A stretch of DNA of 64,000 bases, from positions 1-64,000 of the IMG/VR virus record IMGVR_UViG_3300033153_016035; one strand, given 5' to 3'. The first letter of the stretch is position 1. Every line of letters begins with the position of its first letter. The notes under the pieces are model-generated. The model was not told the DNA's origin. It worked only from the letters and a program-made list of their open reading frames with translations, and did not search any database. A program made the position numbers and the translations under genes. Source of the stretch: a virus. This document shows positions 1-64,000 of the stretch, piece after piece.

Positions 1-192
1 ACGATTAGTGCCAGCCGCAGTCAACAGGGCCTCTAAATACTTTTCGACAATTTCGCATACCATCGCTTTACTATACTTAAAATGCCCTTTTTCGTTGACC
101 AGCAGATCACAGGCGTAGGAAATAACTTCCCCATGCGGAACAATGTGGTCCCGTGTTTTCTCACCGTTTCCCAACTCCGATATTGCGTCCAT
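1..192 (-). CDS. Hypothetical protein, 3' end beyond window
   Basis: The frame opens at an ATG at 190-192 and stays open for 64 codons to the window edge, so the C-terminus is missing. It begins inside the last codons of the portal gene (32-nt overlap), which is the usual packing here. A purine-rich AAAGGG lies about 9 nt before the ATG. The visible protein is mixed-charge and soluble, with a helical-looking stretch (HFKYSKAMVCEIVEKYLEAL) near the cut edge. I do not recognise a family. Its position just after portal would suit a head-maturation or head-connector gene, but that rests on gene order alone. Confidence 0.55.
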   Translation of the reverse strand, partial: MDAISELGNGEKTRDHIVPHGEVISYACDLLVNEKGHFKYSKAMVCEIVEKYLEALLTAAGTNR

Positions 193-1939
193 CCTGCATT
201 GCCCTTTCATATAGCTGTCTTCGTATTTTAACCCGCTCCTCTTTACGTGACGTGGTCTTCTTTTCAAAAAAAGTACCATCGAAGATGGGCCGCTTACTCT
301 CCACCTTCCTTTTACACATCTCCTCTAACCGCTCCGGCACTCGCACTGACGCAGAGGATACCATTGCTCCGCCTTGTGAAAAAAAGACTAGAGCTTCTGC
401 CATCTTGGGATTTTTATCCACGGCTTCCATAAGCCTTTTATACTCATCGGTGTTCTTACTCTTATCTGCAAACAGATTCTCCCCCTCATCCCCCTGATTC
501 ATCGCCGCCTCGGTATCTTCGGGATCAACCGTTTTTGCCAATAAAGTATCCACCATGTCCCCCGGCAGGTGCGCATACTCTTGCATCACATACTTAGCCC
601 AAAAGTCCATGTTCCACTCGTTATCCCGCCCCATAGACATCGCACGATCCATAAGATCAAAACGCATACCTATTAACTCTTTTCGCTCAATTTCCTGAAA
701 AGTGTTTATAGGGTTCATGAGGAGCATAAATCTATTTTTCTCGAAACGTGGATCCAGATTATGATAACCTAAGTGAATCTGCCCGGCCCTGGTAAGCGCT
801 CTAAGAAAAGCCCTTTGGGGGCCCATGCAGTTTTGAGCAAAACCCAAGTCCTGCTTTTCCAGGGGGGACGCGGGGTCGTAGTTATCCCCCAAATCCAAAC
901 CCAAATACCCCGGTGGAAACTTCAGCCCCCCGAAAAACCGACGTAAGAAAAAGTATAGGTCGTCAAGTGGGCCCGAGGAGGAAGAGGCTGGTGCGCTAGT
1001 TATACTGGTCTTATTATCTGCCCCGGTTGGTAAAAAGAAATCCCTGGACTCAGACCACGCCGCCGGCATTGACATTAACTCCTGTGCGCCAGGATTAAAG
1101 TACATATCACGATACATTCTATCACGGTACTCTTCACAAATATCAAAAGCATCCTCCGAGGAAGTTCCCCCAACATCTAAGAGTACCATCGTCCGATCGG
1201 GCCGCCGCCACAGCCTTTCAATGACCACCTTGTCCATACACCACTGAAGATCTTGCCAGTATTCACGGACGCCATACAGAAGCGACGACCTAGCCCCATA
1301 AATATCTGTACGCCTACGACGCGGCATCCTAAAATGCAAAGCCTCATAAAAAGGAATTACAGTGTCACGCCCGGCAAGTTCCCCCATATCATCAGATTGC
1401 CCAAATCCCTTAACAAGTCGATTTTCATCGACCAGCATCGCCACTTGCCAAGGGTCATACGGGTCGAAACGCACAATCCCCTCATTTCTGACCCCCGGTA
1501 TACCCTCAAAATGGTCGCCGTGTTGGAACATGCCCCTAATTATCTCAAAGGCCGTCTCATGAACCTCCATCTTGTCCAGGAAATTATTTATAATCTGCTG
1601 AACATCCTTATTGGCCGAGTAGCACCACACCACCCGACCCGCAATTTCCCTATTCGATTCACTGTTGGGTTGAGTGCAAGCTTTTGCGTAAGTATCCAAC
1701 ACGGACATAACCAGAGCGTCTTCATTCATCTCTGTGTAAACCGCATAAAGATTTATCCTACTGGAATCATTTAAACTGTCAAAGTATTGTGATATCCAAT
1801 GGGGCGTTTGCATCTTATTTCGCTCTTTATAACGCTTTGACCCCAACCCGGCAGTGCTAACCCCCCTACTTGCTACATTGTAATTAAATATCCCCTGAAA
1901 AGTATTAAATGGGTGCAGTACATATTCTAATAATCTCAT
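161..1939 (-). CDS. Portal protein
   Basis: 592-aa protein read as the portal, the dodecameric ring at one head vertex through which DNA is packaged and ejected. It follows the large terminase directly, with an ATGA overlap and a GGAGG ribosome-binding site. The size is normal for the gp20-like class. The N-terminal half has the style seen in large-phage portals, with an asymmetric 'DALVMSVLDTYA' helix and a later 'VRFDPYDPW' segment. The middle has an 'RDRMYRDMYFNPG' block, and the C-terminal part is long and helical. There is no diagnostic catalytic motif, so the call combines length, composition and position. It is far from the capsid gene (47351-48790), which is unusual. Confidence 0.8.
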   Translation of the reverse strand: MRLLEYVLHPFNTFQGIFNYNVASRGVSTAGLGSKRYKERNKMQTPHWISQYFDSLNDSSRINLYAVYTEMNEDALVMSVLDTYAKACTQPNSESNREIAGRVVWCYSANKDVQQIINNFLDKMEVHETAFEIIRGMFQHGDHFEGIPGVRNEGIVRFDPYDPWQVAMLVDENRLVKGFGQSDDMGELAGRDTVIPFYEALHFRMPRRRRTDIYGARSSLLYGVREYWQDLQWCMDKVVIERLWRRPDRTMVLLDVGGTSSEDAFDICEEYRDRMYRDMYFNPGAQELMSMPAAWSESRDFFLPTGADNKTSITSAPASSSSGPLDDLYFFLRRFFGGLKFPPGYLGLDLGDNYDPASPLEKQDLGFAQNCMGPQRAFLRALTRAGQIHLGYHNLDPRFEKNRFMLLMNPINTFQEIERKELIGMRFDLMDRAMSMGRDNEWNMDFWAKYVMQEYAHLPGDMVDTLLAKTVDPEDTEAAMNQGDEGENLFADKSKNTDEYKRLMEAVDKNPKMAEALVFFSQGGAMVSSASVRVPERLEEMCKRKVESKRPIFDGTFFEKKTTSRKEERVKIRRQLYERAMQDGRNIGVGKR

Positions 1940-3927
1940 TCATTTGCCTCCACTAACTCCTGTAATGCTGTCAGATACTTATTATACGCTGCCGCCTTTT
2001 TGCTATAAAACGTCTCATGCTGACGAGCTTCTACTGGCTTAATTTTGTCTGTTAAACACTGATATGCCGCCCCCGCCAGTGCATCAGCCAGGTCTTTACT
2101 TCCCCCGACCGGGTGATCGACCTTTAAAGACACACTGTCGAAGTCAAGTTCCACCAACTCATCGTACAAAATACCCACATATGGGATACTTATACGTCTG
2201 GCTGTTATAGCATTACGTAGTATCATATATGCCAAATGCTCTTTGTCAACGGAAAAAACTGCCGCCGACATCCCGGCGTCCGTTAACCGCTGAATAGAAT
2301 CTTCCGATTGGTAAGAGTCATAGGTTACTCTACGTATCCAGTACCCACAACGCCTAAGGTGAAAAATTAACCGCCTAATATTAGCAAAATCTATAGATTG
2401 CCTCTTCGGCCCAGCCACAACTGCCAACGCTAAATCCACCTCTACGGTTTTATGGACATCATAGATGCCGAGGCCGTCTTCGTCTTTATCAGAGCGTTCA
2501 ATTGAAATTATATGGGAAGACGGATGCACCATTACCACGCCAGCACGATCATTATTTTTCGCCAGGTCGACGTGGATATATCGAGGGGCATCGGCCCGTC
2601 GTCTGGGTATGTACCTACCACTCATAACACGACAAGCCTTTTCCTTTAAAAACTCTGTGGCTAGTTCTAAACCGCTTCCCAAATAAGCCGCTTGAACCGT
2701 AGACCTGAACGGATTTAAAAGCTCCTTATTTTGACATGACTTAATCCGCTCATGCGACGGGAACAACTTAAGTACTGCCTGAGTGGACACTCCGGCCAAG
2801 TCTTGTAAAGCACCGTCAGTGTCAACCTCAAAAGCCCCAAAATGCTCCACGGGGATCTCCACCACCTGGCAGTCTACATCCGGCTCAAACTCGGGAGTAA
2901 CCTTAAAGGCCCCCTCCTGTGTCTTTGATACTGCGTCCAGTACCTTACTGTCCACGTCTTTATTCCCGACCTGCACACGGAATCGCTCTCCGCCGTAACG
3001 GTCGTTACCCTCAGCATCCTTATCCACAAAATCCCACAAAGCCCCACAAACTATGTAGTACCCCTGTTTCCCGCGTATACTACGTATCCGCTGCTCTAAA
3101 AAACTGGACTCCGAGGATGTGGACCCCAAAAATATACATGCCCCCGGTATATCCCCCCCTTTTCGCATAAAACGGCTTTCCAGTCTCCGGCTGACAGAGT
3201 TAGCCAGTTTAAATGCCTTGTGCGCGGTGGATTCCCCCTGCGCCATCAGGTTCATTTCATCAACACATATCGCAAAGAGGTTTTTACCGGCGGCGTGCAG
3301 AGACCTTGATCCGGTTTTAATAACAACGGATTTTGGAAATATAATCTGGTCATCGCCAAAAGGTTTACGCCGGTACACCTCGTTAAAAAAGGGGGAATCA
3401 GCCAGAATTTGGTCACGGAGGACATAAAACCCGGCGTCCTCCGCACTCTCTAATGACAAAGAGTATATACCAAAAACAATCTTTGATTTTTTAGCCAGGC
3501 CAAAAAACCGCGCTGGGTCTTTTAGACACAAAACCTTATGAACCAGATAGGCCATTACAAGCCCACTGCCTATCGTAGTCTTCCCAATACCAAAGGATCC
3601 TGTGAGTATAATTTCAAAAAATCCTTTAGACGGATCACACATCTCCAGCAGAGGAGCCCACCAGTTGTCATAAATCTCCTCCTTAAAATGTCCTAAATAA
3701 TCCGAGTGATTAAAAAATGTGTGAGGATCAACCCTCTTGTTATCATAATCTACAGAATACAATGCCTCCAGCATCGCGGTATCCCCGCCCAAATAGGCAC
3801 TAACCACTTCGCGGACATACTCCCTCCCCGCAGGAGTTAAATCTTCAAATATCTGTAGATACCCCTGCTGAAACTGTTTGAGACAAGCTTCCAAAACACT
3901 ATCAGGTACTTGCCTTTGATTCTTCAT
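1936..3927 (-). CDS. Terminase large subunit (packaging ATPase-nuclease)
   Basis: 663-aa motor protein that pumps DNA into the prohead and cuts the concatemer. The N-terminal ATPase has a Walker A loop GSFGIGKTT at residues 110-118 and a Walker B stretch LFAICVDE at 217-224. The C-terminal RNase H-like nuclease shows acidic residues in the expected order: D454 in HVDLA, D537 in VTYDSYQS, and D612/D615 in KDLADALAGA. It starts 26 nt inside the preceding zinc-finger gene and overlaps portal by ATGA, so the three are probably translated together. The length is typical of large-phage TerL proteins. The Walker A form resembles those in large non-T4 myoviruses and siphoviruses more than T4 gp17, which is an impression rather than a measurement. 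Confidence 0.93.
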   Translation of the reverse strand: MKNQRQVPDSVLEACLKQFQQGYLQIFEDLTPAGREYVREVVSAYLGGDTAMLEALYSVDYDNKRVDPHTFFNHSDYLGHFKEEIYDNWWAPLLEMCDPSKGFFEIILTGSFGIGKTTIGSGLVMAYLVHKVLCLKDPARFFGLAKKSKIVFGIYSLSLESAEDAGFYVLRDQILADSPFFNEVYRRKPFGDDQIIFPKSVVIKTGSRSLHAAGKNLFAICVDEMNLMAQGESTAHKAFKLANSVSRRLESRFMRKGGDIPGACIFLGSTSSESSFLEQRIRSIRGKQGYYIVCGALWDFVDKDAEGNDRYGGERFRVQVGNKDVDSKVLDAVSKTQEGAFKVTPEFEPDVDCQVVEIPVEHFGAFEVDTDGALQDLAGVSTQAVLKLFPSHERIKSCQNKELLNPFRSTVQAAYLGSGLELATEFLKEKACRVMSGRYIPRRRADAPRYIHVDLAKNNDRAGVVMVHPSSHIISIERSDKDEDGLGIYDVHKTVEVDLALAVVAGPKRQSIDFANIRRLIFHLRRCGYWIRRVTYDSYQSEDSIQRLTDAGMSAAVFSVDKEHLAYMILRNAITARRISIPYVGILYDELVELDFDSVSLKVDHPVGGSKDLADALAGAAYQCLTDKIKPVEARQHETFYSKKAAAYNKYLTALQELVEANE

Positions 3928-4666
3928 CTTCCTTCCCTTTCAATTTTGTATCCCGCACCCCCGCTACCACTTCATTTTCCTTTCCTGATTCCGACTCCGG
4001 GTTATTCTCCACCCCATCTTCCTTTGCCTTATCCAGGTTATCCATTAAAATACGTAATTTCTCCCGCATCTGTGGTGGAACCTCCCCGGGTATCGAAGAT
4101 TTGTCAAATTCCCCAGAGAAGGCCACTTTGTCCCCCTGACCCTCTCTCCCAATCACACCTTTATTGTCTTGCACTATATAGGAAGTCAAGCGCATTATAA
4201 TTTCCACGGAGTTCTTCATATCGAGCTGCGCCAACTCTCCTAGCTGCGCCAACTCTTTGATTGATAGCGGTTTTCCTTGTTCATCCATCGTAGTACGCCA
4301 AGGCTTATTTAACTCATCGAGTACCTTACTCATCAAAGTTGCGCTCTTTTGAAACAAATTAAGCCTTAATTGGGCTAAAACGTACGCGGAATTGAGTGTT
4401 GCATTGCGGGCCTCTGCGCTGAAAATACGTAGCCCAGATTCCGCCAGCACCGACACCCAATCCTCGGGGGTCATACCCGCTATAGCCAGATCGGCCAACT
4501 CTTTTTTTGCAAATACCTGCTCTAACTCTTCCTTCAACTGTTTTGTGGTAGTAGGTCCGTAGTTATCCCGATACTCTTTCATCGTACTAATGCCATGTGT
4601 CCGCAAATGATGCATAGTTAACTGCGTAAAATACTGACCACACAGAGCGCATTGCACACCTTTCAC
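3902..4666 (-). CDS. MucR/Ros-type zinc-finger protein, candidate small terminase
   Basis: 254 aa from a GTG start that overlaps the upstream stop (GTGA) behind an AAGGGGG ribosome-binding site. The N-terminus matches the Ros/MucR C2H2 finger: C6, C9, H19/H20 and H24, followed by HGIST and an EYRDNYG helix. That family binds DNA. The remainder is helical, with a short duplicated AQLGELAQL block around residues 140-150 and a charged, disordered C-terminus rich in Glu and Lys. Its place immediately before the large terminase suggests it recognises phage DNA for packaging, as small terminases do. It could instead be a transcription regulator. The finger is visible; the packaging role is inferred. 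Confidence 0.6.
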   Translation of the reverse strand: MKGVQCALCGQYFTQLTMHHLRTHGISTMKEYRDNYGPTTTKQLKEELEQVFAKKELADLAIAGMTPEDWVSVLAESGLRIFSAEARNATLNSAYVLAQLRLNLFQKSATLMSKVLDELNKPWRTTMDEQGKPLSIKELAQLGELAQLDMKNSVEIIMRLTSYIVQDNKGVIGREGQGDKVAFSGEFDKSSIPGEVPPQMREKLRILMDNLDKAKEDGVENNPESESGKENEVVAGVRDTKLKGKEDEESKAST

Positions 4667-5052
4667 TTTTTACCCCCTTTCGTGACTTTCATGGTTTTCG
4701 TGACTACCATCCGCTCCGCTTGATGCTGCAAATATTTCTCGACCCAGTAGTGGACCCGCCCGTCGGGGACCACTATTCCCAGCCGCATAAGTGTCTCGCA
4801 TTTTTTAATATTTATGACACTGTCGGGTATGCCAGCCAACGAACACCACTCACTCAAGGAAACTACGCAAGCAGACCACCAGCCCTCCGGCATTTCATTT
4901 TTCTTCTTTTTTTTGTATGGGGTATGGTCGCGGGGAACAATCTCCCACACCAGCAGTAACTTCTGAAAAGCCACATCCTTCTCTACCACTAAAACCTTCT
5001 TCTGTTGTGTTACCGGTCGTGTCTCCCGGTATAAACTATCATACTCTTCCAT
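4663..5052 (-). CDS. Hypothetical protein
   Basis: 129-aa basic protein of unknown function. The ATG follows a GGGAGTG ribosome-binding site and overlaps the end of the previous gene by 14 nt. The middle contains an aromatic stretch (EGWWSACVVSLSEW) and then a helix-turn-like segment ending in 'GRVHYWVEKYLQHQAERM'. The C-terminus is lysine-rich. The shape could be a winged-helix DNA-binding domain, in keeping with the zinc-finger gene next to it, but no motif proves this. It has no signal peptide or membrane segment. Confidence 0.7.
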   Translation of the reverse strand: MEEYDSLYRETRPVTQQKKVLVVEKDVAFQKLLLVWEIVPRDHTPYKKKKKNEMPEGWWSACVVSLSEWCSLAGIPDSVINIKKCETLMRLGIVVPDGRVHYWVEKYLQHQAERMVVTKTMKVTKGGKK

Positions 5053-5587
5053 TATTCACTCCCGGAAAGCATGTGAGGTACTGCTTTGTAGTCGGCATCC
5101 GCAAACTGCTAATTCGACAATTACCCGTGGTAAACAACTGCTTGATGCGGTCCATACAGGATTCGCCGACGATTTCAATAATTAAAGGAACTAAACTAAA
5201 TGGTGTATTTTCTAACAAAATCTGATCCGGGTAATACAGCCGCCCCCCAAAAATTGTAAGAAACACATATGCCACCTCAAACCCTTGTTGCACTATGGGG
5301 GGTATAATCCACAAATCAACATTCTTAGACAAATTCTGAATGAACGTAATTAGCTGTTTATCTGTTAAAAATGGGGCCTTCCAATCAGGCACATTACAAC
5401 GCGCATTTAGATGTGCCACCACAAAATTTATTATAGTATTTGTCTGCCTTGGCGGTATTTTATACCGCACACTCCCTGACATGGTGTCCAGGGCGACATT
5501 ATTCTCACGCCACATTTCTGCCGCTCCGCCCATCAGCCGCTGCTGTTGTTCAAAATTTATATTAGGATACAATTCTGGGGTTATCAT
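5039..5587 (-). CDS. Hypothetical protein
   Basis: 182-aa soluble protein that I do not recognise. Its ATG overlaps the upstream gene by 26 nt, with a GGTGG element about 6 nt before it. The second half is hydrophobic and aliphatic (VDLWIIPPIVQQGFEVAYVFLTIFGGRLYY has alternating hydrophobic residues) but broken by Pro, Gly and charged residues, so it reads as a buried beta/alpha core rather than a membrane span. It sits among small genes between the recombination genes and the terminase. Confidence 0.68.
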   Translation of the reverse strand: MITPELYPNINFEQQQRLMGGAAEMWRENNVALDTMSGSVRYKIPPRQTNTIINFVVAHLNARCNVPDWKAPFLTDKQLITFIQNLSKNVDLWIIPPIVQQGFEVAYVFLTIFGGRLYYPDQILLENTPFSLVPLIIEIVGESCMDRIKQLFTTGNCRISSLRMPTTKQYLTCFPGVNNGRV

Positions 5588-6413
5588 CCTTCACCACCGC
5601 CACACTTAAATCAATGCCATATTCGTATTTAACGCTCTGAATAAACTCGACTATCTTGTGCTCCAACTCTGAGGCCACTTCTAGTCCTTCCCCAGAAAAT
5701 GTGGAACTTAGGTAATGTGCAGACAACACACCAACCGAATGGCCTGTGGACATACCGCTGCCACCGTTCCGTTTTACCGCCTTACCTTGTGCTTTTTTAA
5801 ACAAAGAAAAGTCCTCGGCGCTATCAAAGGCCACTTGAACCTTAATCACCTGCTTTAGTTTCCCAACAACAAGCTCACCGCAGTTCTCGCCGTCAAGGGT
5901 TTTTTGCGGAGAAGTAGCTGTGGCCAAACGGACGGTTTGTGTAACCTCACTTTCCGTCATATATTTAGCAATTTCACACCATTTTACCATTGATTCACTA
6001 TCACTCACCACACGGCAAATTTGACATGCCCGGGTCCATCCCAACAGGAAAAGGGTTTTTATCAACTCGGCGGGCGCGTCAATCTGATGTAGTTTAGAGG
6101 CTAAATCACGTAAATAGCGTGCTCGACGCTCACCTATAGCAAGTTCCCCGTATGCCCACAAGTAAAACCCAGTATACCCCTTTTGTAATTCACAGTATTT
6201 AGCTTCGCGCCACAAACCCTCGCTGTGAACTACATAGAGGTAACATGCTATTTCATAAGTAGCAAACCAGTCAATAACAGATAGCTGCCGTATCCGCGTA
6301 TTGATGGTAGCCCTAGAATCTGAGAAGAATGCCTTGACGGGCCGCACTGAAATACTACCTATTGTCTCAGCCACCTTCCTCACTAACTGTCCTGATCCTA
6401 CTTGTTGATCCAC
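5562..6413 (-). CDS. Hypothetical protein; start uncertain
   Basis: 283 aa if it begins at the GTG at 6411-6413, which has a GGAG element about 7 nt upstream and overlaps the previous gene by 47 nt. The same frame is open back to 6542, but that would overlap the neighbour by 176 nt with no better ribosome site. A shorter GTG at 6383 is also possible. The protein is helical, with a cysteine/tryptophan-containing segment (LLGWTRACQICRVV) followed by 'MVKWCEIAKYMTESEVTQTVRLA', which could be a helix-turn-helix. The C-terminal third is mixed beta/alpha. No family is recognised. Confidence 0.65.
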   Translation of the reverse strand: MDQQVGSGQLVRKVAETIGSISVRPVKAFFSDSRATINTRIRQLSVIDWFATYEIACYLYVVHSEGLWREAKYCELQKGYTGFYLWAYGELAIGERRARYLRDLASKLHQIDAPAELIKTLFLLGWTRACQICRVVSDSESMVKWCEIAKYMTESEVTQTVRLATATSPQKTLDGENCGELVVGKLKQVIKVQVAFDSAEDFSLFKKAQGKAVKRNGGSGMSTGHSVGVLSAHYLSSTFSGEGLEVASELEHKIVEFIQSVKYEYGIDLSVAVVKDDNPRIVS

Positions 6414-6669
6414 GATGCACTCCAAAGAGGGCTTTAAAATCCTCAAAGGAAAAAGCGTTGGCAGTACTCCGTCTAATCCAGGCGCAGTATTCACTGCAAA
6501 ATACTGAAAACCTGGCGTTATTAACTCCCAACTCGGCCGCAATTTCCTTCAATGGTTTATTTAGCCTAGATGTAAAATAGCCATCAAATGAATCAAACCC
6601 AAACACTCTTGCTTGTTTCTCGCACTGCCTTAAAATGTTCTTACTCTTGGTTGTTAATTCTCCTTGCAC
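6367..6669 (-). CDS. Small helix-turn-helix-like protein
   Basis: 100 aa from a GTG start behind a clear AGGAGC ribosome site (about 7 nt spacing), overlapping the upstream gene by 29 nt. The middle contains 'KPLKEIAAELGVNNARFSVFC', with the spacing of a helix-turn-helix (IAAELGV is the typical turn). That suggests DNA binding. The ends are polar. It lies between a nuclease gene and another unknown and may be a phage regulator. The HTH is judged by eye, with no family match. Confidence 0.6.
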   Translation of the reverse strand: MQGELTTKSKNILRQCEKQARVFGFDSFDGYFTSRLNKPLKEIAAELGVNNARFSVFCSEYCAWIRRSTANAFSFEDFKALFGVHRGSTSRIRTVSEEGG

Positions 6670-7012
6670 ATAAAAGCTCCTTTAAAAACTTAAAAGGGAT
6701 TACTACCCAATCCCTCTCCTCCAACAAATGCTTTGGCTCAAAGTCAAAACGAATACTAAAGGCGGGCACTTTACCCTGTTGAAAGGCAATCCCTTTAATT
6801 TTAGCTAATTCACTATACTTTAACACAAACGATTTTTTTTCTGTACACTTGGCCTCAACTACAATATCCTCAACAGCAAAATCACCCTTCAGGGCTACCG
6901 GTGGTAATGCCCCAGACGCTGGCTTTTGTCTTCCTCCTAACTGCCGCGCCTGCTCCTTCTCCTGCTTTTTAAATCCAGGAATCTTTTTTTTCGTAAAATA
7001 CGGGTGGACCAC
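6641..7012 (-). CDS. PD-(D/E)XK nuclease-like protein, possible Holliday junction resolvase
   Basis: 123-aa basic protein. After a Lys-rich N-terminus comes GDFAVEDIVVEAKCTEKKSF, which fits the PD-(D/E)XK pattern: an acidic residue, then a hydrophobic strand ending in E-A-K. This is followed by a helix with 'YSELAKIKGIAFQQGKVPAFSIRFDF', the layout of small phage resolvases and VRR-type nucleases. Such enzymes cut branched DNA produced by recombination and replication before packaging. The GTG start overlaps the RecA-like gene stop by one base behind GGGGGAG, so it is likely co-translated with the recombinase. The exact substrate is inferred. Confidence 0.6.
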   Translation of the reverse strand: MVHPYFTKKKIPGFKKQEKEQARQLGGRQKPASGALPPVALKGDFAVEDIVVEAKCTEKKSFVLKYSELAKIKGIAFQQGKVPAFSIRFDFEPKHLLEERDWVVIPFKFLKELLCARRINNQE

Positions 7013-8361
7013 TACTCCCCCTTTTCTTTTTTCTTTGGCTTCTCCAGACGCACATCTTGCAGCGCCTGTAACACCGCGTGACGTAGTCCATTAAACACAG
7101 TAGGATTCTCAACCAAATACTTATTCAGGTCAGGTATGGTTTTAAACCCCAGTTTATCCTCACCTATATAGTATTTGGTGGATTTTTTAATAAGCTCAGT
7201 CTGTCGCCCATACTTTATTACCAAGGCCATGTCGTCCGTATCACCTATTGCTCTCTCACCGCAGGGATCCAACCACACCTTAAAAGTTCCAGCTATGCCC
7301 GACGCACCCCCACTATGGTTTTTTTTAATCGTAAATTCGTACTCCCCTTCAGAAGCATAATTAGCGTGTATAAAATGAAACTTCTTCTGCCTGAAATACA
7401 GATCTAGGGATACCAGATGATCTACCACATTCCCATCATTTACACCTATATAAGGGCGGAATCCCCCAATGCCTTTTGTGCGTACCTGCGAGTTCATAAC
7501 TACTGTCACACTACGGTCTGTCATAACGCCGCCGGAGTACTGCGCACACACAATCTTTTCTAAAAATCTTTGTTTTATCCTAGCCTTCCCAGCTATTTTT
7601 TCGTTATCTTCCGCACTTTTAGTAATTGTTTCCTTCGTGGACAACATAGAAATAGTATCTATAAAAATGATATCCACCTCACTGGTATACATCATTTGCT
7701 CAACGGTGTCTATGAGTTTCTCGCCCCAAACACACCCCAACACCACCACCAGCTTATTATCCACCCCGTTAGCCGCCGCCCAGGACTTATCCATCTTGTG
7801 CTCTGTTTCTATAAACAAAGTCTGAAAAGGAGCACATCTATAAGTTTCCTCAAACGTCGACGACATCCCATTTGAAGTAGTTATAGTAACTCCGGACTTC
7901 TTTTTTACCGCCGATGGGGGTATGCGGCCAAGCAACACCGCGTCGACGTCGTCATCCCTAGTCAAATACTGCAATACTATACTATTAGTTAGTTTGTAAC
8001 GGGGGGATGGGCACTGACAATTCATACCGTTTTCTGTTTTAATTAAGGGGGTCTTGCAATACCGACAATAGTTTTGCGCGTGATACAGTATCTTATACAT
8101 AGTGGTAGTCTTAAATGAATCCTTGGGCCCCCCAATACGGGTAATTCTATTTAATGGAACCCCCCCACCCGTGTACCAATCAAGATGAAATATCCCGGTA
8201 GGAATTTTCTTAACCTCAAAAGTTGTCGCACGATCTAAGACGGACGCCGTGTGAACACCGTCCTTCTCAACACCCAACGCCAATGCAATATCCTTCAGCC
8301 TCGCGTATCCGTGTGAGGGGTCTCCCTTAAGATCGTAGTCCGTTGTCGGAGGTTCAGTACA
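7012..8361 (-). CDS. RecA/UvsX-like recombinase with zinc-binding insertion
   Basis: 449-aa RecA-superfamily ATPase expected to coat ssDNA and pair homologous strands for recombination-dependent replication. The chosen ATG at 8359-8361 has AAGGGG about 7 nt upstream and overlaps the preceding gene by 8 nt; a longer open frame to 8514 has no comparable ribosome site. The Walker A loop is GGPKDSFKT (78-86), a glutamate follows in FIETEH (E187), and the Walker B is DIIFIDTISM with D236. Just after Walker A lies a four-cysteine insertion (C100, C103, C116, C118), which is not part of E. coli RecA or T4 UvsX. A 'VVMNSQVRTKG' strand matches the L1/L2-side region. It belongs to the replication operon. 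Confidence 0.82.
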   Translation of the reverse strand, partial: CTEPPTTDYDLKGDPSHGYARLKDIALALGVEKDGVHTASVLDRATTFEVKKIPTGIFHLDWYTGGGVPLNRITRIGGPKDSFKTTTMYKILYHAQNYCRYCKTPLIKTENGMNCQCPSPRYKLTNSIVLQYLTRDDDVDAVLLGRIPPSAVKKKSGVTITTSNGMSSTFEETYRCAPFQTLFIETEHKMDKSWAAANGVDNKLVVVLGCVWGEKLIDTVEQMMYTSEVDIIFIDTISMLSTKETITKSAEDNEKIAGKARIKQRFLEKIVCAQYSGGVMTDRSVTVVMNSQVRTKGIGGFRPYIGVNDGNVVDHLVSLDLYFRQKKFHFIHANYASEGEYEFTIKKNHSGGASGIAGTFKVWLDPCGERAIGDTDDMALVIKYGRQTELIKKSTKYYIGEDKLGFKTIPDLNKYLVENPTVFNGLRHAVLQALQDVRLEKPKKKEKGE

Positions 8362-9103
8362 CATACACAGGCCCCTTAAATTTAAATTTTTGTGACAGCC
8401 GTGCCCGCAATTGGGTGGTGCGCTGCTTGCCCGGTGATATGTCAATCTCACCGGCGATATCGCGGACGGCTTCCACCGAAAATTCAGGAAGCCAAAACCG
8501 CCCATTACGATCACACACCGCCGGGATTAAACCCTCATTAAGCCACCGGATAACTATTTGCCGATGGCGTTTTAAATCCCCTATAAGCTTATTTAACGGA
8601 TACACAAAAAGATATTTGTCCCCCAGTTTCAGCCATCGAGGGTTATTGCACGAACGAGCAGTACTTTTCCTTTTAGCCACATACCCGTCTTTGCGGTACA
8701 GCCGGATTACCCCTGTCCTTAACCTTCTTATTTCCACTGGAGGGTCTTGTAACTCCCAGTGTTTACCCTCCTCTATTACAGTAAGATTTTTTTCCTTGAC
8801 TTTAAATATGCGACAAAGTGGATAATAAATCTCTTCCACGGGCAGATAGCCCGCATTTAAAGAGCCTACCACATAACTATCAACCGGGATCTCAAATAAC
8901 TTATTCTTCTCCTTACGATAATAATCCCGTACCGTACGGTTTACCCGCTTCCGGTACTCATCATCTTCTCGTTGCAGCTTCCGGCGACGAGTAATTCTAT
9001 CCTTGTTTTTTAGGTAGTATGCTTCCCAGTAAAGATCAACCATCTTTTCTCCAGCTCCAACTTTTTCCGAATTCGGAAAACTTTCATCCGAAACAGAGGT
9101 CAA
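8354..9103 (-). CDS. Hypothetical DNA-binding-like protein
   Basis: 249 aa from a TTG that overlaps the helicase stop (TTGA), with GGAG 6 nt upstream. A GTG at 9151 would add 16 residues but has no ribosome site and would create a 52-nt overlap. The N-terminal half is strongly basic (NKDRITRRRKLQRED, VRDYYRKEKN). The C-terminal part carries a segment like a MerR/excisionase winged helix: 'LNKLIGDLKRHRQIVIRWLNEGLIP' followed by 'NGRFWLPEFSVEAV'. It is sandwiched between an SF2 helicase and a recombinase, so a DNA-handling or regulatory role is likely. No exact family is named. Confidence 0.65.
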   Translation of the reverse strand: MTSVSDESFPNSEKVGAGEKMVDLYWEAYYLKNKDRITRRRKLQREDDEYRKRVNRTVRDYYRKEKNKLFEIPVDSYVVGSLNAGYLPVEEIYYPLCRIFKVKEKNLTVIEEGKHWELQDPPVEIRRLRTGVIRLYRKDGYVAKRKSTARSCNNPRWLKLGDKYLFVYPLNKLIGDLKRHRQIVIRWLNEGLIPAVCDRNGRFWLPEFSVEAVRDIAGEIDISPGKQRTTQLRARLSQKFKFKGPVYVY

Positions 9104-10464
9104 CTTCTTCTCCAGTTCAAACTTTTTATCGACATCCCCGCCTGCTCCCACCGCGAGCGCCGATACTGCGCTCTGCGCTGTAAAAAGGGCACCTGATCCA
9201 CCGGATCAATTATATAAGGCTCCGGCTTGCCCTCATATACCCGCGTTACCCGCCCCTTTAGCTGTTTTAAATTACTAATCGGCGGCGTGGCGCATAACAT
9301 AGAATCCTTCCTCGGAGCATTAAAACCCTCAGAAGCCATTTGGTACGTTACAAAAAGAGCCCGACAACTCTTTTTCATTTGTTGTAATTCCCTTTGTGGC
9401 ACCCCGCTAAAATAACATCCGGTGTCACCTACTGGTATGCCCAGGCCAACAGATGCTAACTTTATATCCTCCAAATGTTTTTTTATATCAGCGAAGACAA
9501 AAAAATCGCGTCCTTTCCTGTACATATTGGAAACTATTTCCGCTAGAATCCTCGTCCGCACCCCACTGCCCATCAGTTTCTTAGCCACCTGCATTCTAGT
9601 AAGATCACCCGATAAATATAGGCTACTAGTTGGTATCAGAACCTGCCAGACAATCCCTCCGCCAACCTCCGCCGCCTGCACCTCTATCAATATGTCACCG
9701 ACAAGGTACCGAAAAAGCTCCTCCAGTCCGTCGGTGCGTACCAGGGTGGCCGTTAATCCTATTATATACTCTGACTGCAACCATGAAAAGGTTTGCAACC
9801 ACGTATCTGCGGGTAAATGTTGGGCCTCGTCTATGATGACAAGACCAAACTTTTTAAAAAAAGTAGTTCGACGTTCCTTGCAGAGGGAATTTATCATCCC
9901 GATCACTATCGGTGTTTTTTTAGTTGCGCCATCCCTCCGTTTCCCACGGTATACTCCGAGACGAAGACCTTTATAGCTAGTCTCCGCCTCCTCCATGTAT
10001 TGTGAGATCTGGTACTCCCTGGACACTATTATGAGAGTTGACCGATTAAATCTCCGAGCCAACTCTAACCCCATAAGGGTTTTACCGCACCCCGGAGGCG
10101 CCACACCATAGCCGCCCATCCCATTATCCTGTACAGCGCCCATCAAACACTGCACAAAGTCTTCCTGATTCACTCCAGCAAAATTGACAGACAGCGACCG
10201 CTTAACTTTAACGGTGTCCGCAAAAGGAAATCCGCCGGAACTTTCGTTTCGCACACTAAAGGAATCCCCACTTAAAAATGGAAACCTCCGGGGGGTATAA
10301 AGTAAAGTTCCCCCTCCCACTCTCTGCACCGTGTAGCAGGGGAAACGGGAATAGGTTTTCTCATGATAATTATACTTCCTGAACGTCAGGATGTCCATCA
10401 CATCCCTGGGGTAGTTTGGCAGTATTGCCAATCCGCCCCTTATCACTACAGGATATTTCATCAT
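9100..10464 (-). CDS. SF2 DNA helicase (UvsW/XPB-like)
   Basis: 454-aa superfamily 2 helicase. The motifs are in order: Walker A APPGCGKT (122-129), DEAQ at 212-215, an LTAT motif III and a C-terminal QLKGRVTR motif VI. This arrangement, with a short N-terminal region and a DEAQ box, resembles XPB/UvsW-type enzymes that unwind branched DNA such as D-loops and stalled forks. In T4-like phages UvsW moves replication from origin-dependent to recombination-dependent mode, and the neighbouring recombinase supports a similar role here. The ATG overlaps the DNA polymerase stop (ATGA) with GGAGGG upstream, so expression is coupled to the polymerase. Confidence 0.87.
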   Translation of the reverse strand: MMKYPVVIRGGLAILPNYPRDVMDILTFRKYNYHEKTYSRFPCYTVQRVGGGTLLYTPRRFPFLSGDSFSVRNESSGGFPFADTVKVKRSLSVNFAGVNQEDFVQCLMGAVQDNGMGGYGVAPPGCGKTLMGLELARRFNRSTLIIVSREYQISQYMEEAETSYKGLRLGVYRGKRRDGATKKTPIVIGMINSLCKERRTTFFKKFGLVIIDEAQHLPADTWLQTFSWLQSEYIIGLTATLVRTDGLEELFRYLVGDILIEVQAAEVGGGIVWQVLIPTSSLYLSGDLTRMQVAKKLMGSGVRTRILAEIVSNMYRKGRDFFVFADIKKHLEDIKLASVGLGIPVGDTGCYFSGVPQRELQQMKKSCRALFVTYQMASEGFNAPRKDSMLCATPPISNLKQLKGRVTRVYEGKPEPYIIDPVDQVPFLQRRAQYRRSRWEQAGMSIKSLNWRRS

Positions 10465-12848
10465 TTTCCCTCCGCCCAGTTTTTACATATCTTCGAGTCT
10501 ACCAGTATTGGGATACTCAGTTGGGCAGCGCCCTCTAGGGATATCCGCAGCGTGGAATTACACTCCTCTGCGTGCACTTCCGGCACATCTACAATACACT
10601 CATCATGGATAGCATTGCACACATAAGACTCTTCTAAATTTGGATTTCGCCTCTTTCGATAAGAGTACCGTAAAATCCCCAATTTTACAATATCTATAGC
10701 CGAGCCCTGCGGGATGTTATTTGCAATCTCCCGTATCACAGCCCGCAGTTCCCACTTTTTCATGGTCCCATTATCCAGCTTTTCCTTCTGAGCCAGGAAA
10801 CGACGTTCTCGCCCCCTAAGAATGTAGGGGAATACCCCCTTACTCCGAAGCGTCTGTTTCAAGACATGATCCAAGAGCACCTTCACCATTGGATATGCTC
10901 TAAAGTAGTCATAGTACATCATATGGGCCGCCTCTTCTGACACATCAAGATCTTTAGCCAGAGTGAAATAAGATTCACCATAACAAAGACCAAAATTGAT
11001 TGTCTTTGCATACTGCCGCCCCTGCTTATATCCATATTTTTCCATAAGTCCCAACTTGAGGGCTGTAAGACTATGGATATCTAGGCCCAAACAAAACCCG
11101 TTGATGACAGGCTGTTCGGGGTGCGTTTTATCCCTCCTACCTTCTGGCGCCTTACATTCAGGACACCAATGTAATGGCTTATCTGTCTCCCCTGATGCAC
11201 CACATTCGCAGTCGTATTGACGGTATGCCCTAAGTAGCGTGGGATCTTGAGAAATATGCGTAATCATACGTAGCTCAATTTGTGAGTAATCCGCTATTAC
11301 AAAACGAGAACCGGGACGTGGGATAAAAGCTTTACGTAGTGGTTGCATTCGATAATAACGCGTGCCATTACTTTCAAATCCTGAACTCCCCAGTTCCCCC
11401 TCATCCAACTCTACCCAACCAGATGGCGTAATAGGCCGATTCTCCCATTTTGCCATTTCATGTTTATGCATGGCGGCCAATACTTCCTCTATTTCCACCG
11501 GCATTTTGTCCGGATTCGGAATATTCATTGAGTTTGGTGAAGACGACATCCTCCCGGTCACAGCCCCCAACGAGTTAAATGAGAATCTGTACCGTCGTTC
11601 TGAATTAGTAATAGATTTTTTATATATTGGGGAAAGAAAAGTACTATGTAATGTCCGAAGGGCGCTTAAGCTCGCGAGACGCTGACAGATGGGATGCCCT
11701 TCCGCCGCTAAATAATTAAGCACCGCAGCGTTACTTTGCGGATATCCAGTCTTTGTGGTCTTAGCCCACTCCGGCGGACTTAACTGTAACTGATCCCAAA
11801 TTAGATTTTTTATCTGCGCGTGCGAATTGGGATTAAAATCCTCCATGCCATACTGCGTATGTACCTCATTTTGTAAGTAGGCCCTTTTCATCTCAATAAG
11901 AGCCTCTACATCCCGCTCTAAAAAGTAGAGGAAGTCGGTATCAATTCGCATCCCCCCAATTTCCCACTCCGCCATAAGAAGAGCAAAGGGTAGTTCAACC
12001 TGTTCATACCACCGCCTCAGATCCGGAAGCTCTTGCAACATATCCCAAAATCTATAAAAAAGGTTAAGCGTGTCCAATGCGTCATCCACAGCATAGGTAG
12101 CAAACAGTGCCGCCGCCTCTTTTCGTGCTGCGTCCTCAATCTTAGGACCGACATACCGGTACATCCGCTCCGCAAAGGTAGCTTTAATAAGCTTTTCGGG
12201 CATTGAATATATCAAAAGGTCGTCTTCGTTGGTCGTATTAAGTAAACCCTTTTCCATTACCAACGTATTTTTCTTTGACGCCTGATATTTTAACCACCCG
12301 TCGTTTATCAAGCCGCGCACCCGCGCCTCCGCAGCCTTTATAATGTTTTTTCTTTCTTTTTCCGTCTGCTTATACGTCTTGCGCGGCTTATCCAAATAAT
12401 ACTTAGCTAGTGATTTAAGATCATTCGGGGTATTTTCATCTAGGAGGTGTGACATGACTAACGTGTCATGTACTCGCCCACGGGGCATAGCTTTATACAC
12501 CTGGCCCACCGACATATTGTGGGGATACAGCCCTTTTATTCCTATTTGTACGTCAAACCTGCCGCCGTGCATTATTAGGGTAAGATCCTGCTTTACCCAT
12601 ATAGGCCGCAGCAACTCCTGACAAAACCATTCCCAGGAAACCAGATTTCTCCCATGTTCCTCGGTAAAGTCAAATGTCCAACACTCCCCTACCACCTCTC
12701 CAACCTTTCCCCAGGCAATTGAGGCCGCTTCTGGTTTAGCCTCATAGGGGATTAGGCTGGTATTATAACCGTGTGGGGCGTGGCCGGTTGCTGTCTCAAA
12801 GTCGAGTGCTATTATATTGGCTTCGCTTATTTTTTTGACAACGTCCAT
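10461..12848 (-). CDS. DNA polymerase, family A, with 3'-5' exonuclease
   Basis: 795-aa replicative polymerase. The N-terminal DEDD exonuclease shows D16 and E18 in ALDFE, D99 in GGRFD and the YAVDD motif at 252-256. The polymerase domain has motif A IADYSQIELR (D520), motif B RQYAKTINFGLCYG (611-624, with Phe at 619 as in E. coli Pol I) and motif C HDE (748-750). There is no 5'-nuclease domain. Between motifs A and B sits an insertion with C547, C549, C562 and C565 that looks zinc-binding, and roughly 50 extra residues precede motif A. The ATG at 12846-12848 follows GGAG; an upstream TTG at 12863 lies inside a terminator T-tract and was rejected. Confidence 0.95.
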   Translation of the reverse strand: MDVVKKISEANIIALDFETATGHAPHGYNTSLIPYEAKPEAASIAWGKVGEVVGECWTFDFTEEHGRNLVSWEWFCQELLRPIWVKQDLTLIMHGGRFDVQIGIKGLYPHNMSVGQVYKAMPRGRVHDTLVMSHLLDENTPNDLKSLAKYYLDKPRKTYKQTEKERKNIIKAAEARVRGLINDGWLKYQASKKNTLVMEKGLLNTTNEDDLLIYSMPEKLIKATFAERMYRYVGPKIEDAARKEAAALFATYAVDDALDTLNLFYRFWDMLQELPDLRRWYEQVELPFALLMAEWEIGGMRIDTDFLYFLERDVEALIEMKRAYLQNEVHTQYGMEDFNPNSHAQIKNLIWDQLQLSPPEWAKTTKTGYPQSNAAVLNYLAAEGHPICQRLASLSALRTLHSTFLSPIYKKSITNSERRYRFSFNSLGAVTGRMSSSPNSMNIPNPDKMPVEIEEVLAAMHKHEMAKWENRPITPSGWVELDEGELGSSGFESNGTRYYRMQPLRKAFIPRPGSRFVIADYSQIELRMITHISQDPTLLRAYRQYDCECGASGETDKPLHWCPECKAPEGRRDKTHPEQPVINGFCLGLDIHSLTALKLGLMEKYGYKQGRQYAKTINFGLCYGESYFTLAKDLDVSEEAAHMMYYDYFRAYPMVKVLLDHVLKQTLRSKGVFPYILRGRERRFLAQKEKLDNGTMKKWELRAVIREIANNIPQGSAIDIVKLGILRYSYRKRRNPNLEESYVCNAIHDECIVDVPEVHAEECNSTLRISLEGAAQLSIPILVDSKICKNWAEGK

Positions 12849-12861
12849 CGTTTGCTCCAAC

Positions 12862-12885
12862 AAAAAAAGGGGGCAGAGCCCCCTT
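12862..12885 (-). terminator. Intrinsic terminator before the DNA polymerase gene
   Basis: On the minus strand a GGGGGC/GCCCCC hairpin with a 3-nt loop, extended by two A-T pairs, is followed by seven T. It sits 31-54 nt after the stop of the ssDNA-binding-protein candidate. The polymerase ribosome site begins within a few bases of the T-tract. Most transcripts from the strong promoter at 14313-14340 should end here, so polymerase would be made from read-through. Confidence 0.88.
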
Positions 12886-12915
12886 AAACTAAATCATACT
12901 CCGCTACTTTATCTA

Positions 12916-14259
12916 CTACTCAGTTTTCTTCTTTCGGGTTCTTTTTTTCTTCTCCGGTTCCGGTATTTCGGCGGTAGGTGGAGCTACCACCGGAGCTGCC
13001 TCTTCTGTGACTGTGGGGGGCTCCGGGGGCGAAACCTTACCATAGTCAGAGTAACCAGCCGCTTCCTCTGCGGTCACGGTTGACACATAACCATCAAAAG
13101 GAGAAGCAGTTTTTCCACTCACCGACGACGGGAGCGTAAATTTATCACGGATAGGGGAAGCTTCGGGACGTTTCTCTGGCGGTGTGTTATTCTTTAACAT
13201 TAACCCTAGCGGACCTGCCTGCGTTACTGGCCCCCTCACACCATCTGACGGTCCCTGTTGGCTTGATTGCACCATCGGGTTGTTTGTGGGCATTGCGGGC
13301 AAAGGCTGGTGGAACCCCGGAGGAGAGGCTCCCGCTCCCCCCAGCATTGGTAAACTATCCGGGGGCATTATCGAAGGCTGCGGGGAAACCTGAGGGGCAG
13401 GTGTAGGGGACTCAAACGGTAATCCTGCTCCCCCTACCATTGGTAAACTATCCCCCGGTGCTACCACGGAATGCTGCGGCGCAGCCCAGGAAGGGCCACT
13501 AGAAGATGGCCCTTCCCCTCCTTGCGTGGCAGCCTGCCCGGTTGCCCGTTTAACATAGGAGATCAGGTAATCTTCCTTTTCCTGGGAGGGTGCAAAATCC
13601 TTATCTATTTCCGGCATCGCGAAAAACTCCTGCGCCGCCTCCGCCTCAGACATTATCCGACCCACTTCAACCATTTTCTGCTTGTACCACGGTGTCCTTG
13701 TCGAACCCAACGTAAAGGCATTCATGTCACATAAGCCCAGATAATCAAAGTGATTTCCTGTACTCGCAGAACTATCACCAATCCGACTAATCTGGAACAA
13801 CATACCCCGACACTGGCCGTCCGGCAGATTCTCTATTTTACTTTTACTTTCCACCAGTTTACTGAGTGCCATCGCCTCATTCCTCCGGAGCATGAGCCAC
13901 TTTGGGGTATGTGACCACTCCTTAAAGATGCTAAGGTCTATTATGTGGACCGCTAGGTACAACGAACGCTTTACGTAATCCGAATACAGCCCCTCATTAC
14001 AAACACGACATATTTGCGCGTTGGGTTCCCCATATGACCTACACGTGCAACGCAGCTTCCAGCCAATGTTGTCATGCTGTTTGGGGATAAACACGTTGTG
14101 TATATAAAGCACGGGTGCTTCATTGATATTTTCTGTATTAATAATAATCTTTGCCGAAGTGTCTTTCTTGAGATAAAACCACTTCCCAAAGTCGAGCCGC
14201 ATATTAGATGCGTTTTTTGCTTCTTTTAGGCTTCGTAAGCCTCGTCTGTAATATGACAT
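12916..14259 (-). CDS. Probable ssDNA-binding protein (gp32-like)
   Basis: 447-aa protein from the ATG at 14257-14259 with TAGGAG 8 nt upstream. Upstream in-frame codons to 14340 belong to the promoter. The N-terminal half resembles phage gp32-type proteins: a KWFYLKKD strand, a strand with APVLYIHNVF, then a four-cysteine cluster (C71, C73, C84, C87) that would bind zinc, then 'YLAVHIIDLSIF' and a core with 'GMLFQISRIG'. The C-terminal 200 residues are Pro/Gly/Ser-rich with two near-copies of DSLPM(L/V)GGAG and a basic end (KKKRTRKKK) where gp32 has an acidic tail. It has its own strong promoter and terminator, as expected for a protein needed in quantity. The assignment is by architecture, not sequence identity. 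Confidence 0.6.
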   Translation of the reverse strand: MSYYRRGLRSLKEAKNASNMRLDFGKWFYLKKDTSAKIIINTENINEAPVLYIHNVFIPKQHDNIGWKLRCTCRSYGEPNAQICRVCNEGLYSDYVKRSLYLAVHIIDLSIFKEWSHTPKWLMLRRNEAMALSKLVESKSKIENLPDGQCRGMLFQISRIGDSSASTGNHFDYLGLCDMNAFTLGSTRTPWYKQKMVEVGRIMSEAEAAQEFFAMPEIDKDFAPSQEKEDYLISYVKRATGQAATQGGEGPSSSGPSWAAPQHSVVAPGDSLPMVGGAGLPFESPTPAPQVSPQPSIMPPDSLPMLGGAGASPPGFHQPLPAMPTNNPMVQSSQQGPSDGVRGPVTQAGPLGLMLKNNTPPEKRPEASPIRDKFTLPSSVSGKTASPFDGYVSTVTAEEAAGYSDYGKVSPPEPPTVTEEAAPVVAPPTAEIPEPEKKKRTRKKKTE

Positions 14260-14312
14260 ATAGTCACTCCTAAAATCAAAACCATTCTGGTTAAAGCCCT
14301 TTAGGCTACACA

Positions 14313-14340
14313 AGTTTAACATTTTGATCTTTTGTGTCAA
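14313..14340 (-). promoter_or_regulatory. Sigma70-type promoter for the ssDNA-binding-protein gene
   Basis: The -35 TTGACA (14335-14340) and -10 TAAACT (14313-14318) are separated by exactly 16 bp, preceded on the minus strand by TTTTTTTAAAAAAA (an UP-like tract). The start of transcription would be near 14306, about 50 nt before the ATG. It matches the promoter at 19747-19774 in the -35 context (TCTTGACA), spacer length and A/T tract. Confidence 0.78.
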
Positions 14341-14359
14341 GACTTTTTTTAAAAAAACT

Positions 14360-15304
14360 TCAATAAACTTGTTTTTGTGCTATCAAACTAAGCAACTGTG
14401 CGGGTTCCAATCCGGCGGGGTCACTACCGTCCGGTAAACTAACCACAAAAGTCCTTATTCTTTTAGAGAGAATATAACCTAGCCTATCCGTACCCTGACG
14501 GCCCGCCGGGTCTCCATCGAGTACCAAAACAACATACTGCGCAAAATGCAAAAATCTTTCTAGTTGGGGCTGTGTGAGTATCAAACCGCCTAACGACAAA
14601 ACATTAGGAACTACCCTCCGGGCCACTATAGCATCCATTGGCCCCTCAACCAGATGCACCGCTGGATACGTTGGATCTAAGAAGCTTTCCCCGTATAGTA
14701 CGTGACTATCCTCCGATGTGTATTTATAGTATTTCGGCGTCTGGTCAACTACCGTGCGGCCCACACACCCTACAGCCCGCGAGCCCTTAAATATAGGAAA
14801 GGTCGCACGTTGGCGTTTACTATCATACCCCAGAGAACGTGCGGATATCTCCATCGGGGACAACCCTCGCCCAATAAAATAATCATCTCCGCTACGGTTG
14901 ACACTGCAACCAAAGACAAAACCCTGAATATTAAAACTACCGCCGCCGGCCTGTTGGCGTACCATAACCCGGCGCTTTTGACACAGATAATCCCTAAAAG
15001 ATCCGAGATCCGAAACCTCACACGACCTCACAAAGGCGCATACGTCAGATGTTATCCTTCCTAATCCATGTAGTCTTTCAAACACAGATGATACTGTACC
15101 ACTCATACCGCAGGTAAAACAGTTACAGACACTCTCCTCTGGAAACTTTGCCATTTTTATACCATAAGAGTATGTCTGGTCCTTGGCGTGCTTATGCAGG
15201 GGGGTATGGGGGGCATTAGGGCATGACATCATAATGCCTTCTGTTGATGGCCGGTATCCGGTACCAAGCATTTCCGCTAGTTCTATGATACTATGCATTT
15301 CCAT
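14360..15304 (-). CDS. DNA primase (DnaG type)
   Basis: 314-aa primase that makes RNA primers for lagging-strand synthesis. The N-terminal zinc site uses C28, a His at 33 or 37, C62 and C65. The C-terminal half is a Toprim domain with the glutamate in HLVEGPMDA (E220) and the metal-binding VLDGDPAG (D263, D265). It is short compared with bacterial DnaG (about 580 aa) and lacks a helicase-binding C-terminal domain, as many phage primases do. It follows the DnaB-like helicase directly (stop and start adjacent), so primase and helicase are probably made together. Confidence 0.9.
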   Translation of the reverse strand: MEMHSIIELAEMLGTGYRPSTEGIMMSCPNAPHTPLHKHAKDQTYSYGIKMAKFPEESVCNCFTCGMSGTVSSVFERLHGLGRITSDVCAFVRSCEVSDLGSFRDYLCQKRRVMVRQQAGGGSFNIQGFVFGCSVNRSGDDYFIGRGLSPMEISARSLGYDSKRQRATFPIFKGSRAVGCVGRTVVDQTPKYYKYTSEDSHVLYGESFLDPTYPAVHLVEGPMDAIVARRVVPNVLSLGGLILTQPQLERFLHFAQYVVLVLDGDPAGRQGTDRLGYILSKRIRTFVVSLPDGSDPAGLEPAQLLSLIAQKQVY

Positions 15305-16612
15305 CTAGTCGTCACCTTCCAAATGCTGATAATCCACATGTACTTGATAATTTTCATTTGAGGAGCCCACCCCAGGAATCTTCCAGGACAGAACCCCAAA
15401 CTCCCCCTCTTTGACATTCCACTTCAGCAGCATATCCTCTAGCTCTAAGCCATCCCGGGTTTTTAAAGACCACAGTCGGGCCTGGGCCAAATCTTTCTGC
15501 TGACTATCACGACCTAAGATAAAATTGTGGTCAAAATCCTGGGTTATTGCGGATGTCAAGGCCACTTCCCCTTTACGGTTCAACTGCCAGGTAACTACTA
15601 TTGGCAGGGCATAATCCTCTGCCATATTTTTCAGATCCTGAACAAACACAGTTTTTTCTTCCCAGGTTTCAGACCTAACACAAAGATATGGTGAGTCCCA
15701 AAAGATCACATCAATATCATTTCGGATTATAGACAGTATAGATTCAAACGAGGCCAGCCCGTTAATGTCAGAAGGGCCGAAGATTACAAAGGCGCTTTTC
15801 TTGCCCCTCTCCGCTAAAGTCTTATAATACGCGTCAAGCTTTTCCTCCTCCTGCAATGTCAATATCCCGCGCCGGAAGCGTTCTGGGGATACCCCCGCCA
15901 TAATGGCATCCAGCCGAATGGTAAGTCTTTTAGGCTGCATCTCGTTAGAAAACAGCACAGGGGAATACCCTTTATTTGCCGCGTGAATTGCACAGAGCAG
16001 CAACAGCCAAGTCTTGCCCACGCCAGACTCGGCGAAAAATGCTGTGGCCTCACCGTCTATGAGCCCACCAGTAGCCACGTTCATCGGCTCAAATGGGTAT
16101 GGAATCCCCATCATTCCCTGGCGCGCCTTTCGCTCAGTATAGGCTTGCTCCCGCACTTCCACATCGTGATAGTAGTCTATAAAGTCCCCTTGACGCCGGG
16201 GGCGATATGTTCTTCGCACGTGTGCCCCCAGATTCATAAGCTTTTCAGCAGCATCTACCGGGTTATTCTTCTCTGTATCGGTACTGGTAACCAGCGGCAT
16301 AAAATCATCCCGTATACCATCCTCCAGCACCTGTACAGCCTTTCGGTCCCTTAAAGCATTGATAAAATAACCAACGTCCTCGGCGGTTTCCATAAACTCC
16401 ACGTGGAAACGCAGTTCTATAGTCTGGGGTGTTGGCATCTTGTGCATATTGGGCGCATTCAAACACTCTACTACAAAATCGTAAACCCCTTGCCACTCAT
16501 CGGCAATCCAATCTCGGGACATCTGAGATAATCTCTGCGGATCACCTGTCCGCAGCAGCGCGTAAAAAAAACCACTATCAATATTCACTTGTCTGAACCC
16601 TCCATTGCTCAT
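15305..16612 (-). CDS. Replicative DNA helicase (DnaB-like)
   Basis: 435-aa RecA-fold hexameric helicase. The Walker A AESGVGKT (194-201) and a Walker B strand DVIFWDSPY (301-309, D306) are followed by a VVTWQLNRKG strand that fits DnaB motif H3. The N-terminal 180 residues are helical and would correspond to the DnaB N-terminal/linker region. A GTG at 16588 with GGAGGG about 9 nt upstream is an alternative start that would cut the overlap with the loader from 35 to 11 nt. The gene order loader-helicase-primase matches a theta- or T4/T7-style replisome module. Confidence 0.9.
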   Translation of the reverse strand: MSNGGFRQVNIDSGFFYALLRTGDPQRLSQMSRDWIADEWQGVYDFVVECLNAPNMHKMPTPQTIELRFHVEFMETAEDVGYFINALRDRKAVQVLEDGIRDDFMPLVTSTDTEKNNPVDAAEKLMNLGAHVRRTYRPRRQGDFIDYYHDVEVREQAYTERKARQGMMGIPYPFEPMNVATGGLIDGEATAFFAESGVGKTWLLLLCAIHAANKGYSPVLFSNEMQPKRLTIRLDAIMAGVSPERFRRGILTLQEEEKLDAYYKTLAERGKKSAFVIFGPSDINGLASFESILSIIRNDIDVIFWDSPYLCVRSETWEEKTVFVQDLKNMAEDYALPIVVTWQLNRKGEVALTSAITQDFDHNFILGRDSQQKDLAQARLWSLKTRDGLELEDMLLKWNVKEGEFGVLSWKIPGVGSSNENYQVHVDYQHLEGDD

Positions 16613-17162
16613 TTTCCACCACTATTTGCTTTTTACACACACGTTCTATCACACTCCATAGCGTTGGGGGGTAATGCTTCTGTATAGTTCTAGGCCCCAA
16701 ATTACTCACCAAAATGGTCCCCTTATTGTTCTCAAAACGGCGCCGTAAGGCAAATTCCAAATGCCGTACTACCCAGTCGTCATTCGTCGACTCCGCCCCC
16801 ACATCATCCAGCACCACCAAATCGGCATTTGTAAACTTGGACCCAAGTGTCACGCTTGGGTCAAGATGGTGCACCGGCCCCTTCCAGTGGGAGTGTAAGT
16901 CTACACTGCGAACATAGTGAGTTATAACACCATGACGCATAGCCTCCCGGAGCAACAAAGAGGCAAAAGCAGTTTTACCAGAACAAGGAGCGCCCAGTAT
17001 TAAAACACCAAAATTGGTACTAATCAAGCTCGGGACGTCCTGAAGGACTTTTGTCATTCTGGATACTAGCACCCGATCCTCAATATTAGTCAATTGAACC
17101 GCCCAATAGGCGGCAGGTATACTCGCCCTACGCAGCATCGTTTCAGTCACCTCGTAGCGCAT
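16578..17162 (-). CDS. DnaC-like AAA+ helicase loader
   Basis: 194-aa AAA+ ATPase. The Walker A GAPCSGKT (57-64) and Walker B LVVLDDVGAE (115-124) are typical of the DnaC/DnaI/IstB group, which opens the helicase ring and puts it on DNA. A sensor-like VSNLG strand follows, and the protein ends with an arginine-containing 'VIERVCKKQIVV' segment. The size is slightly below E. coli DnaC (245 aa). The ATG has AAGGAGG upstream and overlaps the preceding gene by 20 nt. Its partner should be the DnaB-like helicase encoded just downstream. Confidence 0.88.
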   Translation of the reverse strand: MRYEVTETMLRRASIPAAYWAVQLTNIEDRVLVSRMTKVLQDVPSLISTNFGVLILGAPCSGKTAFASLLLREAMRHGVITHYVRSVDLHSHWKGPVHHLDPSVTLGSKFTNADLVVLDDVGAESTNDDWVVRHLEFALRRRFENNKGTILVSNLGPRTIQKHYPPTLWSVIERVCKKQIVVENEQWRVQTSEY

Positions 17163-18507
17163 GATAATCCTCCTTTTTATTATCCGCAGAAAAATAATGC
17201 GGATACTTCTTCTGTACCAACTTTTTCAGCGCAGCAAAAAAGGCGATGAAGGCGCCAGGGCGAAAAGGTCTAAACCACCGGAAATGCCCCTCAAAGGCCA
17301 AATAATGGTCGGCCACGGCTTTTGATACAGAAATCACAGTGTCCATGTCTTGTTCCTCAAGGAGCCCTTTAAACTGCTGACGCCCCCTATAGTTCAATTT
17401 ATGAATCGGAACCTCCAGTTCCCCCAGACAGGTAGACAACATCGCCCAAATTGTAGTTACCGACCACTTCTCCGGCGCCAGTAATTTCCACTCTGTAATG
17501 GCAATCTTCTTTGCGACATCTTTGTCCCCCTTTGGGACATTTTTGTCCACACCCGTTATGGGAATATAAGCCTCCTCGGGAATCTTAACCTCAGCAGTTA
17601 TGGGACTATAATCCTCCTGAAACGACTTCCCATCTGAAACAGGTTTATAAGCGCCATCCGGTTTTGCATCACCACGGGACACGGTCAGAAAGTGGCCGTG
17701 CCCGCCTTCTATCTTTGCTTCTATGTGATTCCAGTAGGCCAGTAAAGCTCCGGGGGTAAAAGGCACCTGCCACTTAAACTTTCCACTAATCCTAGTGAAA
17801 TGGGCAACCATACGCGTAAAGACCTCCACCAACACAACTATAGGAACCCCTTTAGAACCATCTCCCCGAAGAAGCTCACTGTGCAGATGCCGCAGTTGGC
17901 CCCAACCTTTACGCTCAATATTGTACTCGGGCGGGTGTCCCGCCTCCGCTAACACATGGCAGCCCCAAAACCAAAATTCTTTCATAGACCACTGTCCCTG
18001 TTGGACTTTTGTCCAACAGTACCTTACGGACTCTGCCTCCCACTGGACCAACAGCTCCGGCGTTGCCCGTTGGATTGGCGGCTCTGGGTTACAACGTACA
18101 AAGGCACTACAGCTTTTACTACAGGTTTGTTGGTCGCTCTCAGCGGGGGTAAAGAGCCGACCAGGAAGGGGACAGTTGGGGTTTAAACAAACCCTACCAT
18201 CGGGCTTACGACTTGCCTTGTAGCATTTATCCCCGCAATAAATCTGCTTTTTTTTCTTGGGGGGATACAGGCACTCACATTCCGGGCAAAGGTGCAGGAC
18301 AGTTTTCCCTGCATTTAACCGTTTGTGGATTGGATGGTTTTTTCCCCCACGCGGGGTTCCCGACGTAAGTACCTCTATGGCGGCTGGTTGCGCCGCGCCG
18401 CGCAAATTTGTCCCTGTCTTATTTATTATTTCTTTAATTTCTTTCTTTCTTTCTTTATATATATTAGTATTAATACAGCGACACAAAACTTTTGATGATT
18501 TCTGCAC
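17143..18507 (-). CDS. Zinc-finger protein with duplicated domain, candidate replication initiator
   Basis: 454 aa from a GTG with AGGAGG 8 nt upstream. The basic N-terminus is followed by two four-cysteine clusters (C74/C77/C91/C95 and C107/C112/C129/C133). After them come two similar segments, about residues 173-267 and 348-430. Each starts with a tryptophan-rich helix (WSMKEFWFW, WSVTTIWAM) and ends with a shared pattern, (K/R)W-x-x-PF-x-PGA. I know no named family with this layout. It is the first gene after a 329-bp control-like gap and lies just before the helicase loader, which is where an origin-binding initiator would be expected. That role is inferred. A tetranucleotide tract lies in its N-terminal codons. 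Confidence 0.72.
   Translation of the reverse strand: MQKSSKVLCRCINTNIYKERKKEIKEIINKTGTNLRGAAQPAAIEVLTSGTPRGGKNHPIHKRLNAGKTVLHLCPECECLYPPKKKKQIYCGDKCYKASRKPDGRVCLNPNCPLPGRLFTPAESDQQTCSKSCSAFVRCNPEPPIQRATPELLVQWEAESVRYCWTKVQQGQWSMKEFWFWGCHVLAEAGHPPEYNIERKGWGQLRHLHSELLRGDGSKGVPIVVLVEVFTRMVAHFTRISGKFKWQVPFTPGALLAYWNHIEAKIEGGHGHFLTVSRGDAKPDGAYKPVSDGKSFQEDYSPITAEVKIPEEAYIPITGVDKNVPKGDKDVAKKIAITEWKLLAPEKWSVTTIWAMLSTCLGELEVPIHKLNYRGRQQFKGLLEEQDMDTVISVSKAVADHYLAFEGHFRWFRPFRPGAFIAFFAALKKLVQKKYPHYFSADNKKEDYHALRGD
18438..18456. repeat. Tetranucleotide microsatellite (AAAG on the coding strand)
   Basis: 19 bp of TTTC units (4.75 copies, plus strand) inside the N-terminal codons of the zinc-finger gene, where it encodes part of YKERKKEIK. 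A change of one unit would shift the reading frame. Confidence 0.85.
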
Positions 18508-18673
18508 CTCTGCAACCTCCTAACTGCGTTGGTTTCCGGTGTAAGGGTTTTTTTGTCCCCCTTCTGCACATCCAGGTGGGGGGAGTCGGGGCCGTATCCC
18601 AGATCTTGTGCCCGTCTCGGCGACCTCGCTTTTTTCGGTAAAGCTCCTCGACCGTTTGTGGTTTTCTCCGGTT

Positions 18674-18709
18674 AAAAAAGGGAGAATTGAGTATAAGTCA
18701 ACTTCCCTT
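18674..18709 (-). terminator. Intrinsic terminator after the glycosylase gene
   Basis: On the minus strand AAGGGAAGTTGA pairs with TCAATTCTCCCTT (12 bp, one bulge, 7-nt loop) and runs straight into a T-tract. It lies about 130 nt after the glycosylase stop and would end the transcript that starts at the 19747-19774 promoter. Confidence 0.7.
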
Positions 18710-18753
18710 AATGGGTTGTCGTGATTTTACCCCGGTTTTTTGGGCCGAGAAAA

Positions 18754-18773
18754 GTGTGCAAAATTTTGCACAC
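18754..18773. promoter_or_regulatory. 20-bp perfect palindrome, operator- or terminator-like
   Basis: GTGTGCAAAATTTTGCACAC is identical on both strands. It has the symmetry of a dimeric regulator site. On the minus strand it is followed by TTTTCT, so it could also act as a weak terminator hairpin for the glycosylase gene. Confidence 0.7.
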
Positions 18774-18836
18774 CCCACAATTTCACAAACGGTCGAGGCG
18801 CCGTTATAGCCGGGCAAGTTACGGTAACAACCCCAA

Positions 18837-19721
18837 CTACAACTTCCCAATAAAATTATTCACGAAAGCGATCGGATATTTCTCTGTTTCAAGGAGGTTC
18901 CAATTTTCCATTTCTTCATAAGGTTTAAGGACTTTGGAAAAATCGGATACTTCCCTTAGAAACTTTATGGTTGTCCGATAATCATTTATACCCCCCTTAT
19001 TCATCTTTCGGTTGATGTACGATGGGTGGTACGTATAGCCTATATATAGACGCCCCGGGACAATCGGGTGGAGTATGTCTCGGTGTTGCTGTTTGGGCTT
19101 ATCCCAAAACAACGATGCTGCCACACTCCCCAGGCAGACTATGATGTTGGGTTTAATGTTTTTAAGGAGAAGCCATAGTCTTGAGGCGCAAGCTAAACAT
19201 TCCCCCATACGAGGCTCTGTTCTCTCTACGGTTTTGGGTCCGTCTTTGGGAACACATCCCACGGTGTTAATTGAAATTCTACGATCGTGGAACCCAGATT
19301 TTTTGAACATGAGATTTAAACAGTCCCCCGAAACCCCCACGAAGGGAAACCCACTTAAATTTTCTTCATTTCCGGGGCATTGACCCATAAAAACCACCGT
19401 GGCGTCTTCGGGTGCGCCAATCAAAGGGGCACTATGGGATACAACATGTTCCCTATAATGGGCTAATTGGCACCGCTGGCAATGTTTGTATAGAAGTTCT
19501 ACCCCCGCCACGGAGTCGTAAGGGGCAATTAACCTCTGGGGGAAGATGTTTTCATACACCGTTGTTTGTACAATGGTTTCCCATACTGGAATCCCCCTCA
19601 CCACGGCACTGACGGGCTGTAGACTAGCAGAAAAGTTGTGATAAGTTTTGTACCCCAACGTCCTATTGGCCCTTTGTTTTATGGATTCACAGAGCGTTGC
19701 ATAAGTAAAAAATTTTTTCAT
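18837..19721 (-). CDS. Uracil-DNA glycosylase, family 4-like
   Basis: 294-aa protein of the uracil-DNA glycosylase superfamily. Four cysteines fit the family 4 iron-sulfur pattern: C81 and C84 (CQRC), then C156 and C175 with 18 residues between them. The active-site loop is MGQCPGNEEN followed by GFPFVGVSGD, and the C-terminal motif is YHPSYINR (H232). These enzymes remove uracil from DNA; related domains occur in SPO1-type phage DNA polymerases. The first 75 residues are an extra N-terminal extension of unknown role. The ATG has GAGGAG upstream and its own promoter at 19747-19774. As it is expressed apart from the other genes, an early repair or host-directed role is possible. Confidence 0.82.
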   Translation of the reverse strand: MKKFFTYATLCESIKQRANRTLGYKTYHNFSASLQPVSAVVRGIPVWETIVQTTVYENIFPQRLIAPYDSVAGVELLYKHCQRCQLAHYREHVVSHSAPLIGAPEDATVVFMGQCPGNEENLSGFPFVGVSGDCLNLMFKKSGFHDRRISINTVGCVPKDGPKTVERTEPRMGECLACASRLWLLLKNIKPNIIVCLGSVAASLFWDKPKQQHRDILHPIVPGRLYIGYTYHPSYINRKMNKGGINDYRTTIKFLREVSDFSKVLKPYEEMENWNLLETEKYPIAFVNNFIGKL

Positions 19722-19746
19722 AAAATACTCCTCAGGTCAGCCGCCC

Positions 19747-19774
19747 ATTTTAACACTTTATATTTTTATGTCAA
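19747..19774 (-). promoter_or_regulatory. Sigma70-type promoter for the glycosylase gene
   Basis: The -35 TTGACA (19769-19774), 16-bp spacer and -10 TAAAAT (19747-19752) are near consensus for the bacterial housekeeping sigma factor. A T8-A3 tract precedes the -35. The ATG at 19721 is about 20 nt after the predicted start of transcription. It resembles the promoter at 14313-14340. Confidence 0.82.
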
Positions 19775-19832
19775 GATTTAATTTAAAAAAAATGTGTCCT
19801 GTTTGGTGTGGGGTTTGTGGGCAGAATGTGAT

Positions 19833-19861
19833 TGAAGTAAAGCCGGGTACATCCCCCCGGC
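19833..19861 (-). terminator. Possible terminator at the end of the structural-gene operon
   Basis: On the minus strand GCCGGG and CCCGGC (19842-19861) can form a 6-bp stem with an 8-nt loop, followed by TTTACTTC. The T-tract is weak. It lies 37 nt after the last gene of the tail/lysis block and before the glycosylase promoter, where a boundary would be expected. Confidence 0.4.
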
Positions 19862-19897
19862 AGGGTGCGTCAACAGGTGTTGAATAGGTGTTAAACG

Positions 19898-20251
19898 CTA
19901 AACCGCAGCAACCGCTGCGGAGATCGCCGCTTTAACCAAAGAAGCAATAAGCGTTATCCCCGCCCGCTGAACTGCGGTCCAAAATATATCTTTAACTGGG
20001 AAATATTTAGCAATGGTAAGATTGACAATAGTAGCATTAACAATCTCAATCTCTGTTTTTGTGTCTGCGCCGGCCAGGGATTTAACAGTGAGCGTCGCGG
20101 CATCTTTTGCTACAAGTTTTATCAGCTCGAGATCTTCTTTTGTCATCTCGTCTTTTGCCGGACCTATATGAAGCAAAAAGTCCTGTATAATTTCCGCTTG
20201 AAGCTTTGACACATTAAGCTCAGTCATTTGAGGTTGTGCCGTTTCTGCCAT
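19898..20251 (-). CDS. Small protein with C-terminal membrane segment
   Basis: 117 aa. The first 85 residues are soluble and helical, and the last 28 form one hydrophobic stretch (AGITLIASLVKAAISAAVAAV) that could cross a membrane. It starts right after the stop of a small lipoprotein gene, with GAAGGG upstream. Together the pair could be a lysis-related unit, with one inner-membrane and one outer-membrane protein. However, the anchor is at the C-terminus, unlike classic holins or inner-membrane spanins. Function unknown. Confidence 0.7.
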   Translation of the reverse strand: MAETAQPQMTELNVSKLQAEIIQDFLLHIGPAKDEMTKEDLELIKLVAKDAATLTVKSLAGADTKTEIEIVNATIVNLTIAKYFPVKDIFWTAVQRAGITLIASLVKAAISAAVAAV

Positions 20252-20512
20252 TTATTTCCCTTCCACTGATTTTTCGGCGCTTGTGATCCTTTGACGCCAG
20301 GAGTCTATAAGACGCGTGCGGCGGTCCTTTTTGTCTTTAGGAAGTTTCGACGTCGCCAACCACTTTAAATAGTCTACCGAGACAACGGCAAAAGTTAGAC
20401 GGTCGGCTATTACATACGTTTTAAGTTCGGGGCTGGTTCCGCAAGAGCACAGCCCGAAGACTACGAGTACAAGAAGAGGTAATTTAAAAGTTAGCGTAAC
20501 CTTTTTCAACAT
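20252..20512 (-). CDS. Small lipoprotein, possible outer-membrane spanin
   Basis: 86 aa. A Lys-Lys N-terminus, hydrophobic core (PLLVLVVFGL) and cysteine-ended lipobox (LCSC) mark a secreted lipoprotein. Lipid would attach near residue 24, leaving a mature part of about 60 charged residues. Small phage lipoproteins of this size often act as the outer-membrane half of a two-component spanin that breaks the outer membrane at lysis. No partner or endolysin is recognisable nearby, so this is a suggestion. The ATG follows TTAGGAG. Confidence 0.75.
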   Translation of the reverse strand: MLKKVTLTFKLPLLVLVVFGLCSCGTSPELKTYVIADRLTFAVVSVDYLKWLATSKLPKDKKDRRTRLIDSWRQRITSAEKSVEGK

Positions 20513-20529
20513 CTGATTCTCCTAAATAG

Positions 20530-21015
20530 TTAAGGTAAATGTTTTATAAGAAATGTCGGAACTTCCGGAAACAGAATAGTTTCACCTGGTATTGTTGACA
20601 CTTCTGCCTCTAGGGCATTGTGCTGAATACGCAAGTTCTCTCTAAAGCTTTCTAGGTCGGTATACTCTAACTCGGTAAATTTAGTGCTGGCTATCAAACT
20701 TTTTTCTACCAGATGTTTTTGGGACAGGTGCCGAAGTACAAGCATATCTAGCTTGTCTAATGCCTGTACAATTTGCTCGGCGAGAGCCAAGATCATTTTT
20801 CTCTTTTCGGCGTTCTCCGACACGGAAGTAATAATTGAGTTTACTAGGGTGTTATTACTCTCTGTTGCCTCTATTTGTAGGGTCAGAGAAACTGAGGGAG
20901 CGGTAGAGGATTCCCTCCTACAGAGAATTTTGTCATCCGTAATAGCCAATTGTTTTTTAAGCTGTTGGCATATATCCAATTCAGCAATTGGCGACGGAAA
21001 AGTTTTTACTATCAT
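20530..21015 (-). CDS. Hypothetical protein downstream of a tail fibre
   Basis: 161 aa, mostly predicted coiled helices: the central part alternates hydrophobic and charged residues (MILALAEQIVQALDKLDMLVLRHLSQKHLV is one long helix). It follows the tail-fibre gene with a one-base overlap. A fibre-assembly chaperone is a natural guess from position and helical content, but no motif shows it. Confidence 0.65.
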   Translation of the reverse strand: MIVKTFPSPIAELDICQQLKKQLAITDDKILCRRESSTAPSVSLTLQIEATESNNTLVNSIITSVSENAEKRKMILALAEQIVQALDKLDMLVLRHLSQKHLVEKSLIASTKFTELEYTDLESFRENLRIQHNALEAEVSTIPGETILFPEVPTFLIKHLP

Positions 21016-22337
21016 TAGGCTATTTCCATTAAAATAAGGACATTACCGTTTATGCTATTGGCGCTATTGACGTGGAAGGCGGTGCCTGGGTTTTGTGATG
21101 ATACTTGCAACGAGTAAGTAACCGGAGCTGCGGTACCGGGGGAATCTACAAAACCCATAGACATCGGATGCCCCGTGTTATTGTTGGAAACTCCGTGACC
21201 CCCATAGGCTTTAGTTTGGGCCATGTGGGCAGCACCACGAACGATGTCTAAATACGCAAAAGTGTTGGTATTGGAATTAAAGTGGCAGTTGGTAAAACCT
21301 AAAACTAAAATTCTATGCCCAGCACTAGATGGTGTTATAGCTCCGGATACTACAGGAACCCACGCAATACCTACAGGGTACAAGTAAGCGGAATTGTTAT
21401 AGATTAAGACTTGCTTAATCTTACCGCCGGTAACGGCTAAGGCCGCATCCAACTTCCCAATACCTGTATCTAACGGGTCACCCACCCCAATATAGGTGTG
21501 TGTGGTCCACGGGGAGTAATCGGGCAGTGCTTGACTTAAGTTGTCTTTCCCCGCGTATTGCTTGATGCGATTTAACTCTGTGTCTATATATGCTATTGCT
21601 TGCGTCAGGGCATCGCCATCAGTAATGGCATATTCTGGAGCGCCCTTAGCACCGTATAATGGACTACTCTGGCTTACGTTATCTTTACCCGAAAATGTCT
21701 TGATGCGCTCCGCTTCCTTATCTAACCGCCCGGCGGCTTCGGTCAGGTGTTGACCATCGGCTACGGCATACTCCGGCGCGGTGTGCAGCGTGTATTCCGG
21801 GGAGTGACTACCCCTGCCATGCACTTCCTTGCCGGTGTACTCTTCGTGGTATCGACTCTCAAGACTCAGCTTAGATAGGGCTTCATGGGGCTTGTCGCCG
21901 TCGTCTATACTGTATTCGTCAGAAAAATCGGAGTCAAAAAGAAAATTGAGTTTAGGTCTAAAATCCGTGATATCCGCCTCGGTCACCACAACGCTTCCGG
22001 CCTCGTTAACAAAAACATAAGCTACCGGGTAAGAGTGGGGTGGCGGTTGTGGGGCGCCAGTGTACATAGGAACGGTACTAAACTGGTTACTCCCCGGAGT
22101 CACATTAACTACCCCATTGAAGTCAAGCCACACTAGATCCCACCGGACGTGGTCTGCCGTTGGGACTACACTAAAGCCAACGGTGAGTTGGTCGGCTTTT
22201 TGTATAAGCTGACCCTCGACTTTAATCCACCCGGCGCGAACCAACATTTGGTTTCCCGGGGGTTCTTCCGCAACAGGCTCAAAAAACTGGAGGGGGCCAA
22301 TGTCCACTTGTCTACGATGTAACTGATCTAAAGTCAT
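21015..22337 (-). CDS. Tail fibre protein with internal repeats
   Basis: 440-aa fibre. Residues 1-130 form a beta-rich base. About residues 133-300 hold three to four copies of a 46-48-residue repeat with the core Y-x-I-x-DGD-x-L-x-x-AI-x-x-LD followed by RIK and GKDN-x-SQ. The C-terminal part ends in VLILMEIA, a form common at the tip of phage tail fibres, after a Gly/Asn-rich segment (GGHGVSNNNTGHPM). The tip would bind the host surface. It is followed by helical and membrane-protein genes and preceded by two other fibre-type proteins. Confidence 0.75.
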   Translation of the reverse strand: MTLDQLHRRQVDIGPLQFFEPVAEEPPGNQMLVRAGWIKVEGQLIQKADQLTVGFSVVPTADHVRWDLVWLDFNGVVNVTPGSNQFSTVPMYTGAPQPPPHSYPVAYVFVNEAGSVVVTEADITDFRPKLNFLFDSDFSDEYSIDDGDKPHEALSKLSLESRYHEEYTGKEVHGRGSHSPEYTLHTAPEYAVADGQHLTEAAGRLDKEAERIKTFSGKDNVSQSSPLYGAKGAPEYAITDGDALTQAIAYIDTELNRIKQYAGKDNLSQALPDYSPWTTHTYIGVGDPLDTGIGKLDAALAVTGGKIKQVLIYNNSAYLYPVGIAWVPVVSGAITPSSAGHRILVLGFTNCHFNSNTNTFAYLDIVRGAAHMAQTKAYGGHGVSNNNTGHPMSMGFVDSPGTAAPVTYSLQVSSQNPGTAFHVNSANSINGNVLILMEIA

Positions 22338-22346
22338 AATTTTTCC

Positions 22347-23192
22347 CTATGCTAATTTCCTATTAACAAAGTAAACAACATCATCCTTGTTAAGGGAAAA
22401 GCCTATTAGAATAATCCCCTTGGAAGACGCCCCTATTGTAGACTCATAGTATGCTCTATTATATACTAGCCGTTGCCCGCGTAGGAATACATCGAGTTGT
22501 TTGGTACCGGGGGTAAAATCTATGGGGACAATAACCTCTGTCTCGCCCCCTACCGGAGAGATGTAAACATAGTCTTCTACCACAGAAGAGGAACCCATAA
22601 GGGATACACCAGAACACCCGTCGTTGTGTTCCCGAACCGAATAAGATATTGCCCAGGTAAACTTCAGGGAGAAGGATGCCAGTTTAGTTATAGGCTCAAA
22701 GGTCTTTCGGGCAAAGAGTACGCCGGTCCCAAATGGGTCGGTGTACAATCCGGCCTCTGTGAAGTCATAGCCATTGGCTTCGGTCCCAAGCCACAGTGCC
22801 TCATGTATCGCCGTTTTACCTGATACCGAATTGACTGTAGCCTTTCTCTCTCCTGTTGTTTGTTGCAACGAGGTGTCAAGTAAGTCGGGGGCTTTAGGGG
22901 GGCTTGGGTCTCCTAACTCTATATAGTTTATGCTACGAAGACCTATAGACATGTACGCCATAAGACCCTCTGCCTGCTGGACTATCATATTCTTATCTTC
23001 GTGTAAGACCTCCGTCATTCCATCGGTATAAACTGCTTCAATTTTTAGTCGCCCCACCGGTATCGGCGCGGCGTCTTGTTGCCCAAGACACTTTTCAAAT
23101 CGGGACTCACCTACTTTTACCGCATTTTGCTGCTTACCCCGAAGAAGCAGTTTTTTAAACAGTTTACGATTTTCATCGAAGTTTTGTTTCAT
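22347..23192 (-). CDS. Tail fibre/receptor-binding type protein
   Basis: 281 aa. After a charged N-terminus, the middle has 'INYIELGDPSPPKAPD' and 'FTEAGLYTDPFG...LFARKTF', which match a beta-rich domain common in tail-fibre and baseplate-attached proteins. The last 80 residues (EVIVPIDFTPGTKQLDVFLRGQRL...Y-x-E...VYFVNRK) form a module often seen at fibre ends. It lies directly before the fibre gene and after a small fibre-associated protein. A role in host attachment is likely; the receptor is unknown. Confidence 0.68.
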   Translation of the reverse strand: MKQNFDENRKLFKKLLLRGKQQNAVKVGESRFEKCLGQQDAAPIPVGRLKIEAVYTDGMTEVLHEDKNMIVQQAEGLMAYMSIGLRSINYIELGDPSPPKAPDLLDTSLQQTTGERKATVNSVSGKTAIHEALWLGTEANGYDFTEAGLYTDPFGTGVLFARKTFEPITKLASFSLKFTWAISYSVREHNDGCSGVSLMGSSSVVEDYVYISPVGGETEVIVPIDFTPGTKQLDVFLRGQRLVYNRAYYESTIGASSKGIILIGFSLNKDDVVYFVNRKLA

Positions 23193-23197
23193 ATAAC

Positions 23198-23629
23198 CTA
23201 TCCTACAACGATAATTTTTCCTGAAACTGGCGCCGTGTGTGTTACAACAACCCGATTTTCATTAGCATGTTCAATCTTACCGGGATAAATTACCTCGCCT
23301 GTTGCCAGTTCCACACACTGCACAAGAGGTTCCACACCAAGATTATGGTCGAATAACCAGATTACTAGGCTAGTAAAACTTTTCTCTTTCCTTTGTGTTG
23401 CCGCACCACTGCTAATATTACCTATTAAAGTTCGCCAGGTGCTCCAGTATAGTTGAAGCGCAACCTGAGCCCCTTCGGGAGCGTAGATGCGCAGCATACC
23501 ATCTCGTGGATCTTCTGGCTGATCCGCCTGCGACGTGGCATTTGTAGTTGCTAATGCTTCCAACAGATTCCGTATGTCTTTAGCCTTAACGGCCTTATGA
23601 TCTACCGGAATTCCAAATTTAAATCCCAT
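23198..23629 (-). CDS. Small virion protein, fibre-associated
   Basis: 143 aa. The second half reads 'SLVIWLFDHNLGVEPLVQCVELATGEVIYPGKIEH...VVVTHTAPVSGKIIVVG', a beta-rich module that recurs in phage tail-fibre-region proteins and is probably an adaptor or decoration domain. It sits between the gpI-like baseplate gene and the fibre gene. Function is inferred from this context. Confidence 0.6.
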   Translation of the reverse strand: MGFKFGIPVDHKAVKAKDIRNLLEALATTNATSQADQPEDPRDGMLRIYAPEGAQVALQLYWSTWRTLIGNISSGAATQRKEKSFTSLVIWLFDHNLGVEPLVQCVELATGEVIYPGKIEHANENRVVVTHTAPVSGKIIVVG

Positions 23630-23644
23630 AGTTATACCCCGAAC

Positions 23645-24859
23645 CTACCAATATTGCGTGGGAGTCGCATCCGAGAACTCCACAATTAGCTTATCACTGA
23701 TTGAGCACAACGAGACTCTTTCTTCCATAATAACATTTAGGTCGTCATCACCGACCAAAGTATTTTTTTCTACTACAAGATCCAAGTCTTGAGCCCCGAG
23801 GCCAACATCTGCTGCGTAGAACCGGTACTCGGCACTACGTACGTCTCTTCCAAGTCGTGGCCCGCAGTGCAAACCATCGGTAGCAAAGTCGTTTATTTGT
23901 TCTGGCGCATCTAGCACTAGAATAATAAGACGGAGGAGAACATGGATTGGTCGCACTTCTTCCGCCCGAAGGAGGAGCCGGTCCAATACCGCCTGATCGA
24001 ACGTATGTGTCCCCGATTCCTCCTGAAGGAAAATAAAAAATTCCAAATCTGCTCGAGCGGCTCTATATGGAAATTCTCCGGTGACCTTATCGTATGAGGC
24101 TAAAACATCAGTACCGGCCGTATTCTCCAAGGTGAGATTGTATTCACCTTTAGGGTAGTTAAAGGAACCAACACTGCCATCTTGTGCCAATAAACCCCCA
24201 AAATTTTCCCCTAAGGAGTTATCATCATCACGAAACACTTTGCCGTCAACTTTGATGGTAATAGACCCGGGGCGAACCGGTTTTTCGACAAAAGAACCGA
24301 CGTAATACTTTGATCCAGATGGGCCCAGTAACTCATCTTCCACCGTGGCGACCTCGTACCGCTCCCGACTGTATTCCTCATTTGCCTCAAAAATTTGTTT
24401 TTTCCACAGTGGAATGGCTTTAACCTGCCAACCAATCATACGATAGAAAATGTCCCAGGAGAGTTCTCTTCCACGGATCTTATTAAGGTCAATTACACTT
24501 TTTATCACCTCTCGTTTTTTTGCCTCTTCTAGTCCTTCCTCAAGCGGATGACCCAGACTCCTGGCCATAATATTGAGGAAGTCTGCGGGACACTTATCCG
24601 GGTCTACCAAGTCCGGCAGCTTGTCTATAAACTCAACATCCTTACTTTCCTCTTTTTCGATGGCGAAGAAGACATTTTTCAAAACGGGGACCACCCCCAT
24701 TTCATCCCACAAGGCCCCCTCGTCCCATTTTAATAGTGGGTCATCCCAAAAGTGTATGTAAGACTCTACACCGTTCTCCTGATCCTCTTTTAGTACCCTC
24801 GGAAAGAGGTGTTTATATAATTCTATTCGCAGGTGGTTTGTTAATCTTTCATCGGTCAT
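23645..24859 (-). CDS. Baseplate protein, P2 gpI-like (tail protein I)
   Basis: 404 aa. Residues 84-160 carry the tail protein I signature: LVDPDKCPADFLNIMARSLGHPL, then 'KSVIDLNKIRGRELSWDIFYRMIGW'. These proteins link the baseplate wedge to tail fibres in P2-like tails. Residues 195-258 contain the PGS/TG beta module found in several virion proteins here (RPGSITIKVDG ... Y-x-x-G). Its ATG overlaps the gpJ-like stop (ATGA). The size is about twice P2 gpI (176 aa), mainly because of the extra module and a C-terminal part. Confidence 0.82.
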   Translation of the reverse strand: MTDERLTNHLRIELYKHLFPRVLKEDQENGVESYIHFWDDPLLKWDEGALWDEMGVVPVLKNVFFAIEKEESKDVEFIDKLPDLVDPDKCPADFLNIMARSLGHPLEEGLEEAKKREVIKSVIDLNKIRGRELSWDIFYRMIGWQVKAIPLWKKQIFEANEEYSRERYEVATVEDELLGPSGSKYYVGSFVEKPVRPGSITIKVDGKVFRDDDNSLGENFGGLLAQDGSVGSFNYPKGEYNLTLENTAGTDVLASYDKVTGEFPYRAARADLEFFIFLQEESGTHTFDQAVLDRLLLRAEEVRPIHVLLRLIILVLDAPEQINDFATDGLHCGPRLGRDVRSAEYRFYAADVGLGAQDLDLVVEKNTLVGDDDLNVIMEERVSLCSISDKLIVEFSDATPTQYW

Positions 24860-27786
24860 ATGTTCACCGGTATATTTATTTCAGTAAGGTTCACAGTGGC
24901 AAATGTCGGCATTATGTAATGCGCTACGGGAATATTTTTACAATGGGACTTGACGAAAGAATCATACGTTATGTTCATACGACGCCCGCTAATATCAGGT
25001 GCGTTCATATCTATTATAAAACGCCCACTAAGATAATCTAATCTTGTCGCCGGATAGACCCCGGCAACATCCCCGTAAATTCGACCCTCCCCATCCGAGA
25101 ATACTATCTTTTCATAAGGCCCGCCGGACCCTATAAAAGCAGAGAAAGGTGTGTAGAGAAAAAGAGCCGTGGGAGTTACATCTAACCGAAAATCCGGACC
25201 GGAAGCCACTTCCGGGGCCGCCTGGAAAGTCACCTTACCCCGTGAAACCAGAAGGGACGGGTCGTGATAAACAATAGTATTATCGGTGGAAACATTCAGA
25301 CTTTCTCCGTCTATAAGCCCTTTACCATTGTCGTACCCGTTCTTGAAAGTAACCGCTGGTGTCGATAAGTCCTCAAACCAAAATTTTGATCTACCGATAC
25401 CCTCCACCGTTTGGAGCGAAACAAGACTACCTCCCCCGCCGGAGGCTGTACGAACTTCAAATTCAAATTCCTTTTCTAGGCCGTCAGGGGCTGTAAGAAG
25501 GTAGCCAAAGTAATTAACCGGGGTTACGGGCGGTGGCATGGTATTCCAGGTAAGAGAAAAACGGCCCGTTTCGTAATCAATCTCCCCGGTAGCGTCTATA
25601 GTGAAACTCCCATATCCGTCGTCTAAGGCCAAAAGTTGTCCACCGGTTTGTGCTCCATAATTGTCATATCCACCTATAAACGCCACCCGGTTTTTTGCGT
25701 ATGGGAGAAACTCTGTAGGAAGGTACCCGGTTATGGTAAGACCGTCACTTAAACCAACCTGCCGCCGCTGTATCACCGGTGCGAATTCGACCAGGCCGTC
25801 CAGAGTATTTCCCTCATCCACTACTTTAGTTGTGGTATTTTCCATGAATGCGTATATCCGACACTCTGCCGTAACAAATCGTCCACCCTCCGGGGCTGCG
25901 CTAAAATTAGCTACAAAATGCCCCCGGGAATAGCCGATGGTGTTTGTCTTTGTATCATCTATATCACCAACCAGTAAGCCTCCGCCGTCGTCCGTTATAA
26001 CTTGATCCCCATCGGTTATCATGAATGATGTGGGTACCACTGACATGCCGTCGGGCACGGGAAAGTACTCGGAAAATTCTTGTTTACTGTCGTCCCCGAC
26101 CCCAAGGTCTAACTCACTAAACCGGGAACCTTGTACTCGAGTTAAAGTGGACGCGTCAATATGCTCATGATCTTGAATCTTTTCATTTATAAGTGAGAGT
26201 ATCAGGTCGGTGCCTGGGACCACATAAGTGGAATTAAAGTGCTGATATAACTCCTGAGTTACTTTTTCCAGTACGGAAGATACAGTGCGACCAGGCTTTA
26301 AATAGACCTCAGCGTCAATATCAAAGTAGAGTACATCTCCGTCGATTATTTCTAAATAGGTACAAATGGTACGACGGGAGTCAAGATATGACTTGACTCC
26401 TTGTTTTAAGGGGGAACTGGCTGTCGTTATTCTTCCTTGCGCGTCCCTACTCCAAAGCACAATCTGCACCATATTTAATTCTGGAACTCTTTGTTTAAGT
26501 CGCGCTATGGCAAATGACGGAGCGCCATAAATTGCGTCACGGTAGGACATAGCCAGCGTAGTGAAATGCTCTTGAGTTACAGCCTTGTTGTTAGTCTTAG
26601 CAAACCGTGGGGCCATTCTTTTTATACTGTCTAAAGATTCTTCGGGTTCCCCACCGGACCCGGCCTCATTATTATAAGCCCGGACATTTACGGTATTTCC
26701 AGAGGGTAAGTAGCCTTTTACTACAACGTCTATTCCGCCACGTCGCACATTGCCAACAACGCCCCCAGAGACCCTATAATATGCCGCGATTACGGCTCCA
26801 TCAGGTGGTATCTGGCCGTCAGCCCCATCACCAAATCTTATGACCGCCGTACCATCAGCGGCGTAGTTTGCCACAAACCGTCTTTGCGTTGCCGTTATTT
26901 GATACAAAACATCAATAACACTATCTTGTACCGGAGCGGCCCCTTCAACGGAAGCACCGAAGTGGACAAAGGTCTCTCCGTCTTGATTTTTTGTGGCACG
27001 AAATTCTTTTGGGGCGCCCGTGAATTCAACCACAAGTTTCCATAACTCCCCACTTACCATAACGACTATAACATCCTCGTCTGATGGCTCTATGAGGACA
27101 TTAAGGAGTGATAATTGGTACCTTTGGTTATCCAGTCCAGAGCTAAGATAGGTATCCCGACCGTGGCCCGACCCTTCTATGACTAAAAGAGACTCTGTCT
27201 CTTCCCACACCACGTCTAAAATCTCAATTCGTATGGAGTCCTGGAGAATGGTAGTATGAGAAAGCTGAAAATACTGTAAGGCGCTGCCATCTGAAACAAA
27301 CTCCTCCGATAATGTTTCCCCCTGCACAAAGGTTATTATCTCAGTAGACGCTGCATTTGGAAATACAGCACTTCCGGCAGGTATAACATAATCTGAAGCC
27401 GCCTCAAAAGTTAAATTGTCTTCAAGTTGTAACTTTTCCCCTTGTCGTACCGTTATGGGGGCCGTTTGTGGCGGACTTGGGTACAAGGTTATGGGGACAG
27501 AGGCCGAGGTGGTAAGGCGCCTTCTGTATCCAAGTTGTTTAGCTACAGCAATAATGGCCTCCGGCAGAGTGGCCGACTCCAGATAGCAATTGAGTGCTTG
27601 CATATCATAATAAAATGCCCGCTGGGCATGTGCCCAGGCCACCACGTCCACAACCGCCATACCCACTGATGTATCAACAAACTCCTTCCAATCTTTTTCA
27701 AACCGTATCTTTATCCAATTCAAAAGTGCGGTTCTTACGGATTGGAAGTCCCTTTCGACAAAAGAAATTACTGGATCAGAACTCAT
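24856..27786 (-). CDS. Baseplate wedge protein, gpJ/gp6-like
   Basis: 976 aa from the ATG at 27784-27786 (GAGG 5 nt upstream); an earlier in-frame TTG at 27801 overlaps the previous stop and is less likely. The N-terminus (FVDTSVGMAVVDVVAWAHAQ, then 'LPEAIIAVAKQLGYR') is the baseplate J signature, and 'RMAPRFAKTNNKAVTQEHFTTLA' matches the core region. Beyond residue 600 it holds at least three beta modules of the PGS/TG type (ITDGDQVITDDGGG..., GEIDYETGRF, VFSDGEGRIYGD). P2 gpJ is about 300 aa and T4 gp6 about 660, so this is an extended form. It forms the inner ring that changes shape when the tail contracts. Confidence 0.87.
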   Translation of the reverse strand: MSSDPVISFVERDFQSVRTALLNWIKIRFEKDWKEFVDTSVGMAVVDVVAWAHAQRAFYYDMQALNCYLESATLPEAIIAVAKQLGYRRRLTTSASVPITLYPSPPQTAPITVRQGEKLQLEDNLTFEAASDYVIPAGSAVFPNAASTEIITFVQGETLSEEFVSDGSALQYFQLSHTTILQDSIRIEILDVVWEETESLLVIEGSGHGRDTYLSSGLDNQRYQLSLLNVLIEPSDEDVIVVMVSGELWKLVVEFTGAPKEFRATKNQDGETFVHFGASVEGAAPVQDSVIDVLYQITATQRRFVANYAADGTAVIRFGDGADGQIPPDGAVIAAYYRVSGGVVGNVRRGGIDVVVKGYLPSGNTVNVRAYNNEAGSGGEPEESLDSIKRMAPRFAKTNNKAVTQEHFTTLAMSYRDAIYGAPSFAIARLKQRVPELNMVQIVLWSRDAQGRITTASSPLKQGVKSYLDSRRTICTYLEIIDGDVLYFDIDAEVYLKPGRTVSSVLEKVTQELYQHFNSTYVVPGTDLILSLINEKIQDHEHIDASTLTRVQGSRFSELDLGVGDDSKQEFSEYFPVPDGMSVVPTSFMITDGDQVITDDGGGLLVGDIDDTKTNTIGYSRGHFVANFSAAPEGGRFVTAECRIYAFMENTTTKVVDEGNTLDGLVEFAPVIQRRQVGLSDGLTITGYLPTEFLPYAKNRVAFIGGYDNYGAQTGGQLLALDDGYGSFTIDATGEIDYETGRFSLTWNTMPPPVTPVNYFGYLLTAPDGLEKEFEFEVRTASGGGGSLVSLQTVEGIGRSKFWFEDLSTPAVTFKNGYDNGKGLIDGESLNVSTDNTIVYHDPSLLVSRGKVTFQAAPEVASGPDFRLDVTPTALFLYTPFSAFIGSGGPYEKIVFSDGEGRIYGDVAGVYPATRLDYLSGRFIIDMNAPDISGRRMNITYDSFVKSHCKNIPVAHYIMPTFATVNLTEINIPVNI

Positions 27787-27787
27787 A

Positions 27788-28171
27788 TCAACCTCGTACA
27801 AAATCTATAGGTGCTTGCTCTTGCTTCTCATTTACATCATTACGGTCCTGATAACCGATCCAAATGGTGACCTTGTGTTCCCCGTCTTCTCTAGCTATAG
27901 ATACTGACGTTACTTTTATACGGGGCTCCTGGTCCTCTAAATCGTGGATGGCATAGTATAAAATAAGGTTCATTGTGGCATCGTCTAAAGGATCAAATAT
28001 TAACAAGGGGATATACGAACCCAATTCTGGGTTGTACACCACGGTGTTTTTAGGGGTAGACAAAATTATTTGAATGGAAGTTTTTATTGACTCTCTTCGG
28101 GTCTTATCTCCCAGAACCCCCTTCACTGAATTCTTAAATGGGAACGCCGGGCCGGCAAGCTGCATTGTCAT
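27788..28171 (-). CDS. Baseplate wedge protein, gp25/gpW-like
   Basis: 127 aa. The central segment (ESIKTSIQIILSTPKNTVVYNPELGSYIPLLIF) matches the gp25/W family, where the EPR-type core region aligns the sheath start on the baseplate. A second part (NLILYYAIHDLEDQEPRIKVTSV) is also characteristic. The length is normal for the family (about 100-135 aa). It lies between the spike gene and the gpJ-like gene, the standard order in contractile tails. Confidence 0.9.
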   Translation of the reverse strand: MTMQLAGPAFPFKNSVKGVLGDKTRRESIKTSIQIILSTPKNTVVYNPELGSYIPLLIFDPLDDATMNLILYYAIHDLEDQEPRIKVTSVSIAREDGEHKVTIWIGYQDRNDVNEKQEQAPIDFVRG

Positions 28172-29050
28172 TTAACTGCCCTTCGTATTTAAAGTAGTAT
28201 GAACATTGGGCACCGCCACTTGGTTTGGTATAGATGTATTTGTTGGCGCTCCGGGCCCCGGGAAATGGTCATGCGTATGGGTGTTGAACAAAAGTAAAAA
28301 CGCTTCGTTACAAAGTTTTTGGGCACTGGCTACTTCACCTAAAATTACACTTGTGGACAGGAGGTGTACCGCCGTCGTCGCTGCCACAGTCGCAAGACCG
28401 GTAATCACCATAGAAAGCCCCGCCATAGCAGAAATAGCCACAGCACCAAGACCTGTCAATATAAGGGCCGTTGCGGCTTTAAGTGTCATGGTGGCGGCAG
28501 TTTCCATTAAAATGTTACCGGTCACCATTTCTACACGCTCTCCCGCGACTACTTGATGGTCATTGCCCGCGATTGAGGCTCTATAATCCCCTAAAAAGTT
28601 TGACTCCGCGACCAGGTCTTTGGGGTTTAAAATAATAGATTGCCCCGCAGCATCTTCTAACTTTATGTAGGGGGCGTTCTCAAGGTCTGACAGTAACACC
28701 TTTTGCCCTCCGGGGGTTTTTATTACAAAAGTTTGAGGACGGCCTGTTGTGTAATCATGCTCATCAATTTTATCACCGGTACCAAACCACCCACCGAGCC
28801 ACACCGGATGGTCCGACTGCTCTTGGTAGAACATTATCCATACGCCGGAACCAATTTCCGGTAGCATAATAAACCCCGAGTTTTTATTTGCCACCGGAGC
28901 GCATGGAAAGGCCCAAGGGAGATCTCCGTCAGGTATCCTATGCTCCGAGTCCTTAGACCCAAAATGGGTCGTTCTAACCCGCAGGCGTCCCTCCCGTAGG
29001 GGGTCACGGTTATCCACTACAATGCCTGGCCACAACCCGCTAAAACTCAT
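28172..29050 (-). CDS. Baseplate spike protein, gpV-like
   Basis: 292 aa. Residues 1-95 form the OB-fold of gpV/gp5 (WPGIVVDNRDPLREGRLRVRT ... GSGVWIMFYQEQSDHPVWLGGWFG). The rest is repetitive and beta-rich, as expected for a triple beta-helix needle. Near residues 250-265 is a His cluster (NTHTHDHFPGPG) like the HxH metal site at the tip of P2-type spikes. The protein would pierce the outer membrane. There is no lysozyme domain, unlike T4 gp5. The ATG overlaps the hub gene stop. Confidence 0.9.
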   Translation of the reverse strand: MSFSGLWPGIVVDNRDPLREGRLRVRTTHFGSKDSEHRIPDGDLPWAFPCAPVANKNSGFIMLPEIGSGVWIMFYQEQSDHPVWLGGWFGTGDKIDEHDYTTGRPQTFVIKTPGGQKVLLSDLENAPYIKLEDAAGQSIILNPKDLVAESNFLGDYRASIAGNDHQVVAGERVEMVTGNILMETAATMTLKAATALILTGLGAVAISAMAGLSMVITGLATVAATTAVHLLSTSVILGEVASAQKLCNEAFLLLFNTHTHDHFPGPGAPTNTSIPNQVAVPNVHTTLNTKGS

Positions 29051-30282
29051 ATGAAAAAATCCTTTAAACGCTGCGCTACCAAAGTCAGTCGATCTGGATC
29101 CACTGGATTTTGAGAGGTGTATTTATCAATAGAGGTCAACCTGGAAAGGTTGGCCCCACCGGCTTTATTAGCTCCGTAATTGAAGGTACGACGAAAGCCG
29201 CCTATCATAGTATTTAAGGGCTCGGATGTCTGCGCACCGCCTGCGCCCTGCACTGGAACTGTTCGGTATGTATGTACAACCTCATAGACGGGGTATTTGC
29301 CATTAAGTACCGAGGTGGTTTTATCTGGATCTATAATCTTCAGGTCGACGATATCTCCAGGTTTTAAAGTCATGTCCCCCGAAAGTGACCCTTGGAATGA
29401 GAAATATCTGGACGTGGTCATAACCCAATGTGCCAGGCCTTCTTCTATTAACGAAGCATTGTCTTGGCCCGAATAGATAAAAAATCTACGGCCACTAGTA
29501 AACGGGCGCGGTAGCCTGCCAGCCAGGTTTGGTATAACCGAGTCCCCTATACTAACCTCCAGAAACCTTTTGTTTTGAATATCAAACCCTTTTAAGACCG
29601 CAGAAGCACCCCCCAAAAAGTCAATCTCCCGCCCATAGGCACGAAACTCCACGCTGTCTAATCTATCATCTGAAGTTCCTATGCCAAATGATCGAACCGC
29701 CGGTTTACTAAATTGCAGCGGCTCCAGACTCAACGTCTTATTGTCAACGTAAAGCCACACCGCACGATGGCCTGAAGGTGATACAATTTCCTGGCAGATA
29801 CGTCGGAGGAAGGTCCAGTCATCCTCACCCAATTGATACCACGTCCCCCTTGTTGTAACATCGGTTTTGGTCTTTAATCCGTATTTATGCGCTATTTCCC
29901 CCAGGATCTCTGCCACATCAGCCCCTATAAAAGAACGCCACCGCGCCACTTCGCGCATCTCCGAAGCAAGTGTACTTCCCCAGACTTTTATGAGTGGCAG
30001 AGATCCGGTGTAAAATAAGGAAGATTTATTTATAGTGACCAATTTCCATCCCGTACTAATTTCTTTTTTATCCCGGGTAAAAGAAAATCTAAGTTCTCGG
30101 GTTCCCGTCTCAAACATAAAATCTTCTTCGTCGTTTAGCTTTTTAGCCTGTAATTCTAATTTCCAGTCCATAGTGCCGGTGAGGAGAGAATCTTTTATCG
30201 TCAAGGCGGTCACCTTCTCCGTCAGATCTAGCGTGGTGGCACCTTGCCTTATCTCAATTTTTGTTGTGGTAACCTTACCCAT
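29047..30282 (-). CDS. Baseplate hub protein, gpD/gp27-like
   Basis: 411 aa. It resembles gpD-type hubs: two beta-barrel regions, the first around residues 1-110 and the second after 'EILGEIAHKYGLKTKTDVTTRGTWYQLGEDDWTFLRRICQ' (about 140-185), the typical late-control gene D core. A trimer of this protein joins the spike to the tail tube. It overlaps the spike gene by 4 nt and starts 8 nt inside the gp53-like gene. Confidence 0.85.
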   Translation of the reverse strand: MGKVTTTKIEIRQGATTLDLTEKVTALTIKDSLLTGTMDWKLELQAKKLNDEEDFMFETGTRELRFSFTRDKKEISTGWKLVTINKSSLFYTGSLPLIKVWGSTLASEMREVARWRSFIGADVAEILGEIAHKYGLKTKTDVTTRGTWYQLGEDDWTFLRRICQEIVSPSGHRAVWLYVDNKTLSLEPLQFSKPAVRSFGIGTSDDRLDSVEFRAYGREIDFLGGASAVLKGFDIQNKRFLEVSIGDSVIPNLAGRLPRPFTSGRRFFIYSGQDNASLIEEGLAHWVMTTSRYFSFQGSLSGDMTLKPGDIVDLKIIDPDKTTSVLNGKYPVYEVVHTYRTVPVQGAGGAQTSEPLNTMIGGFRRTFNYGANKAGGANLSRLTSIDKYTSQNPVDPDRLTLVAQRLKDFFI

Positions 30283-30613
30283 AATTTTCTACCTCAGAGG
30301 TGTCGGACAGTGCGGCTATGATGTTTTCCAGTTTTGGGATCGTGAGTTTTAAACCGGCAACTACTTCGTCCGGTGGATGCCTAATATTATTAACGGTAGC
30401 TATGGCCCAAAACAAACTTCTGTCATCATATTCCTCCGCAGCTAGGAGATCTAGTTGCCCAACTTGGTGCTCTGCAACCGTAATAATCTGTTCGTCACCA
30501 TCCAATTTGATCTCGGGCCTGTTCCAGACACCAAAGAAAGTTTTACCCCCGTCAGTATACAGCGGGTTTTTCTTGAATCGACTAACAAAAGGTAAATAGA
30601 CTTCGACTTTCAT
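30275..30613 (-). CDS. Baseplate wedge protein, gp53/LysM-like
   Basis: 112 aa from the ATG at 30611-30613, which overlaps the upstream stop (ATGA) after a GGGAG site; an in-frame TTG at 30634 is less likely. 'EYDDRSLFWAIATVNNIRHPPDEVVAGLKLTIPKLENI' is the gp53/LysM-type pattern (D-x-SLFWAIA, N-x-I, P, G-x-x-L-x-IP). In T4-like tails gp53 clamps baseplate wedges together. Confidence 0.78.
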   Translation of the reverse strand: MKVEVYLPFVSRFKKNPLYTDGGKTFFGVWNRPEIKLDGDEQIITVAEHQVGQLDLLAAEEYDDRSLFWAIATVNNIRHPPDEVVAGLKLTIPKLENIIAALSDTSEVENYG

Positions 30614-31278
30614 TTGAAAAAGCTCCCTATCCAACTGTTCCTCAGACGGTTACGAAAAGCCTTTACACCGTCAATTACCGGAGGGGTGCTACGACTTGCC
30701 GCTCCCACAATATCATGATAGTCCGGATAAAACTTTACTATTCTCCGTATAATCAAAGACACCTGGCATTTGTAGGGGCGTGCCGATTCCGGGTGAAACG
30801 GTGGGAGCCAACTAACCGTATAATTGTCGACGACCCCCTCAATGTGGAGGAAACGACCGATGGTAACCAATATCCTGGGAGGTTGTCCTTTTATAATTCC
30901 TGATTTCCTCTCGGCTTGGGTACGCGGTCTTTTAGGTTTTGGAAAACACAACGCCTGCAACCACCGTGCTTTTTTTTCTAGGGCTTGTAGTTCGGCATCT
31001 AAATTGACTGCGGTTTGCCCCGGATTATTATTTTTATTTTCCTCTACCGTCTCTAATTTAAAAAGGCCCGCAACGTAGGTTAACTGAAGGTTAAAGCTGT
31101 CAAAACTACCCTTTAGCCAGTAGGCGGTATTCACTGCGGTGGCCCGACCGCCTCTACTTCTCCATACGGGAGAGTAGCCCTCATCCAAAGAATCAGGAAA
31201 GGATTCAAAGAGTAGCCTTTCTTTAGGATTATCTTTTATGGCTATAGAACATTGTAGGGGTGGTCCCGGTCTTGACAT
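30610..31278 (-). CDS. Baseplate/tail-tube-initiator type protein
   Basis: 222 aa. The N-terminal part ('LLFESFPDSLDEGYSPVWRSRGGRATAVNTAYWLKGSFDSFNLQLTYVAG') resembles the tube-protein N-domain of contractile injection systems, with a charged 110-140 segment and a C-terminal strand ('ILVTIGRFLHIEGVVDNYTVSW'). Its place between the tape measure and the LysM-like gene fits a hub or tube-initiation role (similar to gp48/gp54 or gpU-type proteins). The family is tentative. Confidence 0.65.
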   Translation of the reverse strand: MSRPGPPLQCSIAIKDNPKERLLFESFPDSLDEGYSPVWRSRGGRATAVNTAYWLKGSFDSFNLQLTYVAGLFKLETVEENKNNNPGQTAVNLDAELQALEKKARWLQALCFPKPKRPRTQAERKSGIIKGQPPRILVTIGRFLHIEGVVDNYTVSWLPPFHPESARPYKCQVSLIIRRIVKFYPDYHDIVGAASRSTPPVIDGVKAFRNRLRNSWIGSFFK

Positions 31279-33938
31279 TATATAAATCCTAATAAACCAA
31301 AGTCTAAAGCGTGTTGTTGGATGGGCTCTTCCTTCTTTTGCATTTCACCACTTATTTGCCCTAAAAAAGCATTTATGGTTTGAAGGGCTTGAACAATCTC
31401 CCCACCATGTTCCGTTTGTACGGCGGAGGGAAAACTAATTCCCTTAACAGCAGCAAGTATGGAGGCCCCATGCGACGTTTGTACTACAGAGGGGAGTGCG
31501 GTGGTTTCCGGACCTTGTACCTCAATCAGCGACGGGAGCAGTCTTTGTAGTATATCAGATTTAAGTGGGAGGATTGCTTCTGGTCCGGCTTCCCCAACAG
31601 TTGCAAGAGTCTCACCGGTCACAATTCCCCCCTTAGCAAAGCGTACATCTGGCACACTAACTCCCAGAATAGAACCAAGAGTTCCACCAGGTATTGCGGG
31701 CGGATCCCAGCCTAAAATGGCTTTTATCGGCAACAGCATAGCGTTTATCGCAGCTTCTAGGAGCTTTAAGGGTATAGATATGAGGGAGTAAATCCAATCC
31801 CAAGCACCTTTAAGTGCGTGTCCTATTTCCTTTAAACCCAAAAACGCTATAACCCGCATAAAAAAGCTGGAAATAGTGTCCCACAAACCCGCCAGGATGC
31901 CTTCTATTGTACTAATTATCCAGGAAAAGGCATTAAATACCAATTTCGGGAGGTCGGTTATAAAACTCCATAACCTCTTAAAGACGCTTTCTATAGTACT
32001 AATTACCCATGAGAATGCGTCAGCTATAAGTCGTGGGAATGCTGTTATAAAGTTAAAAGCTGTAGAAAATACCGTTACAACTAGAGCAACGGCGGCGGCC
32101 AAGACACTCAGATACCAACTGGCTATTTTTGCACCAAGAATCATAGACTTTATCATGATTGGGCCGAAAAGATATGTCAGGAAAAACCCCATCATTTGTA
32201 CCATTAGTTTGATAATAGGCATAAGAGCCACCGCTAATTCACCTAAAGCTTTTACCATCTCTATAATTGCGGGCACCATCGGTGGCAATAATTGCTTAAC
32301 CAAATCTATAAAAATGCCCACCATCAATCCCAGCACAATCATGTACACTGGAAGAAGCTCCTTTATTACTGTGAATATGGCCTCAATTAAGGGCTTCAAG
32401 GCGGTTACAAGAGTAATTACAACGGGTATAAGCATATCAAAAAGCTTTATGAGCGTAGGCAATAACAACTTTACGAAGTCCATAACCATGTCGACAAGTA
32501 CTTGAAAGAGCTGCATTAGCGATGGGAGCAGTGCTGTTAGTGTTTTACCAATAACCTGACCTATTATTTTACCTACTTTGGCCAGGACGGTCACCAGAGA
32601 AGTAAGCATACCCTTAAAACCACTCCCTTCCGACATGAGCCCCTGAATTATCTTCAAGACATCTTTCAGGACAGAAGCAGACATATTTATAAGAGGCACA
32701 AGTACGGTTTGTATTATGGGTACGAGTTCTATAATAATTTCATTTAAAACATTGGAAATTGGGGTCATGACAGCTATCAGGCTATCTTGAAGAATTTCCC
32801 AGAAATCCCAGAAGTCGCCTAATACATTACTAACTATGGAAACAAGTGCCATAGCCCCGGTAATTTTAAAGGTAAATGAAGTCATCCTTTTTAGGGCCCG
32901 CAGAGCTGTGGAAACGCCGGTTATCTTTCCGAGGAATTTGCCCGCGTTGGTTATATTTGTTTTGAGTTGGGCACCAAAGTTTTTTAAAGCTTTCCAACCA
33001 CCTTCTATTTTTAACTGGACGTCCTTTATGGTTTTTACAATCTTGGTGCCGTAGTCACTCACCTTATCATATGTATCTTTAATGGTCTGCGGGAGTCCCA
33101 GGGCTAAACTGGTGACCTTCATAACACCCGCTTCCGCTGCAAGCCAGGGGCCTTGAAGGGCTTTTGTAAGGGGAGATTGATTTTTAAAGAACTCTGATCG
33201 GATCTGGGCGTAACTATCTCGCAAAATCTTTGGAATCTCCGTTGCCAGTCCCAAAAATCCCTTTTGCTTTACCTCCTCGCCAAAACCCTTGAACGTGTCC
33301 ATGAGTCCTTGCACTTGCGTAGTCGCCCAACCCATAACACTTTCAGTATGTTTTTTTAGGAATTCTGACGAGGAGGTTGCTATACGCTCCACCACTTCCG
33401 TTACTTTTGGATAGGTTCTTTTTATGTCATCTACCAGCTCATTGGTCTTTATCTTGACGGAGTCAAACGCGGGCACAACCGCGTCGTAAAATGTGGTACC
33501 TAGCTGAGTAATCTCTTCCTTACTATCTGTAATAAACCCAGCCGTGACTTTAGATATATCAGAATAGGCACCCCCGAGTGCTTGACCCATCCCCTCAAAT
33601 TGATTTTTAACGGGGTCAAGTACATTTTCAGATAATTTACCAACCACCAAGTCCTTCTGTTTTGTCAGAAAGTCACCGGCGGTATTAGTCCATGATTTTA
33701 AACTAAGGGTAGTATCAGCCAAACCGGCGTCTACAGTCGCTTTGTACGACTGCATTGTGGTGTTAAAGCCTTCGAGTGTATTATTTATACTGGTTTTTAA
33801 ACCATCCAGAGACTTTTGTACACTTTCTGTTATGGCTTTCGCGGCCTGTTCAACACCACCGACTTCTTTTTCAAAGTCTTTTACACCGGCAGTCTTAAAC
33901 TGCATTTGTAGTGTATCTACTGTCGACGTGCCAGCCAA
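31278..33938 (-). CDS. Tape measure protein
   Basis: 886 aa from a TTG with GAGGG upstream. The N-terminal 350 residues are helical and charged. About residues 350-720 are long hydrophobic, helix-forming stretches (ALVTVLAKVGKIIGQVIGKTL, LAVALMPIIKLMVQMMGFFL), typical of tape measures. The C-terminus has 'FAKGGIVTGETLATVGEAGPEAILPL', a hallmark of the group. It sets tail length and is ejected into the cell. At 886 aa, the tail should be short to medium (about 130 nm at 0.15 nm per residue, an inference). It follows the chaperone genes in the normal order. Confidence 0.92.
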   Translation of the reverse strand: MAGTSTVDTLQMQFKTAGVKDFEKEVGGVEQAAKAITESVQKSLDGLKTSINNTLEGFNTTMQSYKATVDAGLADTTLSLKSWTNTAGDFLTKQKDLVVGKLSENVLDPVKNQFEGMGQALGGAYSDISKVTAGFITDSKEEITQLGTTFYDAVVPAFDSVKIKTNELVDDIKRTYPKVTEVVERIATSSSEFLKKHTESVMGWATTQVQGLMDTFKGFGEEVKQKGFLGLATEIPKILRDSYAQIRSEFFKNQSPLTKALQGPWLAAEAGVMKVTSLALGLPQTIKDTYDKVSDYGTKIVKTIKDVQLKIEGGWKALKNFGAQLKTNITNAGKFLGKITGVSTALRALKRMTSFTFKITGAMALVSIVSNVLGDFWDFWEILQDSLIAVMTPISNVLNEIIIELVPIIQTVLVPLINMSASVLKDVLKIIQGLMSEGSGFKGMLTSLVTVLAKVGKIIGQVIGKTLTALLPSLMQLFQVLVDMVMDFVKLLLPTLIKLFDMLIPVVITLVTALKPLIEAIFTVIKELLPVYMIVLGLMVGIFIDLVKQLLPPMVPAIIEMVKALGELAVALMPIIKLMVQMMGFFLTYLFGPIMIKSMILGAKIASWYLSVLAAAVALVVTVFSTAFNFITAFPRLIADAFSWVISTIESVFKRLWSFITDLPKLVFNAFSWIISTIEGILAGLWDTISSFFMRVIAFLGLKEIGHALKGAWDWIYSLISIPLKLLEAAINAMLLPIKAILGWDPPAIPGGTLGSILGVSVPDVRFAKGGIVTGETLATVGEAGPEAILPLKSDILQRLLPSLIEVQGPETTALPSVVQTSHGASILAAVKGISFPSAVQTEHGGEIVQALQTINAFLGQISGEMQKKEEPIQQHALDFGLLGFI

Positions 33939-33948
33939 TTCACTACCC

Positions 33949-34119
33949 TCATTTCTTTGATCTTAGAGCACCAAGTTTGGACTGCATTTCCTGCTCTAGC
34001 CGCTCATGCTCTTTACGTAAGTTGTCCTGGTGTTTTCTAAACCTCTCGCAGAAATCATGTCTCTGCCAGTGAACCATTTGTCCCCATTCTTGGAACGTAC
34101 GTTTTGCGTACACCATCAT
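33949..34119 (-). CDS. Small tail-assembly protein, or frameshift extension of the upstream gene
   Basis: 56 aa if read from the ATG at 34117-34119, which has only a poor ribosome site. The same frame is open back to 34260, 116 nt into the upstream gene. It is entirely helical and charged, with 'TFQEWGQMVHWQRHDFCERFRKHQDNLRKEHERLEQEM'. In many phages the gene just before the tape measure is made by a programmed frameshift from the upstream chaperone gene. Here a +1 (or -2) shift would be required. Whether it is a separate product or a fusion is unresolved. Confidence 0.6.
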   Translation of the reverse strand: MMVYAKRTFQEWGQMVHWQRHDFCERFRKHQDNLRKEHERLEQEMQSKLGALRSKK

Positions 34120-34144
34120 ATTAAAACGTTGTTCTCTTAGATCA

Positions 34145-34921
34145 TCAAGTTTGGGAACTAAATGAACGAAAGAAGTCGAGTGGAACCTGGGCTCTAAACA
34201 TGTTTCCGCAGGAGGGACATGAGAACTCAGGTCGTAGATTGAAACCAGTTTCCTTCGCATCTATGTGGTGGCGCATTACATGTAAATCCCGGGCAATGCA
34301 TTTTCTAACCCAGCGCATTCTGTCCAAATCAGACATATTAGAATTGCCGTCTATGCTGTGGATATGTGAAGCCAATGTGAATGTGTAAGTGGGATCGCCC
34401 ATTTTCATCTGTGCCTGCTTACGTTTGGCCTGCGCGGAGTACTCCTCAATCCTTTGGAGATCCCTAAGGCGTAGCAGTCTAAACTCCACACGCTGTTTAC
34501 AAAGAGGCAGTTCTTCGATCACAAAAGGCTCTTTATACCCCTCCTCCCCTTCCTCAAAACTGTCTGCGGTGACGCATTCCAATTGGGATAAGTTCTTTGT
34601 TTCTTGAAGTACAAAGGAACACGCCGGGCATGGTGGAGTTAAAGTGAGGTCTGGAGAATATGAGGCGGCCATAATATTAAAAGTTATCGCCACCCAATCC
34701 GATACCAATAGTTCGGGGAAGGGAAACCCCTCGGGCAGTACTGAGAGCTGTTTGGTTACTTCCCGGAGCATGATGGCGGCATTTACCCCCTGTCCTGCTC
34801 CGGCAAGAAGCTCTTCTTGCTCCCCCCGGATAGGGGTTATTTGAATATCCCCATTGGGAATAGGGACTTTGTACAGTCTACCTAAAGACGGTAAACGACA
34901 AGGAATTGTAATCTCTGGCAT
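34145..34921 (-). CDS. T4 gp26-like baseplate/tail-assembly protein
   Basis: 258 aa. The N-terminus 'CRLPSLGRLYKVPIPNGDIQITPIRGEQEELL' with later 'LLVSDWVAITFNIMAASYSPDLTLTPPCPACSF' matches the T4_baseplate (gp26) family, whose members carry a CPxC pair. A second zinc-type pair ends the protein (SCPSCGNMF). In T4, gp26 is part of the hub assembly pathway. Here it sits directly after the tail tube gene and before the tape measure, the position of tail-assembly chaperones. The last 116 nt overlap an open frame to its right. Confidence 0.75.
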   Translation of the reverse strand: MPEITIPCRLPSLGRLYKVPIPNGDIQITPIRGEQEELLAGAGQGVNAAIMLREVTKQLSVLPEGFPFPELLVSDWVAITFNIMAASYSPDLTLTPPCPACSFVLQETKNLSQLECVTADSFEEGEEGYKEPFVIEELPLCKQRVEFRLLRLRDLQRIEEYSAQAKRKQAQMKMGDPTYTFTLASHIHSIDGNSNMSDLDRMRWVRKCIARDLHVMRHHIDAKETGFNLRPEFSCPSCGNMFRAQVPLDFFRSFSSQT

Positions 34922-34950
34922 AGTTTAACACCTTCCATATTTACACCTGT

Positions 34951-35514
34951 TTATAAAATAAGCCGTGCGGCCGACAAAGACCCTAGGGATTCGTCTTCAA
35001 TAGTGTCACAAGAAAAGCCTATCGACATGTCAATAAAACCGCCACTACCGAAATCTATCGGTGGAATAGATGGATCTTCGGTTGGCCATAGCCCCGTCAA
35101 AAAGTACGTGGCGCGGGTTACCCCGTCCTGACCAAAAAGCACCATATGTGCATCAGCCTTTATTTGACTTGCTAGATGACTTAAACCGGTTCTTTCGTCA
35201 AAGACCAGATCAAACCATTGGTGCAGTATTTCACGCTGCCGCCCGTTGATGTAGTCCTGAAAGACACACGTAAGATCGTCGGTGGGGGATACCTGCGTTG
35301 GGTGGTTGATTGCACCATTTAGATATCTAATTGTGTCTTTCCCCATTGTCCGGCCTTTCGGCATTGTAAAGCTTTTTAAACCTAGCATTAAAATGTCACG
35401 ACCACCAGGAACTAACTCCTCTATATGGAATTCAATCATTCCGCAGTGTGATAACTGCGGATCCAGATTTGCCCTGGAAAGCCTTGAGGCTGTGAAATCG
35501 TAAGGAAGTACCAT
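34951..35514 (-). CDS. Tail tube protein
   Basis: 187 aa. The length and beta-rich layout ('MIEFHIEELVPGGRDILMLGLKSFTMPKGRTMGKDTIRYLNGAINHPTQV', then a 'VFQDYINGRQREILHQWFDLVFDERTG' helix) fit gp19-type inner tube proteins. It directly follows the sheath gene, the normal order. The protein polymerises as hexameric rings through which DNA passes. Confidence 0.85.
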   Translation of the reverse strand: MVLPYDFTASRLSRANLDPQLSHCGMIEFHIEELVPGGRDILMLGLKSFTMPKGRTMGKDTIRYLNGAINHPTQVSPTDDLTCVFQDYINGRQREILHQWFDLVFDERTGLSHLASQIKADAHMVLFGQDGVTRATYFLTGLWPTEDPSIPPIDFGSGGFIDMSIGFSCDTIEDESLGSLSAARLIL

Positions 35515-35530
35515 TTTAAACTCCTGTGTT

Positions 35531-38518
35531 TTAACCTAAGGGCGCGACTTCGTCAAACGACGCTGTCGTCGGAGTGAAGATCATTTGGAATTCAATCTCC
35601 TCTGCAACTTCCACAAATTTGATAAACAATTTGGCGACAACCTTCTTACTGGAAATCACCGCCGGGGTGTTGGTTGTGGCATCGCAGACGATTCTGTAGT
35701 CTGTGATGCCTCTTTTAGCTTTAATGGGGTTGAGGGTGGAGTTGAGCATAGCCCGAATTTCACGCCACAGAATTTCGTCATTTTGTTCGTGGGGATAAGT
35801 TCTACCTCGAAGCAGAATCGTATTGGCTATAAGATTCGCTGTCCACCGCACATGCAGTCTATCGGTTGCCTTGGGATCTCTAGCCATAGTTCTTTGACCG
35901 TAAAGGAATATCCCCTGTCCTACAAAGTCCACAAAGGGGTTTAAAACCTCTATTCGAGTCCCAGACCTGCCGTACGTTGCAGCTCTTTCTCCTACATCGG
36001 GGGAATGGCGGACACTACTAAGATTACTGAGTTGCCCTCTTCGGATGCCGGCGATGGGGAACCACGGCTCGTACTCGTTGTCAATCTTCCCTATAAGTCC
36101 TAAAATGTCCCCTTCTCCTGGTTCCCACACCTCTTCTCCGGAGTATGCATCTTCATATAAAAGCCAGGAGAAGCTACAAAACGCCGAGGAAGAATCCACG
36201 GCAGACAAGAATGGGTAGGGGATATGGGGTTTTGGACGGGGTAGTGCTCCCGGACTTGGCGCGTTATACTCACCATTGACGAAGTCGCGGGCATCATATG
36301 TACTTTCAAAATCGGGGACCGACAGAATCCACACACACCGGCGCCCCTCACAAAGGGATATCCCGGCGTTTTGTACCTGTCGGTGGTACATTCCGGGGGC
36401 ACTAAGAAAGTGCAAAGGGATAAGTTCCGAATTGGAAAACAGTTGCATCCCGGAGTAGGTTGGTCCCACATGAGCACCAATGACATCTGCCGTAGTGAAA
36501 GCCCCAGCCATACCAATCTTTTGTCCATTGCCGGTGTCATAGGCTGTGTTTATCTCACCGTGGTACCCGGTTTCCTCCACGTGAACATATTCTGAACCAT
36601 TATCCGTATCATTTACAGTGGATAACAATTCGGCTACAGTACGGAGATTGTCAAAAGTCTCCACTGCCAACGATCCGACGCCACTGCCATCATTAAACAT
36701 AACCCTTACTCGGTACCATTGATCCCCAAGGTTTACAACGGGGGTATTTGGGCTTTTGTCCACCCACACGAAAATACCATCCGCGATGGGGTCTGATTCG
36801 TTACCGGTCGGCCCAGCGTAGATCGACGCAAAATGTAAAAGTATACTGTGGTACTCCGCTCTTACAGGAAAACCCATCGCCGGGGCCCCGATAAAAGTTA
36901 CAGAGTATTCCCCCGTCACATAATCTATAGTGCCAGAGCCTCCCGCACCAGAGATGCCGCCAATCCCATCGTCAACAAGGGGGGCGGTTGGGGATGTGGC
37001 ATAGTAAATCTCAACCGACCCGGGCTTGATCGGGTATTCCTGGAGAGTTCCCTCGAAGGTCACCTCTATAGCGTCACCATAATCTAAAACCGTAGCATGT
37101 TTAAAGAAGGCGTCAAAAGCACCACCATCTTCATTTTTCGGGATGTAATTTCCGGCTGGGATAAAAGTATGGATGAGGGTCCAAGCGCCGGTCTTATACT
37201 GGATAGTTCCTGCCACATTTGCTCCCGCTAGAATACCAGCCCCATTATCCACAACGTAAACCCGATATTTTATCATTATCGGTTCGCCGTTCTTGACGTC
37301 GGATGAAAATTGAAAATTCAGCACGCCGGTGGCATAGGTGATCGTTCCGGGAACAACAAGATTCCCGGTGAGTGCCCCCGACCCGTCATCAACGGCGGAC
37401 ATCTCATTGCCCAAGATATCCTTTGTGGTGATCTCTACGGAACCCTGAACCACGTCCGCTCCTATAGTGGGATTATAGGTATCGGTGGCACCATCCCCTA
37501 AATCTACCTGATCGTCTCTAGGATCAAATATCATAAGACTGCCGGGGGCTACGCCGTTTCTTGATACATTACCGCTATAGTTAGTCTCGTACTGTGAGGC
37601 AGTTTTAAGTACTTCGTAGGTGGCCCTTTGATAATTCACAGTTACTGCCGCAATGGGAACCACATTGAAGGCTACCGACCAGGCCCCAGTTTGGTAATTT
37701 ATAACACCAGAACCCCCACCGCCTCCGGTGAGTGTCCCGTCCTTATTGTCCGTAAAGGTTTCAACGCCGTCGGTTATTGAAATGGAGCCCGGTACTATGG
37801 GTCTATCCTCATTTCCACTGTAATTTGCGGTGGTGTTAACCGCCATCATGTAATTCCAGACACTCGCGGCCGACACTCCGCCGGTGGTCGACTCTGGGGA
37901 CTTAGATGATGCAAAAGAGCCATCATCACCAGAAGCCAAAGACATGGGCACTAAAACTTCCGTCTCAGAATCTAATGTCTCATTTGGAAAAACTAATCCG
38001 GCGTCCCGGTGAAGGGCTACCTGTATGTAAGTTGATTCCCTATTTACCTCTGTTTCCACTGTTCCGTTGGTAAGGTTATCAAACCTTTCCACAATTTGGT
38101 CCATAAAATAGACCATAATGTTGTATGAGCTGGCGGGATCGCCGTTATGTGTTATGTTAATTTTTACCGTACCGTTTGCCCACGTACCGGCCGATATGCC
38201 TTCGATACGAATGATGGGTATGTCGATGCCGCCAACACTCTTCCACTGCTCAACAAACGCTGTCTTTAGTAGGGTTCCCGCTACCCTTACAAATTTCAAC
38301 TGGTTGCCAAACCGCAGATAGCGGATAGCGCCCCTTACCGCATATTGGTAGTTTACAGGGCGACCGTGTGCGGAGACAAAATTACCTTCGTCTGTAAACT
38401 CCCCCAATGCGTTAATCGGACCTTTCGTTGCAGGGCCTATAACCCCTACGATTGCCCGGCTTCCTGCCGGTGTATACGCTGCAAGATCAAATTCTTTAAT
38501 ACTGATTCCTGGAGGCAT
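35531..38518 (-). CDS. Tail sheath protein with large inserted beta domains
   Basis: 995 aa. The N-terminus ('PGISIKEFDLAAYTPAGSRAIVGVIGPATKGPINALGEFTDEGNFVSAHG') and the C-terminus ('GRTYPHEQNDEILWREIRAMLNSTLNPIKAKRGITDYRIVCD', 'KLFIKFVEVAEEIEFQMIF') are classic sheath. Between them (about residues 230-560) four PGS/TG beta modules are inserted. Sheaths are usually 480-660 aa, so this is unusually large. The extra modules should face outwards from the contracting tail, giving a bulky surface. The gene starts where the tail-completion gene ends. Confidence 0.9.
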   Translation of the reverse strand: MPPGISIKEFDLAAYTPAGSRAIVGVIGPATKGPINALGEFTDEGNFVSAHGRPVNYQYAVRGAIRYLRFGNQLKFVRVAGTLLKTAFVEQWKSVGGIDIPIIRIEGISAGTWANGTVKINITHNGDPASSYNIMVYFMDQIVERFDNLTNGTVETEVNRESTYIQVALHRDAGLVFPNETLDSETEVLVPMSLASGDDGSFASSKSPESTTGGVSAASVWNYMMAVNTTANYSGNEDRPIVPGSISITDGVETFTDNKDGTLTGGGGGSGVINYQTGAWSVAFNVVPIAAVTVNYQRATYEVLKTASQYETNYSGNVSRNGVAPGSLMIFDPRDDQVDLGDGATDTYNPTIGADVVQGSVEITTKDILGNEMSAVDDGSGALTGNLVVPGTITYATGVLNFQFSSDVKNGEPIMIKYRVYVVDNGAGILAGANVAGTIQYKTGAWTLIHTFIPAGNYIPKNEDGGAFDAFFKHATVLDYGDAIEVTFEGTLQEYPIKPGSVEIYYATSPTAPLVDDGIGGISGAGGSGTIDYVTGEYSVTFIGAPAMGFPVRAEYHSILLHFASIYAGPTGNESDPIADGIFVWVDKSPNTPVVNLGDQWYRVRVMFNDGSGVGSLAVETFDNLRTVAELLSTVNDTDNGSEYVHVEETGYHGEINTAYDTGNGQKIGMAGAFTTADVIGAHVGPTYSGMQLFSNSELIPLHFLSAPGMYHRQVQNAGISLCEGRRCVWILSVPDFESTYDARDFVNGEYNAPSPGALPRPKPHIPYPFLSAVDSSSAFCSFSWLLYEDAYSGEEVWEPGEGDILGLIGKIDNEYEPWFPIAGIRRGQLSNLSSVRHSPDVGERAATYGRSGTRIEVLNPFVDFVGQGIFLYGQRTMARDPKATDRLHVRWTANLIANTILLRGRTYPHEQNDEILWREIRAMLNSTLNPIKAKRGITDYRIVCDATTNTPAVISSKKVVAKLFIKFVEVAEEIEFQMIFTPTTASFDEVAPLG

Positions 38519-39222
38519 TATACTTGCTCCTCATCATAAACTACTTCTTGAATTGGTTGTCCATTTTCGTCGCACACAAGATATTCCAATGTGTAAACTA
38601 GAGGTACGGCGTAAGGTTGGAATGGGATCCAACCAAATAAGTCCCCTGTGGCCGTCAAACGAATTGTTCGTCCCGCAAGGCCCCCGTCTTCTAGGGTGGA
38701 ATTGTCTGTTAGACTATCGAGTGTAATACGGAGGTACTGCTTACCTAAAACTTTTGCAAAGGCAAAAGGCTCATTCGGCGACTTATACCACTTTGTATCG
38801 CCGTAGTCTATTGGGATTACCCCATGCCCCTGCGGGAAAAGTGTATGAAACTGATATTCTATAAAGTCCCGTTGGGTTACATTCTTCACGTAAATATTTA
38901 CATCTATCCCGGCCTTTACCGCTTTAGGTTTACGCATGGAAAACCCATAGCCGTGCTCAATGTCTTTAGCAAACCGATACGTCGCCGGGCTTTGCAGCTC
39001 TGCTACCGGTGCAAACGGATCACGCCACACGGCTATATACGGGTACGGGGTGGTTTGCTCACCAGAAGCTTTACTGACTTTAATTCCGCGTTGCTTTTCC
39101 AACCATTCTTTTATATGTGCATGAGCACGACTGGGCCCGGAATTGACGACTGGAACTGGTCTGCCACCCCATCTGATCTGGGAGAAAAAACGTAGTAAAG
39201 CTTCTGTATATATTGTGAGCAT
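38518..39222 (-). CDS. Tail completion/terminator candidate
   Basis: 234 aa. A helical N-terminus is followed by beta-rich sequence (KAGIDVNIYVKNVTQRDFIEYQFHTLF, then FGWIPFQPYAVPLVYTLEYLV). The gene lies directly before the sheath gene, where tail terminator (gp3/gp15-like) or sheath-stabiliser genes are usually found. The order supports a role at the tail-head joint, but the family is not recognised. The ATG has GAGGAAG upstream. Confidence 0.55.
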   Translation of the reverse strand: MLTIYTEALLRFFSQIRWGGRPVPVVNSGPSRAHAHIKEWLEKQRGIKVSKASGEQTTPYPYIAVWRDPFAPVAELQSPATYRFAKDIEHGYGFSMRKPKAVKAGIDVNIYVKNVTQRDFIEYQFHTLFPQGHGVIPIDYGDTKWYKSPNEPFAFAKVLGKQYLRITLDSLTDNSTLEDGGLAGRTIRLTATGDLFGWIPFQPYAVPLVYTLEYLVCDENGQPIQEVVYDEEQV

Positions 39223-39236
39223 AGCTTCCTCAAATC

Positions 39237-40424
39237 TTAGTCGAACACTACCAGTAGATCGACGGCAATGTTTTCTTCGTTACTGGCGTGGTCCGTAGCC
39301 CATGAGGCATCTGAGATACCTTGACAACCGAGTTTCTTGCCTGCAACAAAAGTGGCATTTGCCGTTCCCGGGGCCACGGTGGAATATTCATCGTTGACAT
39401 CCCCCGCGTCCAACTTTTCCAGGAGTCCGGCTGCGGTAATGGCCACACCGTCTATCGTAGGCTTGAAATCAGCCTCCCCGCCACTACGGTCGTCCGAACT
39501 TACAACTGATATTCCTACTATGGATCCGGCCTTCGGCATTAAGTTGTATAGGGCAACATCGCCCTCAGCAAACATGTTTCTGGTTTGCGATTGACCCAAA
39601 CCATTACGGTATGTGAAAGAGTACTTGACCGGAACTTTCTGACGGTCGGTTTCCGTAATGACCTTGTTGGACGCAGAGATGGCGGTGGCGCCGTTGATCC
39701 CGGCATACTGATCCGAGGAAATGTGATACCCGGCGGCACTTCCCAGAACCCCAGAAAGGGAGTTGTGGTCTGACAAGGAGTCAAATTTAACCCAGGTGGT
39801 GGTGGTGGCGTTGTAGGTTCTCCGGATTCCGGCCGAGCCTTCATCCTCAAAAAGAGCTGCGTACCCGGCGTTGGGTGTTGTGGATGCGAAGGCCGCTCCA
39901 TCATACTCATAAATTTTATTGTCTTTTGTGTGATTTCCGCTATCACCTGAGTCGTCATCCCCTGTCGTGAAATGGCAAAAGCGGTCCCCACTTGAAACGG
40001 CGGCCCCGGCGTCCCAAGAAAGGGCCGACTCTTCGTAGAGTTTTGCCTCATTTGTGTTAAGGCATTTCTCTCCAGCGATGGGGGTACCAGAAGGGGCCCC
40101 GGCGTCGGTTTTGACATAGTCAATCCCGTGGTCAATACTGTCCTGCCAGTCCAGGGCATCCTTTTTATCTTGATAGTAGCTTTCGGTGATGTAAGTATCG
40201 GAAGCCGAGGGGGTATACCCTCCAGGACCGGCAAGTGCTGCATTTTCATCTGTTGTAGGAACTCGGGCATCCTGGTCGGTGACGAATTTGTTACCGGATC
40301 CGGGGGTGCCTGAGGAACCTACAAGAGCATCTTTTTCTGTGGTGGAGGGGAGGAACGCCTCATCAAACTTTATTGAACTTCCGAATCCACCGCTTTGGAC
40401 GGTTACGAATGTTTTATCTGCCAT
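39237..40424 (-). CDS. Fibre/decoration protein with C-terminal 90-residue domain
   Basis: 395 aa. Residues 1-60 hold two copies of the 30-residue (ENDAL ... NRFVT ... DPR) repeat that is so frequent in the 816-aa fibre gene. The middle is Gly/Asp/Ala-rich. The last 95 residues ('AGSIVGISVVSS ... FKPTIDGVA ... LEKLD ... ENIAVDLLVVF') form a domain found twice in the next gene. It is a virion surface protein; whether head fibre or tail fibre cannot be told. Confidence 0.7.
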   Translation of the reverse strand: MADKTFVTVQSGGFGSSIKFDEAFLPSTTEKDALVGSSGTPGSGNKFVTDQDARVPTTDENAALAGPGGYTPSASDTYITESYYQDKKDALDWQDSIDHGIDYVKTDAGAPSGTPIAGEKCLNTNEAKLYEESALSWDAGAAVSSGDRFCHFTTGDDDSGDSGNHTKDNKIYEYDGAAFASTTPNAGYAALFEDEGSAGIRRTYNATTTTWVKFDSLSDHNSLSGVLGSAAGYHISSDQYAGINGATAISASNKVITETDRQKVPVKYSFTYRNGLGQSQTRNMFAEGDVALYNLMPKAGSIVGISVVSSDDRSGGEADFKPTIDGVAITAAGLLEKLDAGDVNDEYSTVAPGTANATFVAGKKLGCQGISDASWATDHASNEENIAVDLLVVFD

Positions 40425-40435
40425 AGAGAAATCTC

Positions 40436-41425
40436 CTATGCTGTATACATTATATTAAGATGGTGCATGACATTTATACCTGTTGCCGGTAGTAACGGCG
40501 CATCGGATACAAGCTGCACACCAACAAGGTCGCCTGCATTAACAAGAAAGGCAGGATCTTTATTTACATTTTTGTAGTGGTTCGTTGGGTTTGACGCATC
40601 AATAGTTAAAGTAAGACGGGGATCTGCTATAGGTACACTATTTATTGTTGGCGTTAAAATGATAGATCCCGCTGCGCGTGTTGGGGCTACTGCCGCCGAG
40701 TGTAGTCTCAAATACCCGGCTTTCGCTGCGTAATATCCTGGTATCGTGGTAAACACCGCATTAGACGCGGCCACAGTACTGGGTGACAATAACATGTAGA
40801 AAAACTCTAAGGTGTCGTAAGACTCCAGGGCTTCCAACGCTATCGGGTGCATTACATGAACCGTAGCTTTTAATGTTACTTCCGTAGGAGCCGAAGCTAC
40901 CTGCCCCACAACCTGCAACCCTACAAAGTCTCCAGTACTCAAAGCAAACGACGGATGTTCTGGTACCACAATACGCTTGTTAAAAACTGGGTGACTGGGA
41001 TCGACAAGTACATCCAAATCGCCCGCCGGGGAGGGGGTTCCATTTATAACCGGTTTTACAGTTACCCCACCGCTGGCCAGGGGGAGTGAAGCCGTCACCT
41101 CCACCATTATAATTTGACCAGATATAGGAGAGACAATTTTGTCCGATATCCCCGTTCGTTCCCGAATAGTTTGTGGGGCTATACTTGTTGTCTGAAGGTT
41201 GTAATATGTGTAGTCGTACGTGGATACTAAGTAAGCGAGGGTGCCCCCAAATTTTTGCCACCCGGAGTCTGCGCCGTAGTATAAGCCAAAATCTGGTCCT
41301 ATCGTGGTCACATAAATTAAACGCCCGTTATCCTCTGGGAGAAACGACGGCAGCGCCGTCAAGTGTTCAACCACAAAGTTACGAGCCTGATTTAACTGAA
41401 AATCTGCATGACCAGTAAGTTTCAT
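40436..41425 (-). CDS. Virion protein with two tandem 90-residue domains
   Basis: 329 aa. The N-terminal 100 residues include 'PSFLPEDNGRLIYVTTIGPDFGLYYGADSGWQKFGG', like fibre-attachment parts. Then come two similar domains, about residues 108-195 and 235-325. Each has '(S/A)G-x-I', 'V-x-P-x-IN-x-x-P', 'G-D-x-VG-x-QV' and a closing hydrophobic strand with HxxH. The domain also ends the preceding gene product. Likely a surface spike or decoration; exact role unknown. Confidence 0.65.
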   Translation of the reverse strand: MKLTGHADFQLNQARNFVVEHLTALPSFLPEDNGRLIYVTTIGPDFGLYYGADSGWQKFGGTLAYLVSTYDYTYYNLQTTSIAPQTIRERTGISDKIVSPISGQIIMVEVTASLPLASGGVTVKPVINGTPSPAGDLDVLVDPSHPVFNKRIVVPEHPSFALSTGDFVGLQVVGQVASAPTEVTLKATVHVMHPIALEALESYDTLEFFYMLLSPSTVAASNAVFTTIPGYYAAKAGYLRLHSAAVAPTRAAGSIILTPTINSVPIADPRLTLTIDASNPTNHYKNVNKDPAFLVNAGDLVGVQLVSDAPLLPATGINVMHHLNIMYTA

Positions 41426-41434
41426 AAAGAATTC

Positions 41435-41677
41435 CTATGGAGGAGTCTGTTGAAACTCTTCCGTCGAAGAATTCCAATAGTACTCAGTCTCTGTAAACTT
41501 CGGATTAAACATATATCTGTGGTCCAGGGTGAGTAACTCTTCGTCCGCCGTCACTTCCATAATGTGAACCGCTGCTCGTAATAGTAAATTAACTGGTAAC
41601 GATGCCTCCACCTTGGTTGCCGGGTGGAAGGCCGTATGGACATTTTTGACAATTACATAATAATAATAATAATTCAT
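41435..41677 (-). CDS. Small hypothetical protein with Tyr-repeat start
   Basis: 80 aa beginning MNYYYYYV, encoded by a run of TAT codons at 41657-41673. The rest has a hydrophobic strand pattern (NLLLRAAVHIMEVT) and an acidic, Thr-rich end. It sits between fibre genes with almost no gap. Function unknown. A short triplet repeat can change length without breaking the frame. Confidence 0.6.
   Translation of the reverse strand: MNYYYYYVIVKNVHTAFHPATKVEASLPVNLLLRAAVHIMEVTADEELLTLDHRYMFNPKFTETEYYWNSSTEEFQQTPP
41657..41673. repeat. Triplet microsatellite (ATA units)
   Basis: Five ATA units plus two bases encode the tyrosine run of the 80-aa protein. A change of one unit adds or removes one Tyr. 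Confidence 0.8.
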
Positions 41678-41678
41678 G

Positions 41679-44129
41679 CTACAATTCCATCTTAAATCCG
41701 GCTACACAAATTCCTATCTTCCCGTCGCTCCCATCGTCCATATACTCAAATTCCCTGTCGCCGTCCAGTACCATCTGAATCTGCCCCGAAGCAACATGTC
41801 CGCTATGGCGAACATGGTAGGTCGCAGAACTACCATTCCGTCTGAAGATGAAATCGGGACTCTTATCGTTTGTCTCATGTATCTGGAATAACACGTAAGT
41901 AACACCTACTGGAATAAATGGGGAAGCGTCTACCAGTGTCCACGATCCCGGATCAGTATTCCACACCAAGTCATTGTTGATGACATCATCGTAGAAATAT
42001 TCTTTATCCGGTCCTTTCCCGTTGACGTAGAACGGTTGAAAGTCTCCAGTGGGGCCATTGAGTACATACCCAATCAATTTCTTTGCCGTGAATCCCAAAG
42101 GGAGTGTCGGCGCTGTCGGTGAGGCGGAGAGAAGACCTTTGACAATTCCCGACAATGGGTTGTAAATGACAAAGATGTAGTAGATCGTGTCATTTGCTTC
42201 CCCCGCCACATCCAGGCCATTTTCCCCAATAGTGGTTATGGCGACGAGGATGTTAGAAGTATTCTTGATATTATAAGTATCGGTATCGTTTCGCGCCTCC
42301 CCCGGTTTTATTGTAATCTGTGTTACGCTTGTATACTCCGTTAGGTACCCATACATATGGGATACTGGATGTGCCGCAGATATAGCCTCATTGATCCCGT
42401 GGAGATGGGAAGTCAGTTGGTCGATCTGGCCAACTTCCGGTGTCCCGAAATTCCTGGTGTAGTTCGTGGGAACATACGTGATATTCAACTTGTCCCCATC
42501 CATTTCGTCGGCACCACCGTCTATGTGACGGGAGGCATGGTCAGCACTCGGGAGCAGTCGCGGGTCGCTGTCGGTGACATATGTATTACTGGCACTTGGG
42601 GCACCGTCTGACCCGACGAGGGCATCATTCTCATTCTGTGTCGGGAGGCGGGTGTCCTGTGTGGTGACATAGGGGTTCCCCGCTGTTGGCGTTCCATAGG
42701 AGCCCTGTAGGGCATCGTTCTCCGCCTGTAGTGGAACTCGAGGATCATTATCAGTGACGTAGGGGTTTGCCGCACCCGGTGTACCACTGGTCCCCTGTAG
42801 GGCGTCGTTCTCGTCTAAAGCGGGGAGTCGGGGATCAGAATTGGTAACGAACCGATTGGTCCCGGAAGATGTCCCATTTGTCCCCAACAGGGCATTGTTC
42901 TCGTCTGGTGTAGGGAGACGGGGATCAGAGTCGGTAACGAAGCGGTTAGAACCTGACGGAGTTCCATTCGTCCCCTGAAGGGCATCATTCTCTCCTGTGG
43001 TGGGGAGTCGGGGATCGGAGTCGGTAACAAACCGGTTGGCGTTACTCGGGGCTCCGCTCGCCCCTTGTGCCGCATCATTCTCATCCTGAGTGAGAAGACG
43101 AGTGTCCGCCGCCGTGACAAACCGGTTAGAACCGGAGGGTGCCCCAGAGGTTCCCTGGAGGGCATCATTCTCTGCCTGTGTTGGAACTCTTGGGTCCGAA
43201 TTGGTCACAAACCGATTTGTATTCGAGGGTACGCCATCGGTGCCCTGTAAGGCATCATTCTCCGCCTGAATCGGGATGCGGGGATCTGAGTCTGTTACAA
43301 ATCTATTGGTACCTGACGGGGCTCCGTCAGTCCCTTGAAGGGCATCGTTTTCGGTTTGCAGCGGAATACGCGGGTCTGAGTCTGTTACGAATCTATTAGT
43401 GCCTGACGGTACTCCGTCAGTTCCTTGAAGAGCATCATTCTCGGTTTGCAGTGGGATACGCGGATCCTGGTCGGTTACAAACCGATTAGTGTCCGATGGG
43501 GTTCCATACGTTCCCTGAAGCGCATCTGCGATACTACTAGAAGGAAGTAGTGGGTCGCTTTGTGTTATAAATAGATTAGTACCGCTCGGAGTTCCGTCTG
43601 AACCGGCGAGGGCATCATTCTCGTCAGAGGATGGTAGTACAGGGTCAGAACTCGTTACGAACCTATTTGTTCCGGAGGGGGTGCCGTCGGTTCCGGCGGC
43701 CGCATCATATTTATCTTCACTAAGATGGAAAGGCGGTATGTCTCCGGCTATAGCACCTAGGGCATCATGTTTGGATACCCCCTTTGTCATTTGTATCCAT
43801 CGACCAGATCCGGCATCCGGGGTAACTACATGTGGAACACTTTCTGCCTGTACCGACTGAAGATCAAAGCGGAAAAGGCCATTGTTGGCGGCCACATCAG
43901 ACTCTACATAACACAGCATCCTGTCTTCACGCGTGGTATCCGGTATTGCCTTTAACTCCACAATAGTGCCAACGGCCGGATGGTATGAACCGAAAGTCGT
44001 GGAAAAGAGCGTAATAGCGGCCGACTTTGTCAAAACCGGATTGAAACGACTAGGATCTTCTGCGTAGTCTATACCATCTTTTTGCCGTGCATTGAGAATT
44101 ATATCTTGAAGATTTGTTGTGACGGTCAT
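41679..44129 (-). CDS. Long fibre protein with 13 copies of a 30-residue repeat
   Basis: 816 aa. Residues 1-139 form an N-terminal base. Residues 140-529 are 13 tandem copies of a 30-residue unit with core ENDALQGT-x-G-x-PS-x-x-NRFVT-x-x-DPR-x-P. Residues 530-816 are a beta-rich head with 'ASRHIDGGADEMDGDKLNITYVP', a phrase common in phage fibres, and 'FYVNGKGPDKEYFYDD' near the end. The regular repeat should give a thin shaft. It overlaps the next gene by ATGA. Presumably a head or tail fibre that meets the host surface. Confidence 0.8.
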   Translation of the reverse strand: MTVTTNLQDIILNARQKDGIDYAEDPSRFNPVLTKSAAITLFSTTFGSYHPAVGTIVELKAIPDTTREDRMLCYVESDVAANNGLFRFDLQSVQAESVPHVVTPDAGSGRWIQMTKGVSKHDALGAIAGDIPPFHLSEDKYDAAAGTDGTPSGTNRFVTSSDPVLPSSDENDALAGSDGTPSGTNLFITQSDPLLPSSSIADALQGTYGTPSDTNRFVTDQDPRIPLQTENDALQGTDGVPSGTNRFVTDSDPRIPLQTENDALQGTDGAPSGTNRFVTDSDPRIPIQAENDALQGTDGVPSNTNRFVTNSDPRVPTQAENDALQGTSGAPSGSNRFVTAADTRLLTQDENDAAQGASGAPSNANRFVTDSDPRLPTTGENDALQGTNGTPSGSNRFVTDSDPRLPTPDENNALLGTNGTSSGTNRFVTNSDPRLPALDENDALQGTSGTPGAANPYVTDNDPRVPLQAENDALQGSYGTPTAGNPYVTTQDTRLPTQNENDALVGSDGAPSASNTYVTDSDPRLLPSADHASRHIDGGADEMDGDKLNITYVPTNYTRNFGTPEVGQIDQLTSHLHGINEAISAAHPVSHMYGYLTEYTSVTQITIKPGEARNDTDTYNIKNTSNILVAITTIGENGLDVAGEANDTIYYIFVIYNPLSGIVKGLLSASPTAPTLPLGFTAKKLIGYVLNGPTGDFQPFYVNGKGPDKEYFYDDVINNDLVWNTDPGSWTLVDASPFIPVGVTYVLFQIHETNDKSPDFIFRRNGSSATYHVRHSGHVASGQIQMVLDGDREFEYMDDGSDGKIGICVAGFKMEL
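42543..43712 (-). repeat. 13 tandem 90-bp repeats in the fibre gene
   Basis: Each unit encodes a 30-residue motif beginning ENDAL and ending DPR-x-P. Neighbouring copies are close to each other at the DNA level (the units around 43300-43480 are nearly identical in long stretches), so recombination could change the copy number. Confidence 0.9.
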
Positions 44130-44878
44130 TGTATTTCCTTCAACTTTTCCTCTAGGGCTGCGGCCCGCGCCTCATGTCCTATTTCTGCCCGCGCTTTCAA
44201 GATTTCCTTGAAAGCCGGTTTCCAATGTTTCCTGGGCGGAAGTTTTATTGTAACCACGCGCTCTGGATCCCCAAACAGTGGGATGGTAAAGGCACTTGTT
44301 CCAAATTCCAGCATCTTTGCTAATTTCCCAAGCATTATTCCGGATGAATGTTCTCGGTTGGCCAGAGTCACCACATAATAAACCCCAACCTCTGCCATCT
44401 TGACTTTTCTTATCACTATACCACGGAGATATTCCCCAGAAGACATAAGTTCTCTAGGGTCTAAACCCGTCTCAATTTTTTTATCAACCCACATTTCGGA
44501 CAGTCTTGGTATCCGTTTAAAAGGAACTCTTCTAACCTTTGGTTTACCCAGTGACCTGGGCGGAAGAAGTTTCTTCGTATTCATTATTTTTTCAATTTTT
44601 GGTACAATGTCCCGCTTTTTCCATTCTGGTGGTTCGTCCGGAACTTTACTTCCCCTCTTATCCGGCTGACGTTTTAATACCGGTCTTCCTTTTAGGGGCT
44701 TTTTGACCAATAGTTTGTCAATTAGAAGATCCCGTGCGCCGAAGGCCAAAAGCTTTAAATGAACTGCGGTTCCCTCTACCATAGCTTTTGACAGTACAGT
44801 TATCATCGGATCTACCGATTTTATAATGATAGTTTTTTTACCTATCTGAATTTTGGTCGACAAAGTTACCGTAACCAT
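44126..44878 (-). CDS. HK97 gp10-like head-tail joining protein
   Basis: 250 aa. The C-terminal third has 'MLGKLAKMLEFGTSAFTIPLFG', then 'PPRKHWKPAFKEILKARAEIGHEA', which fits the HK97 gp10/minor tail family (an EFGT turn, then an aromatic-rich P-x-R-P-x-x-xAF helix). The N-terminal half is very basic. Members join the tail to the connector or terminate the tail. It overlaps its neighbours on both sides by 4-13 nt in the neck-gene cluster. Confidence 0.65.
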   Translation of the reverse strand: MVTVTLSTKIQIGKKTIIIKSVDPMITVLSKAMVEGTAVHLKLLAFGARDLLIDKLLVKKPLKGRPVLKRQPDKRGSKVPDEPPEWKKRDIVPKIEKIMNTKKLLPPRSLGKPKVRRVPFKRIPRLSEMWVDKKIETGLDPRELMSSGEYLRGIVIRKVKMAEVGVYYVVTLANREHSSGIMLGKLAKMLEFGTSAFTIPLFGDPERVVTIKLPPRKHWKPAFKEILKARAEIGHEARAAALEEKLKEIQ

Positions 44879-45459
44879 AACGGGTGGTCAATCTCCTTTT
44901 CGGGATCTCGGGCCAGTGCCTGAATTGGATTTGTACTGTCACTACGATAAAGATCCGCTTTGCCAGCCCAAGTGACAAACCGATCGACGAGCTTGTAATG
45001 GTCCGCTGCGGCAGCATCTGCTATCTCGTAGATGCTGTCATTCCATTGATAAAGATCATTTGGAGCCGGAAGATAAAAATGGTACCCCAATTCCGCATCT
45101 TCTGTTTCAAAAATCTCACCCAGTCTTATAGTCTCAGCCAGATCCACACGAAAGTTATGAACTACCTCGTCCTCAGTGCCCGTCGTCTCCAGCTTTTTTA
45201 CGGCGGCGCCGTGCCCCAAATGAAAGAGAGCTACTATAGGGTCCGCGTACTTGCGTTTTGTGGGCTCTCGGTATACCGGGTCCACGGCTGCTTCCCCAGC
45301 TAAATACCGCCAAAAGAAAACAGGAGTTAACCTCAGAGCCGCCGAACTTTGTAGTCTAATCACGTGCGTTAACATATGGTCGGCCCGTGGTTGCCACCTA
45401 CCTTTCAGTGTGTGCGGGAATATGTCCTTAAGTGTTTTTGTCGGATTGGAAGATATCAT
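44866..45459 (-). CDS. Neck/head-closure candidate
   Basis: 197 aa from the ATG at 45457-45459 (AAGG about 7 nt upstream); TTG codons just before it are less likely. Segments such as 'YHFYLPAPNDLYQWNDSIYEIADAAAADHYKLVDRFVTW' have the look of large-phage neck proteins. It lies between the connector-type genes and the gp10-like gene. The family is not recognised. Confidence 0.6.
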   Translation of the reverse strand: MISSNPTKTLKDIFPHTLKGRWQPRADHMLTHVIRLQSSAALRLTPVFFWRYLAGEAAVDPVYREPTKRKYADPIVALFHLGHGAAVKKLETTGTEDEVVHNFRVDLAETIRLGEIFETEDAELGYHFYLPAPNDLYQWNDSIYEIADAAAADHYKLVDRFVTWAGKADLYRSDSTNPIQALARDPEKEIDHPLWLR

Positions 45460-46147
45460 CAACAACCTTCTTCGTTACAACAGGACCAAAAGCTTTACGC
45501 ATTAAATAGACTAACATAGCTATCGTATACTCTATAGGGGTTACAACACCGTACTGTGCAAAGGCGCGTATCCAACGTGGGCCACTAAAAGGGTTTATAG
45601 AATAAACAAAAAGTCTCCATCTAAAAGCCCAGTTCCGTTTACTAGCATCTTTTAGATCTGCTTCACTGGCCGTGTAACCCAGAGCATTGGCCATCATATC
45701 CAACTCATCTTCTGTACGAAGTTTCTCAAAGTATTTGTATGTCCATAGACCCTTTCGCCCCACTTGGAGTTCTTCACCGGCTTTATATAATTTCCGCAGT
45801 GCCGTTCGGGACAAGTTTACTAAATAGGAGTCAGAGGGCAATTTGGCTTTTGGCGGAGGAGGTAAAAACAGCTTCCGCATAAAATTGAAAATAGCCCTTC
45901 GTTCCTCAAGTGGCAATACTGAACTACTTGAAAAATCTTCAAATATGGCTTGCCAGTAGATGGCCCGGTCCTCATATTTAGTACCCCGAACAACCTCTAC
46001 CAACCGCTGTGTGATTGGCCGAAGAGCCGCTGGGTCAGTACTACAACATTTTGGGACAACATCCCGCACATGGCCATTTACCTCAGTTATATGAACCTTC
46101 GCCAACCAGGCATAAAAAGAACGTGCTAGAGCTAAACTATCTACCAT
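45428..46147 (-). CDS. Hypothetical protein in the connector cluster
   Basis: 239 aa, helical and basic. It includes 'FRWRLFVYSINPFSGPRWIRAFAQYGVVTPIEYTIAMLVYLMRKAFG', an amphipathic region that is not a clear membrane span, and a proline stretch LPPPPKAKLP. It overlaps the next gene by 32 nt. Location between the neck candidates suggests head completion. No family is recognised. Confidence 0.65.
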   Translation of the reverse strand: MVDSLALARSFYAWLAKVHITEVNGHVRDVVPKCCSTDPAALRPITQRLVEVVRGTKYEDRAIYWQAIFEDFSSSSVLPLEERRAIFNFMRKLFLPPPPKAKLPSDSYLVNLSRTALRKLYKAGEELQVGRKGLWTYKYFEKLRTEDELDMMANALGYTASEADLKDASKRNWAFRWRLFVYSINPFSGPRWIRAFAQYGVVTPIEYTIAMLVYLMRKAFGPVVTKKVVDDIFQSDKNT

Positions 46148-46152
46148 TTTTT

Positions 46153-46884
46153 CTATCCAAATATGGGTCGTGGTGGCAAGTGTCGGAGATTCCGATCTAA
46201 CTTTTCTTCCAGTTCTTTAACAGCAGCATTTCCCTCAGAGCGAAGCTCGCCGGCATCGGTAGAAATATTTCCCTGGGCCGCCGGGATAGCGCCAAATTTA
46301 CCCAGGATGCGTGCCAGAACTTTTTTTGTGTAACCTACCGCGCCGTCTAAGAAATCCACTTCTAGGTGAAATGGTATTTCCTCAACCTTTAAAGGAACTA
46401 GAAGCAAGGCCGTGGCTCGAACGCCGTCGTAAGACTTTGTATTTATAAAAAGCGTGCGAGACGGGCTGTCCCATTTCCACATAGGGCCAGACCCTAAAAA
46501 GTGGTCATACCTATCGGCAGCAACCAGTTGACTATAAATTCTACGTGGGGAACGCACGCCATAAATGCCGTGGAACGGGAAGAAATGTCGATGACCGGGG
46601 CTAAAAGTAGACTCACTGTCTTTCATAAACTTAACGTCTTTGACATTTACGCCCAACTCCACCTCTTCCGACAGGTCAAAATTCTGTTCCCCGACCAAAA
46701 GTCCTAAAGGACGCCACCGCCAAACAGGACGATATTTGTTAAAAAGAGTAAGCGTTCTCCAAATAGCGTGATCTATGGAGGGTTCGTCCAGTTCGACGTT
46801 CCACTGTGCTCCACCTAAACTTAAATAGATCCTGTCACGCCATTCAGCCAGGGTCTTCGGCTGTGCCCACGTAAGGTAGTCCAT
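46153..46884 (-). CDS. Head-tail adaptor/neck candidate
   Basis: 243 aa. The N-terminus 'WRDRIYLSLGGAQWNVELDEPSIDHAIWRTLTLFNKYRP' fits the adaptor/neck type of large myoviruses, where an early helix is followed by a predicted beta domain. The C-terminus is a helix-rich tail (VKELEEKLDRNL). The ATG overlaps the upstream stop (TAATG). Its role as a connector between portal and tail is inferred from order. Confidence 0.6.
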   Translation of the reverse strand: MDYLTWAQPKTLAEWRDRIYLSLGGAQWNVELDEPSIDHAIWRTLTLFNKYRPVWRWRPLGLLVGEQNFDLSEEVELGVNVKDVKFMKDSESTFSPGHRHFFPFHGIYGVRSPRRIYSQLVAADRYDHFLGSGPMWKWDSPSRTLFINTKSYDGVRATALLLVPLKVEEIPFHLEVDFLDGAVGYTKKVLARILGKFGAIPAAQGNISTDAGELRSEGNAAVKELEEKLDRNLRHLPPRPIFG

Positions 46885-47282
46885 TACCGGTTCTCTTCCT
46901 CTCGTTTAAGGCGGTGAGCCTCTTGTACCCATTCGGGGACAATTTCCCCAATTCGTTCGCGCCGAGTTCCCTCCAGTGCCTGAAGGTGGACTTTTGTCAA
47001 TTTATAACACAGTTGAAGTCCTTCCAGCCGCTCTTTGGACACAAGCCTCCTAAAATATTCCCCTTTAGCCCGGTCGCCCATAAGAAGTCGAACTGAAGGC
47101 TTTGCGGGCCGACAGATCAATTTTGGGTTTTCTTCCACATTGATAATAATATCTTCTGCGCACCGTTTGGGTTCCAGTTCGTAGAGAACTTGATCTGCTA
47201 TCTCACCTTGGACCCCTTCCAGTACTGCTGTTGCTTGATCCAAAATACTATCTTCCTTTTTCTTACTCTTAGAATCACCCAT
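46884..47282 (-). CDS. Small acidic/helical protein after the capsid gene
   Basis: 132 aa from the ATG at 47280-47282, which has AAAGG about 8 nt upstream. The longer frame to 47324 starts inside a hairpin and is less likely. The sequence is helical and rich in charged residues (KSKKKEDSILDQATAVLEG, later LQLCYKLTKVHLQALEGTRRERI). Just downstream of the capsid gene, it may be a head-completion protein. No family is recognised. Confidence 0.65.
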   Translation of the reverse strand: MGDSKSKKKEDSILDQATAVLEGVQGEIADQVLYELEPKRCAEDIIINVEENPKLICRPAKPSVRLLMGDRAKGEYFRRLVSKERLEGLQLCYKLTKVHLQALEGTRRERIGEIVPEWVQEAHRLKREEENR

Positions 47283-47304
47283 TCTCAACACCTTTCTTAA
47301 TTGA

Positions 47305-47326
47305 GGATGGGCGCGTTGGCCCATCC
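47305..47326 (-). terminator. Hairpin after the major capsid gene
   Basis: GGATGGGC and GCCCATCC form an 8-bp stem with a 6-nt loop, 25-46 nt after the capsid stop. No T-tract follows on the minus strand, so it looks more like an mRNA 3'-end or processing/stability element than a classic intrinsic terminator. It could lower expression of the genes after the capsid. Confidence 0.45.
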
Positions 47327-47350
47327 CCCTGTTTAATGTGACGATTTGTC

Positions 47351-48790
47351 TTACAGGTTGATGACTTCAATTCGTCCCAGCATCTCGGGGTTTATCACAT
47401 GGATAACGTACTCAGTGAGGAGTGCGGTATCTTTGTGGAATGCCTTCACATGGACTGGGGCTTTATACAGCGGTATGTACATACCTATGATTGCCGCCGT
47501 GTTGATTATCTCGTTGCCCCGGTAAGACAAAACAGCGGAACCAGGCTTGAAAGTCGGATCACAAATACAGGTCAAACCGTGGTTGGTAAGGGTTCCCGCC
47601 ATTTTCGGACCGGCAAGCGCATCGGTACCACCGGGAGCCCCTTCGCCCTGGAAGCCCTTGGTATACTGAAACAGAAACCAAATGTCTGGCGCAAAGATAC
47701 ACACATTGGGGCGTACTCTTTGCGTGTTTTGCCAAATTTCATTTTGGAGTCTGGTTATAAGGATACCAAAGGAATCAATGTGCTCCTGGTAGGAAATGCC
47801 TGCGGGGTTGGTGTTGTCGAATATAATCGACCCACCCCGTGCCACCCGGTACAGATGTCGTACAACATGTTTGAACTTCTCTGCCATGATGATTTTGGCA
47901 CCAGCATCCATGATGGTTGGTTCTGCGTCGACACCCCAATCGTTGAGCAGGTCAAATACCGATTGCTGACTCCATTGCGTCGCGATAGCTCTCGGGCGTG
48001 CCTCGACGGTGACGCTCCGTAAGGAGATACCATACTTCGGTAGTTCGGTGGCTGCTTCAATATTATAGGTATATGTGGTGGTTACCGGTCCGGACGTGGC
48101 GCCGGAGAAGACGCAGGAAAATTCCCCCGTCAGGTAGTTCACTGTGTTACTGAAACCGGGAGCCGGGGCGCCTACATCACCGACCAGATTGCCGTTACGA
48201 TCATCACGGATCACCAAGGTTCCGTCGGTTATCAGAACGGAATCTGGCACCGCTGGAAGGTACTCAAGTGTACTGGTGTACTGCGTGGATCCCGCCGCTC
48301 CGATGGGCTCCTCCTTAACTTCTTCTGAGGAAAAGTCGTCGGAACCATAAAAACCCCTAAGGGCGTCGAACATTCGTTGGCCAGAGGGAAGCTTCCCTTT
48401 ACTCCTTTCTGTCTGTATATCCAGATAGTGGATACGTCCAGATCTGTTTTGGAGCGGTTGCTCGGAGATAACCTTGTCGGTCAAATCATCTGCGTTGGAC
48501 GCCGATATTAAAGCCAGACCCGTCTTAATCCACTTGGGCAGATCAGCACGGGAAGTTTCTTGCAGATTCATGGTTTTACGAACAAAGTTTTCACAGAGAA
48601 TGGCAGTCTTAGTCTTTACGAACTCATCGGGATCTTCCCCCAAGGGCTCCAGCACATTTATAGGCTTGTCTATGCCTAAATCAGTCAACGTGAACCTCTC
48701 GTAGCTTTCTACAAGTTTTCTGTTGGCCGATACAAATTGATCGACGGTAAAGGGGGAATCCGCATTCCGTCTATTGGTTGATTTTAACAT
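47351..48790 (-). CDS. Major capsid protein (gp23-like)
   Basis: 479 aa from the ATG at 48788-48790, with GAGGAG at 6 nt; an open frame to 48940 lies upstream without a ribosome site. The length and motifs ('FVRKTMNLQETSRADLPKWIKTGLALISA', 'YGISLRSVTVEARPRAIATQWSQQSVFDLLNDWGVDAE', 'NVCIFAPDIWFLF') fit the gp23 group with the HK97 fold. Residues 178-243 are an insertion of the PGS/TG beta module, so each capsomer may carry an extra surface domain. L26-V-E28|S29 matches the [LI]-x-E|(A/G/S) site of the T4-type protease encoded just upstream. Confidence 0.9.
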   Translation of the reverse strand: MLKSTNRRNADSPFTVDQFVSANRKLVESYERFTLTDLGIDKPINVLEPLGEDPDEFVKTKTAILCENFVRKTMNLQETSRADLPKWIKTGLALISASNADDLTDKVISEQPLQNRSGRIHYLDIQTERSKGKLPSGQRMFDALRGFYGSDDFSSEEVKEEPIGAAGSTQYTSTLEYLPAVPDSVLITDGTLVIRDDRNGNLVGDVGAPAPGFSNTVNYLTGEFSCVFSGATSGPVTTTYTYNIEAATELPKYGISLRSVTVEARPRAIATQWSQQSVFDLLNDWGVDAEPTIMDAGAKIIMAEKFKHVVRHLYRVARGGSIIFDNTNPAGISYQEHIDSFGILITRLQNEIWQNTQRVRPNVCIFAPDIWFLFQYTKGFQGEGAPGGTDALAGPKMAGTLTNHGLTCICDPTFKPGSAVLSYRGNEIINTAAIIGMYIPLYKAPVHVKAFHKDTALLTEYVIHVINPEMLGRIEVINL

Positions 48791-48818
48791 ATCTACTCCT
48801 CGTTTTTTCCAACGGACT

Positions 48819-50819
48819 TCACTTTTTGCGCTTACGATGCTTCGCAAGCCTACCAAATATATTGTCAGAGGGCGCGGGGCCGTCGGAGACGGTAACCGCT
48901 TGGGGTTGTGGTGGCAATTCCGGGGGCATGAAGGCTTCATTTAAATCCAAAGGAACTTGCAGTCCCACTTCATCGAAACTAGAAATAGCACCACTGGAGA
49001 TGGGTTCGTGAACTTTTCCCTTGTTACCCTTTCGGTTACTAGGAGAAGATTCGTTTAAAGCTTTTAAAAAAGCTCCTGCGGTTTCTTGTAGACTCGGAAG
49101 AGTCTTACATTTACTAAGAAATCCCTTGAACTTAACCAATTCCTTGCACTCTTTTAGAAGCCTTCCAAGTTCCACCTTGGTAAGTTCCTCTTCAAACATG
49201 CCGACCATTTCCTGGTTAATCATACGGAGATTTCCATTATCTGTGATTAGACTGTGAGCAGTCTTTTTGAGTGTCTGGATCTCCTCATTCAAATCATGAA
49301 TAACTTGATCCCTGGCCCGTATACTCCCACTGTACCCTTCCGGCACAGAAATATCAGGCTCTACTTCTTCTGCTTCTTCGGGGAAGTCTTCTGGTTCTTC
49401 GGGGATATCCCCCATTTCAACAGGCATTCCCTGGCCGCTTAACATCAATGAGTTTATCTGCGCCTTGGCCCCTTCCGGGTCATTGGCGACGGCCACCTTA
49501 ATGCACAACTTGTCACCCACCCAGAAGGTGTCTATAGACTTGACATTATCCTCCAGGGCACTCTGGATAAGATTTAAAAGGTTTTCTGATTCCTCACCCA
49601 CACGGAAAATATTTATTTTCTTACGGGTCGCGTCCGATAGACTTGTCAAAGGAAAGGAACACTCTACCGTATGGCTTATATCACCATCATTATCTGAAAC
49701 AGTCTCCGGCGGGGCTTCTGGTAATACTTCTGGAGCGGGCACCGAGTCTTCGGGGGCCGGTACTGTTTCCGCACGCTCTGCGGCATCTTTTGCTTTCTCT
49801 GCGGCGGCCTGCGCAATATTTGCTGCTGCTGCCGCCCCCTCTGGGGTACTAGCCTGCTTTGCCACCTTTAAGGCGGCTTCGGCCTCTCCGGCGGCTATAG
49901 TGGCTTGTGCTGCGGCGGCCTCAGTCTCGGCGGTATTGCCGTCAGTGCCAACTACGGCCGCAGCTTTTACGGCGGCTCCTTGCGCCTTCTCAGCCGCTGC
50001 CCGCGCAGCGTTAGCGGCGGCTTCAGCAGTTTCTACAAGATTCACCTTCCAATTTTTATAGATTTTACGTTTCATTTTGATTGCCTCATCAAGTAATCGT
50101 AGCCCCATTTTGATACTGTCTTGGGGGGTCAGGAGGTGGTTTCCCATGAAGACTAAATCATTATACCGACCCTCCCAAGTATCGTTCCACCCCTCGACGG
50201 TGCATTCTTCTTGTAGACCCCGTATCTGCACTTGCAGTTTTGCCGCTTGCTCTTGTTCTTTTAAGTCTTCCGGAGATTTTGCCCGGAGTTTTTCTTGGAG
50301 ACTTTCGTGTAGAAACGCTCCTGGCGTTGAGGGTTCAGCCACCAGGTCAAATGTTTCTGGCACGAAATCCTCTTGGACTTCATCTATTCCCTCAGCATTG
50401 CGGCGAACACTACCACGGGCGCGGGAGGAGATCCCTACGGATAAGCCATCCCGTAAAAGCGCTTTTGCCGTTTGTCCGGTGAGTGTACTGAGTGTTTCTA
50501 TTGAGCCATGAACTTCTCCGTTCTCCCGTAGAGAAATATTGGTTATGACAATAGCCGCTTCTTTTAAATGACTTTTTCCGTCTGCCGGGTGCTCCAGGTG
50601 GCCAAACACTCTCCAGGACTTTATGGCCTGCATAAAGTCGCTATTTGGGCTACAGTGTTGCTCCCAAACGCGTCTAGGATAAATTCTTCCATTGCGATTT
50701 TTTACGTCGCAGTGCTGAAATTTCCCTGAAACCCGTATTCTTCCGTCTGGAAGTTCCTCGATGGACTCTCTCAGCGTCCCGGACAAGGGAATGGAATCTG
50801 TTAACAGTTGTCTTGACAT
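48819..50819 (-). CDS. Fused prohead protease and scaffold protein
   Basis: 666 aa from the ATG at 50817-50819 with GGAG 7 nt upstream. Residues 1-190 match gp21-type proteases: NRNGRIYPRRVWE, GHLEHPADG with the catalytic His, and GLSVGISSRARGSV with the Ser. Residues about 190-370 are an Ala/Glu-rich coiled coil (for example 'AAAEKAQGAAVKAAA'). Residues 370-666 are acidic with a second helical region, then a basic tail ending in AKHRKRKK. The last two parts look like a gp22-type core. In T4 these are separate genes. The capsid gene follows by 28 nt. Confidence 0.85.
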   Translation of the reverse strand: MSRQLLTDSIPLSGTLRESIEELPDGRIRVSGKFQHCDVKNRNGRIYPRRVWEQHCSPNSDFMQAIKSWRVFGHLEHPADGKSHLKEAAIVITNISLRENGEVHGSIETLSTLTGQTAKALLRDGLSVGISSRARGSVRRNAEGIDEVQEDFVPETFDLVAEPSTPGAFLHESLQEKLRAKSPEDLKEQEQAAKLQVQIRGLQEECTVEGWNDTWEGRYNDLVFMGNHLLTPQDSIKMGLRLLDEAIKMKRKIYKNWKVNLVETAEAAANAARAAAEKAQGAAVKAAAVVGTDGNTAETEAAAAQATIAAGEAEAALKVAKQASTPEGAAAAANIAQAAAEKAKDAAERAETVPAPEDSVPAPEVLPEAPPETVSDNDGDISHTVECSFPLTSLSDATRKKINIFRVGEESENLLNLIQSALEDNVKSIDTFWVGDKLCIKVAVANDPEGAKAQINSLMLSGQGMPVEMGDIPEEPEDFPEEAEEVEPDISVPEGYSGSIRARDQVIHDLNEEIQTLKKTAHSLITDNGNLRMINQEMVGMFEEELTKVELGRLLKECKELVKFKGFLSKCKTLPSLQETAGAFLKALNESSPSNRKGNKGKVHEPISSGAISSFDEVGLQVPLDLNEAFMPPELPPQPQAVTVSDGPAPSDNIFGRLAKHRKRKK

Positions 50820-51090
50820 TTTTATTCTCCACCACGGCGCACTCTCCCGATTGGGGTTTGTACGCAATTACCCCATGCATCCGTATCATATCAAAAAGAT
50901 TCAGTCCGTCTTTTTGCTTTATAACGTATTCAGTGTCTGCGGCACTATCAAAAGATAGGTTGTAGGTATTGCTATCGCTAAAGTCAGCATTAGGTATTTG
51001 CAAAATCATTTTACTCCCCCTACGAGGATTATAATGAAAACAAACCACCTGGTAGTCTTCCAGCTTTGGAAGTTTTAAAGTCCTACTCAT
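50674..51090 (-). CDS. Hypothetical head-region protein overlapping the protease
   Basis: 138 aa, starting with ATGA overlap to the upstream gene. The first 60 residues are mixed ('DYQVVCFHYNPRRGSKMILQIPNAD'), and the last 48 are very basic and read through the beginning of the protease gene in another frame. The conserved protease motif (NRNGRIYP) and this gene's own good start mean both frames seem real. Its place just before the protease matches gp67/gp68-type core components in T4, but no match is seen. Confidence 0.65.
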   Translation of the reverse strand: MSRTLKLPKLEDYQVVCFHYNPRRGSKMILQIPNADFSDSNTYNLSFDSAADTEYVIKQKDGLNLFDMIRMHGVIAYKPQSGECAVVENKNVKTTVNRFHSLVRDAERVHRGTSRRKNTGFREISALRRKKSQWKNLS

Positions 51091-51923
51091 CTATCCATTT
51101 TCCAATCCACATCATACTCAGAGTGTTCTACCAAGTCATCCGATGAATGCTCATAACCTGCTGTCAGGCCCCCCGCCGCCGGTATAAAGTCAGGCGAGAA
51201 ACTAAGTTTAATCTCCCCGGTAACGTAGTTTACAGAGTCGTCTACACTGCCCAATCGAAGATTAGGGGGAAGGGCAATCAATTTCCCTTTACCATTATCA
51301 CGAATAACATCAGCACCGCCTATGCCTGGTACTGTTATTTTAAGAGAACCCGGACATATTGGGGCATTAGCAAGAGTCTTCAAGAAATATACTTTCACCC
51401 CGTCACCGGTTCCTATGCCCTCGGTCGCTACAGTTGTATCATATGTCCTTCGTAAACGAAACAGCGGCTTATCTAAAGTCTTAACAGGGGTGCCGGTGGC
51501 AGAAATTATAATAGCTGTAATGGTGTCGGTCATTGGCGAGAATGATAGTTTATGCGCGGTTATGTGTGCTGTGTCGCCAGATACGGCTAGTCCAGTACTA
51601 AGCCACTGTACCCCGGTATAAACTTTTATTGTTCGTCGCGACACGGCATGGTAGTAGGTCATATGCCCGCCGGCGCCCTCTGTTTCAAATAGGACAAATT
51701 CGCGCCCATAATGGACAAAAGGCTGCGGTGGTTCAGCTCGTTCTAGTAACAAGGCCGTGTTATCTTTGTTAGTTTTATTTCGTCTGACCCGAAGGACTAA
51801 CGGAGTGTATCCGGCAACTGGGTGTAGGGGTATACCTTTATCGTACAAGTCGAAAAAGCCGACGTAAGGTTTGTCTGCGGGCAACCTGTCCTGCTTGTGA
51901 AGCGTATCTAGTAGTCCTCGCAT
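51087..51923 (-). CDS. Virion protein with PGS/TG beta module
   Basis: 278 aa. The first 180 residues are beta-rich ('MTYYHAVSRRTIKVYTGVQWLSTGLAV'). Residues 188-258 contain the module shared with the capsid, sheath and baseplate proteins (CPGSLKI ... DNGKGKL ... VNYVTGEIKLSF). It ends with a short charged tail. It lies among the structural genes before the protease, so it is likely a head-associated or decoration protein. The ATG has AAGGAG upstream. Confidence 0.7.
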   Translation of the reverse strand: MRGLLDTLHKQDRLPADKPYVGFFDLYDKGIPLHPVAGYTPLVLRVRRNKTNKDNTALLLERAEPPQPFVHYGREFVLFETEGAGGHMTYYHAVSRRTIKVYTGVQWLSTGLAVSGDTAHITAHKLSFSPMTDTITAIIISATGTPVKTLDKPLFRLRRTYDTTVATEGIGTGDGVKVYFLKTLANAPICPGSLKITVPGIGGADVIRDNGKGKLIALPPNLRLGSVDDSVNYVTGEIKLSFSPDFIPAAGGLTAGYEHSSDDLVEHSEYDVDWKMDR

Positions 51924-51946
51924 TCAGTTTCTCCTTTTTTGATCCT

Positions 51947-51996
51947 TGTCCTACTTAGTTAAAGGACAGGTATTTCAATGACCCCTATGGGGTCAT
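51947..51996 (-). terminator. Two hairpins between structural genes
   Basis: An 8-bp stem, ATGACCCC/GGGGTCAT with a 3-nt loop (51978-51996), follows the stop of the upstream gene by 7 nt. A second stem, TGTCCT/AGGACA, lies at 51947-51968. Neither is followed by a strong T-tract on the minus strand. They may stabilise the upstream mRNA or reduce read-through. Confidence 0.45.
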
Positions 51997-52002
51997 CGAC
52001 TC

Positions 52003-52758
52003 CTACGCATTGTGATACGGATAATCGTCTATTTCACCTTTTATGATGGGGAGAGAAACTTCCTCATCGTTACCGTGGTAGTGGATACACAGACCAAGAA
52101 CCGTCTCAGGGTCGCTGGAGGTCTTCTTTTTAGCCACGAAGCCTATTTCCTGCTCATCAAAAGACATACCCTTCAGGATATTTTCCGTTCTGGTACTGTC
52201 ACCCTTGACTACGTAGTGCTGATAGCCTCCGGCCTTAACCAGATCGAAGGTGACGTTGGTGGTAAACTGCGTCCAATTAGTGTGACGATACCCCGTTGTC
52301 ACGGCCAAGGTGACTGCAACCTGGAATGAGAAATCCACAATTGCATCATCGTAGTTGATCGTGCCGACCAGGATAGGGTACGCGGGCCCGGCGGGACCAT
52401 TTGTCTGCCACAATTTGCCGTCGTTGTTGGAGTCTTCAATGCGCTGAGGCACACCGACATTTGTATCCACAATAACTACCGAACCTGGTTTTATTCGACG
52501 CTGCGCCAACTTCCCACGGAAGCGGTCGGTGGCCGCTACACGAAGGGCATTGATGTTTTCGGCCACTATCGGATATTCCCGCCCGCGTTTGAGTAGGGTA
52601 AAGGTAACGTCTCCTCTCCCTTTATTGTTCAGCTCAAAACTATTTAGCCGCATTACTCCTGCTCTGTTAAACCGTGCGAGTACAATATCAGAAGTGGAAT
52701 TGACTCCTAGAGTGGTAAGTTCTGCGGTCCTGTCTTGGTATTCAGCCATCCCAATCAT
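52003..52758 (-). CDS. Virion protein with PGS/TG beta module
   Basis: 251 aa. The N-terminal part has 'FELNNKGRGDVTFTLLKRGREYPI', and residues 88-158 hold a copy of the shared module (KPGSVVIVD ... EDSNNDGKL ... GTINYDD). The C-terminal part has 'QEIGFVAKKKTSSDPETVLGLCIHYHG'. An ATG two codons in is equally possible as the start. Its own hairpin follows the stop, which suggests it is made in quantity. Likely a head decoration or structural protein. Confidence 0.7.
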   Translation of the reverse strand: MIGMAEYQDRTAELTTLGVNSTSDIVLARFNRAGVMRLNSFELNNKGRGDVTFTLLKRGREYPIVAENINALRVAATDRFRGKLAQRRIKPGSVVIVDTNVGVPQRIEDSNNDGKLWQTNGPAGPAYPILVGTINYDDAIVDFSFQVAVTLAVTTGYRHTNWTQFTTNVTFDLVKAGGYQHYVVKGDSTRTENILKGMSFDEQEIGFVAKKKTSSDPETVLGLCIHYHGNDEEVSLPIIKGEIDDYPYHNA

Positions 52759-52767
52759 GACTTCTCC

Positions 52768-53094
52768 TTAATCTAATACGGTTACTTGTCCATTTCTGAA
52801 CCGGACTACGTGTACGTCCAGGAGGACGTTTCCTTGAGCAAAGAGTGCAACGAGCCGTTTGTTCGAGACGACTATTTGCCCATCACTTTGACCTGGGGGA
52901 ATCGACTTTGATGTCCCTACGATGGTTGCCCAGGTGGAACCATCATCACTCTCCACATACTCTATCGCCGCCGATAAACCTGTATCTTTATTCTCGACGA
53001 CAAAGTAGGGGGAGATGGAATCGTTGTTATGCACCTGGATGATGCGTACCCCGATTCCGGGTGCAAGTAGACTCTGTGAATTTGGATTTAACAT
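52768..53094 (-). CDS. Small structural protein
   Basis: 108 aa, predicted beta-rich throughout: alternating hydrophobic strands 'GVRIIQVHNNDSISPYFVVENKDTG' and 'QIVVSNKRLVALFAQGNVLLDVHVVRF'. The size and location suggest a head decoration or small virion protein. No family is recognised. Confidence 0.6.
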   Translation of the reverse strand: MLNPNSQSLLAPGIGVRIIQVHNNDSISPYFVVENKDTGLSAAIEYVESDDGSTWATIVGTSKSIPPGQSDGQIVVSNKRLVALFAQGNVLLDVHVVRFRNGQVTVLD

Positions 53095-53104
53095 GGTGGA
53101 ACCT

Positions 53105-56100
53105 TTATTTCGTGGATTTTATGATGATGTCTATTACTTCATCAACCTCTCTCGTAGTCAAACCGCGTTGCTCCGTTAAAACAATTCGACCCAATTTAGC
53201 TAAGTTATGAGACTCTATGAGGGTTTTAATGTCGTATTTCCGTAGAATGTCCCCGGCTATTGACTCAGTTTTCTTTTCCTCTTTTTCTGGCTCCGCTGGT
53301 TCTTCCGTTGGGGGCTCTGCCGCTTTTTCCGGCTCTACCGGTTCCTCAGGCTCCACCTTTTTTTCTGGTTCGACGGGGGTCTCTGGTTCTACAACTGGTT
53401 CTACGGGCGGGGCTGGTGCCTGTTCTTCCTCTTTTGCCTTTGCTTCCGCCGCCGAGGCATCAGGGAATTCTTTCTTAAAGACATCATGCGCCTCGGAGTA
53501 TTGGGCCATAACCTCTTTCATCTCGTTGTAAACATCCGATATTTCTTCTGATAGCTTTTCTAAGGACTTAGCGGTTTTCTTTCCGGAGCCGTCTGCATTC
53601 ATTTGCATTAAGGAAATGATTTTCCCGGACAGCCCTTCAAAATCTACAAGAGCTTTACGTGCGGCCTGAAGCAGCGCCATTCCATCTTCAAAAACCAGAG
53701 CCACCTCATTGGCCTCATCGCCTTGAGGAACCTCCAGTTCTTCAAATAGAAAGGCCGTAGGATTTTTTCTTATAGCCGTCCGGGTGCCTACCATGAATCC
53801 CTGATAGTGCTCACAGATTGCTACCAGTTGCTTTTTCTCCCTGGAGGAAAGCCTGTGAAGTGGGAAGACCGCTACGTTGTCACTAGCATACGCTCCGTAG
53901 GTTTCCAGGAGTGAAAACATATTCGGATCATTCTCCCGTGTCAGGTACACTAACAAGTAGTCGCTTTTTTCATTTATAGCGGTGGAGGGGATACTGGTCA
54001 TAGGCACGGCACCAGCACGACTGTAGAGGCGCCGCCGAGCTATCGCTTTCATGGGTCCACCTCGGCGCATTTCTAAAAGACAGGAGTTAAGGTCAGACCT
54101 TTTAGGTAGTAAGCGTACTCTGTTTGCCGAGAACTTTTTAACCCCATTGGGGGTTACAACCTCACAAACACCACCCCTCTTTGAGGCCAAATACCCCTCA
54201 TATGCCTCGTCCTCTTCCTCCTCGGGAACTCCACTGTTTACTTCAACTGCGGGAATAGGCGGGGCCATCGGAATCGTTATTGAAGGTTCAGGTTCTGGAA
54301 CCGGCACCGGGGCCATCTCTGGTTCATATTCCATTTCCATTTCGGAATCATCCGGCACTACTACATCCGGGATTATTTCTTCTTTAGGAACAACCACGCT
54401 GGCCACTTTTTCGGGTGCGGGGTGGGGTTCGACGTTTGCTGTTTGAACATCTATCACGGCTTGTCCTATAGCATCGTCAGAGGCACCGGGAACAAGTTCC
54501 CTGGCCCGATCTATGGCTATTTCTTCTTCACCCGAGACAAGGGCCCTTGTCGCCTCTTCATCACTTATAAGCTCTTGTTTGACTATTTCCACTTCCGGCT
54601 CTGTCGCTATTGGGTCCAACTCCTCATCTCCTGCGGCAACAATTTTTTCTGCGGCAAGAACGGCGTTGGTCCCCATCATAGTATCGGTGGCTGCTGGACC
54701 GGGTTCTGGTGCTATAGTGACTGGGGGCCCCTCGGGTATTTCGTCTATATCTTCCTGAACGTCTGGTTCCCCATCAGGAACAAAAACCATCCCCCCGGCG
54801 GCGCCTTCCTCATCATCTTCATCATCGGCAGACACTGCCGGTTCTGGGGCCGGTTCCGCGATCTCATCTGGTTCCGGTTCAATTTCAGCCATCATCTCCG
54901 CCTCCCCCTCTTCCTCTGCTTCCAGGAGGTAGGTTCCGGCGGGAGAGATATTATTTAATTGTGCTACTGCAAAACCGATATCAGATGGATGGTAAGCAAA
55001 GGAAGCTGGCATTCGCATGGCTTCCCCCAACGCCTCTCTAAGATTACTAAAGGCGAGGTGACGGATTACTAGGGTATTGTCTACGAGAGTTTCCACGAAG
55101 GGGTGGAGTGGCGCTCTAGTAACAGTCTTTATGGTACAAAGGAGATTACTTTTACGTACTGGTAGCCTTTGTGCTATCAGTTGCAGTGTCCCTGTGGCGG
55201 ACTCACTGAGCTTAATATCCGCAAAGGGAAGTTCACACTCAAAAAGATGGATAGACTTCCGCAGGCCCATAAACCGCTTTAGTTTCGACGCGGCCAAGAT
55301 CTTTTGGTGTGCCTCCACTACGTGGATTCCGTGTGTTTGACGCAGGCGGCGAAGGTTCTTCTTGTAAGTATTCTCTAATTGGTCCCACTTCCGATCCATT
55401 TTTTGGTTGACACGTTTAAACTCTTTTTCATAACGCTTTTCCACTTTAGCAACAGCAACTGGATCTTGATTTACCGCAATCTCCCGCCGCTTCTTTGCCG
55501 AAATATCCAGCTCCATGCGCTGGCGCCAGGTATCCAGATCTTCACGATCTAAGGTCATCTTCTTGCGAAGTTCCTTTTTAGCCTTTCGGTAGTCGGTGAC
55601 TTCGTAGAGGTAGGACTCGTCCTCGGTGTCTAGGGACTCAGACTTACGACGCATAAGGGTGTCCATTTTACCGATGACTCGTTTTATTTTGTTAACGGCC
55701 TGTCCATAATAGTACTCCTCCGCCTGTTCTTTCGGCTTCTTAGTTACCTTCATATTGTGTTTTGTGATACTCATTGCGTTACTAAGCCGACGTCCCAATT
55801 GGTCCGAATCTGTACTCCCAGAAACCGCCCTATCCGCCCAATCATAGAGCCACTGCGCCTCCTCTTTCTTAGTTTTAAACTTCTTTTTGGCGTATGACGC
55901 AGGCATTTTCCTCTCTATGATTGCTATAGACTCATTCTTCTTTTTCTTCTCTTCCTCATCCTCTTCCTCAGGGACCACGGTCTCGTCCTCTTCCTCCTCT
56001 TCTTCCTCAGGTTTCTTTTCAGGCTCTTCCGGCTTTTCCTCTTCCGGCTTTTCTTCCTCAGGTTTCTCGGGTTCTGTAGGAGCGGCCGGTTCCTCTGGCT

Positions 56101-58765
56101 CTTCCTCGTCACCTTCCTCCGGTTCCTCAGCCTTTGGTTCCGTCCCCTGTGCGACTTGTGTAGAAAGATCCCCCAGAGCTTTGGCTACTATTTGACGTAC
56201 CTGATCTTTGCCTATGGCGGTACCATCGGGTAACTGAATGTCCCCGGTTCCGCCTTCCTCTCCAGTCACTTTTTTGTTTGTGGGAGGAACCATTTCCGTG
56301 GGTTTATCTGGGGTGGTATCATCATCTTCCTCTGTAGCTGGTGTCATATCAGTATCCCCCTCCTCTTCTTCTTCCTCATTGAGTACCTGGTCCAACAACC
56401 ACCCCGGATGGTTCTGATTTAAACTTTCAAGTTTGGCCAAAGCTTCCTCACTGTAGAGTAGTGGATATTCCTTTTCCATATCACCCATCATTTCTTGAGC
56501 CGCCTTACCGTCTAAAGTAAGGAGTTCTGTATCATTCACTTGATAATACTTTACAAGCTGTTTTGCCTGGACCCCAGTCCGTCTAGGACTTGTGAATACA
56601 AGACGACGTATGCCCCAAATATCCTTTTCTTTGTCATTTAAAACTATCTCCATACGCCAACCAATTTCGATCTCCTCCTCTTCCCCTGGTACCAGCGTCA
56701 GAGCCTCCAAAGAAGGCGGCTTTTCCTGTGGTCCAAGATAAAAAGAGTAAACCTGTTTTTTATATTCGTGGCCTTTTTTATCGCGAAGTTTTCGTTCAAC
56801 AACAAAATTAGCTTCTAGCTGCACCACATTTGGGCTACTCTTTATACGTTGAGCCTTAAACAACTTAAGTATGCCGTCACGAATCCACCTACCGGCCCCC
56901 CTTATGGAACTTTTGGCCTTCGCAAGCCAATCCGATAGATCTTTAACAGTGGGTCGGGCCTCTAAAATGGCTGGGAGGATTTGGTGTAGCTCCCGACCTT
57001 CCGCCATTTTCATTTTTGGAAACCCGTCGACCGGAGACGGGAGTGATGCACTAAATAGCTCGGCTTCGGGTTGTGTTAACTTTAGACTAGCAAATCGCGC
57101 CGCAACCATTCGATTTTCCAGATGTCCAACATTAAACCCTTTATCAGCCGTAAGGGAGGGGGATTTTACCGGGTTGAAATCGACAAAAGAACGAGTCATA
57201 ACTCCTGTAATTTTACTATCTTTGGGGGTGGTTTGGTCAACCTCCACATCTAATAGCACTATCCAATATAAATCTTTATCTACGGGAAGAAAGTCGGCAA
57301 TATGGTCTTTGATGTAACTTGCCAAAACATGTTGGTGCGTCCAGGCAGCGAACTTATTTATAGTTTTATCGAGTGACTCAATAAAACTGTCCGTATCTAT
57401 TTTCACCCGAAAAACTGCTGCGGCTGCCGGTATAACTAAATCCGTAGGAAGGAGAGACTTCTGTGCATCGGCAATAGAACGCTTTAGTTCTTGGGCATCG
57501 AAGGTAGTAAATATACCAAAAGCCTTACTCCCCCTAATAATTGAAGGTAATGTATTACTCACCCTATACACTTGTCTAATAAGGGAGGGCCCCTCAGCAC
57601 TTTTTATCGCCCCCGGAAAGTCATCGTAACCCTTTTCCCACTCTGAAAAATCGAAATTTTTCTTATCCTGCTGGAGCTTTCTTGCTTTATCCTTTGTCAT
57701 ACCATATGTTGAAAATATGGTTTGAAGGGCCCGGTCGCTTTGACCCTGAAAATGTTCGGCCCAAATAATGGTAGAATCTACAAATTTGGTTAGTTCCACA
57801 ACCGCTGCTGTCTTACAAGCATCTTCTATTGCGGCATAGTTTTTACCTAGAAAACCAAAAAACCATTCAAGTGCCATTAGACTAGGTTTTAATTTCCCGA
57901 CAGCTCTAAGCTTTTGCAGTGTTGTCTTAGCCTTTTCACGCACACCTTCTGTGGAACGAACTTTCTCCGCTTCAATTGCCTTAATTTTATCTTGCACCTC
58001 CGTCCCCATTGCATCTCTCTGGCGCGTCAGCTCTTGTATACGGATATCCAGGTCTCGTTGATCTTGCGCTACTGAGGACAGTACATCATCTTTACGTATC
58101 TGTATATCACGGATCGTACGTTCCAAATCAAGTCGGAAGTCCCGCCGCAAAACAGCAAAGGTGTCCTTAACCGACCCATATCGAAGTAATCCTAAAAACT
58201 CTTTCTGGTTTGCTTCCAGCTCTGACTTTGCCTTTGACAATTCCCCACTGGAATAACGCCTTGCCTCTTCTAAGACTTCTAGGGCTTCTATTGCTTCTTT
58301 ATCTTCCAGCACATGCACCGGGGTTTCGACAAGATCCCAAAGTAGTGCATCGGCCTCACTGGCAGTAACTTTACCCTCTTTTAAAGCTTTGGCATAACCG
58401 GCTCGGGAGTACATGTACCGGATGTGGTTTTGCAATTCCTCTGGCTTATATGTTTCACAGAGCTGATGGAGCTGAAATTTAGACACGCCGAGATTAGAGA
58501 TTAAAGGAAGATCCGTATCGAGCCCTTCAGCTTCTATTACCTTATTTAAATCAAATGGATGAGAACACCCCACCAGAGCCCTAATAACACTTCGGCTCCG
58601 TTTTGAAGACTTTTTAAAGGCGCGGCCAAGGCCAGCATCTGCCTTATTCAGGGTTCGACAAAAGACTGCTTCATCTAGCAAGACCCTTTCATCGACTGAT
58701 TGGTTTGAGGCACTAAGAGCGCAATAAATCTGTCCGGTTAGGTGCCAGAGGTCTGTATTTCCCAT
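53105..58765 (-). CDS. Giant 1886-aa protein with acidic repeats, probably internal virion protein
   Basis: Residues 1-760 look globular with a coiled coil (about 180-330, SELEANQKEF and IQELTRQRDAMGTEVQDKIKAIEAEK). About 790-920 and 1230-1560 are very acidic, rich in Glu, Pro and Ala. A basic helical part lies between (RKAKKELRKKMTLDREDLD). The tail contains a repeated (P)VEPE motif (VEPEKKVEPEEPVEPEK). I know no family with this composition. The order next to other large virion genes and before the protease suggests an internal protein packaged with DNA and perhaps ejected. GC-rich simple runs make recombination or length change possible. Confidence 0.75.
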   Translation of the reverse strand: MGNTDLWHLTGQIYCALSASNQSVDERVLLDEAVFCRTLNKADAGLGRAFKKSSKRSRSVIRALVGCSHPFDLNKVIEAEGLDTDLPLISNLGVSKFQLHQLCETYKPEELQNHIRYMYSRAGYAKALKEGKVTASEADALLWDLVETPVHVLEDKEAIEALEVLEEARRYSSGELSKAKSELEANQKEFLGLLRYGSVKDTFAVLRRDFRLDLERTIRDIQIRKDDVLSSVAQDQRDLDIRIQELTRQRDAMGTEVQDKIKAIEAEKVRSTEGVREKAKTTLQKLRAVGKLKPSLMALEWFFGFLGKNYAAIEDACKTAAVVELTKFVDSTIIWAEHFQGQSDRALQTIFSTYGMTKDKARKLQQDKKNFDFSEWEKGYDDFPGAIKSAEGPSLIRQVYRVSNTLPSIIRGSKAFGIFTTFDAQELKRSIADAQKSLLPTDLVIPAAAAVFRVKIDTDSFIESLDKTINKFAAWTHQHVLASYIKDHIADFLPVDKDLYWIVLLDVEVDQTTPKDSKITGVMTRSFVDFNPVKSPSLTADKGFNVGHLENRMVAARFASLKLTQPEAELFSASLPSPVDGFPKMKMAEGRELHQILPAILEARPTVKDLSDWLAKAKSSIRGAGRWIRDGILKLFKAQRIKSSPNVVQLEANFVVERKLRDKKGHEYKKQVYSFYLGPQEKPPSLEALTLVPGEEEEIEIGWRMEIVLNDKEKDIWGIRRLVFTSPRRTGVQAKQLVKYYQVNDTELLTLDGKAAQEMMGDMEKEYPLLYSEEALAKLESLNQNHPGWLLDQVLNEEEEEEGDTDMTPATEEDDDTTPDKPTEMVPPTNKKVTGEEGGTGDIQLPDGTAIGKDQVRQIVAKALGDLSTQVAQGTEPKAEEPEEGDEEEPEEPAAPTEPEKPEEEKPEEEKPEEPEKKPEEEEEEEDETVVPEEEDEEEKKKKNESIAIIERKMPASYAKKKFKTKKEEAQWLYDWADRAVSGSTDSDQLGRRLSNAMSITKHNMKVTKKPKEQAEEYYYGQAVNKIKRVIGKMDTLMRRKSESLDTEDESYLYEVTDYRKAKKELRKKMTLDREDLDTWRQRMELDISAKKRREIAVNQDPVAVAKVEKRYEKEFKRVNQKMDRKWDQLENTYKKNLRRLRQTHGIHVVEAHQKILAASKLKRFMGLRKSIHLFECELPFADIKLSESATGTLQLIAQRLPVRKSNLLCTIKTVTRAPLHPFVETLVDNTLVIRHLAFSNLREALGEAMRMPASFAYHPSDIGFAVAQLNNISPAGTYLLEAEEEGEAEMMAEIEPEPDEIAEPAPEPAVSADDEDDEEGAAGGMVFVPDGEPDVQEDIDEIPEGPPVTIAPEPGPAATDTMMGTNAVLAAEKIVAAGDEELDPIATEPEVEIVKQELISDEEATRALVSGEEEIAIDRARELVPGASDDAIGQAVIDVQTANVEPHPAPEKVASVVVPKEEIIPDVVVPDDSEMEMEYEPEMAPVPVPEPEPSITIPMAPPIPAVEVNSGVPEEEEDEAYEGYLASKRGGVCEVVTPNGVKKFSANRVRLLPKRSDLNSCLLEMRRGGPMKAIARRRLYSRAGAVPMTSIPSTAINEKSDYLLVYLTRENDPNMFSLLETYGAYASDNVAVFPLHRLSSREKKQLVAICEHYQGFMVGTRTAIRKNPTAFLFEELEVPQGDEANEVALVFEDGMALLQAARKALVDFEGLSGKIISLMQMNADGSGKKTAKSLEKLSEEISDVYNEMKEVMAQYSEAHDVFKKEFPDASAAEAKAKEEEQAPAPPVEPVVEPETPVEPEKKVEPEEPVEPEKAAEPPTEEPAEPEKEEKKTESIAGDILRKYDIKTLIESHNLAKLGRIVLTEQRGLTTREVDEVIDIIIKSTK

Positions 58766-58768
58766 GTC

Positions 58769-59884
58769 TTATCCTTTGCCTACTGAGGTTATTACCTGAT
58801 CTACACTAATATTTTTTACAATGTTACCTATAGGTTCCGCCGCCGCTTGTGCTATTACCCCATCTTTGCCCATTGCCGGGGCTGTATCATCCGAAACCGG
58901 GGCTCCTACTACTTGCGCGGCTATGCCGGTAACTCTTGATATTTGAACCACCCACCAGGGTGAATCTTTTCCATCTGGTTTACTCGCCAGTAGCGCCTGA
59001 GGGTATGCTTGTTTTACCATCGTCATAATAACATCCATCTCATCTTGTTCTACACAAGGGTCGAAACAAAGATAAATGATATTATCGTCCAAGATGATAT
59101 CCTGTAAGGCGTCGAGAGCATCCATTATCACTAATTTCTGCACAATACCATCAACAATCTCGTCGGTGGTCTCCAGAAAGGGATTGACTTCTTCCACTAA
59201 AGACACGGCGCGCATAGAAGATGGTAGGTGAAGAAGTATCTTAGTAGCAGTTTCTGTGATAACCCCCTCTTGAACGGCCACAACATCCGGTTTAACAACC
59301 TTACTTACCGGGGACGGGTCAACTATCTCCGGTTTTGGAAACCCTGACAGGACCAAACGTCTGCCGGTGAACCTGAAAATTGCACCACAATTTTTTTCCT
59401 GATAGTAACAAGAGATGGAGGCCGGGTAATCCAACTTAACCTTTACTTCCAGAGCCTCAAGGGGGCACGGTGCCTGAAAGTATTCTTTAACAACCCCGGC
59501 AAAAGCACCGGCAAATCGTGCTAGAAGGCCAGGGCCGGGTACAGTAAAAAGGCGTTGAAGATGGCTTGAGAATTCTTGATAGAAGGTTACCTGCAACTTT
59601 TTAAGGGCTCCTACGAAATAACCCAATTGCTTTTCTACGTTCCGCACGGGCCCTTTTAACACTTTATTTAATCTCTGATACTGCCTAAAGGGTGCATCGT
59701 CAGCTACAGAAATTGTCTTACCCGCCCCCTTTGGGGTGGTGACCACCACATTTAATGCAATAGCATCCTCCTGCGCACTGGAAGACAGTCCCGGGACAGA
59801 AAGATCAACACGGTGATTTTCCCGTTGGAGTAACTCGTAATTCTTATTTGCTTCCGCAAAGACAAAGAAGATATCCATATACAT
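58769..59884 (-). CDS. Hypothetical virion-associated protein
   Basis: 371 aa. The first 190 residues have an amphipathic helix (LLARFAGAFAGVVKEYFQ) and a cysteine-containing beta segment (CYYQEKNCGAIFRFTG). The second half has an acidic strand 'ALQDIILDDNIIYLCFDPCVEQDEMDVIMTMVKQAYPQALL', possibly a small alpha/beta domain. It lies between the 1886-aa and the 1179-aa genes. A PKGAGKT stretch is not a true P-loop. No family is recognised. Confidence 0.65.
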   Translation of the reverse strand: MYMDIFFVFAEANKNYELLQRENHRVDLSVPGLSSSAQEDAIALNVVVTTPKGAGKTISVADDAPFRQYQRLNKVLKGPVRNVEKQLGYFVGALKKLQVTFYQEFSSHLQRLFTVPGPGLLARFAGAFAGVVKEYFQAPCPLEALEVKVKLDYPASISCYYQEKNCGAIFRFTGRRLVLSGFPKPEIVDPSPVSKVVKPDVVAVQEGVITETATKILLHLPSSMRAVSLVEEVNPFLETTDEIVDGIVQKLVIMDALDALQDIILDDNIIYLCFDPCVEQDEMDVIMTMVKQAYPQALLASKPDGKDSPWWVVQISRVTGIAAQVVGAPVSDDTAPAMGKDGVIAQAAAEPIGNIVKNISVDQVITSVGKG

Positions 59885-59885
59885 C

Positions 59886-62800
59886 CTATAGTTTCTGGTA
59901 AAGGGACATAACTTTACTCAAACCCACATCGGTGTCCACTGCTTCACGCAAGTTTTTTAAAGAAGCATACAAGGTGTCGACGTCAACTAAAACATCTCCA
60001 GAGTAGTCTTTAGTTGTTACAACGACACGCCACATGGGAAGTACGCCTTCAGCTTTATAGTCTTTCTCGCCCATATAATCCGCTATAATGTAAACGTCTC
60101 CTGGACGCATTGGTATTTTTTTTGCTTTACTGCGCCCCAGCATCGGAACCCTTCCAACTACTCGGTCTTTAAGAACAAATCTACTTATAAACTTATTTTT
60201 CTCTTTGATACCCATTACCCGCTTCTGGGCTTCCTTTTGGGGCAGCTCTAAAAATGTTGGGGAGTGTGTTATTGCGGTAAAGACCTCAGACAAGAATGCG
60301 TAAGCTTCGCCGGGGAAGTCCGAACCTTCTAATGTAACAATGTCTTCGGGTAAAGGGTCTTTTGACAATTTTCCGCCAAAACTTTCCTTTTTGGAAAGCG
60401 CGTGTATGACAACCCGATCGCCCGAGGTAAGGAGGCTACCTTTAAACCGGGACTTCATACACATAATAGGAGCTTTGCCCAGCACAAAAGGCTCATCTAC
60501 CCAACTTAGAACAAACTTATAGGGGTCTTTCATATTGTAAATAATTGAGTTTTTGGTTAGGTACCGCCATAGGTTGCTAAAGAAGCTAGAGATGTGTTCC
60601 TTCAATCCAGCTAATATAGACTTTCTGGAACTTTCAGTTTTAGCCACCGCCGCCTGGGATTTATTTTCTATAAAAATTGTTTCTTTCCCGGATTCTCGGT
60701 AATTTTTAATCCACACCAAAGAGCCTCGCAAACCCGCTGGGATTTTACTAACAGCCCAACCTAATTTTTTAATGGAGTAGACAGTCATACCCACAGAGAG
60801 CACCAACGGCATAAAAAATCCGATAGTGCCTTCCCCCAAGAAATCGAGGAAATCCGGGTATTTGAACATAATTATAATTAGTCCGTATTCCCTGGAGGAA
60901 AAAACGCCGTGGATGGGGTGTCCTGTCTTATCTGCTTGAAGCGCAAAATTTCTCCAGTAGTCTTCCGCAAATTGACGTTCTATGGGTTCTGCTTCTTCAT
61001 ATACCTGTGCCAATTTTTCTTGTAGCTCTTTAGGAACCTTTTCATTTAGAGCTATAGAACCCCGCAACTCCTCCAATAAAAGGATGATTGTATCAAGATC
61101 TAATTTAAAAAATCGAGAGTAGGTCCAATTCCAGAACTCCCAATCCTTGGAAGTTCTAACTATGTGTGTTTTCGTACCCATTTCTGTTTTAACTACACGG
61201 CGGACTTCTACTTCCCTGTAAGCCTCCCCCTTCCACAACCACAGCCCCGGTCTATGCTTTACATTACCAGTGGCATCAAAGAGGCGGTTGAAGTCGGCAT
61301 AGGCGTGACGAATAAACTTTGTCAATTTCCGTGCGTTTTTCGCAAGGTTCGCGCTATCTCTTCCCAAAATAAAATCTTCAGTTTCCTGGTAAACTAGAAA
61401 CTTACGAAGGAAGATTTCGTCTTCATGCGTTAGCCCGCCAAAGACTGCAAACCGGTTACGCCACCACCTAAGAACCACATTCCCAATACTAAAGATGACG
61501 CCCACTTTTGCCATTAAAATACTCCACCCCCACAGTGATAAACCCAAAAAAGCCTCGTCCAGGGGTTCGTCTATCATGACAGTCTTGCCAGTGTCCGGAC
61601 CCGAAAGTACTAAAAGCTCCTGCTTTCCGCCCTCTTCGTTATAATTGGCTTGAGTTCCTGCGGGGATTTCTACCACTTCCCCTTCTGGGCCAAAGCCCCG
61701 GATGGTTTTTGGGGTAGTTATTTTACCGGGCCCACCGGCAGTAATATCACCCTCTTTAAGACGTTCAAGCTCTCGTTGCTCCCGCGCTGTCAGATCAGTT
61801 TTAACTTTGTCTATCTGCTGTTTAATTCTTTCCTTAGCGGCTTCCATTCCTTCTTTACTGGTCGTAGTAAGCTGAGCCCTTTGACGCTTTAATGCCTCCA
61901 GACGGCTCTTCCTCAATTCGACGTACCGTTGTTTAATAGCCATCGCCTTCTTAGCTGCGGCGTCATCTGCTTCCAGGAGAACCATTGTATCGGTATAATT
62001 TACTATGCTGTGTGCTTTTATCTTCTCAGATAAAAATAGTTCTTCGTGAAGCTGTACGGCGTTTCGGACATCATTATAAACTCGTATTATTATTCCCGGA
62101 TGACAACTCTTCTTTACTACCCGACCCGCCACACGCACTAAACCCTCAACCTGCTCTTCTGTCAAAAGCATGTCAAAGGCACTAATCACAATTTCCTCTA
62201 TCCGCCTACCTGCGCGAATATAAAGTCCGCCTTCCGGCTCCATCTGGGTACTTTTCGGTAGCACCTCCCCCACAAAAATATTTTCATCGAGTCCGCCTTG
62301 GATACGAAAGTATCGTACAGTACCACTAGGATAAGGGGTACCGTTAGAAAACATCCGCAGGGCTGCTTCTTCAGGTCTAATGTGGCGAATGGCGCTGTAG
62401 CCCTCATCGTTAGTCTGAAATGTCCCCACGGACCGGTGCATTCTTCCCAACTCTCTATGGAGTCGACCAGCCGTCGGATCGGTTTTATGATACCGCTGGG
62501 CCTTCACCAGGGCCGCCTTACTCTGTTTCTTTTGAAGCATGGAGCGAAAACTACGTATACGCGAAACCACTCCCCCTCGATTCTTGCGTGATAAGATTTT
62601 ATGCTGCACTTTCTTGTTGTGCTGCCGAGCTTTATTTATCCCCTTGGAGGTGAAGCGAAAACCCCCCACCACTATACGGGGATCACCCCCACGATGCCTT
62701 GGGTTTAGAACTGAACTTGGAGGCCGTTTACCGGACCACACCGTCTCTAAAAGTAAGGTGTTGCTTGCATATTCCCCCGCCTCATAGTGGTCGCAGTGAG

Positions 62801-63425
62801 GACGACTGTGTAGATAGGCTTCGACCAGAAGCTGGAACTGCCTACTTTCTGATATTGGAGATTCTATCGCCATTTCCCGTAGCCACGGAGGGGGTACCTG
62901 CACAAGTTTTTTACCCTCCCGGGCTATACGGGGAAGCTCTTCGACAACGACTCCTGGGTATACACCAATAGTTTTTGAACCCAAAGAGCCCCAGTACTGC
63001 GGCTCCTCTTCTATTTTAGTAAATGCCGCCTCTAATAAACCAAATACCTCCGGTGTGGGTTCTCGGTGCGCCGGGAAATTTAAGAACCAAAGACTCTCAT
63101 ATAGACTATCTTGTTCTACTACCCCTGCGAGGAACGGGTATGCGGATTGTCTTAGTAGGTCACGTTGCACCGCTTCACATGTCCAACTGTGCTCAGAGGT
63201 TATTATAGTCCCTTGAGACATAAAGTCTTCATATACTGCTGAGTAGGTCTCCACAACATCCGGGGCTTCTACCTCCCCTTGAAACCGAACTTGACATGAA
63301 GGACATTTAACCGGGTACCTGCCACTATATACCGGAATGGTTAGCCCACAAGAAGCGCATTTCACCTTAATTCGTCTGCTTTGGAGGACTCGTGCCATTC
63401 CTGGCGTAATTATAATCTTTTTCAA
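59886..63425 (-). CDS. Large protein with zinc ribbon and membrane segments, candidate ejected virion protein
   Basis: 1179 aa from a TTG overlapping the upstream stop (TTGA), with GGGAGGG 6 nt upstream. A four-cysteine zinc ribbon lies near the start (C23, C26, C41, C44). A basic region (about 260-330, with SKGINKARQHNKK) and a coiled coil (500-560) follow. Two hydrophobic segments at about 628-652 and around 875-895 (TIGFFMPLVLSVGMTVYSI) look membrane-spanning. A large soluble C-terminal part completes it. I do not recognise a family. Size, membrane segments and location suggest a virion protein that inserts in the host envelope during infection. Confidence 0.72.
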   Translation of the reverse strand: MKKIIITPGMARVLQSRRIKVKCASCGLTIPVYSGRYPVKCPSCQVRFQGEVEAPDVVETYSAVYEDFMSQGTIITSEHSWTCEAVQRDLLRQSAYPFLAGVVEQDSLYESLWFLNFPAHREPTPEVFGLLEAAFTKIEEEPQYWGSLGSKTIGVYPGVVVEELPRIAREGKKLVQVPPPWLREMAIESPISESRQFQLLVEAYLHSRPHCDHYEAGEYASNTLLLETVWSGKRPPSSVLNPRHRGGDPRIVVGGFRFTSKGINKARQHNKKVQHKILSRKNRGGVVSRIRSFRSMLQKKQSKAALVKAQRYHKTDPTAGRLHRELGRMHRSVGTFQTNDEGYSAIRHIRPEEAALRMFSNGTPYPSGTVRYFRIQGGLDENIFVGEVLPKSTQMEPEGGLYIRAGRRIEEIVISAFDMLLTEEQVEGLVRVAGRVVKKSCHPGIIIRVYNDVRNAVQLHEELFLSEKIKAHSIVNYTDTMVLLEADDAAAKKAMAIKQRYVELRKSRLEALKRQRAQLTTTSKEGMEAAKERIKQQIDKVKTDLTAREQRELERLKEGDITAGGPGKITTPKTIRGFGPEGEVVEIPAGTQANYNEEGGKQELLVLSGPDTGKTVMIDEPLDEAFLGLSLWGWSILMAKVGVIFSIGNVVLRWWRNRFAVFGGLTHEDEIFLRKFLVYQETEDFILGRDSANLAKNARKLTKFIRHAYADFNRLFDATGNVKHRPGLWLWKGEAYREVEVRRVVKTEMGTKTHIVRTSKDWEFWNWTYSRFFKLDLDTIILLLEELRGSIALNEKVPKELQEKLAQVYEEAEPIERQFAEDYWRNFALQADKTGHPIHGVFSSREYGLIIIMFKYPDFLDFLGEGTIGFFMPLVLSVGMTVYSIKKLGWAVSKIPAGLRGSLVWIKNYRESGKETIFIENKSQAAVAKTESSRKSILAGLKEHISSFFSNLWRYLTKNSIIYNMKDPYKFVLSWVDEPFVLGKAPIMCMKSRFKGSLLTSGDRVVIHALSKKESFGGKLSKDPLPEDIVTLEGSDFPGEAYAFLSEVFTAITHSPTFLELPQKEAQKRVMGIKEKNKFISRFVLKDRVVGRVPMLGRSKAKKIPMRPGDVYIIADYMGEKDYKAEGVLPMWRVVVTTKDYSGDVLVDVDTLYASLKNLREAVDTDVGLSKVMSLYQKL

Positions 63426-64000
63426 ACCGTAACCCTCCCACACGTCATAACTTTTGGGATATACTCGTATATGGCTTTACAGGGGGAGGCTCCGCCACAG
63501 ATGCCATGATACACGGTGATGTCTCCATTCTTTCTGAATATAAGATAATTTCCATCCTCACATAGCGCAGAAATTACATCCGTATTTTTAAAGAGAAATG
63601 GTACCTCAGACTCTCTGATGGTACTTAACTTCCTAGTTACCATAACCTCTATTGGCACAAACTCTAATATCTCCCCAACGTCTTGACATTCGTATATCAA
63701 TTTATCTGTATTAAATGTAGTATCTAGTAGCTGGTGAATTGCCTTTTGCTCCAGTACGTGTTCAAACCACGTACTGACATGCCCCAAGCGTGATTCAAAG
63801 GCCGCACTAACCGAACTACCTAAATCCACATTACAAGGAATAGCAACTACTGCACGTTGACTACCCGCTAAAACACAAGAGAAGGCGGCTCCAGAACGTA
63901 TTAGATTTTCCGTAGCTATAGCAAATCTACCCTTGTCAGGGGCTTTTTCAAATGTAAATTCTACCGTACAACTACCATTTACCACCTCAGCGGGAAAACA
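63422..64000 (-). CDS. Hypothetical protein, 5' end likely beyond window
   Basis: The frame is open from the window edge to a stop at 63422. A GTG at 63983-63985 would give 187 aa but has no ribosome site, so the true start may lie outside. The visible part is beta-rich with 'GRFAIATENLIRSGAAFSCVLAGSQRAVVAIPCNVDLG' and Cys residues near the C-terminus (HGICGGASPC). No membrane segment is seen. It overlaps the next gene by TTGA. Function unknown. Confidence 0.6.
   Translation of the reverse strand, partial: CFPAEVVNGSCTVEFTFEKAPDKGRFAIATENLIRSGAAFSCVLAGSQRAVVAIPCNVDLGSSVSAAFESRLGHVSTWFEHVLEQKAIHQLLDTTFNTDKLIYECQDVGEILEFVPIEVMVTRKLSTIRESEVPFLFKNTDVISALCEDGNYLIFRKNGDITVYHGICGGASPCKAIYEYIPKVMTCGRVTV

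Follow-up and report, generated by a model that had tools for sequence, protein, structure and literature searches.

A domain of the P1 capsid I-domain family recurs in capsid, sheath and baseplate proteins of a contractile phage

In a single phage gene cluster, six virion proteins carry copies of one small module of about 85–90 residues, predicted to form a seven-strand beta domain. The sequence comparisons support one homologous domain common to head, sheath and baseplate proteins and, by sequence, fold and capsid position, this domain belongs to the family of the insertion domain (I-domain) of the P1 major capsid protein. The window, which is the whole 64-kb stretch of DNA analysed, comes from a virus record of 119,917 bases. 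The region with the modules lies on the minus strand and is a cluster of contractile-phage structural genes that encodes a Gp23-type capsid protein, an S77 prohead protease, a sheath protein and gpJ- and gpI-like baseplate proteins.

The module in six virion proteins

Ten candidate copies were aligned, and the resulting profile was run over all six frames. Because this profile was trained on its own targets, we added two fair tests: leave-one-protein-out profiles, made from window copies only, and a hidden Markov model built from 98 copies from other phages and zero window sequences (the window-free HMM). The window-free HMM recovered nine full copies in six window proteins (E 3e-22 to 2e-8), and additionally half of a split tenth copy in the sheath (E 3e-7). 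Outside the sheath, the carriers and copies are as follows, with orthologues from G001, a related phage of 116 kb.

23645..24859, minus strand: gpI-like baseplate protein (PF09684 Tail_P2_I, E 1.8e-6)
24086..24319, minus strand: gpI module copy, downstream of the Tail_P2_I match (window-free HMM E 3e-9; G001 orthologue E 2e-19)
24856..27801, minus strand: gpJ/gp6-like baseplate wedge protein (PHROG 219 baseplate wedge, E 5.2e-44; PF04865, E 8.9e-6)
25849..26109, minus strand: gpJ module J1 (window-free HMM E 3e-13)
25498..25764, minus strand: gpJ module J2 (window-free HMM E 2e-8)
24955..25149, minus strand: possible third gpJ module
47351..48940, minus strand: T4-type major capsid protein, Gp23 (Pfam PF07068, E 1.8e-22; PHROG 138 major head protein, E 1.7e-18)
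48047..48319, minus strand: capsid module copy at the I-domain position (window-free HMM E 3e-19; capsid alignment; structural model)
51087..51923, minus strand: virion-cluster protein, zero Pfam or NCBIfam matches (G001 orthologue beside the capsid genes of that phage, 29% identity)
51153..51437, minus strand: module in this protein (window-free HMM E 1e-13)
52003..52758, minus strand: virion-cluster protein, no Pfam match above cut-off and no NCBIfam match (G001 orthologue, 30% identity)
52279..52563, minus strand: module in this protein (window-free HMM E 2e-9; G001 orthologue E 2e-20)

The initial annotation had placed the module in these six proteins, and the window-free HMM finds it in all of them within a few codons of those positions. 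In the rest of the 120-kb record the next best frame reached only E 3 with this HMM, and the best value on five shuffled sets was E 7.6; the window-copy profile likewise found zero copies in the six frames of the remaining 56 kb. In the leave-one-protein-out test, profiles made from window copies only retrieved the capsid copy (8.7e-13), the copy in the 51 kb protein (1.6e-5), three sheath copies (6.7e-9, 4.1e-4 and 9.2e-4) and two gpJ copies (9.6e-6 and 0.026), with marginal values for gpI (0.017) and the 52 kb protein (0.035); shuffled controls failed with these profiles. About three gpJ copies had been proposed, all of them within the C-terminal 400 residues of the protein. Two of these (J1 and J2) are firm; the third appears only with a profile trained on it and was unrecovered by the window-free profile, so we count two.

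Single module sequences gave zero tblastn matches in the phage collection even at E 0.01, because single copies are too diverged, and a profile is therefore needed. Pairwise identity among copies inside the window phage is indeed low, at about 29%. This divergence, together with the marginal values of two copies in profiles made from window copies alone, is what unrelated beta segments alike merely in composition could produce. We give that reading almost no credence, however, since a profile devoid of window sequences retrieves nine full copies, none of them worse than E 2e-8, while nothing else comes close and shuffled controls fail. The proposal of one homologous module common to head, sheath and baseplate is thus upheld by sequence and, for the capsid copy together with its library relatives, by predicted fold.

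Other features of the neighbourhood were recorded alongside. The S77 prohead protease (48819-50867) overlaps the listed start of the capsid frame and has a long, Ala-rich, coiled-coil-like C-terminal extension, possibly a fused scaffold. Beside the head genes lie two very large frames (53105-58765, 1886 aa; 59886-63443, 1185 aa) that match nothing in PHROG and nothing convincingly in NCBIfam. Two putative tail-fibre-like proteins (41679-44129 and 39237-40424) have a common repeat of about 30 residues, END-A-L-x-G-x-x-G-x-PSG-x-N-x-FVT-x-x-D-x-R-x-P, part of which Pfam reads as an antifreeze beta-roll repeat; 90-base tandem arrays lie at 42790-43039 and 43252-43526. A putative uracil-DNA glycosylase (18837-19721) was recognized by eye.

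Sheath copies and the fold of the module

The sheath protein matches T4-like gp18 chains (E 4e-29 to 8e-26) and contains about 340 inserted residues that are largely modules.

35531..38518, minus strand: tail sheath protein (PHROG 23 tail sheath, E 1.1e-60; PF17482, E 5.8e-10)
37613..37837, minus strand: sheath module S1 (window-free HMM E 3e-22)
37517..37612, minus strand: N-terminal half of the split module S2' (alone E 5, window-free HMM)
37262..37516, minus strand: complete module S2, nested inside S2' (window-free HMM E 2e-16)
37151..37258, minus strand: C-terminal half of S2' (profile positions 42-78, the half copy found by the window-free HMM)
36848..37096, minus strand: sheath module S3 (window-free HMM E 2e-21)

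The half-modules of the insert follow the order N1 C1 N2' N2 C2 C2' N3 C3. Four sheath copies had been counted initially, and this number is correct because there are four N-halves and four C-halves, with one whole module (S2) lying within the split one (S2'). In support of the split copy, joining the N-half of S2' to its C-half adds 18.7 bits, and the N-halves of intact copies add 19.1 and 23.7. The related sheaths of G001 and G005 also contain the C-half of S2' and show the same split, with about 110 other residues between the halves; their N-halves add 11.2 and 12.7 bits, second only to S1 but scarcely more than a background segment adds (10.7 and 11.1).

The site of the capsid copy is the I-domain site, as seen in aligned capsid proteins of the window phage, G001, LIS04, Rhizobium phage and P1, with T4 gp24 included. 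Of all the copies, this one alone is inserted at the I-domain site of an HK97-fold capsid protein, the rest being carried by other proteins. A profile of 108 copies matches residues 207-299 of P1 gp23 (PDB 9UKM, 9ukm_A) at E 2.4e-7, and a window-only profile matches the P1 gp23 I-domain at E 3.4e-5. Consistent with these matches, an AlphaFold2 model of the capsid copy built from 107 alignment rows (pLDDT 92.7; seven strands of at least 3 residues) returned P1 gp23 as the first-ranked Foldseek match among solved structures (probability 1.00, TM 0.63 over the query), followed by structures with a probability of at most 0.72. The P1 capsid I-domain is therefore the sole strong solved-structure match, both by profile and by fold. 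Among predicted viral structures, a tail sheath (E 1.7e-5, TM 0.70) was among the best fold matches, and several major capsid proteins and gp6-like baseplate wedge proteins also matched.

The initial annotation had proposed testing whether all copies adopt one Ig-like or jelly-roll fold, and the module is not shown to have either. In Pfam the window carriers matched no Ig family at E values up to 1, Ig domains were absent from the top-ranked fold matches of the capsid copy, and antibody Fab chains appeared only at a probability of 0.15-0.18. That all copies adopt a single fold is in part supported: the capsid copy is modelled well, but it alone is, and for the other copies a common fold relies on homology and partial model support. 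The full sheath model is weak (mean pLDDT 51.7), with only the module stretches reaching about 70-84, in a similar strand order. Outside the search pattern described below, the most strongly conserved residues are D43 (97%) and G47 (99%), which fall where a strand end and a turn are predicted, a placement that, in the model, would be as expected from fold constraints rather than ligand constraints.

Carriers and relatives in other phages

We scanned viral contigs with a DNA pattern for GT-I-[N/D]-Y-x-T-G-x5-F, which identified at least 120 stretches, and iterated profiles then gave at least 135 domains in at least 106 reading frames among the pattern loci listed and the window. Carrier counts are biased by the pattern, as are the residues that it fixes (model positions 62-69 and 75). 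Among the matches listed, masked carriers comprised a 35-member family of about 300 residues, a 19-member family of about 750 residues, 12 proteins of about 640 residues, 12 capsid proteins, 9 sheaths and single cases. The PHROG and Pfam names of the carriers listed include major head protein, tail sheath, baseplate wedge, SU10-type adaptor, tail tube, Tail_P2_I and GpJ-type proteins. The proposed search of phage proteomes thus yielded relatives in many other phage structural proteins: across many uncultured phages, the module lies in capsid, sheath, baseplate and connector-like proteins as well as in further proteins of the virion. The same pattern also gave 80 loci from contigs of bacteria and archaea, of which 71 matched the profile at E up to 0.01, and many belong to the same carrier families. 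Weak module matches in very long rumen-bacterial proteins (E ~1e-3) were left out of the counts.

Several carriers have features of their own. Two phage virion proteins of about 815 residues (L073:167-2608 and L044:4594-7044) match E1_FCCH of ubiquitin-activating enzymes (E 1e-18 to 1e-20) near their C-termini and outside the module; the E1_FCCH match in the carriers of about 750 residues likewise proved to lie outside the module. A 153 kb phage encodes three proteins of about 330-345 residues inside a 5-kb stretch (L056:4793-9677), and two of the three contain two modules apiece.

Among cultured phages, one copy at the major-capsid-protein place was found in P1, Listeria LIS04, Xanthomonas phiXF1, Pseudomonas QdP_Psa3, Escherichia EP_H11, Rhizobium RHph_TM30 and Maribacter Colly_1. 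The module profile gave no detection in T4, phiKZ, N4, SU10, S-CAM7 or Microcystis Mel-JY01. The window capsid protein, used as a query in the viral contigs, found zero relatives.

Closer to the window phage, G001 has the module in the same six proteins, with identities of 50% for the capsid protein, 41% for the sheath, 37% for gpJ, 38% for gpI and 29-30% for the two others. The more distant phages G002 and G006 carry it in the capsid, sheath and gpJ-like proteins, and G013 matches G006. G004 has copies in capsid and gpJ and a sheath devoid of them; because G004 and LIS04 both combine a capsid copy with a sheath lacking any, sheath copies are dispensable in principle. Across G000, G001 and G005, position-matched copies are 44% identical, compared with 29% within one phage; 0 of 5000 shuffles in a position permutation test reached the observed value, and copies within one phage are no more alike than at random. 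The spread of the module is therefore old, with copies in place before these phages diverged. Repeated spread, as suggested initially, is retained as an old process only, in which copies keep their position across phages.

The same data bear on whether the module is a largely neutral, tolerated insertion with no specific task, one that spreads by recombination because it folds alone and has its ends close together. Its very wide and patchy occurrence over unrelated carrier proteins and the nesting of one copy inside another would fit such an origin. However, a relative whose sheath shares just about 41% identity retains the module in the same six proteins, and conservation of the copies follows position, which speaks for selection at each site; we consider neutrality quite improbable.

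Candidate roles and known systems

We favour, with some reservation, the view that the module is a self-folding structural brace between neighbouring subunits of capsid, sheath and baseplate, by analogy with P1. Inserted into exposed loops or at protein ends, it would fold by itself, pack against neighbouring subunits and so stiffen all three structures without a separate cement protein. In P1, cryo-EM shows the I-domain of gp23 protruding outward and contacting the P-domain of the adjacent capsomere (PMC12810830). Of the three roles suggested in the initial annotation (carbohydrate binding, stability and host-surface interaction), stability is best supported, through analogy with this contact; the analysis yielded no support for the other two. 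Bracing by modules would extend the P1 case to other proteins. In sheath proteins in general, added domains lie away from the tube, with stability or adhesion suggested as their role (PMC9230969), and the sheath and baseplate modules here are probably exposed at the surface. Different copies may not all do the same thing.

A glycan-binding adhesin role was reportedly proposed earlier for the Ig-like domains of tailed phages. The modules could similarly act as weak adhesins that bind host or habitat glycans, with many copies on display across head, sheath and baseplate. Their predicted outward position, judged from the P1 I-domain and the added sheath domains (PMC9230969), fits this idea, as do their recurrence across many virion proteins, as for Ig-like domains, and the presence of tailspikes and a lectin among weak fold matches. 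Those tailspike and lectin matches, however, do not exceed a fold probability of 0.57, and chance alone produces matches between beta-rich folds; Pfam gave no carbohydrate-binding family match on window copies; and the conserved positions, located in strands or turns, are mainly Gly, Asp, Thr and a small number of aromatics, with no obvious conserved aromatic platform in the sequences. Known CBM families were absent from the window carriers, and CBM_5_12 occurred only in one unrelated carrier (L054), outside the module. We judge the adhesin role unlikely.

Among known systems, the P1 gp23 I-domain shares with the module a profile match, the best fold match and the capsid position. In P1 just a single copy is detectable, that of the capsid protein, whereas the window phage also has copies in sheath, gpJ, gpI and two further proteins. 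The P1 authors describe the I-domains of the P1, T4 gp23/gp24, N4 and phiKZ capsid proteins as structurally similar (PMC12810830). Those of T4 gp23/gp24, N4 and phiKZ occupy the same place in the capsid fold as the module (T4 gp24 aligned), but, unlike the window phage, T4, N4 and phiKZ have no module match anywhere by profile, and T4 was absent among the 50 fold matches listed for the capsid copy.

That one domain class recurs in many virion proteins is already known from Ig-like domains. Fraser et al. are said to have described these in 2006 (J Mol Biol 359:496) on several kinds of virion protein of tailed phages, displayed on the outside. The recurrence is alike, but the conserved motif of Ig-like domains differs from that of the module, whose best fold matches are not Ig. 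Additional domains of phage sheaths are likewise beta domains added to a conserved core, away from the tube, but are mostly described as Ig-like, whereas those of the window sheath are of the P1 I-domain family (PMC9230969). PHROG 6128 (unknown function, 1200 positions) contains arrays of the module and matches 45 of 98 carrier proteins, but it is a whole-protein family rather than a domain definition. Pfam and NCBIfam have no model for the domain. In the open-access literature we found no description of this domain across capsid, sheath and baseplate, or in sheath and capsid together.

More speculatively, the module may represent a phage-wide domain family, in no searched library, that moves among head, connector, sheath and baseplate proteins, nests in itself and forms a common virion skin whose copies share one partner, such as a glycan, an ion or a decoration protein. 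We hold this to be improbable; if true, one surface skin would cover the whole virion and engage that partner. The P1 capsid insertion domain is now tied to inserts in the sheath, the baseplate and further proteins of the virion, which makes a good deal of unannotated sequence in large structural proteins of phages recognizable as a single domain. The module provides a second, non-Ig case of a domain common across the virion, and makes whether such domains stabilize particles or bind surfaces a testable question.
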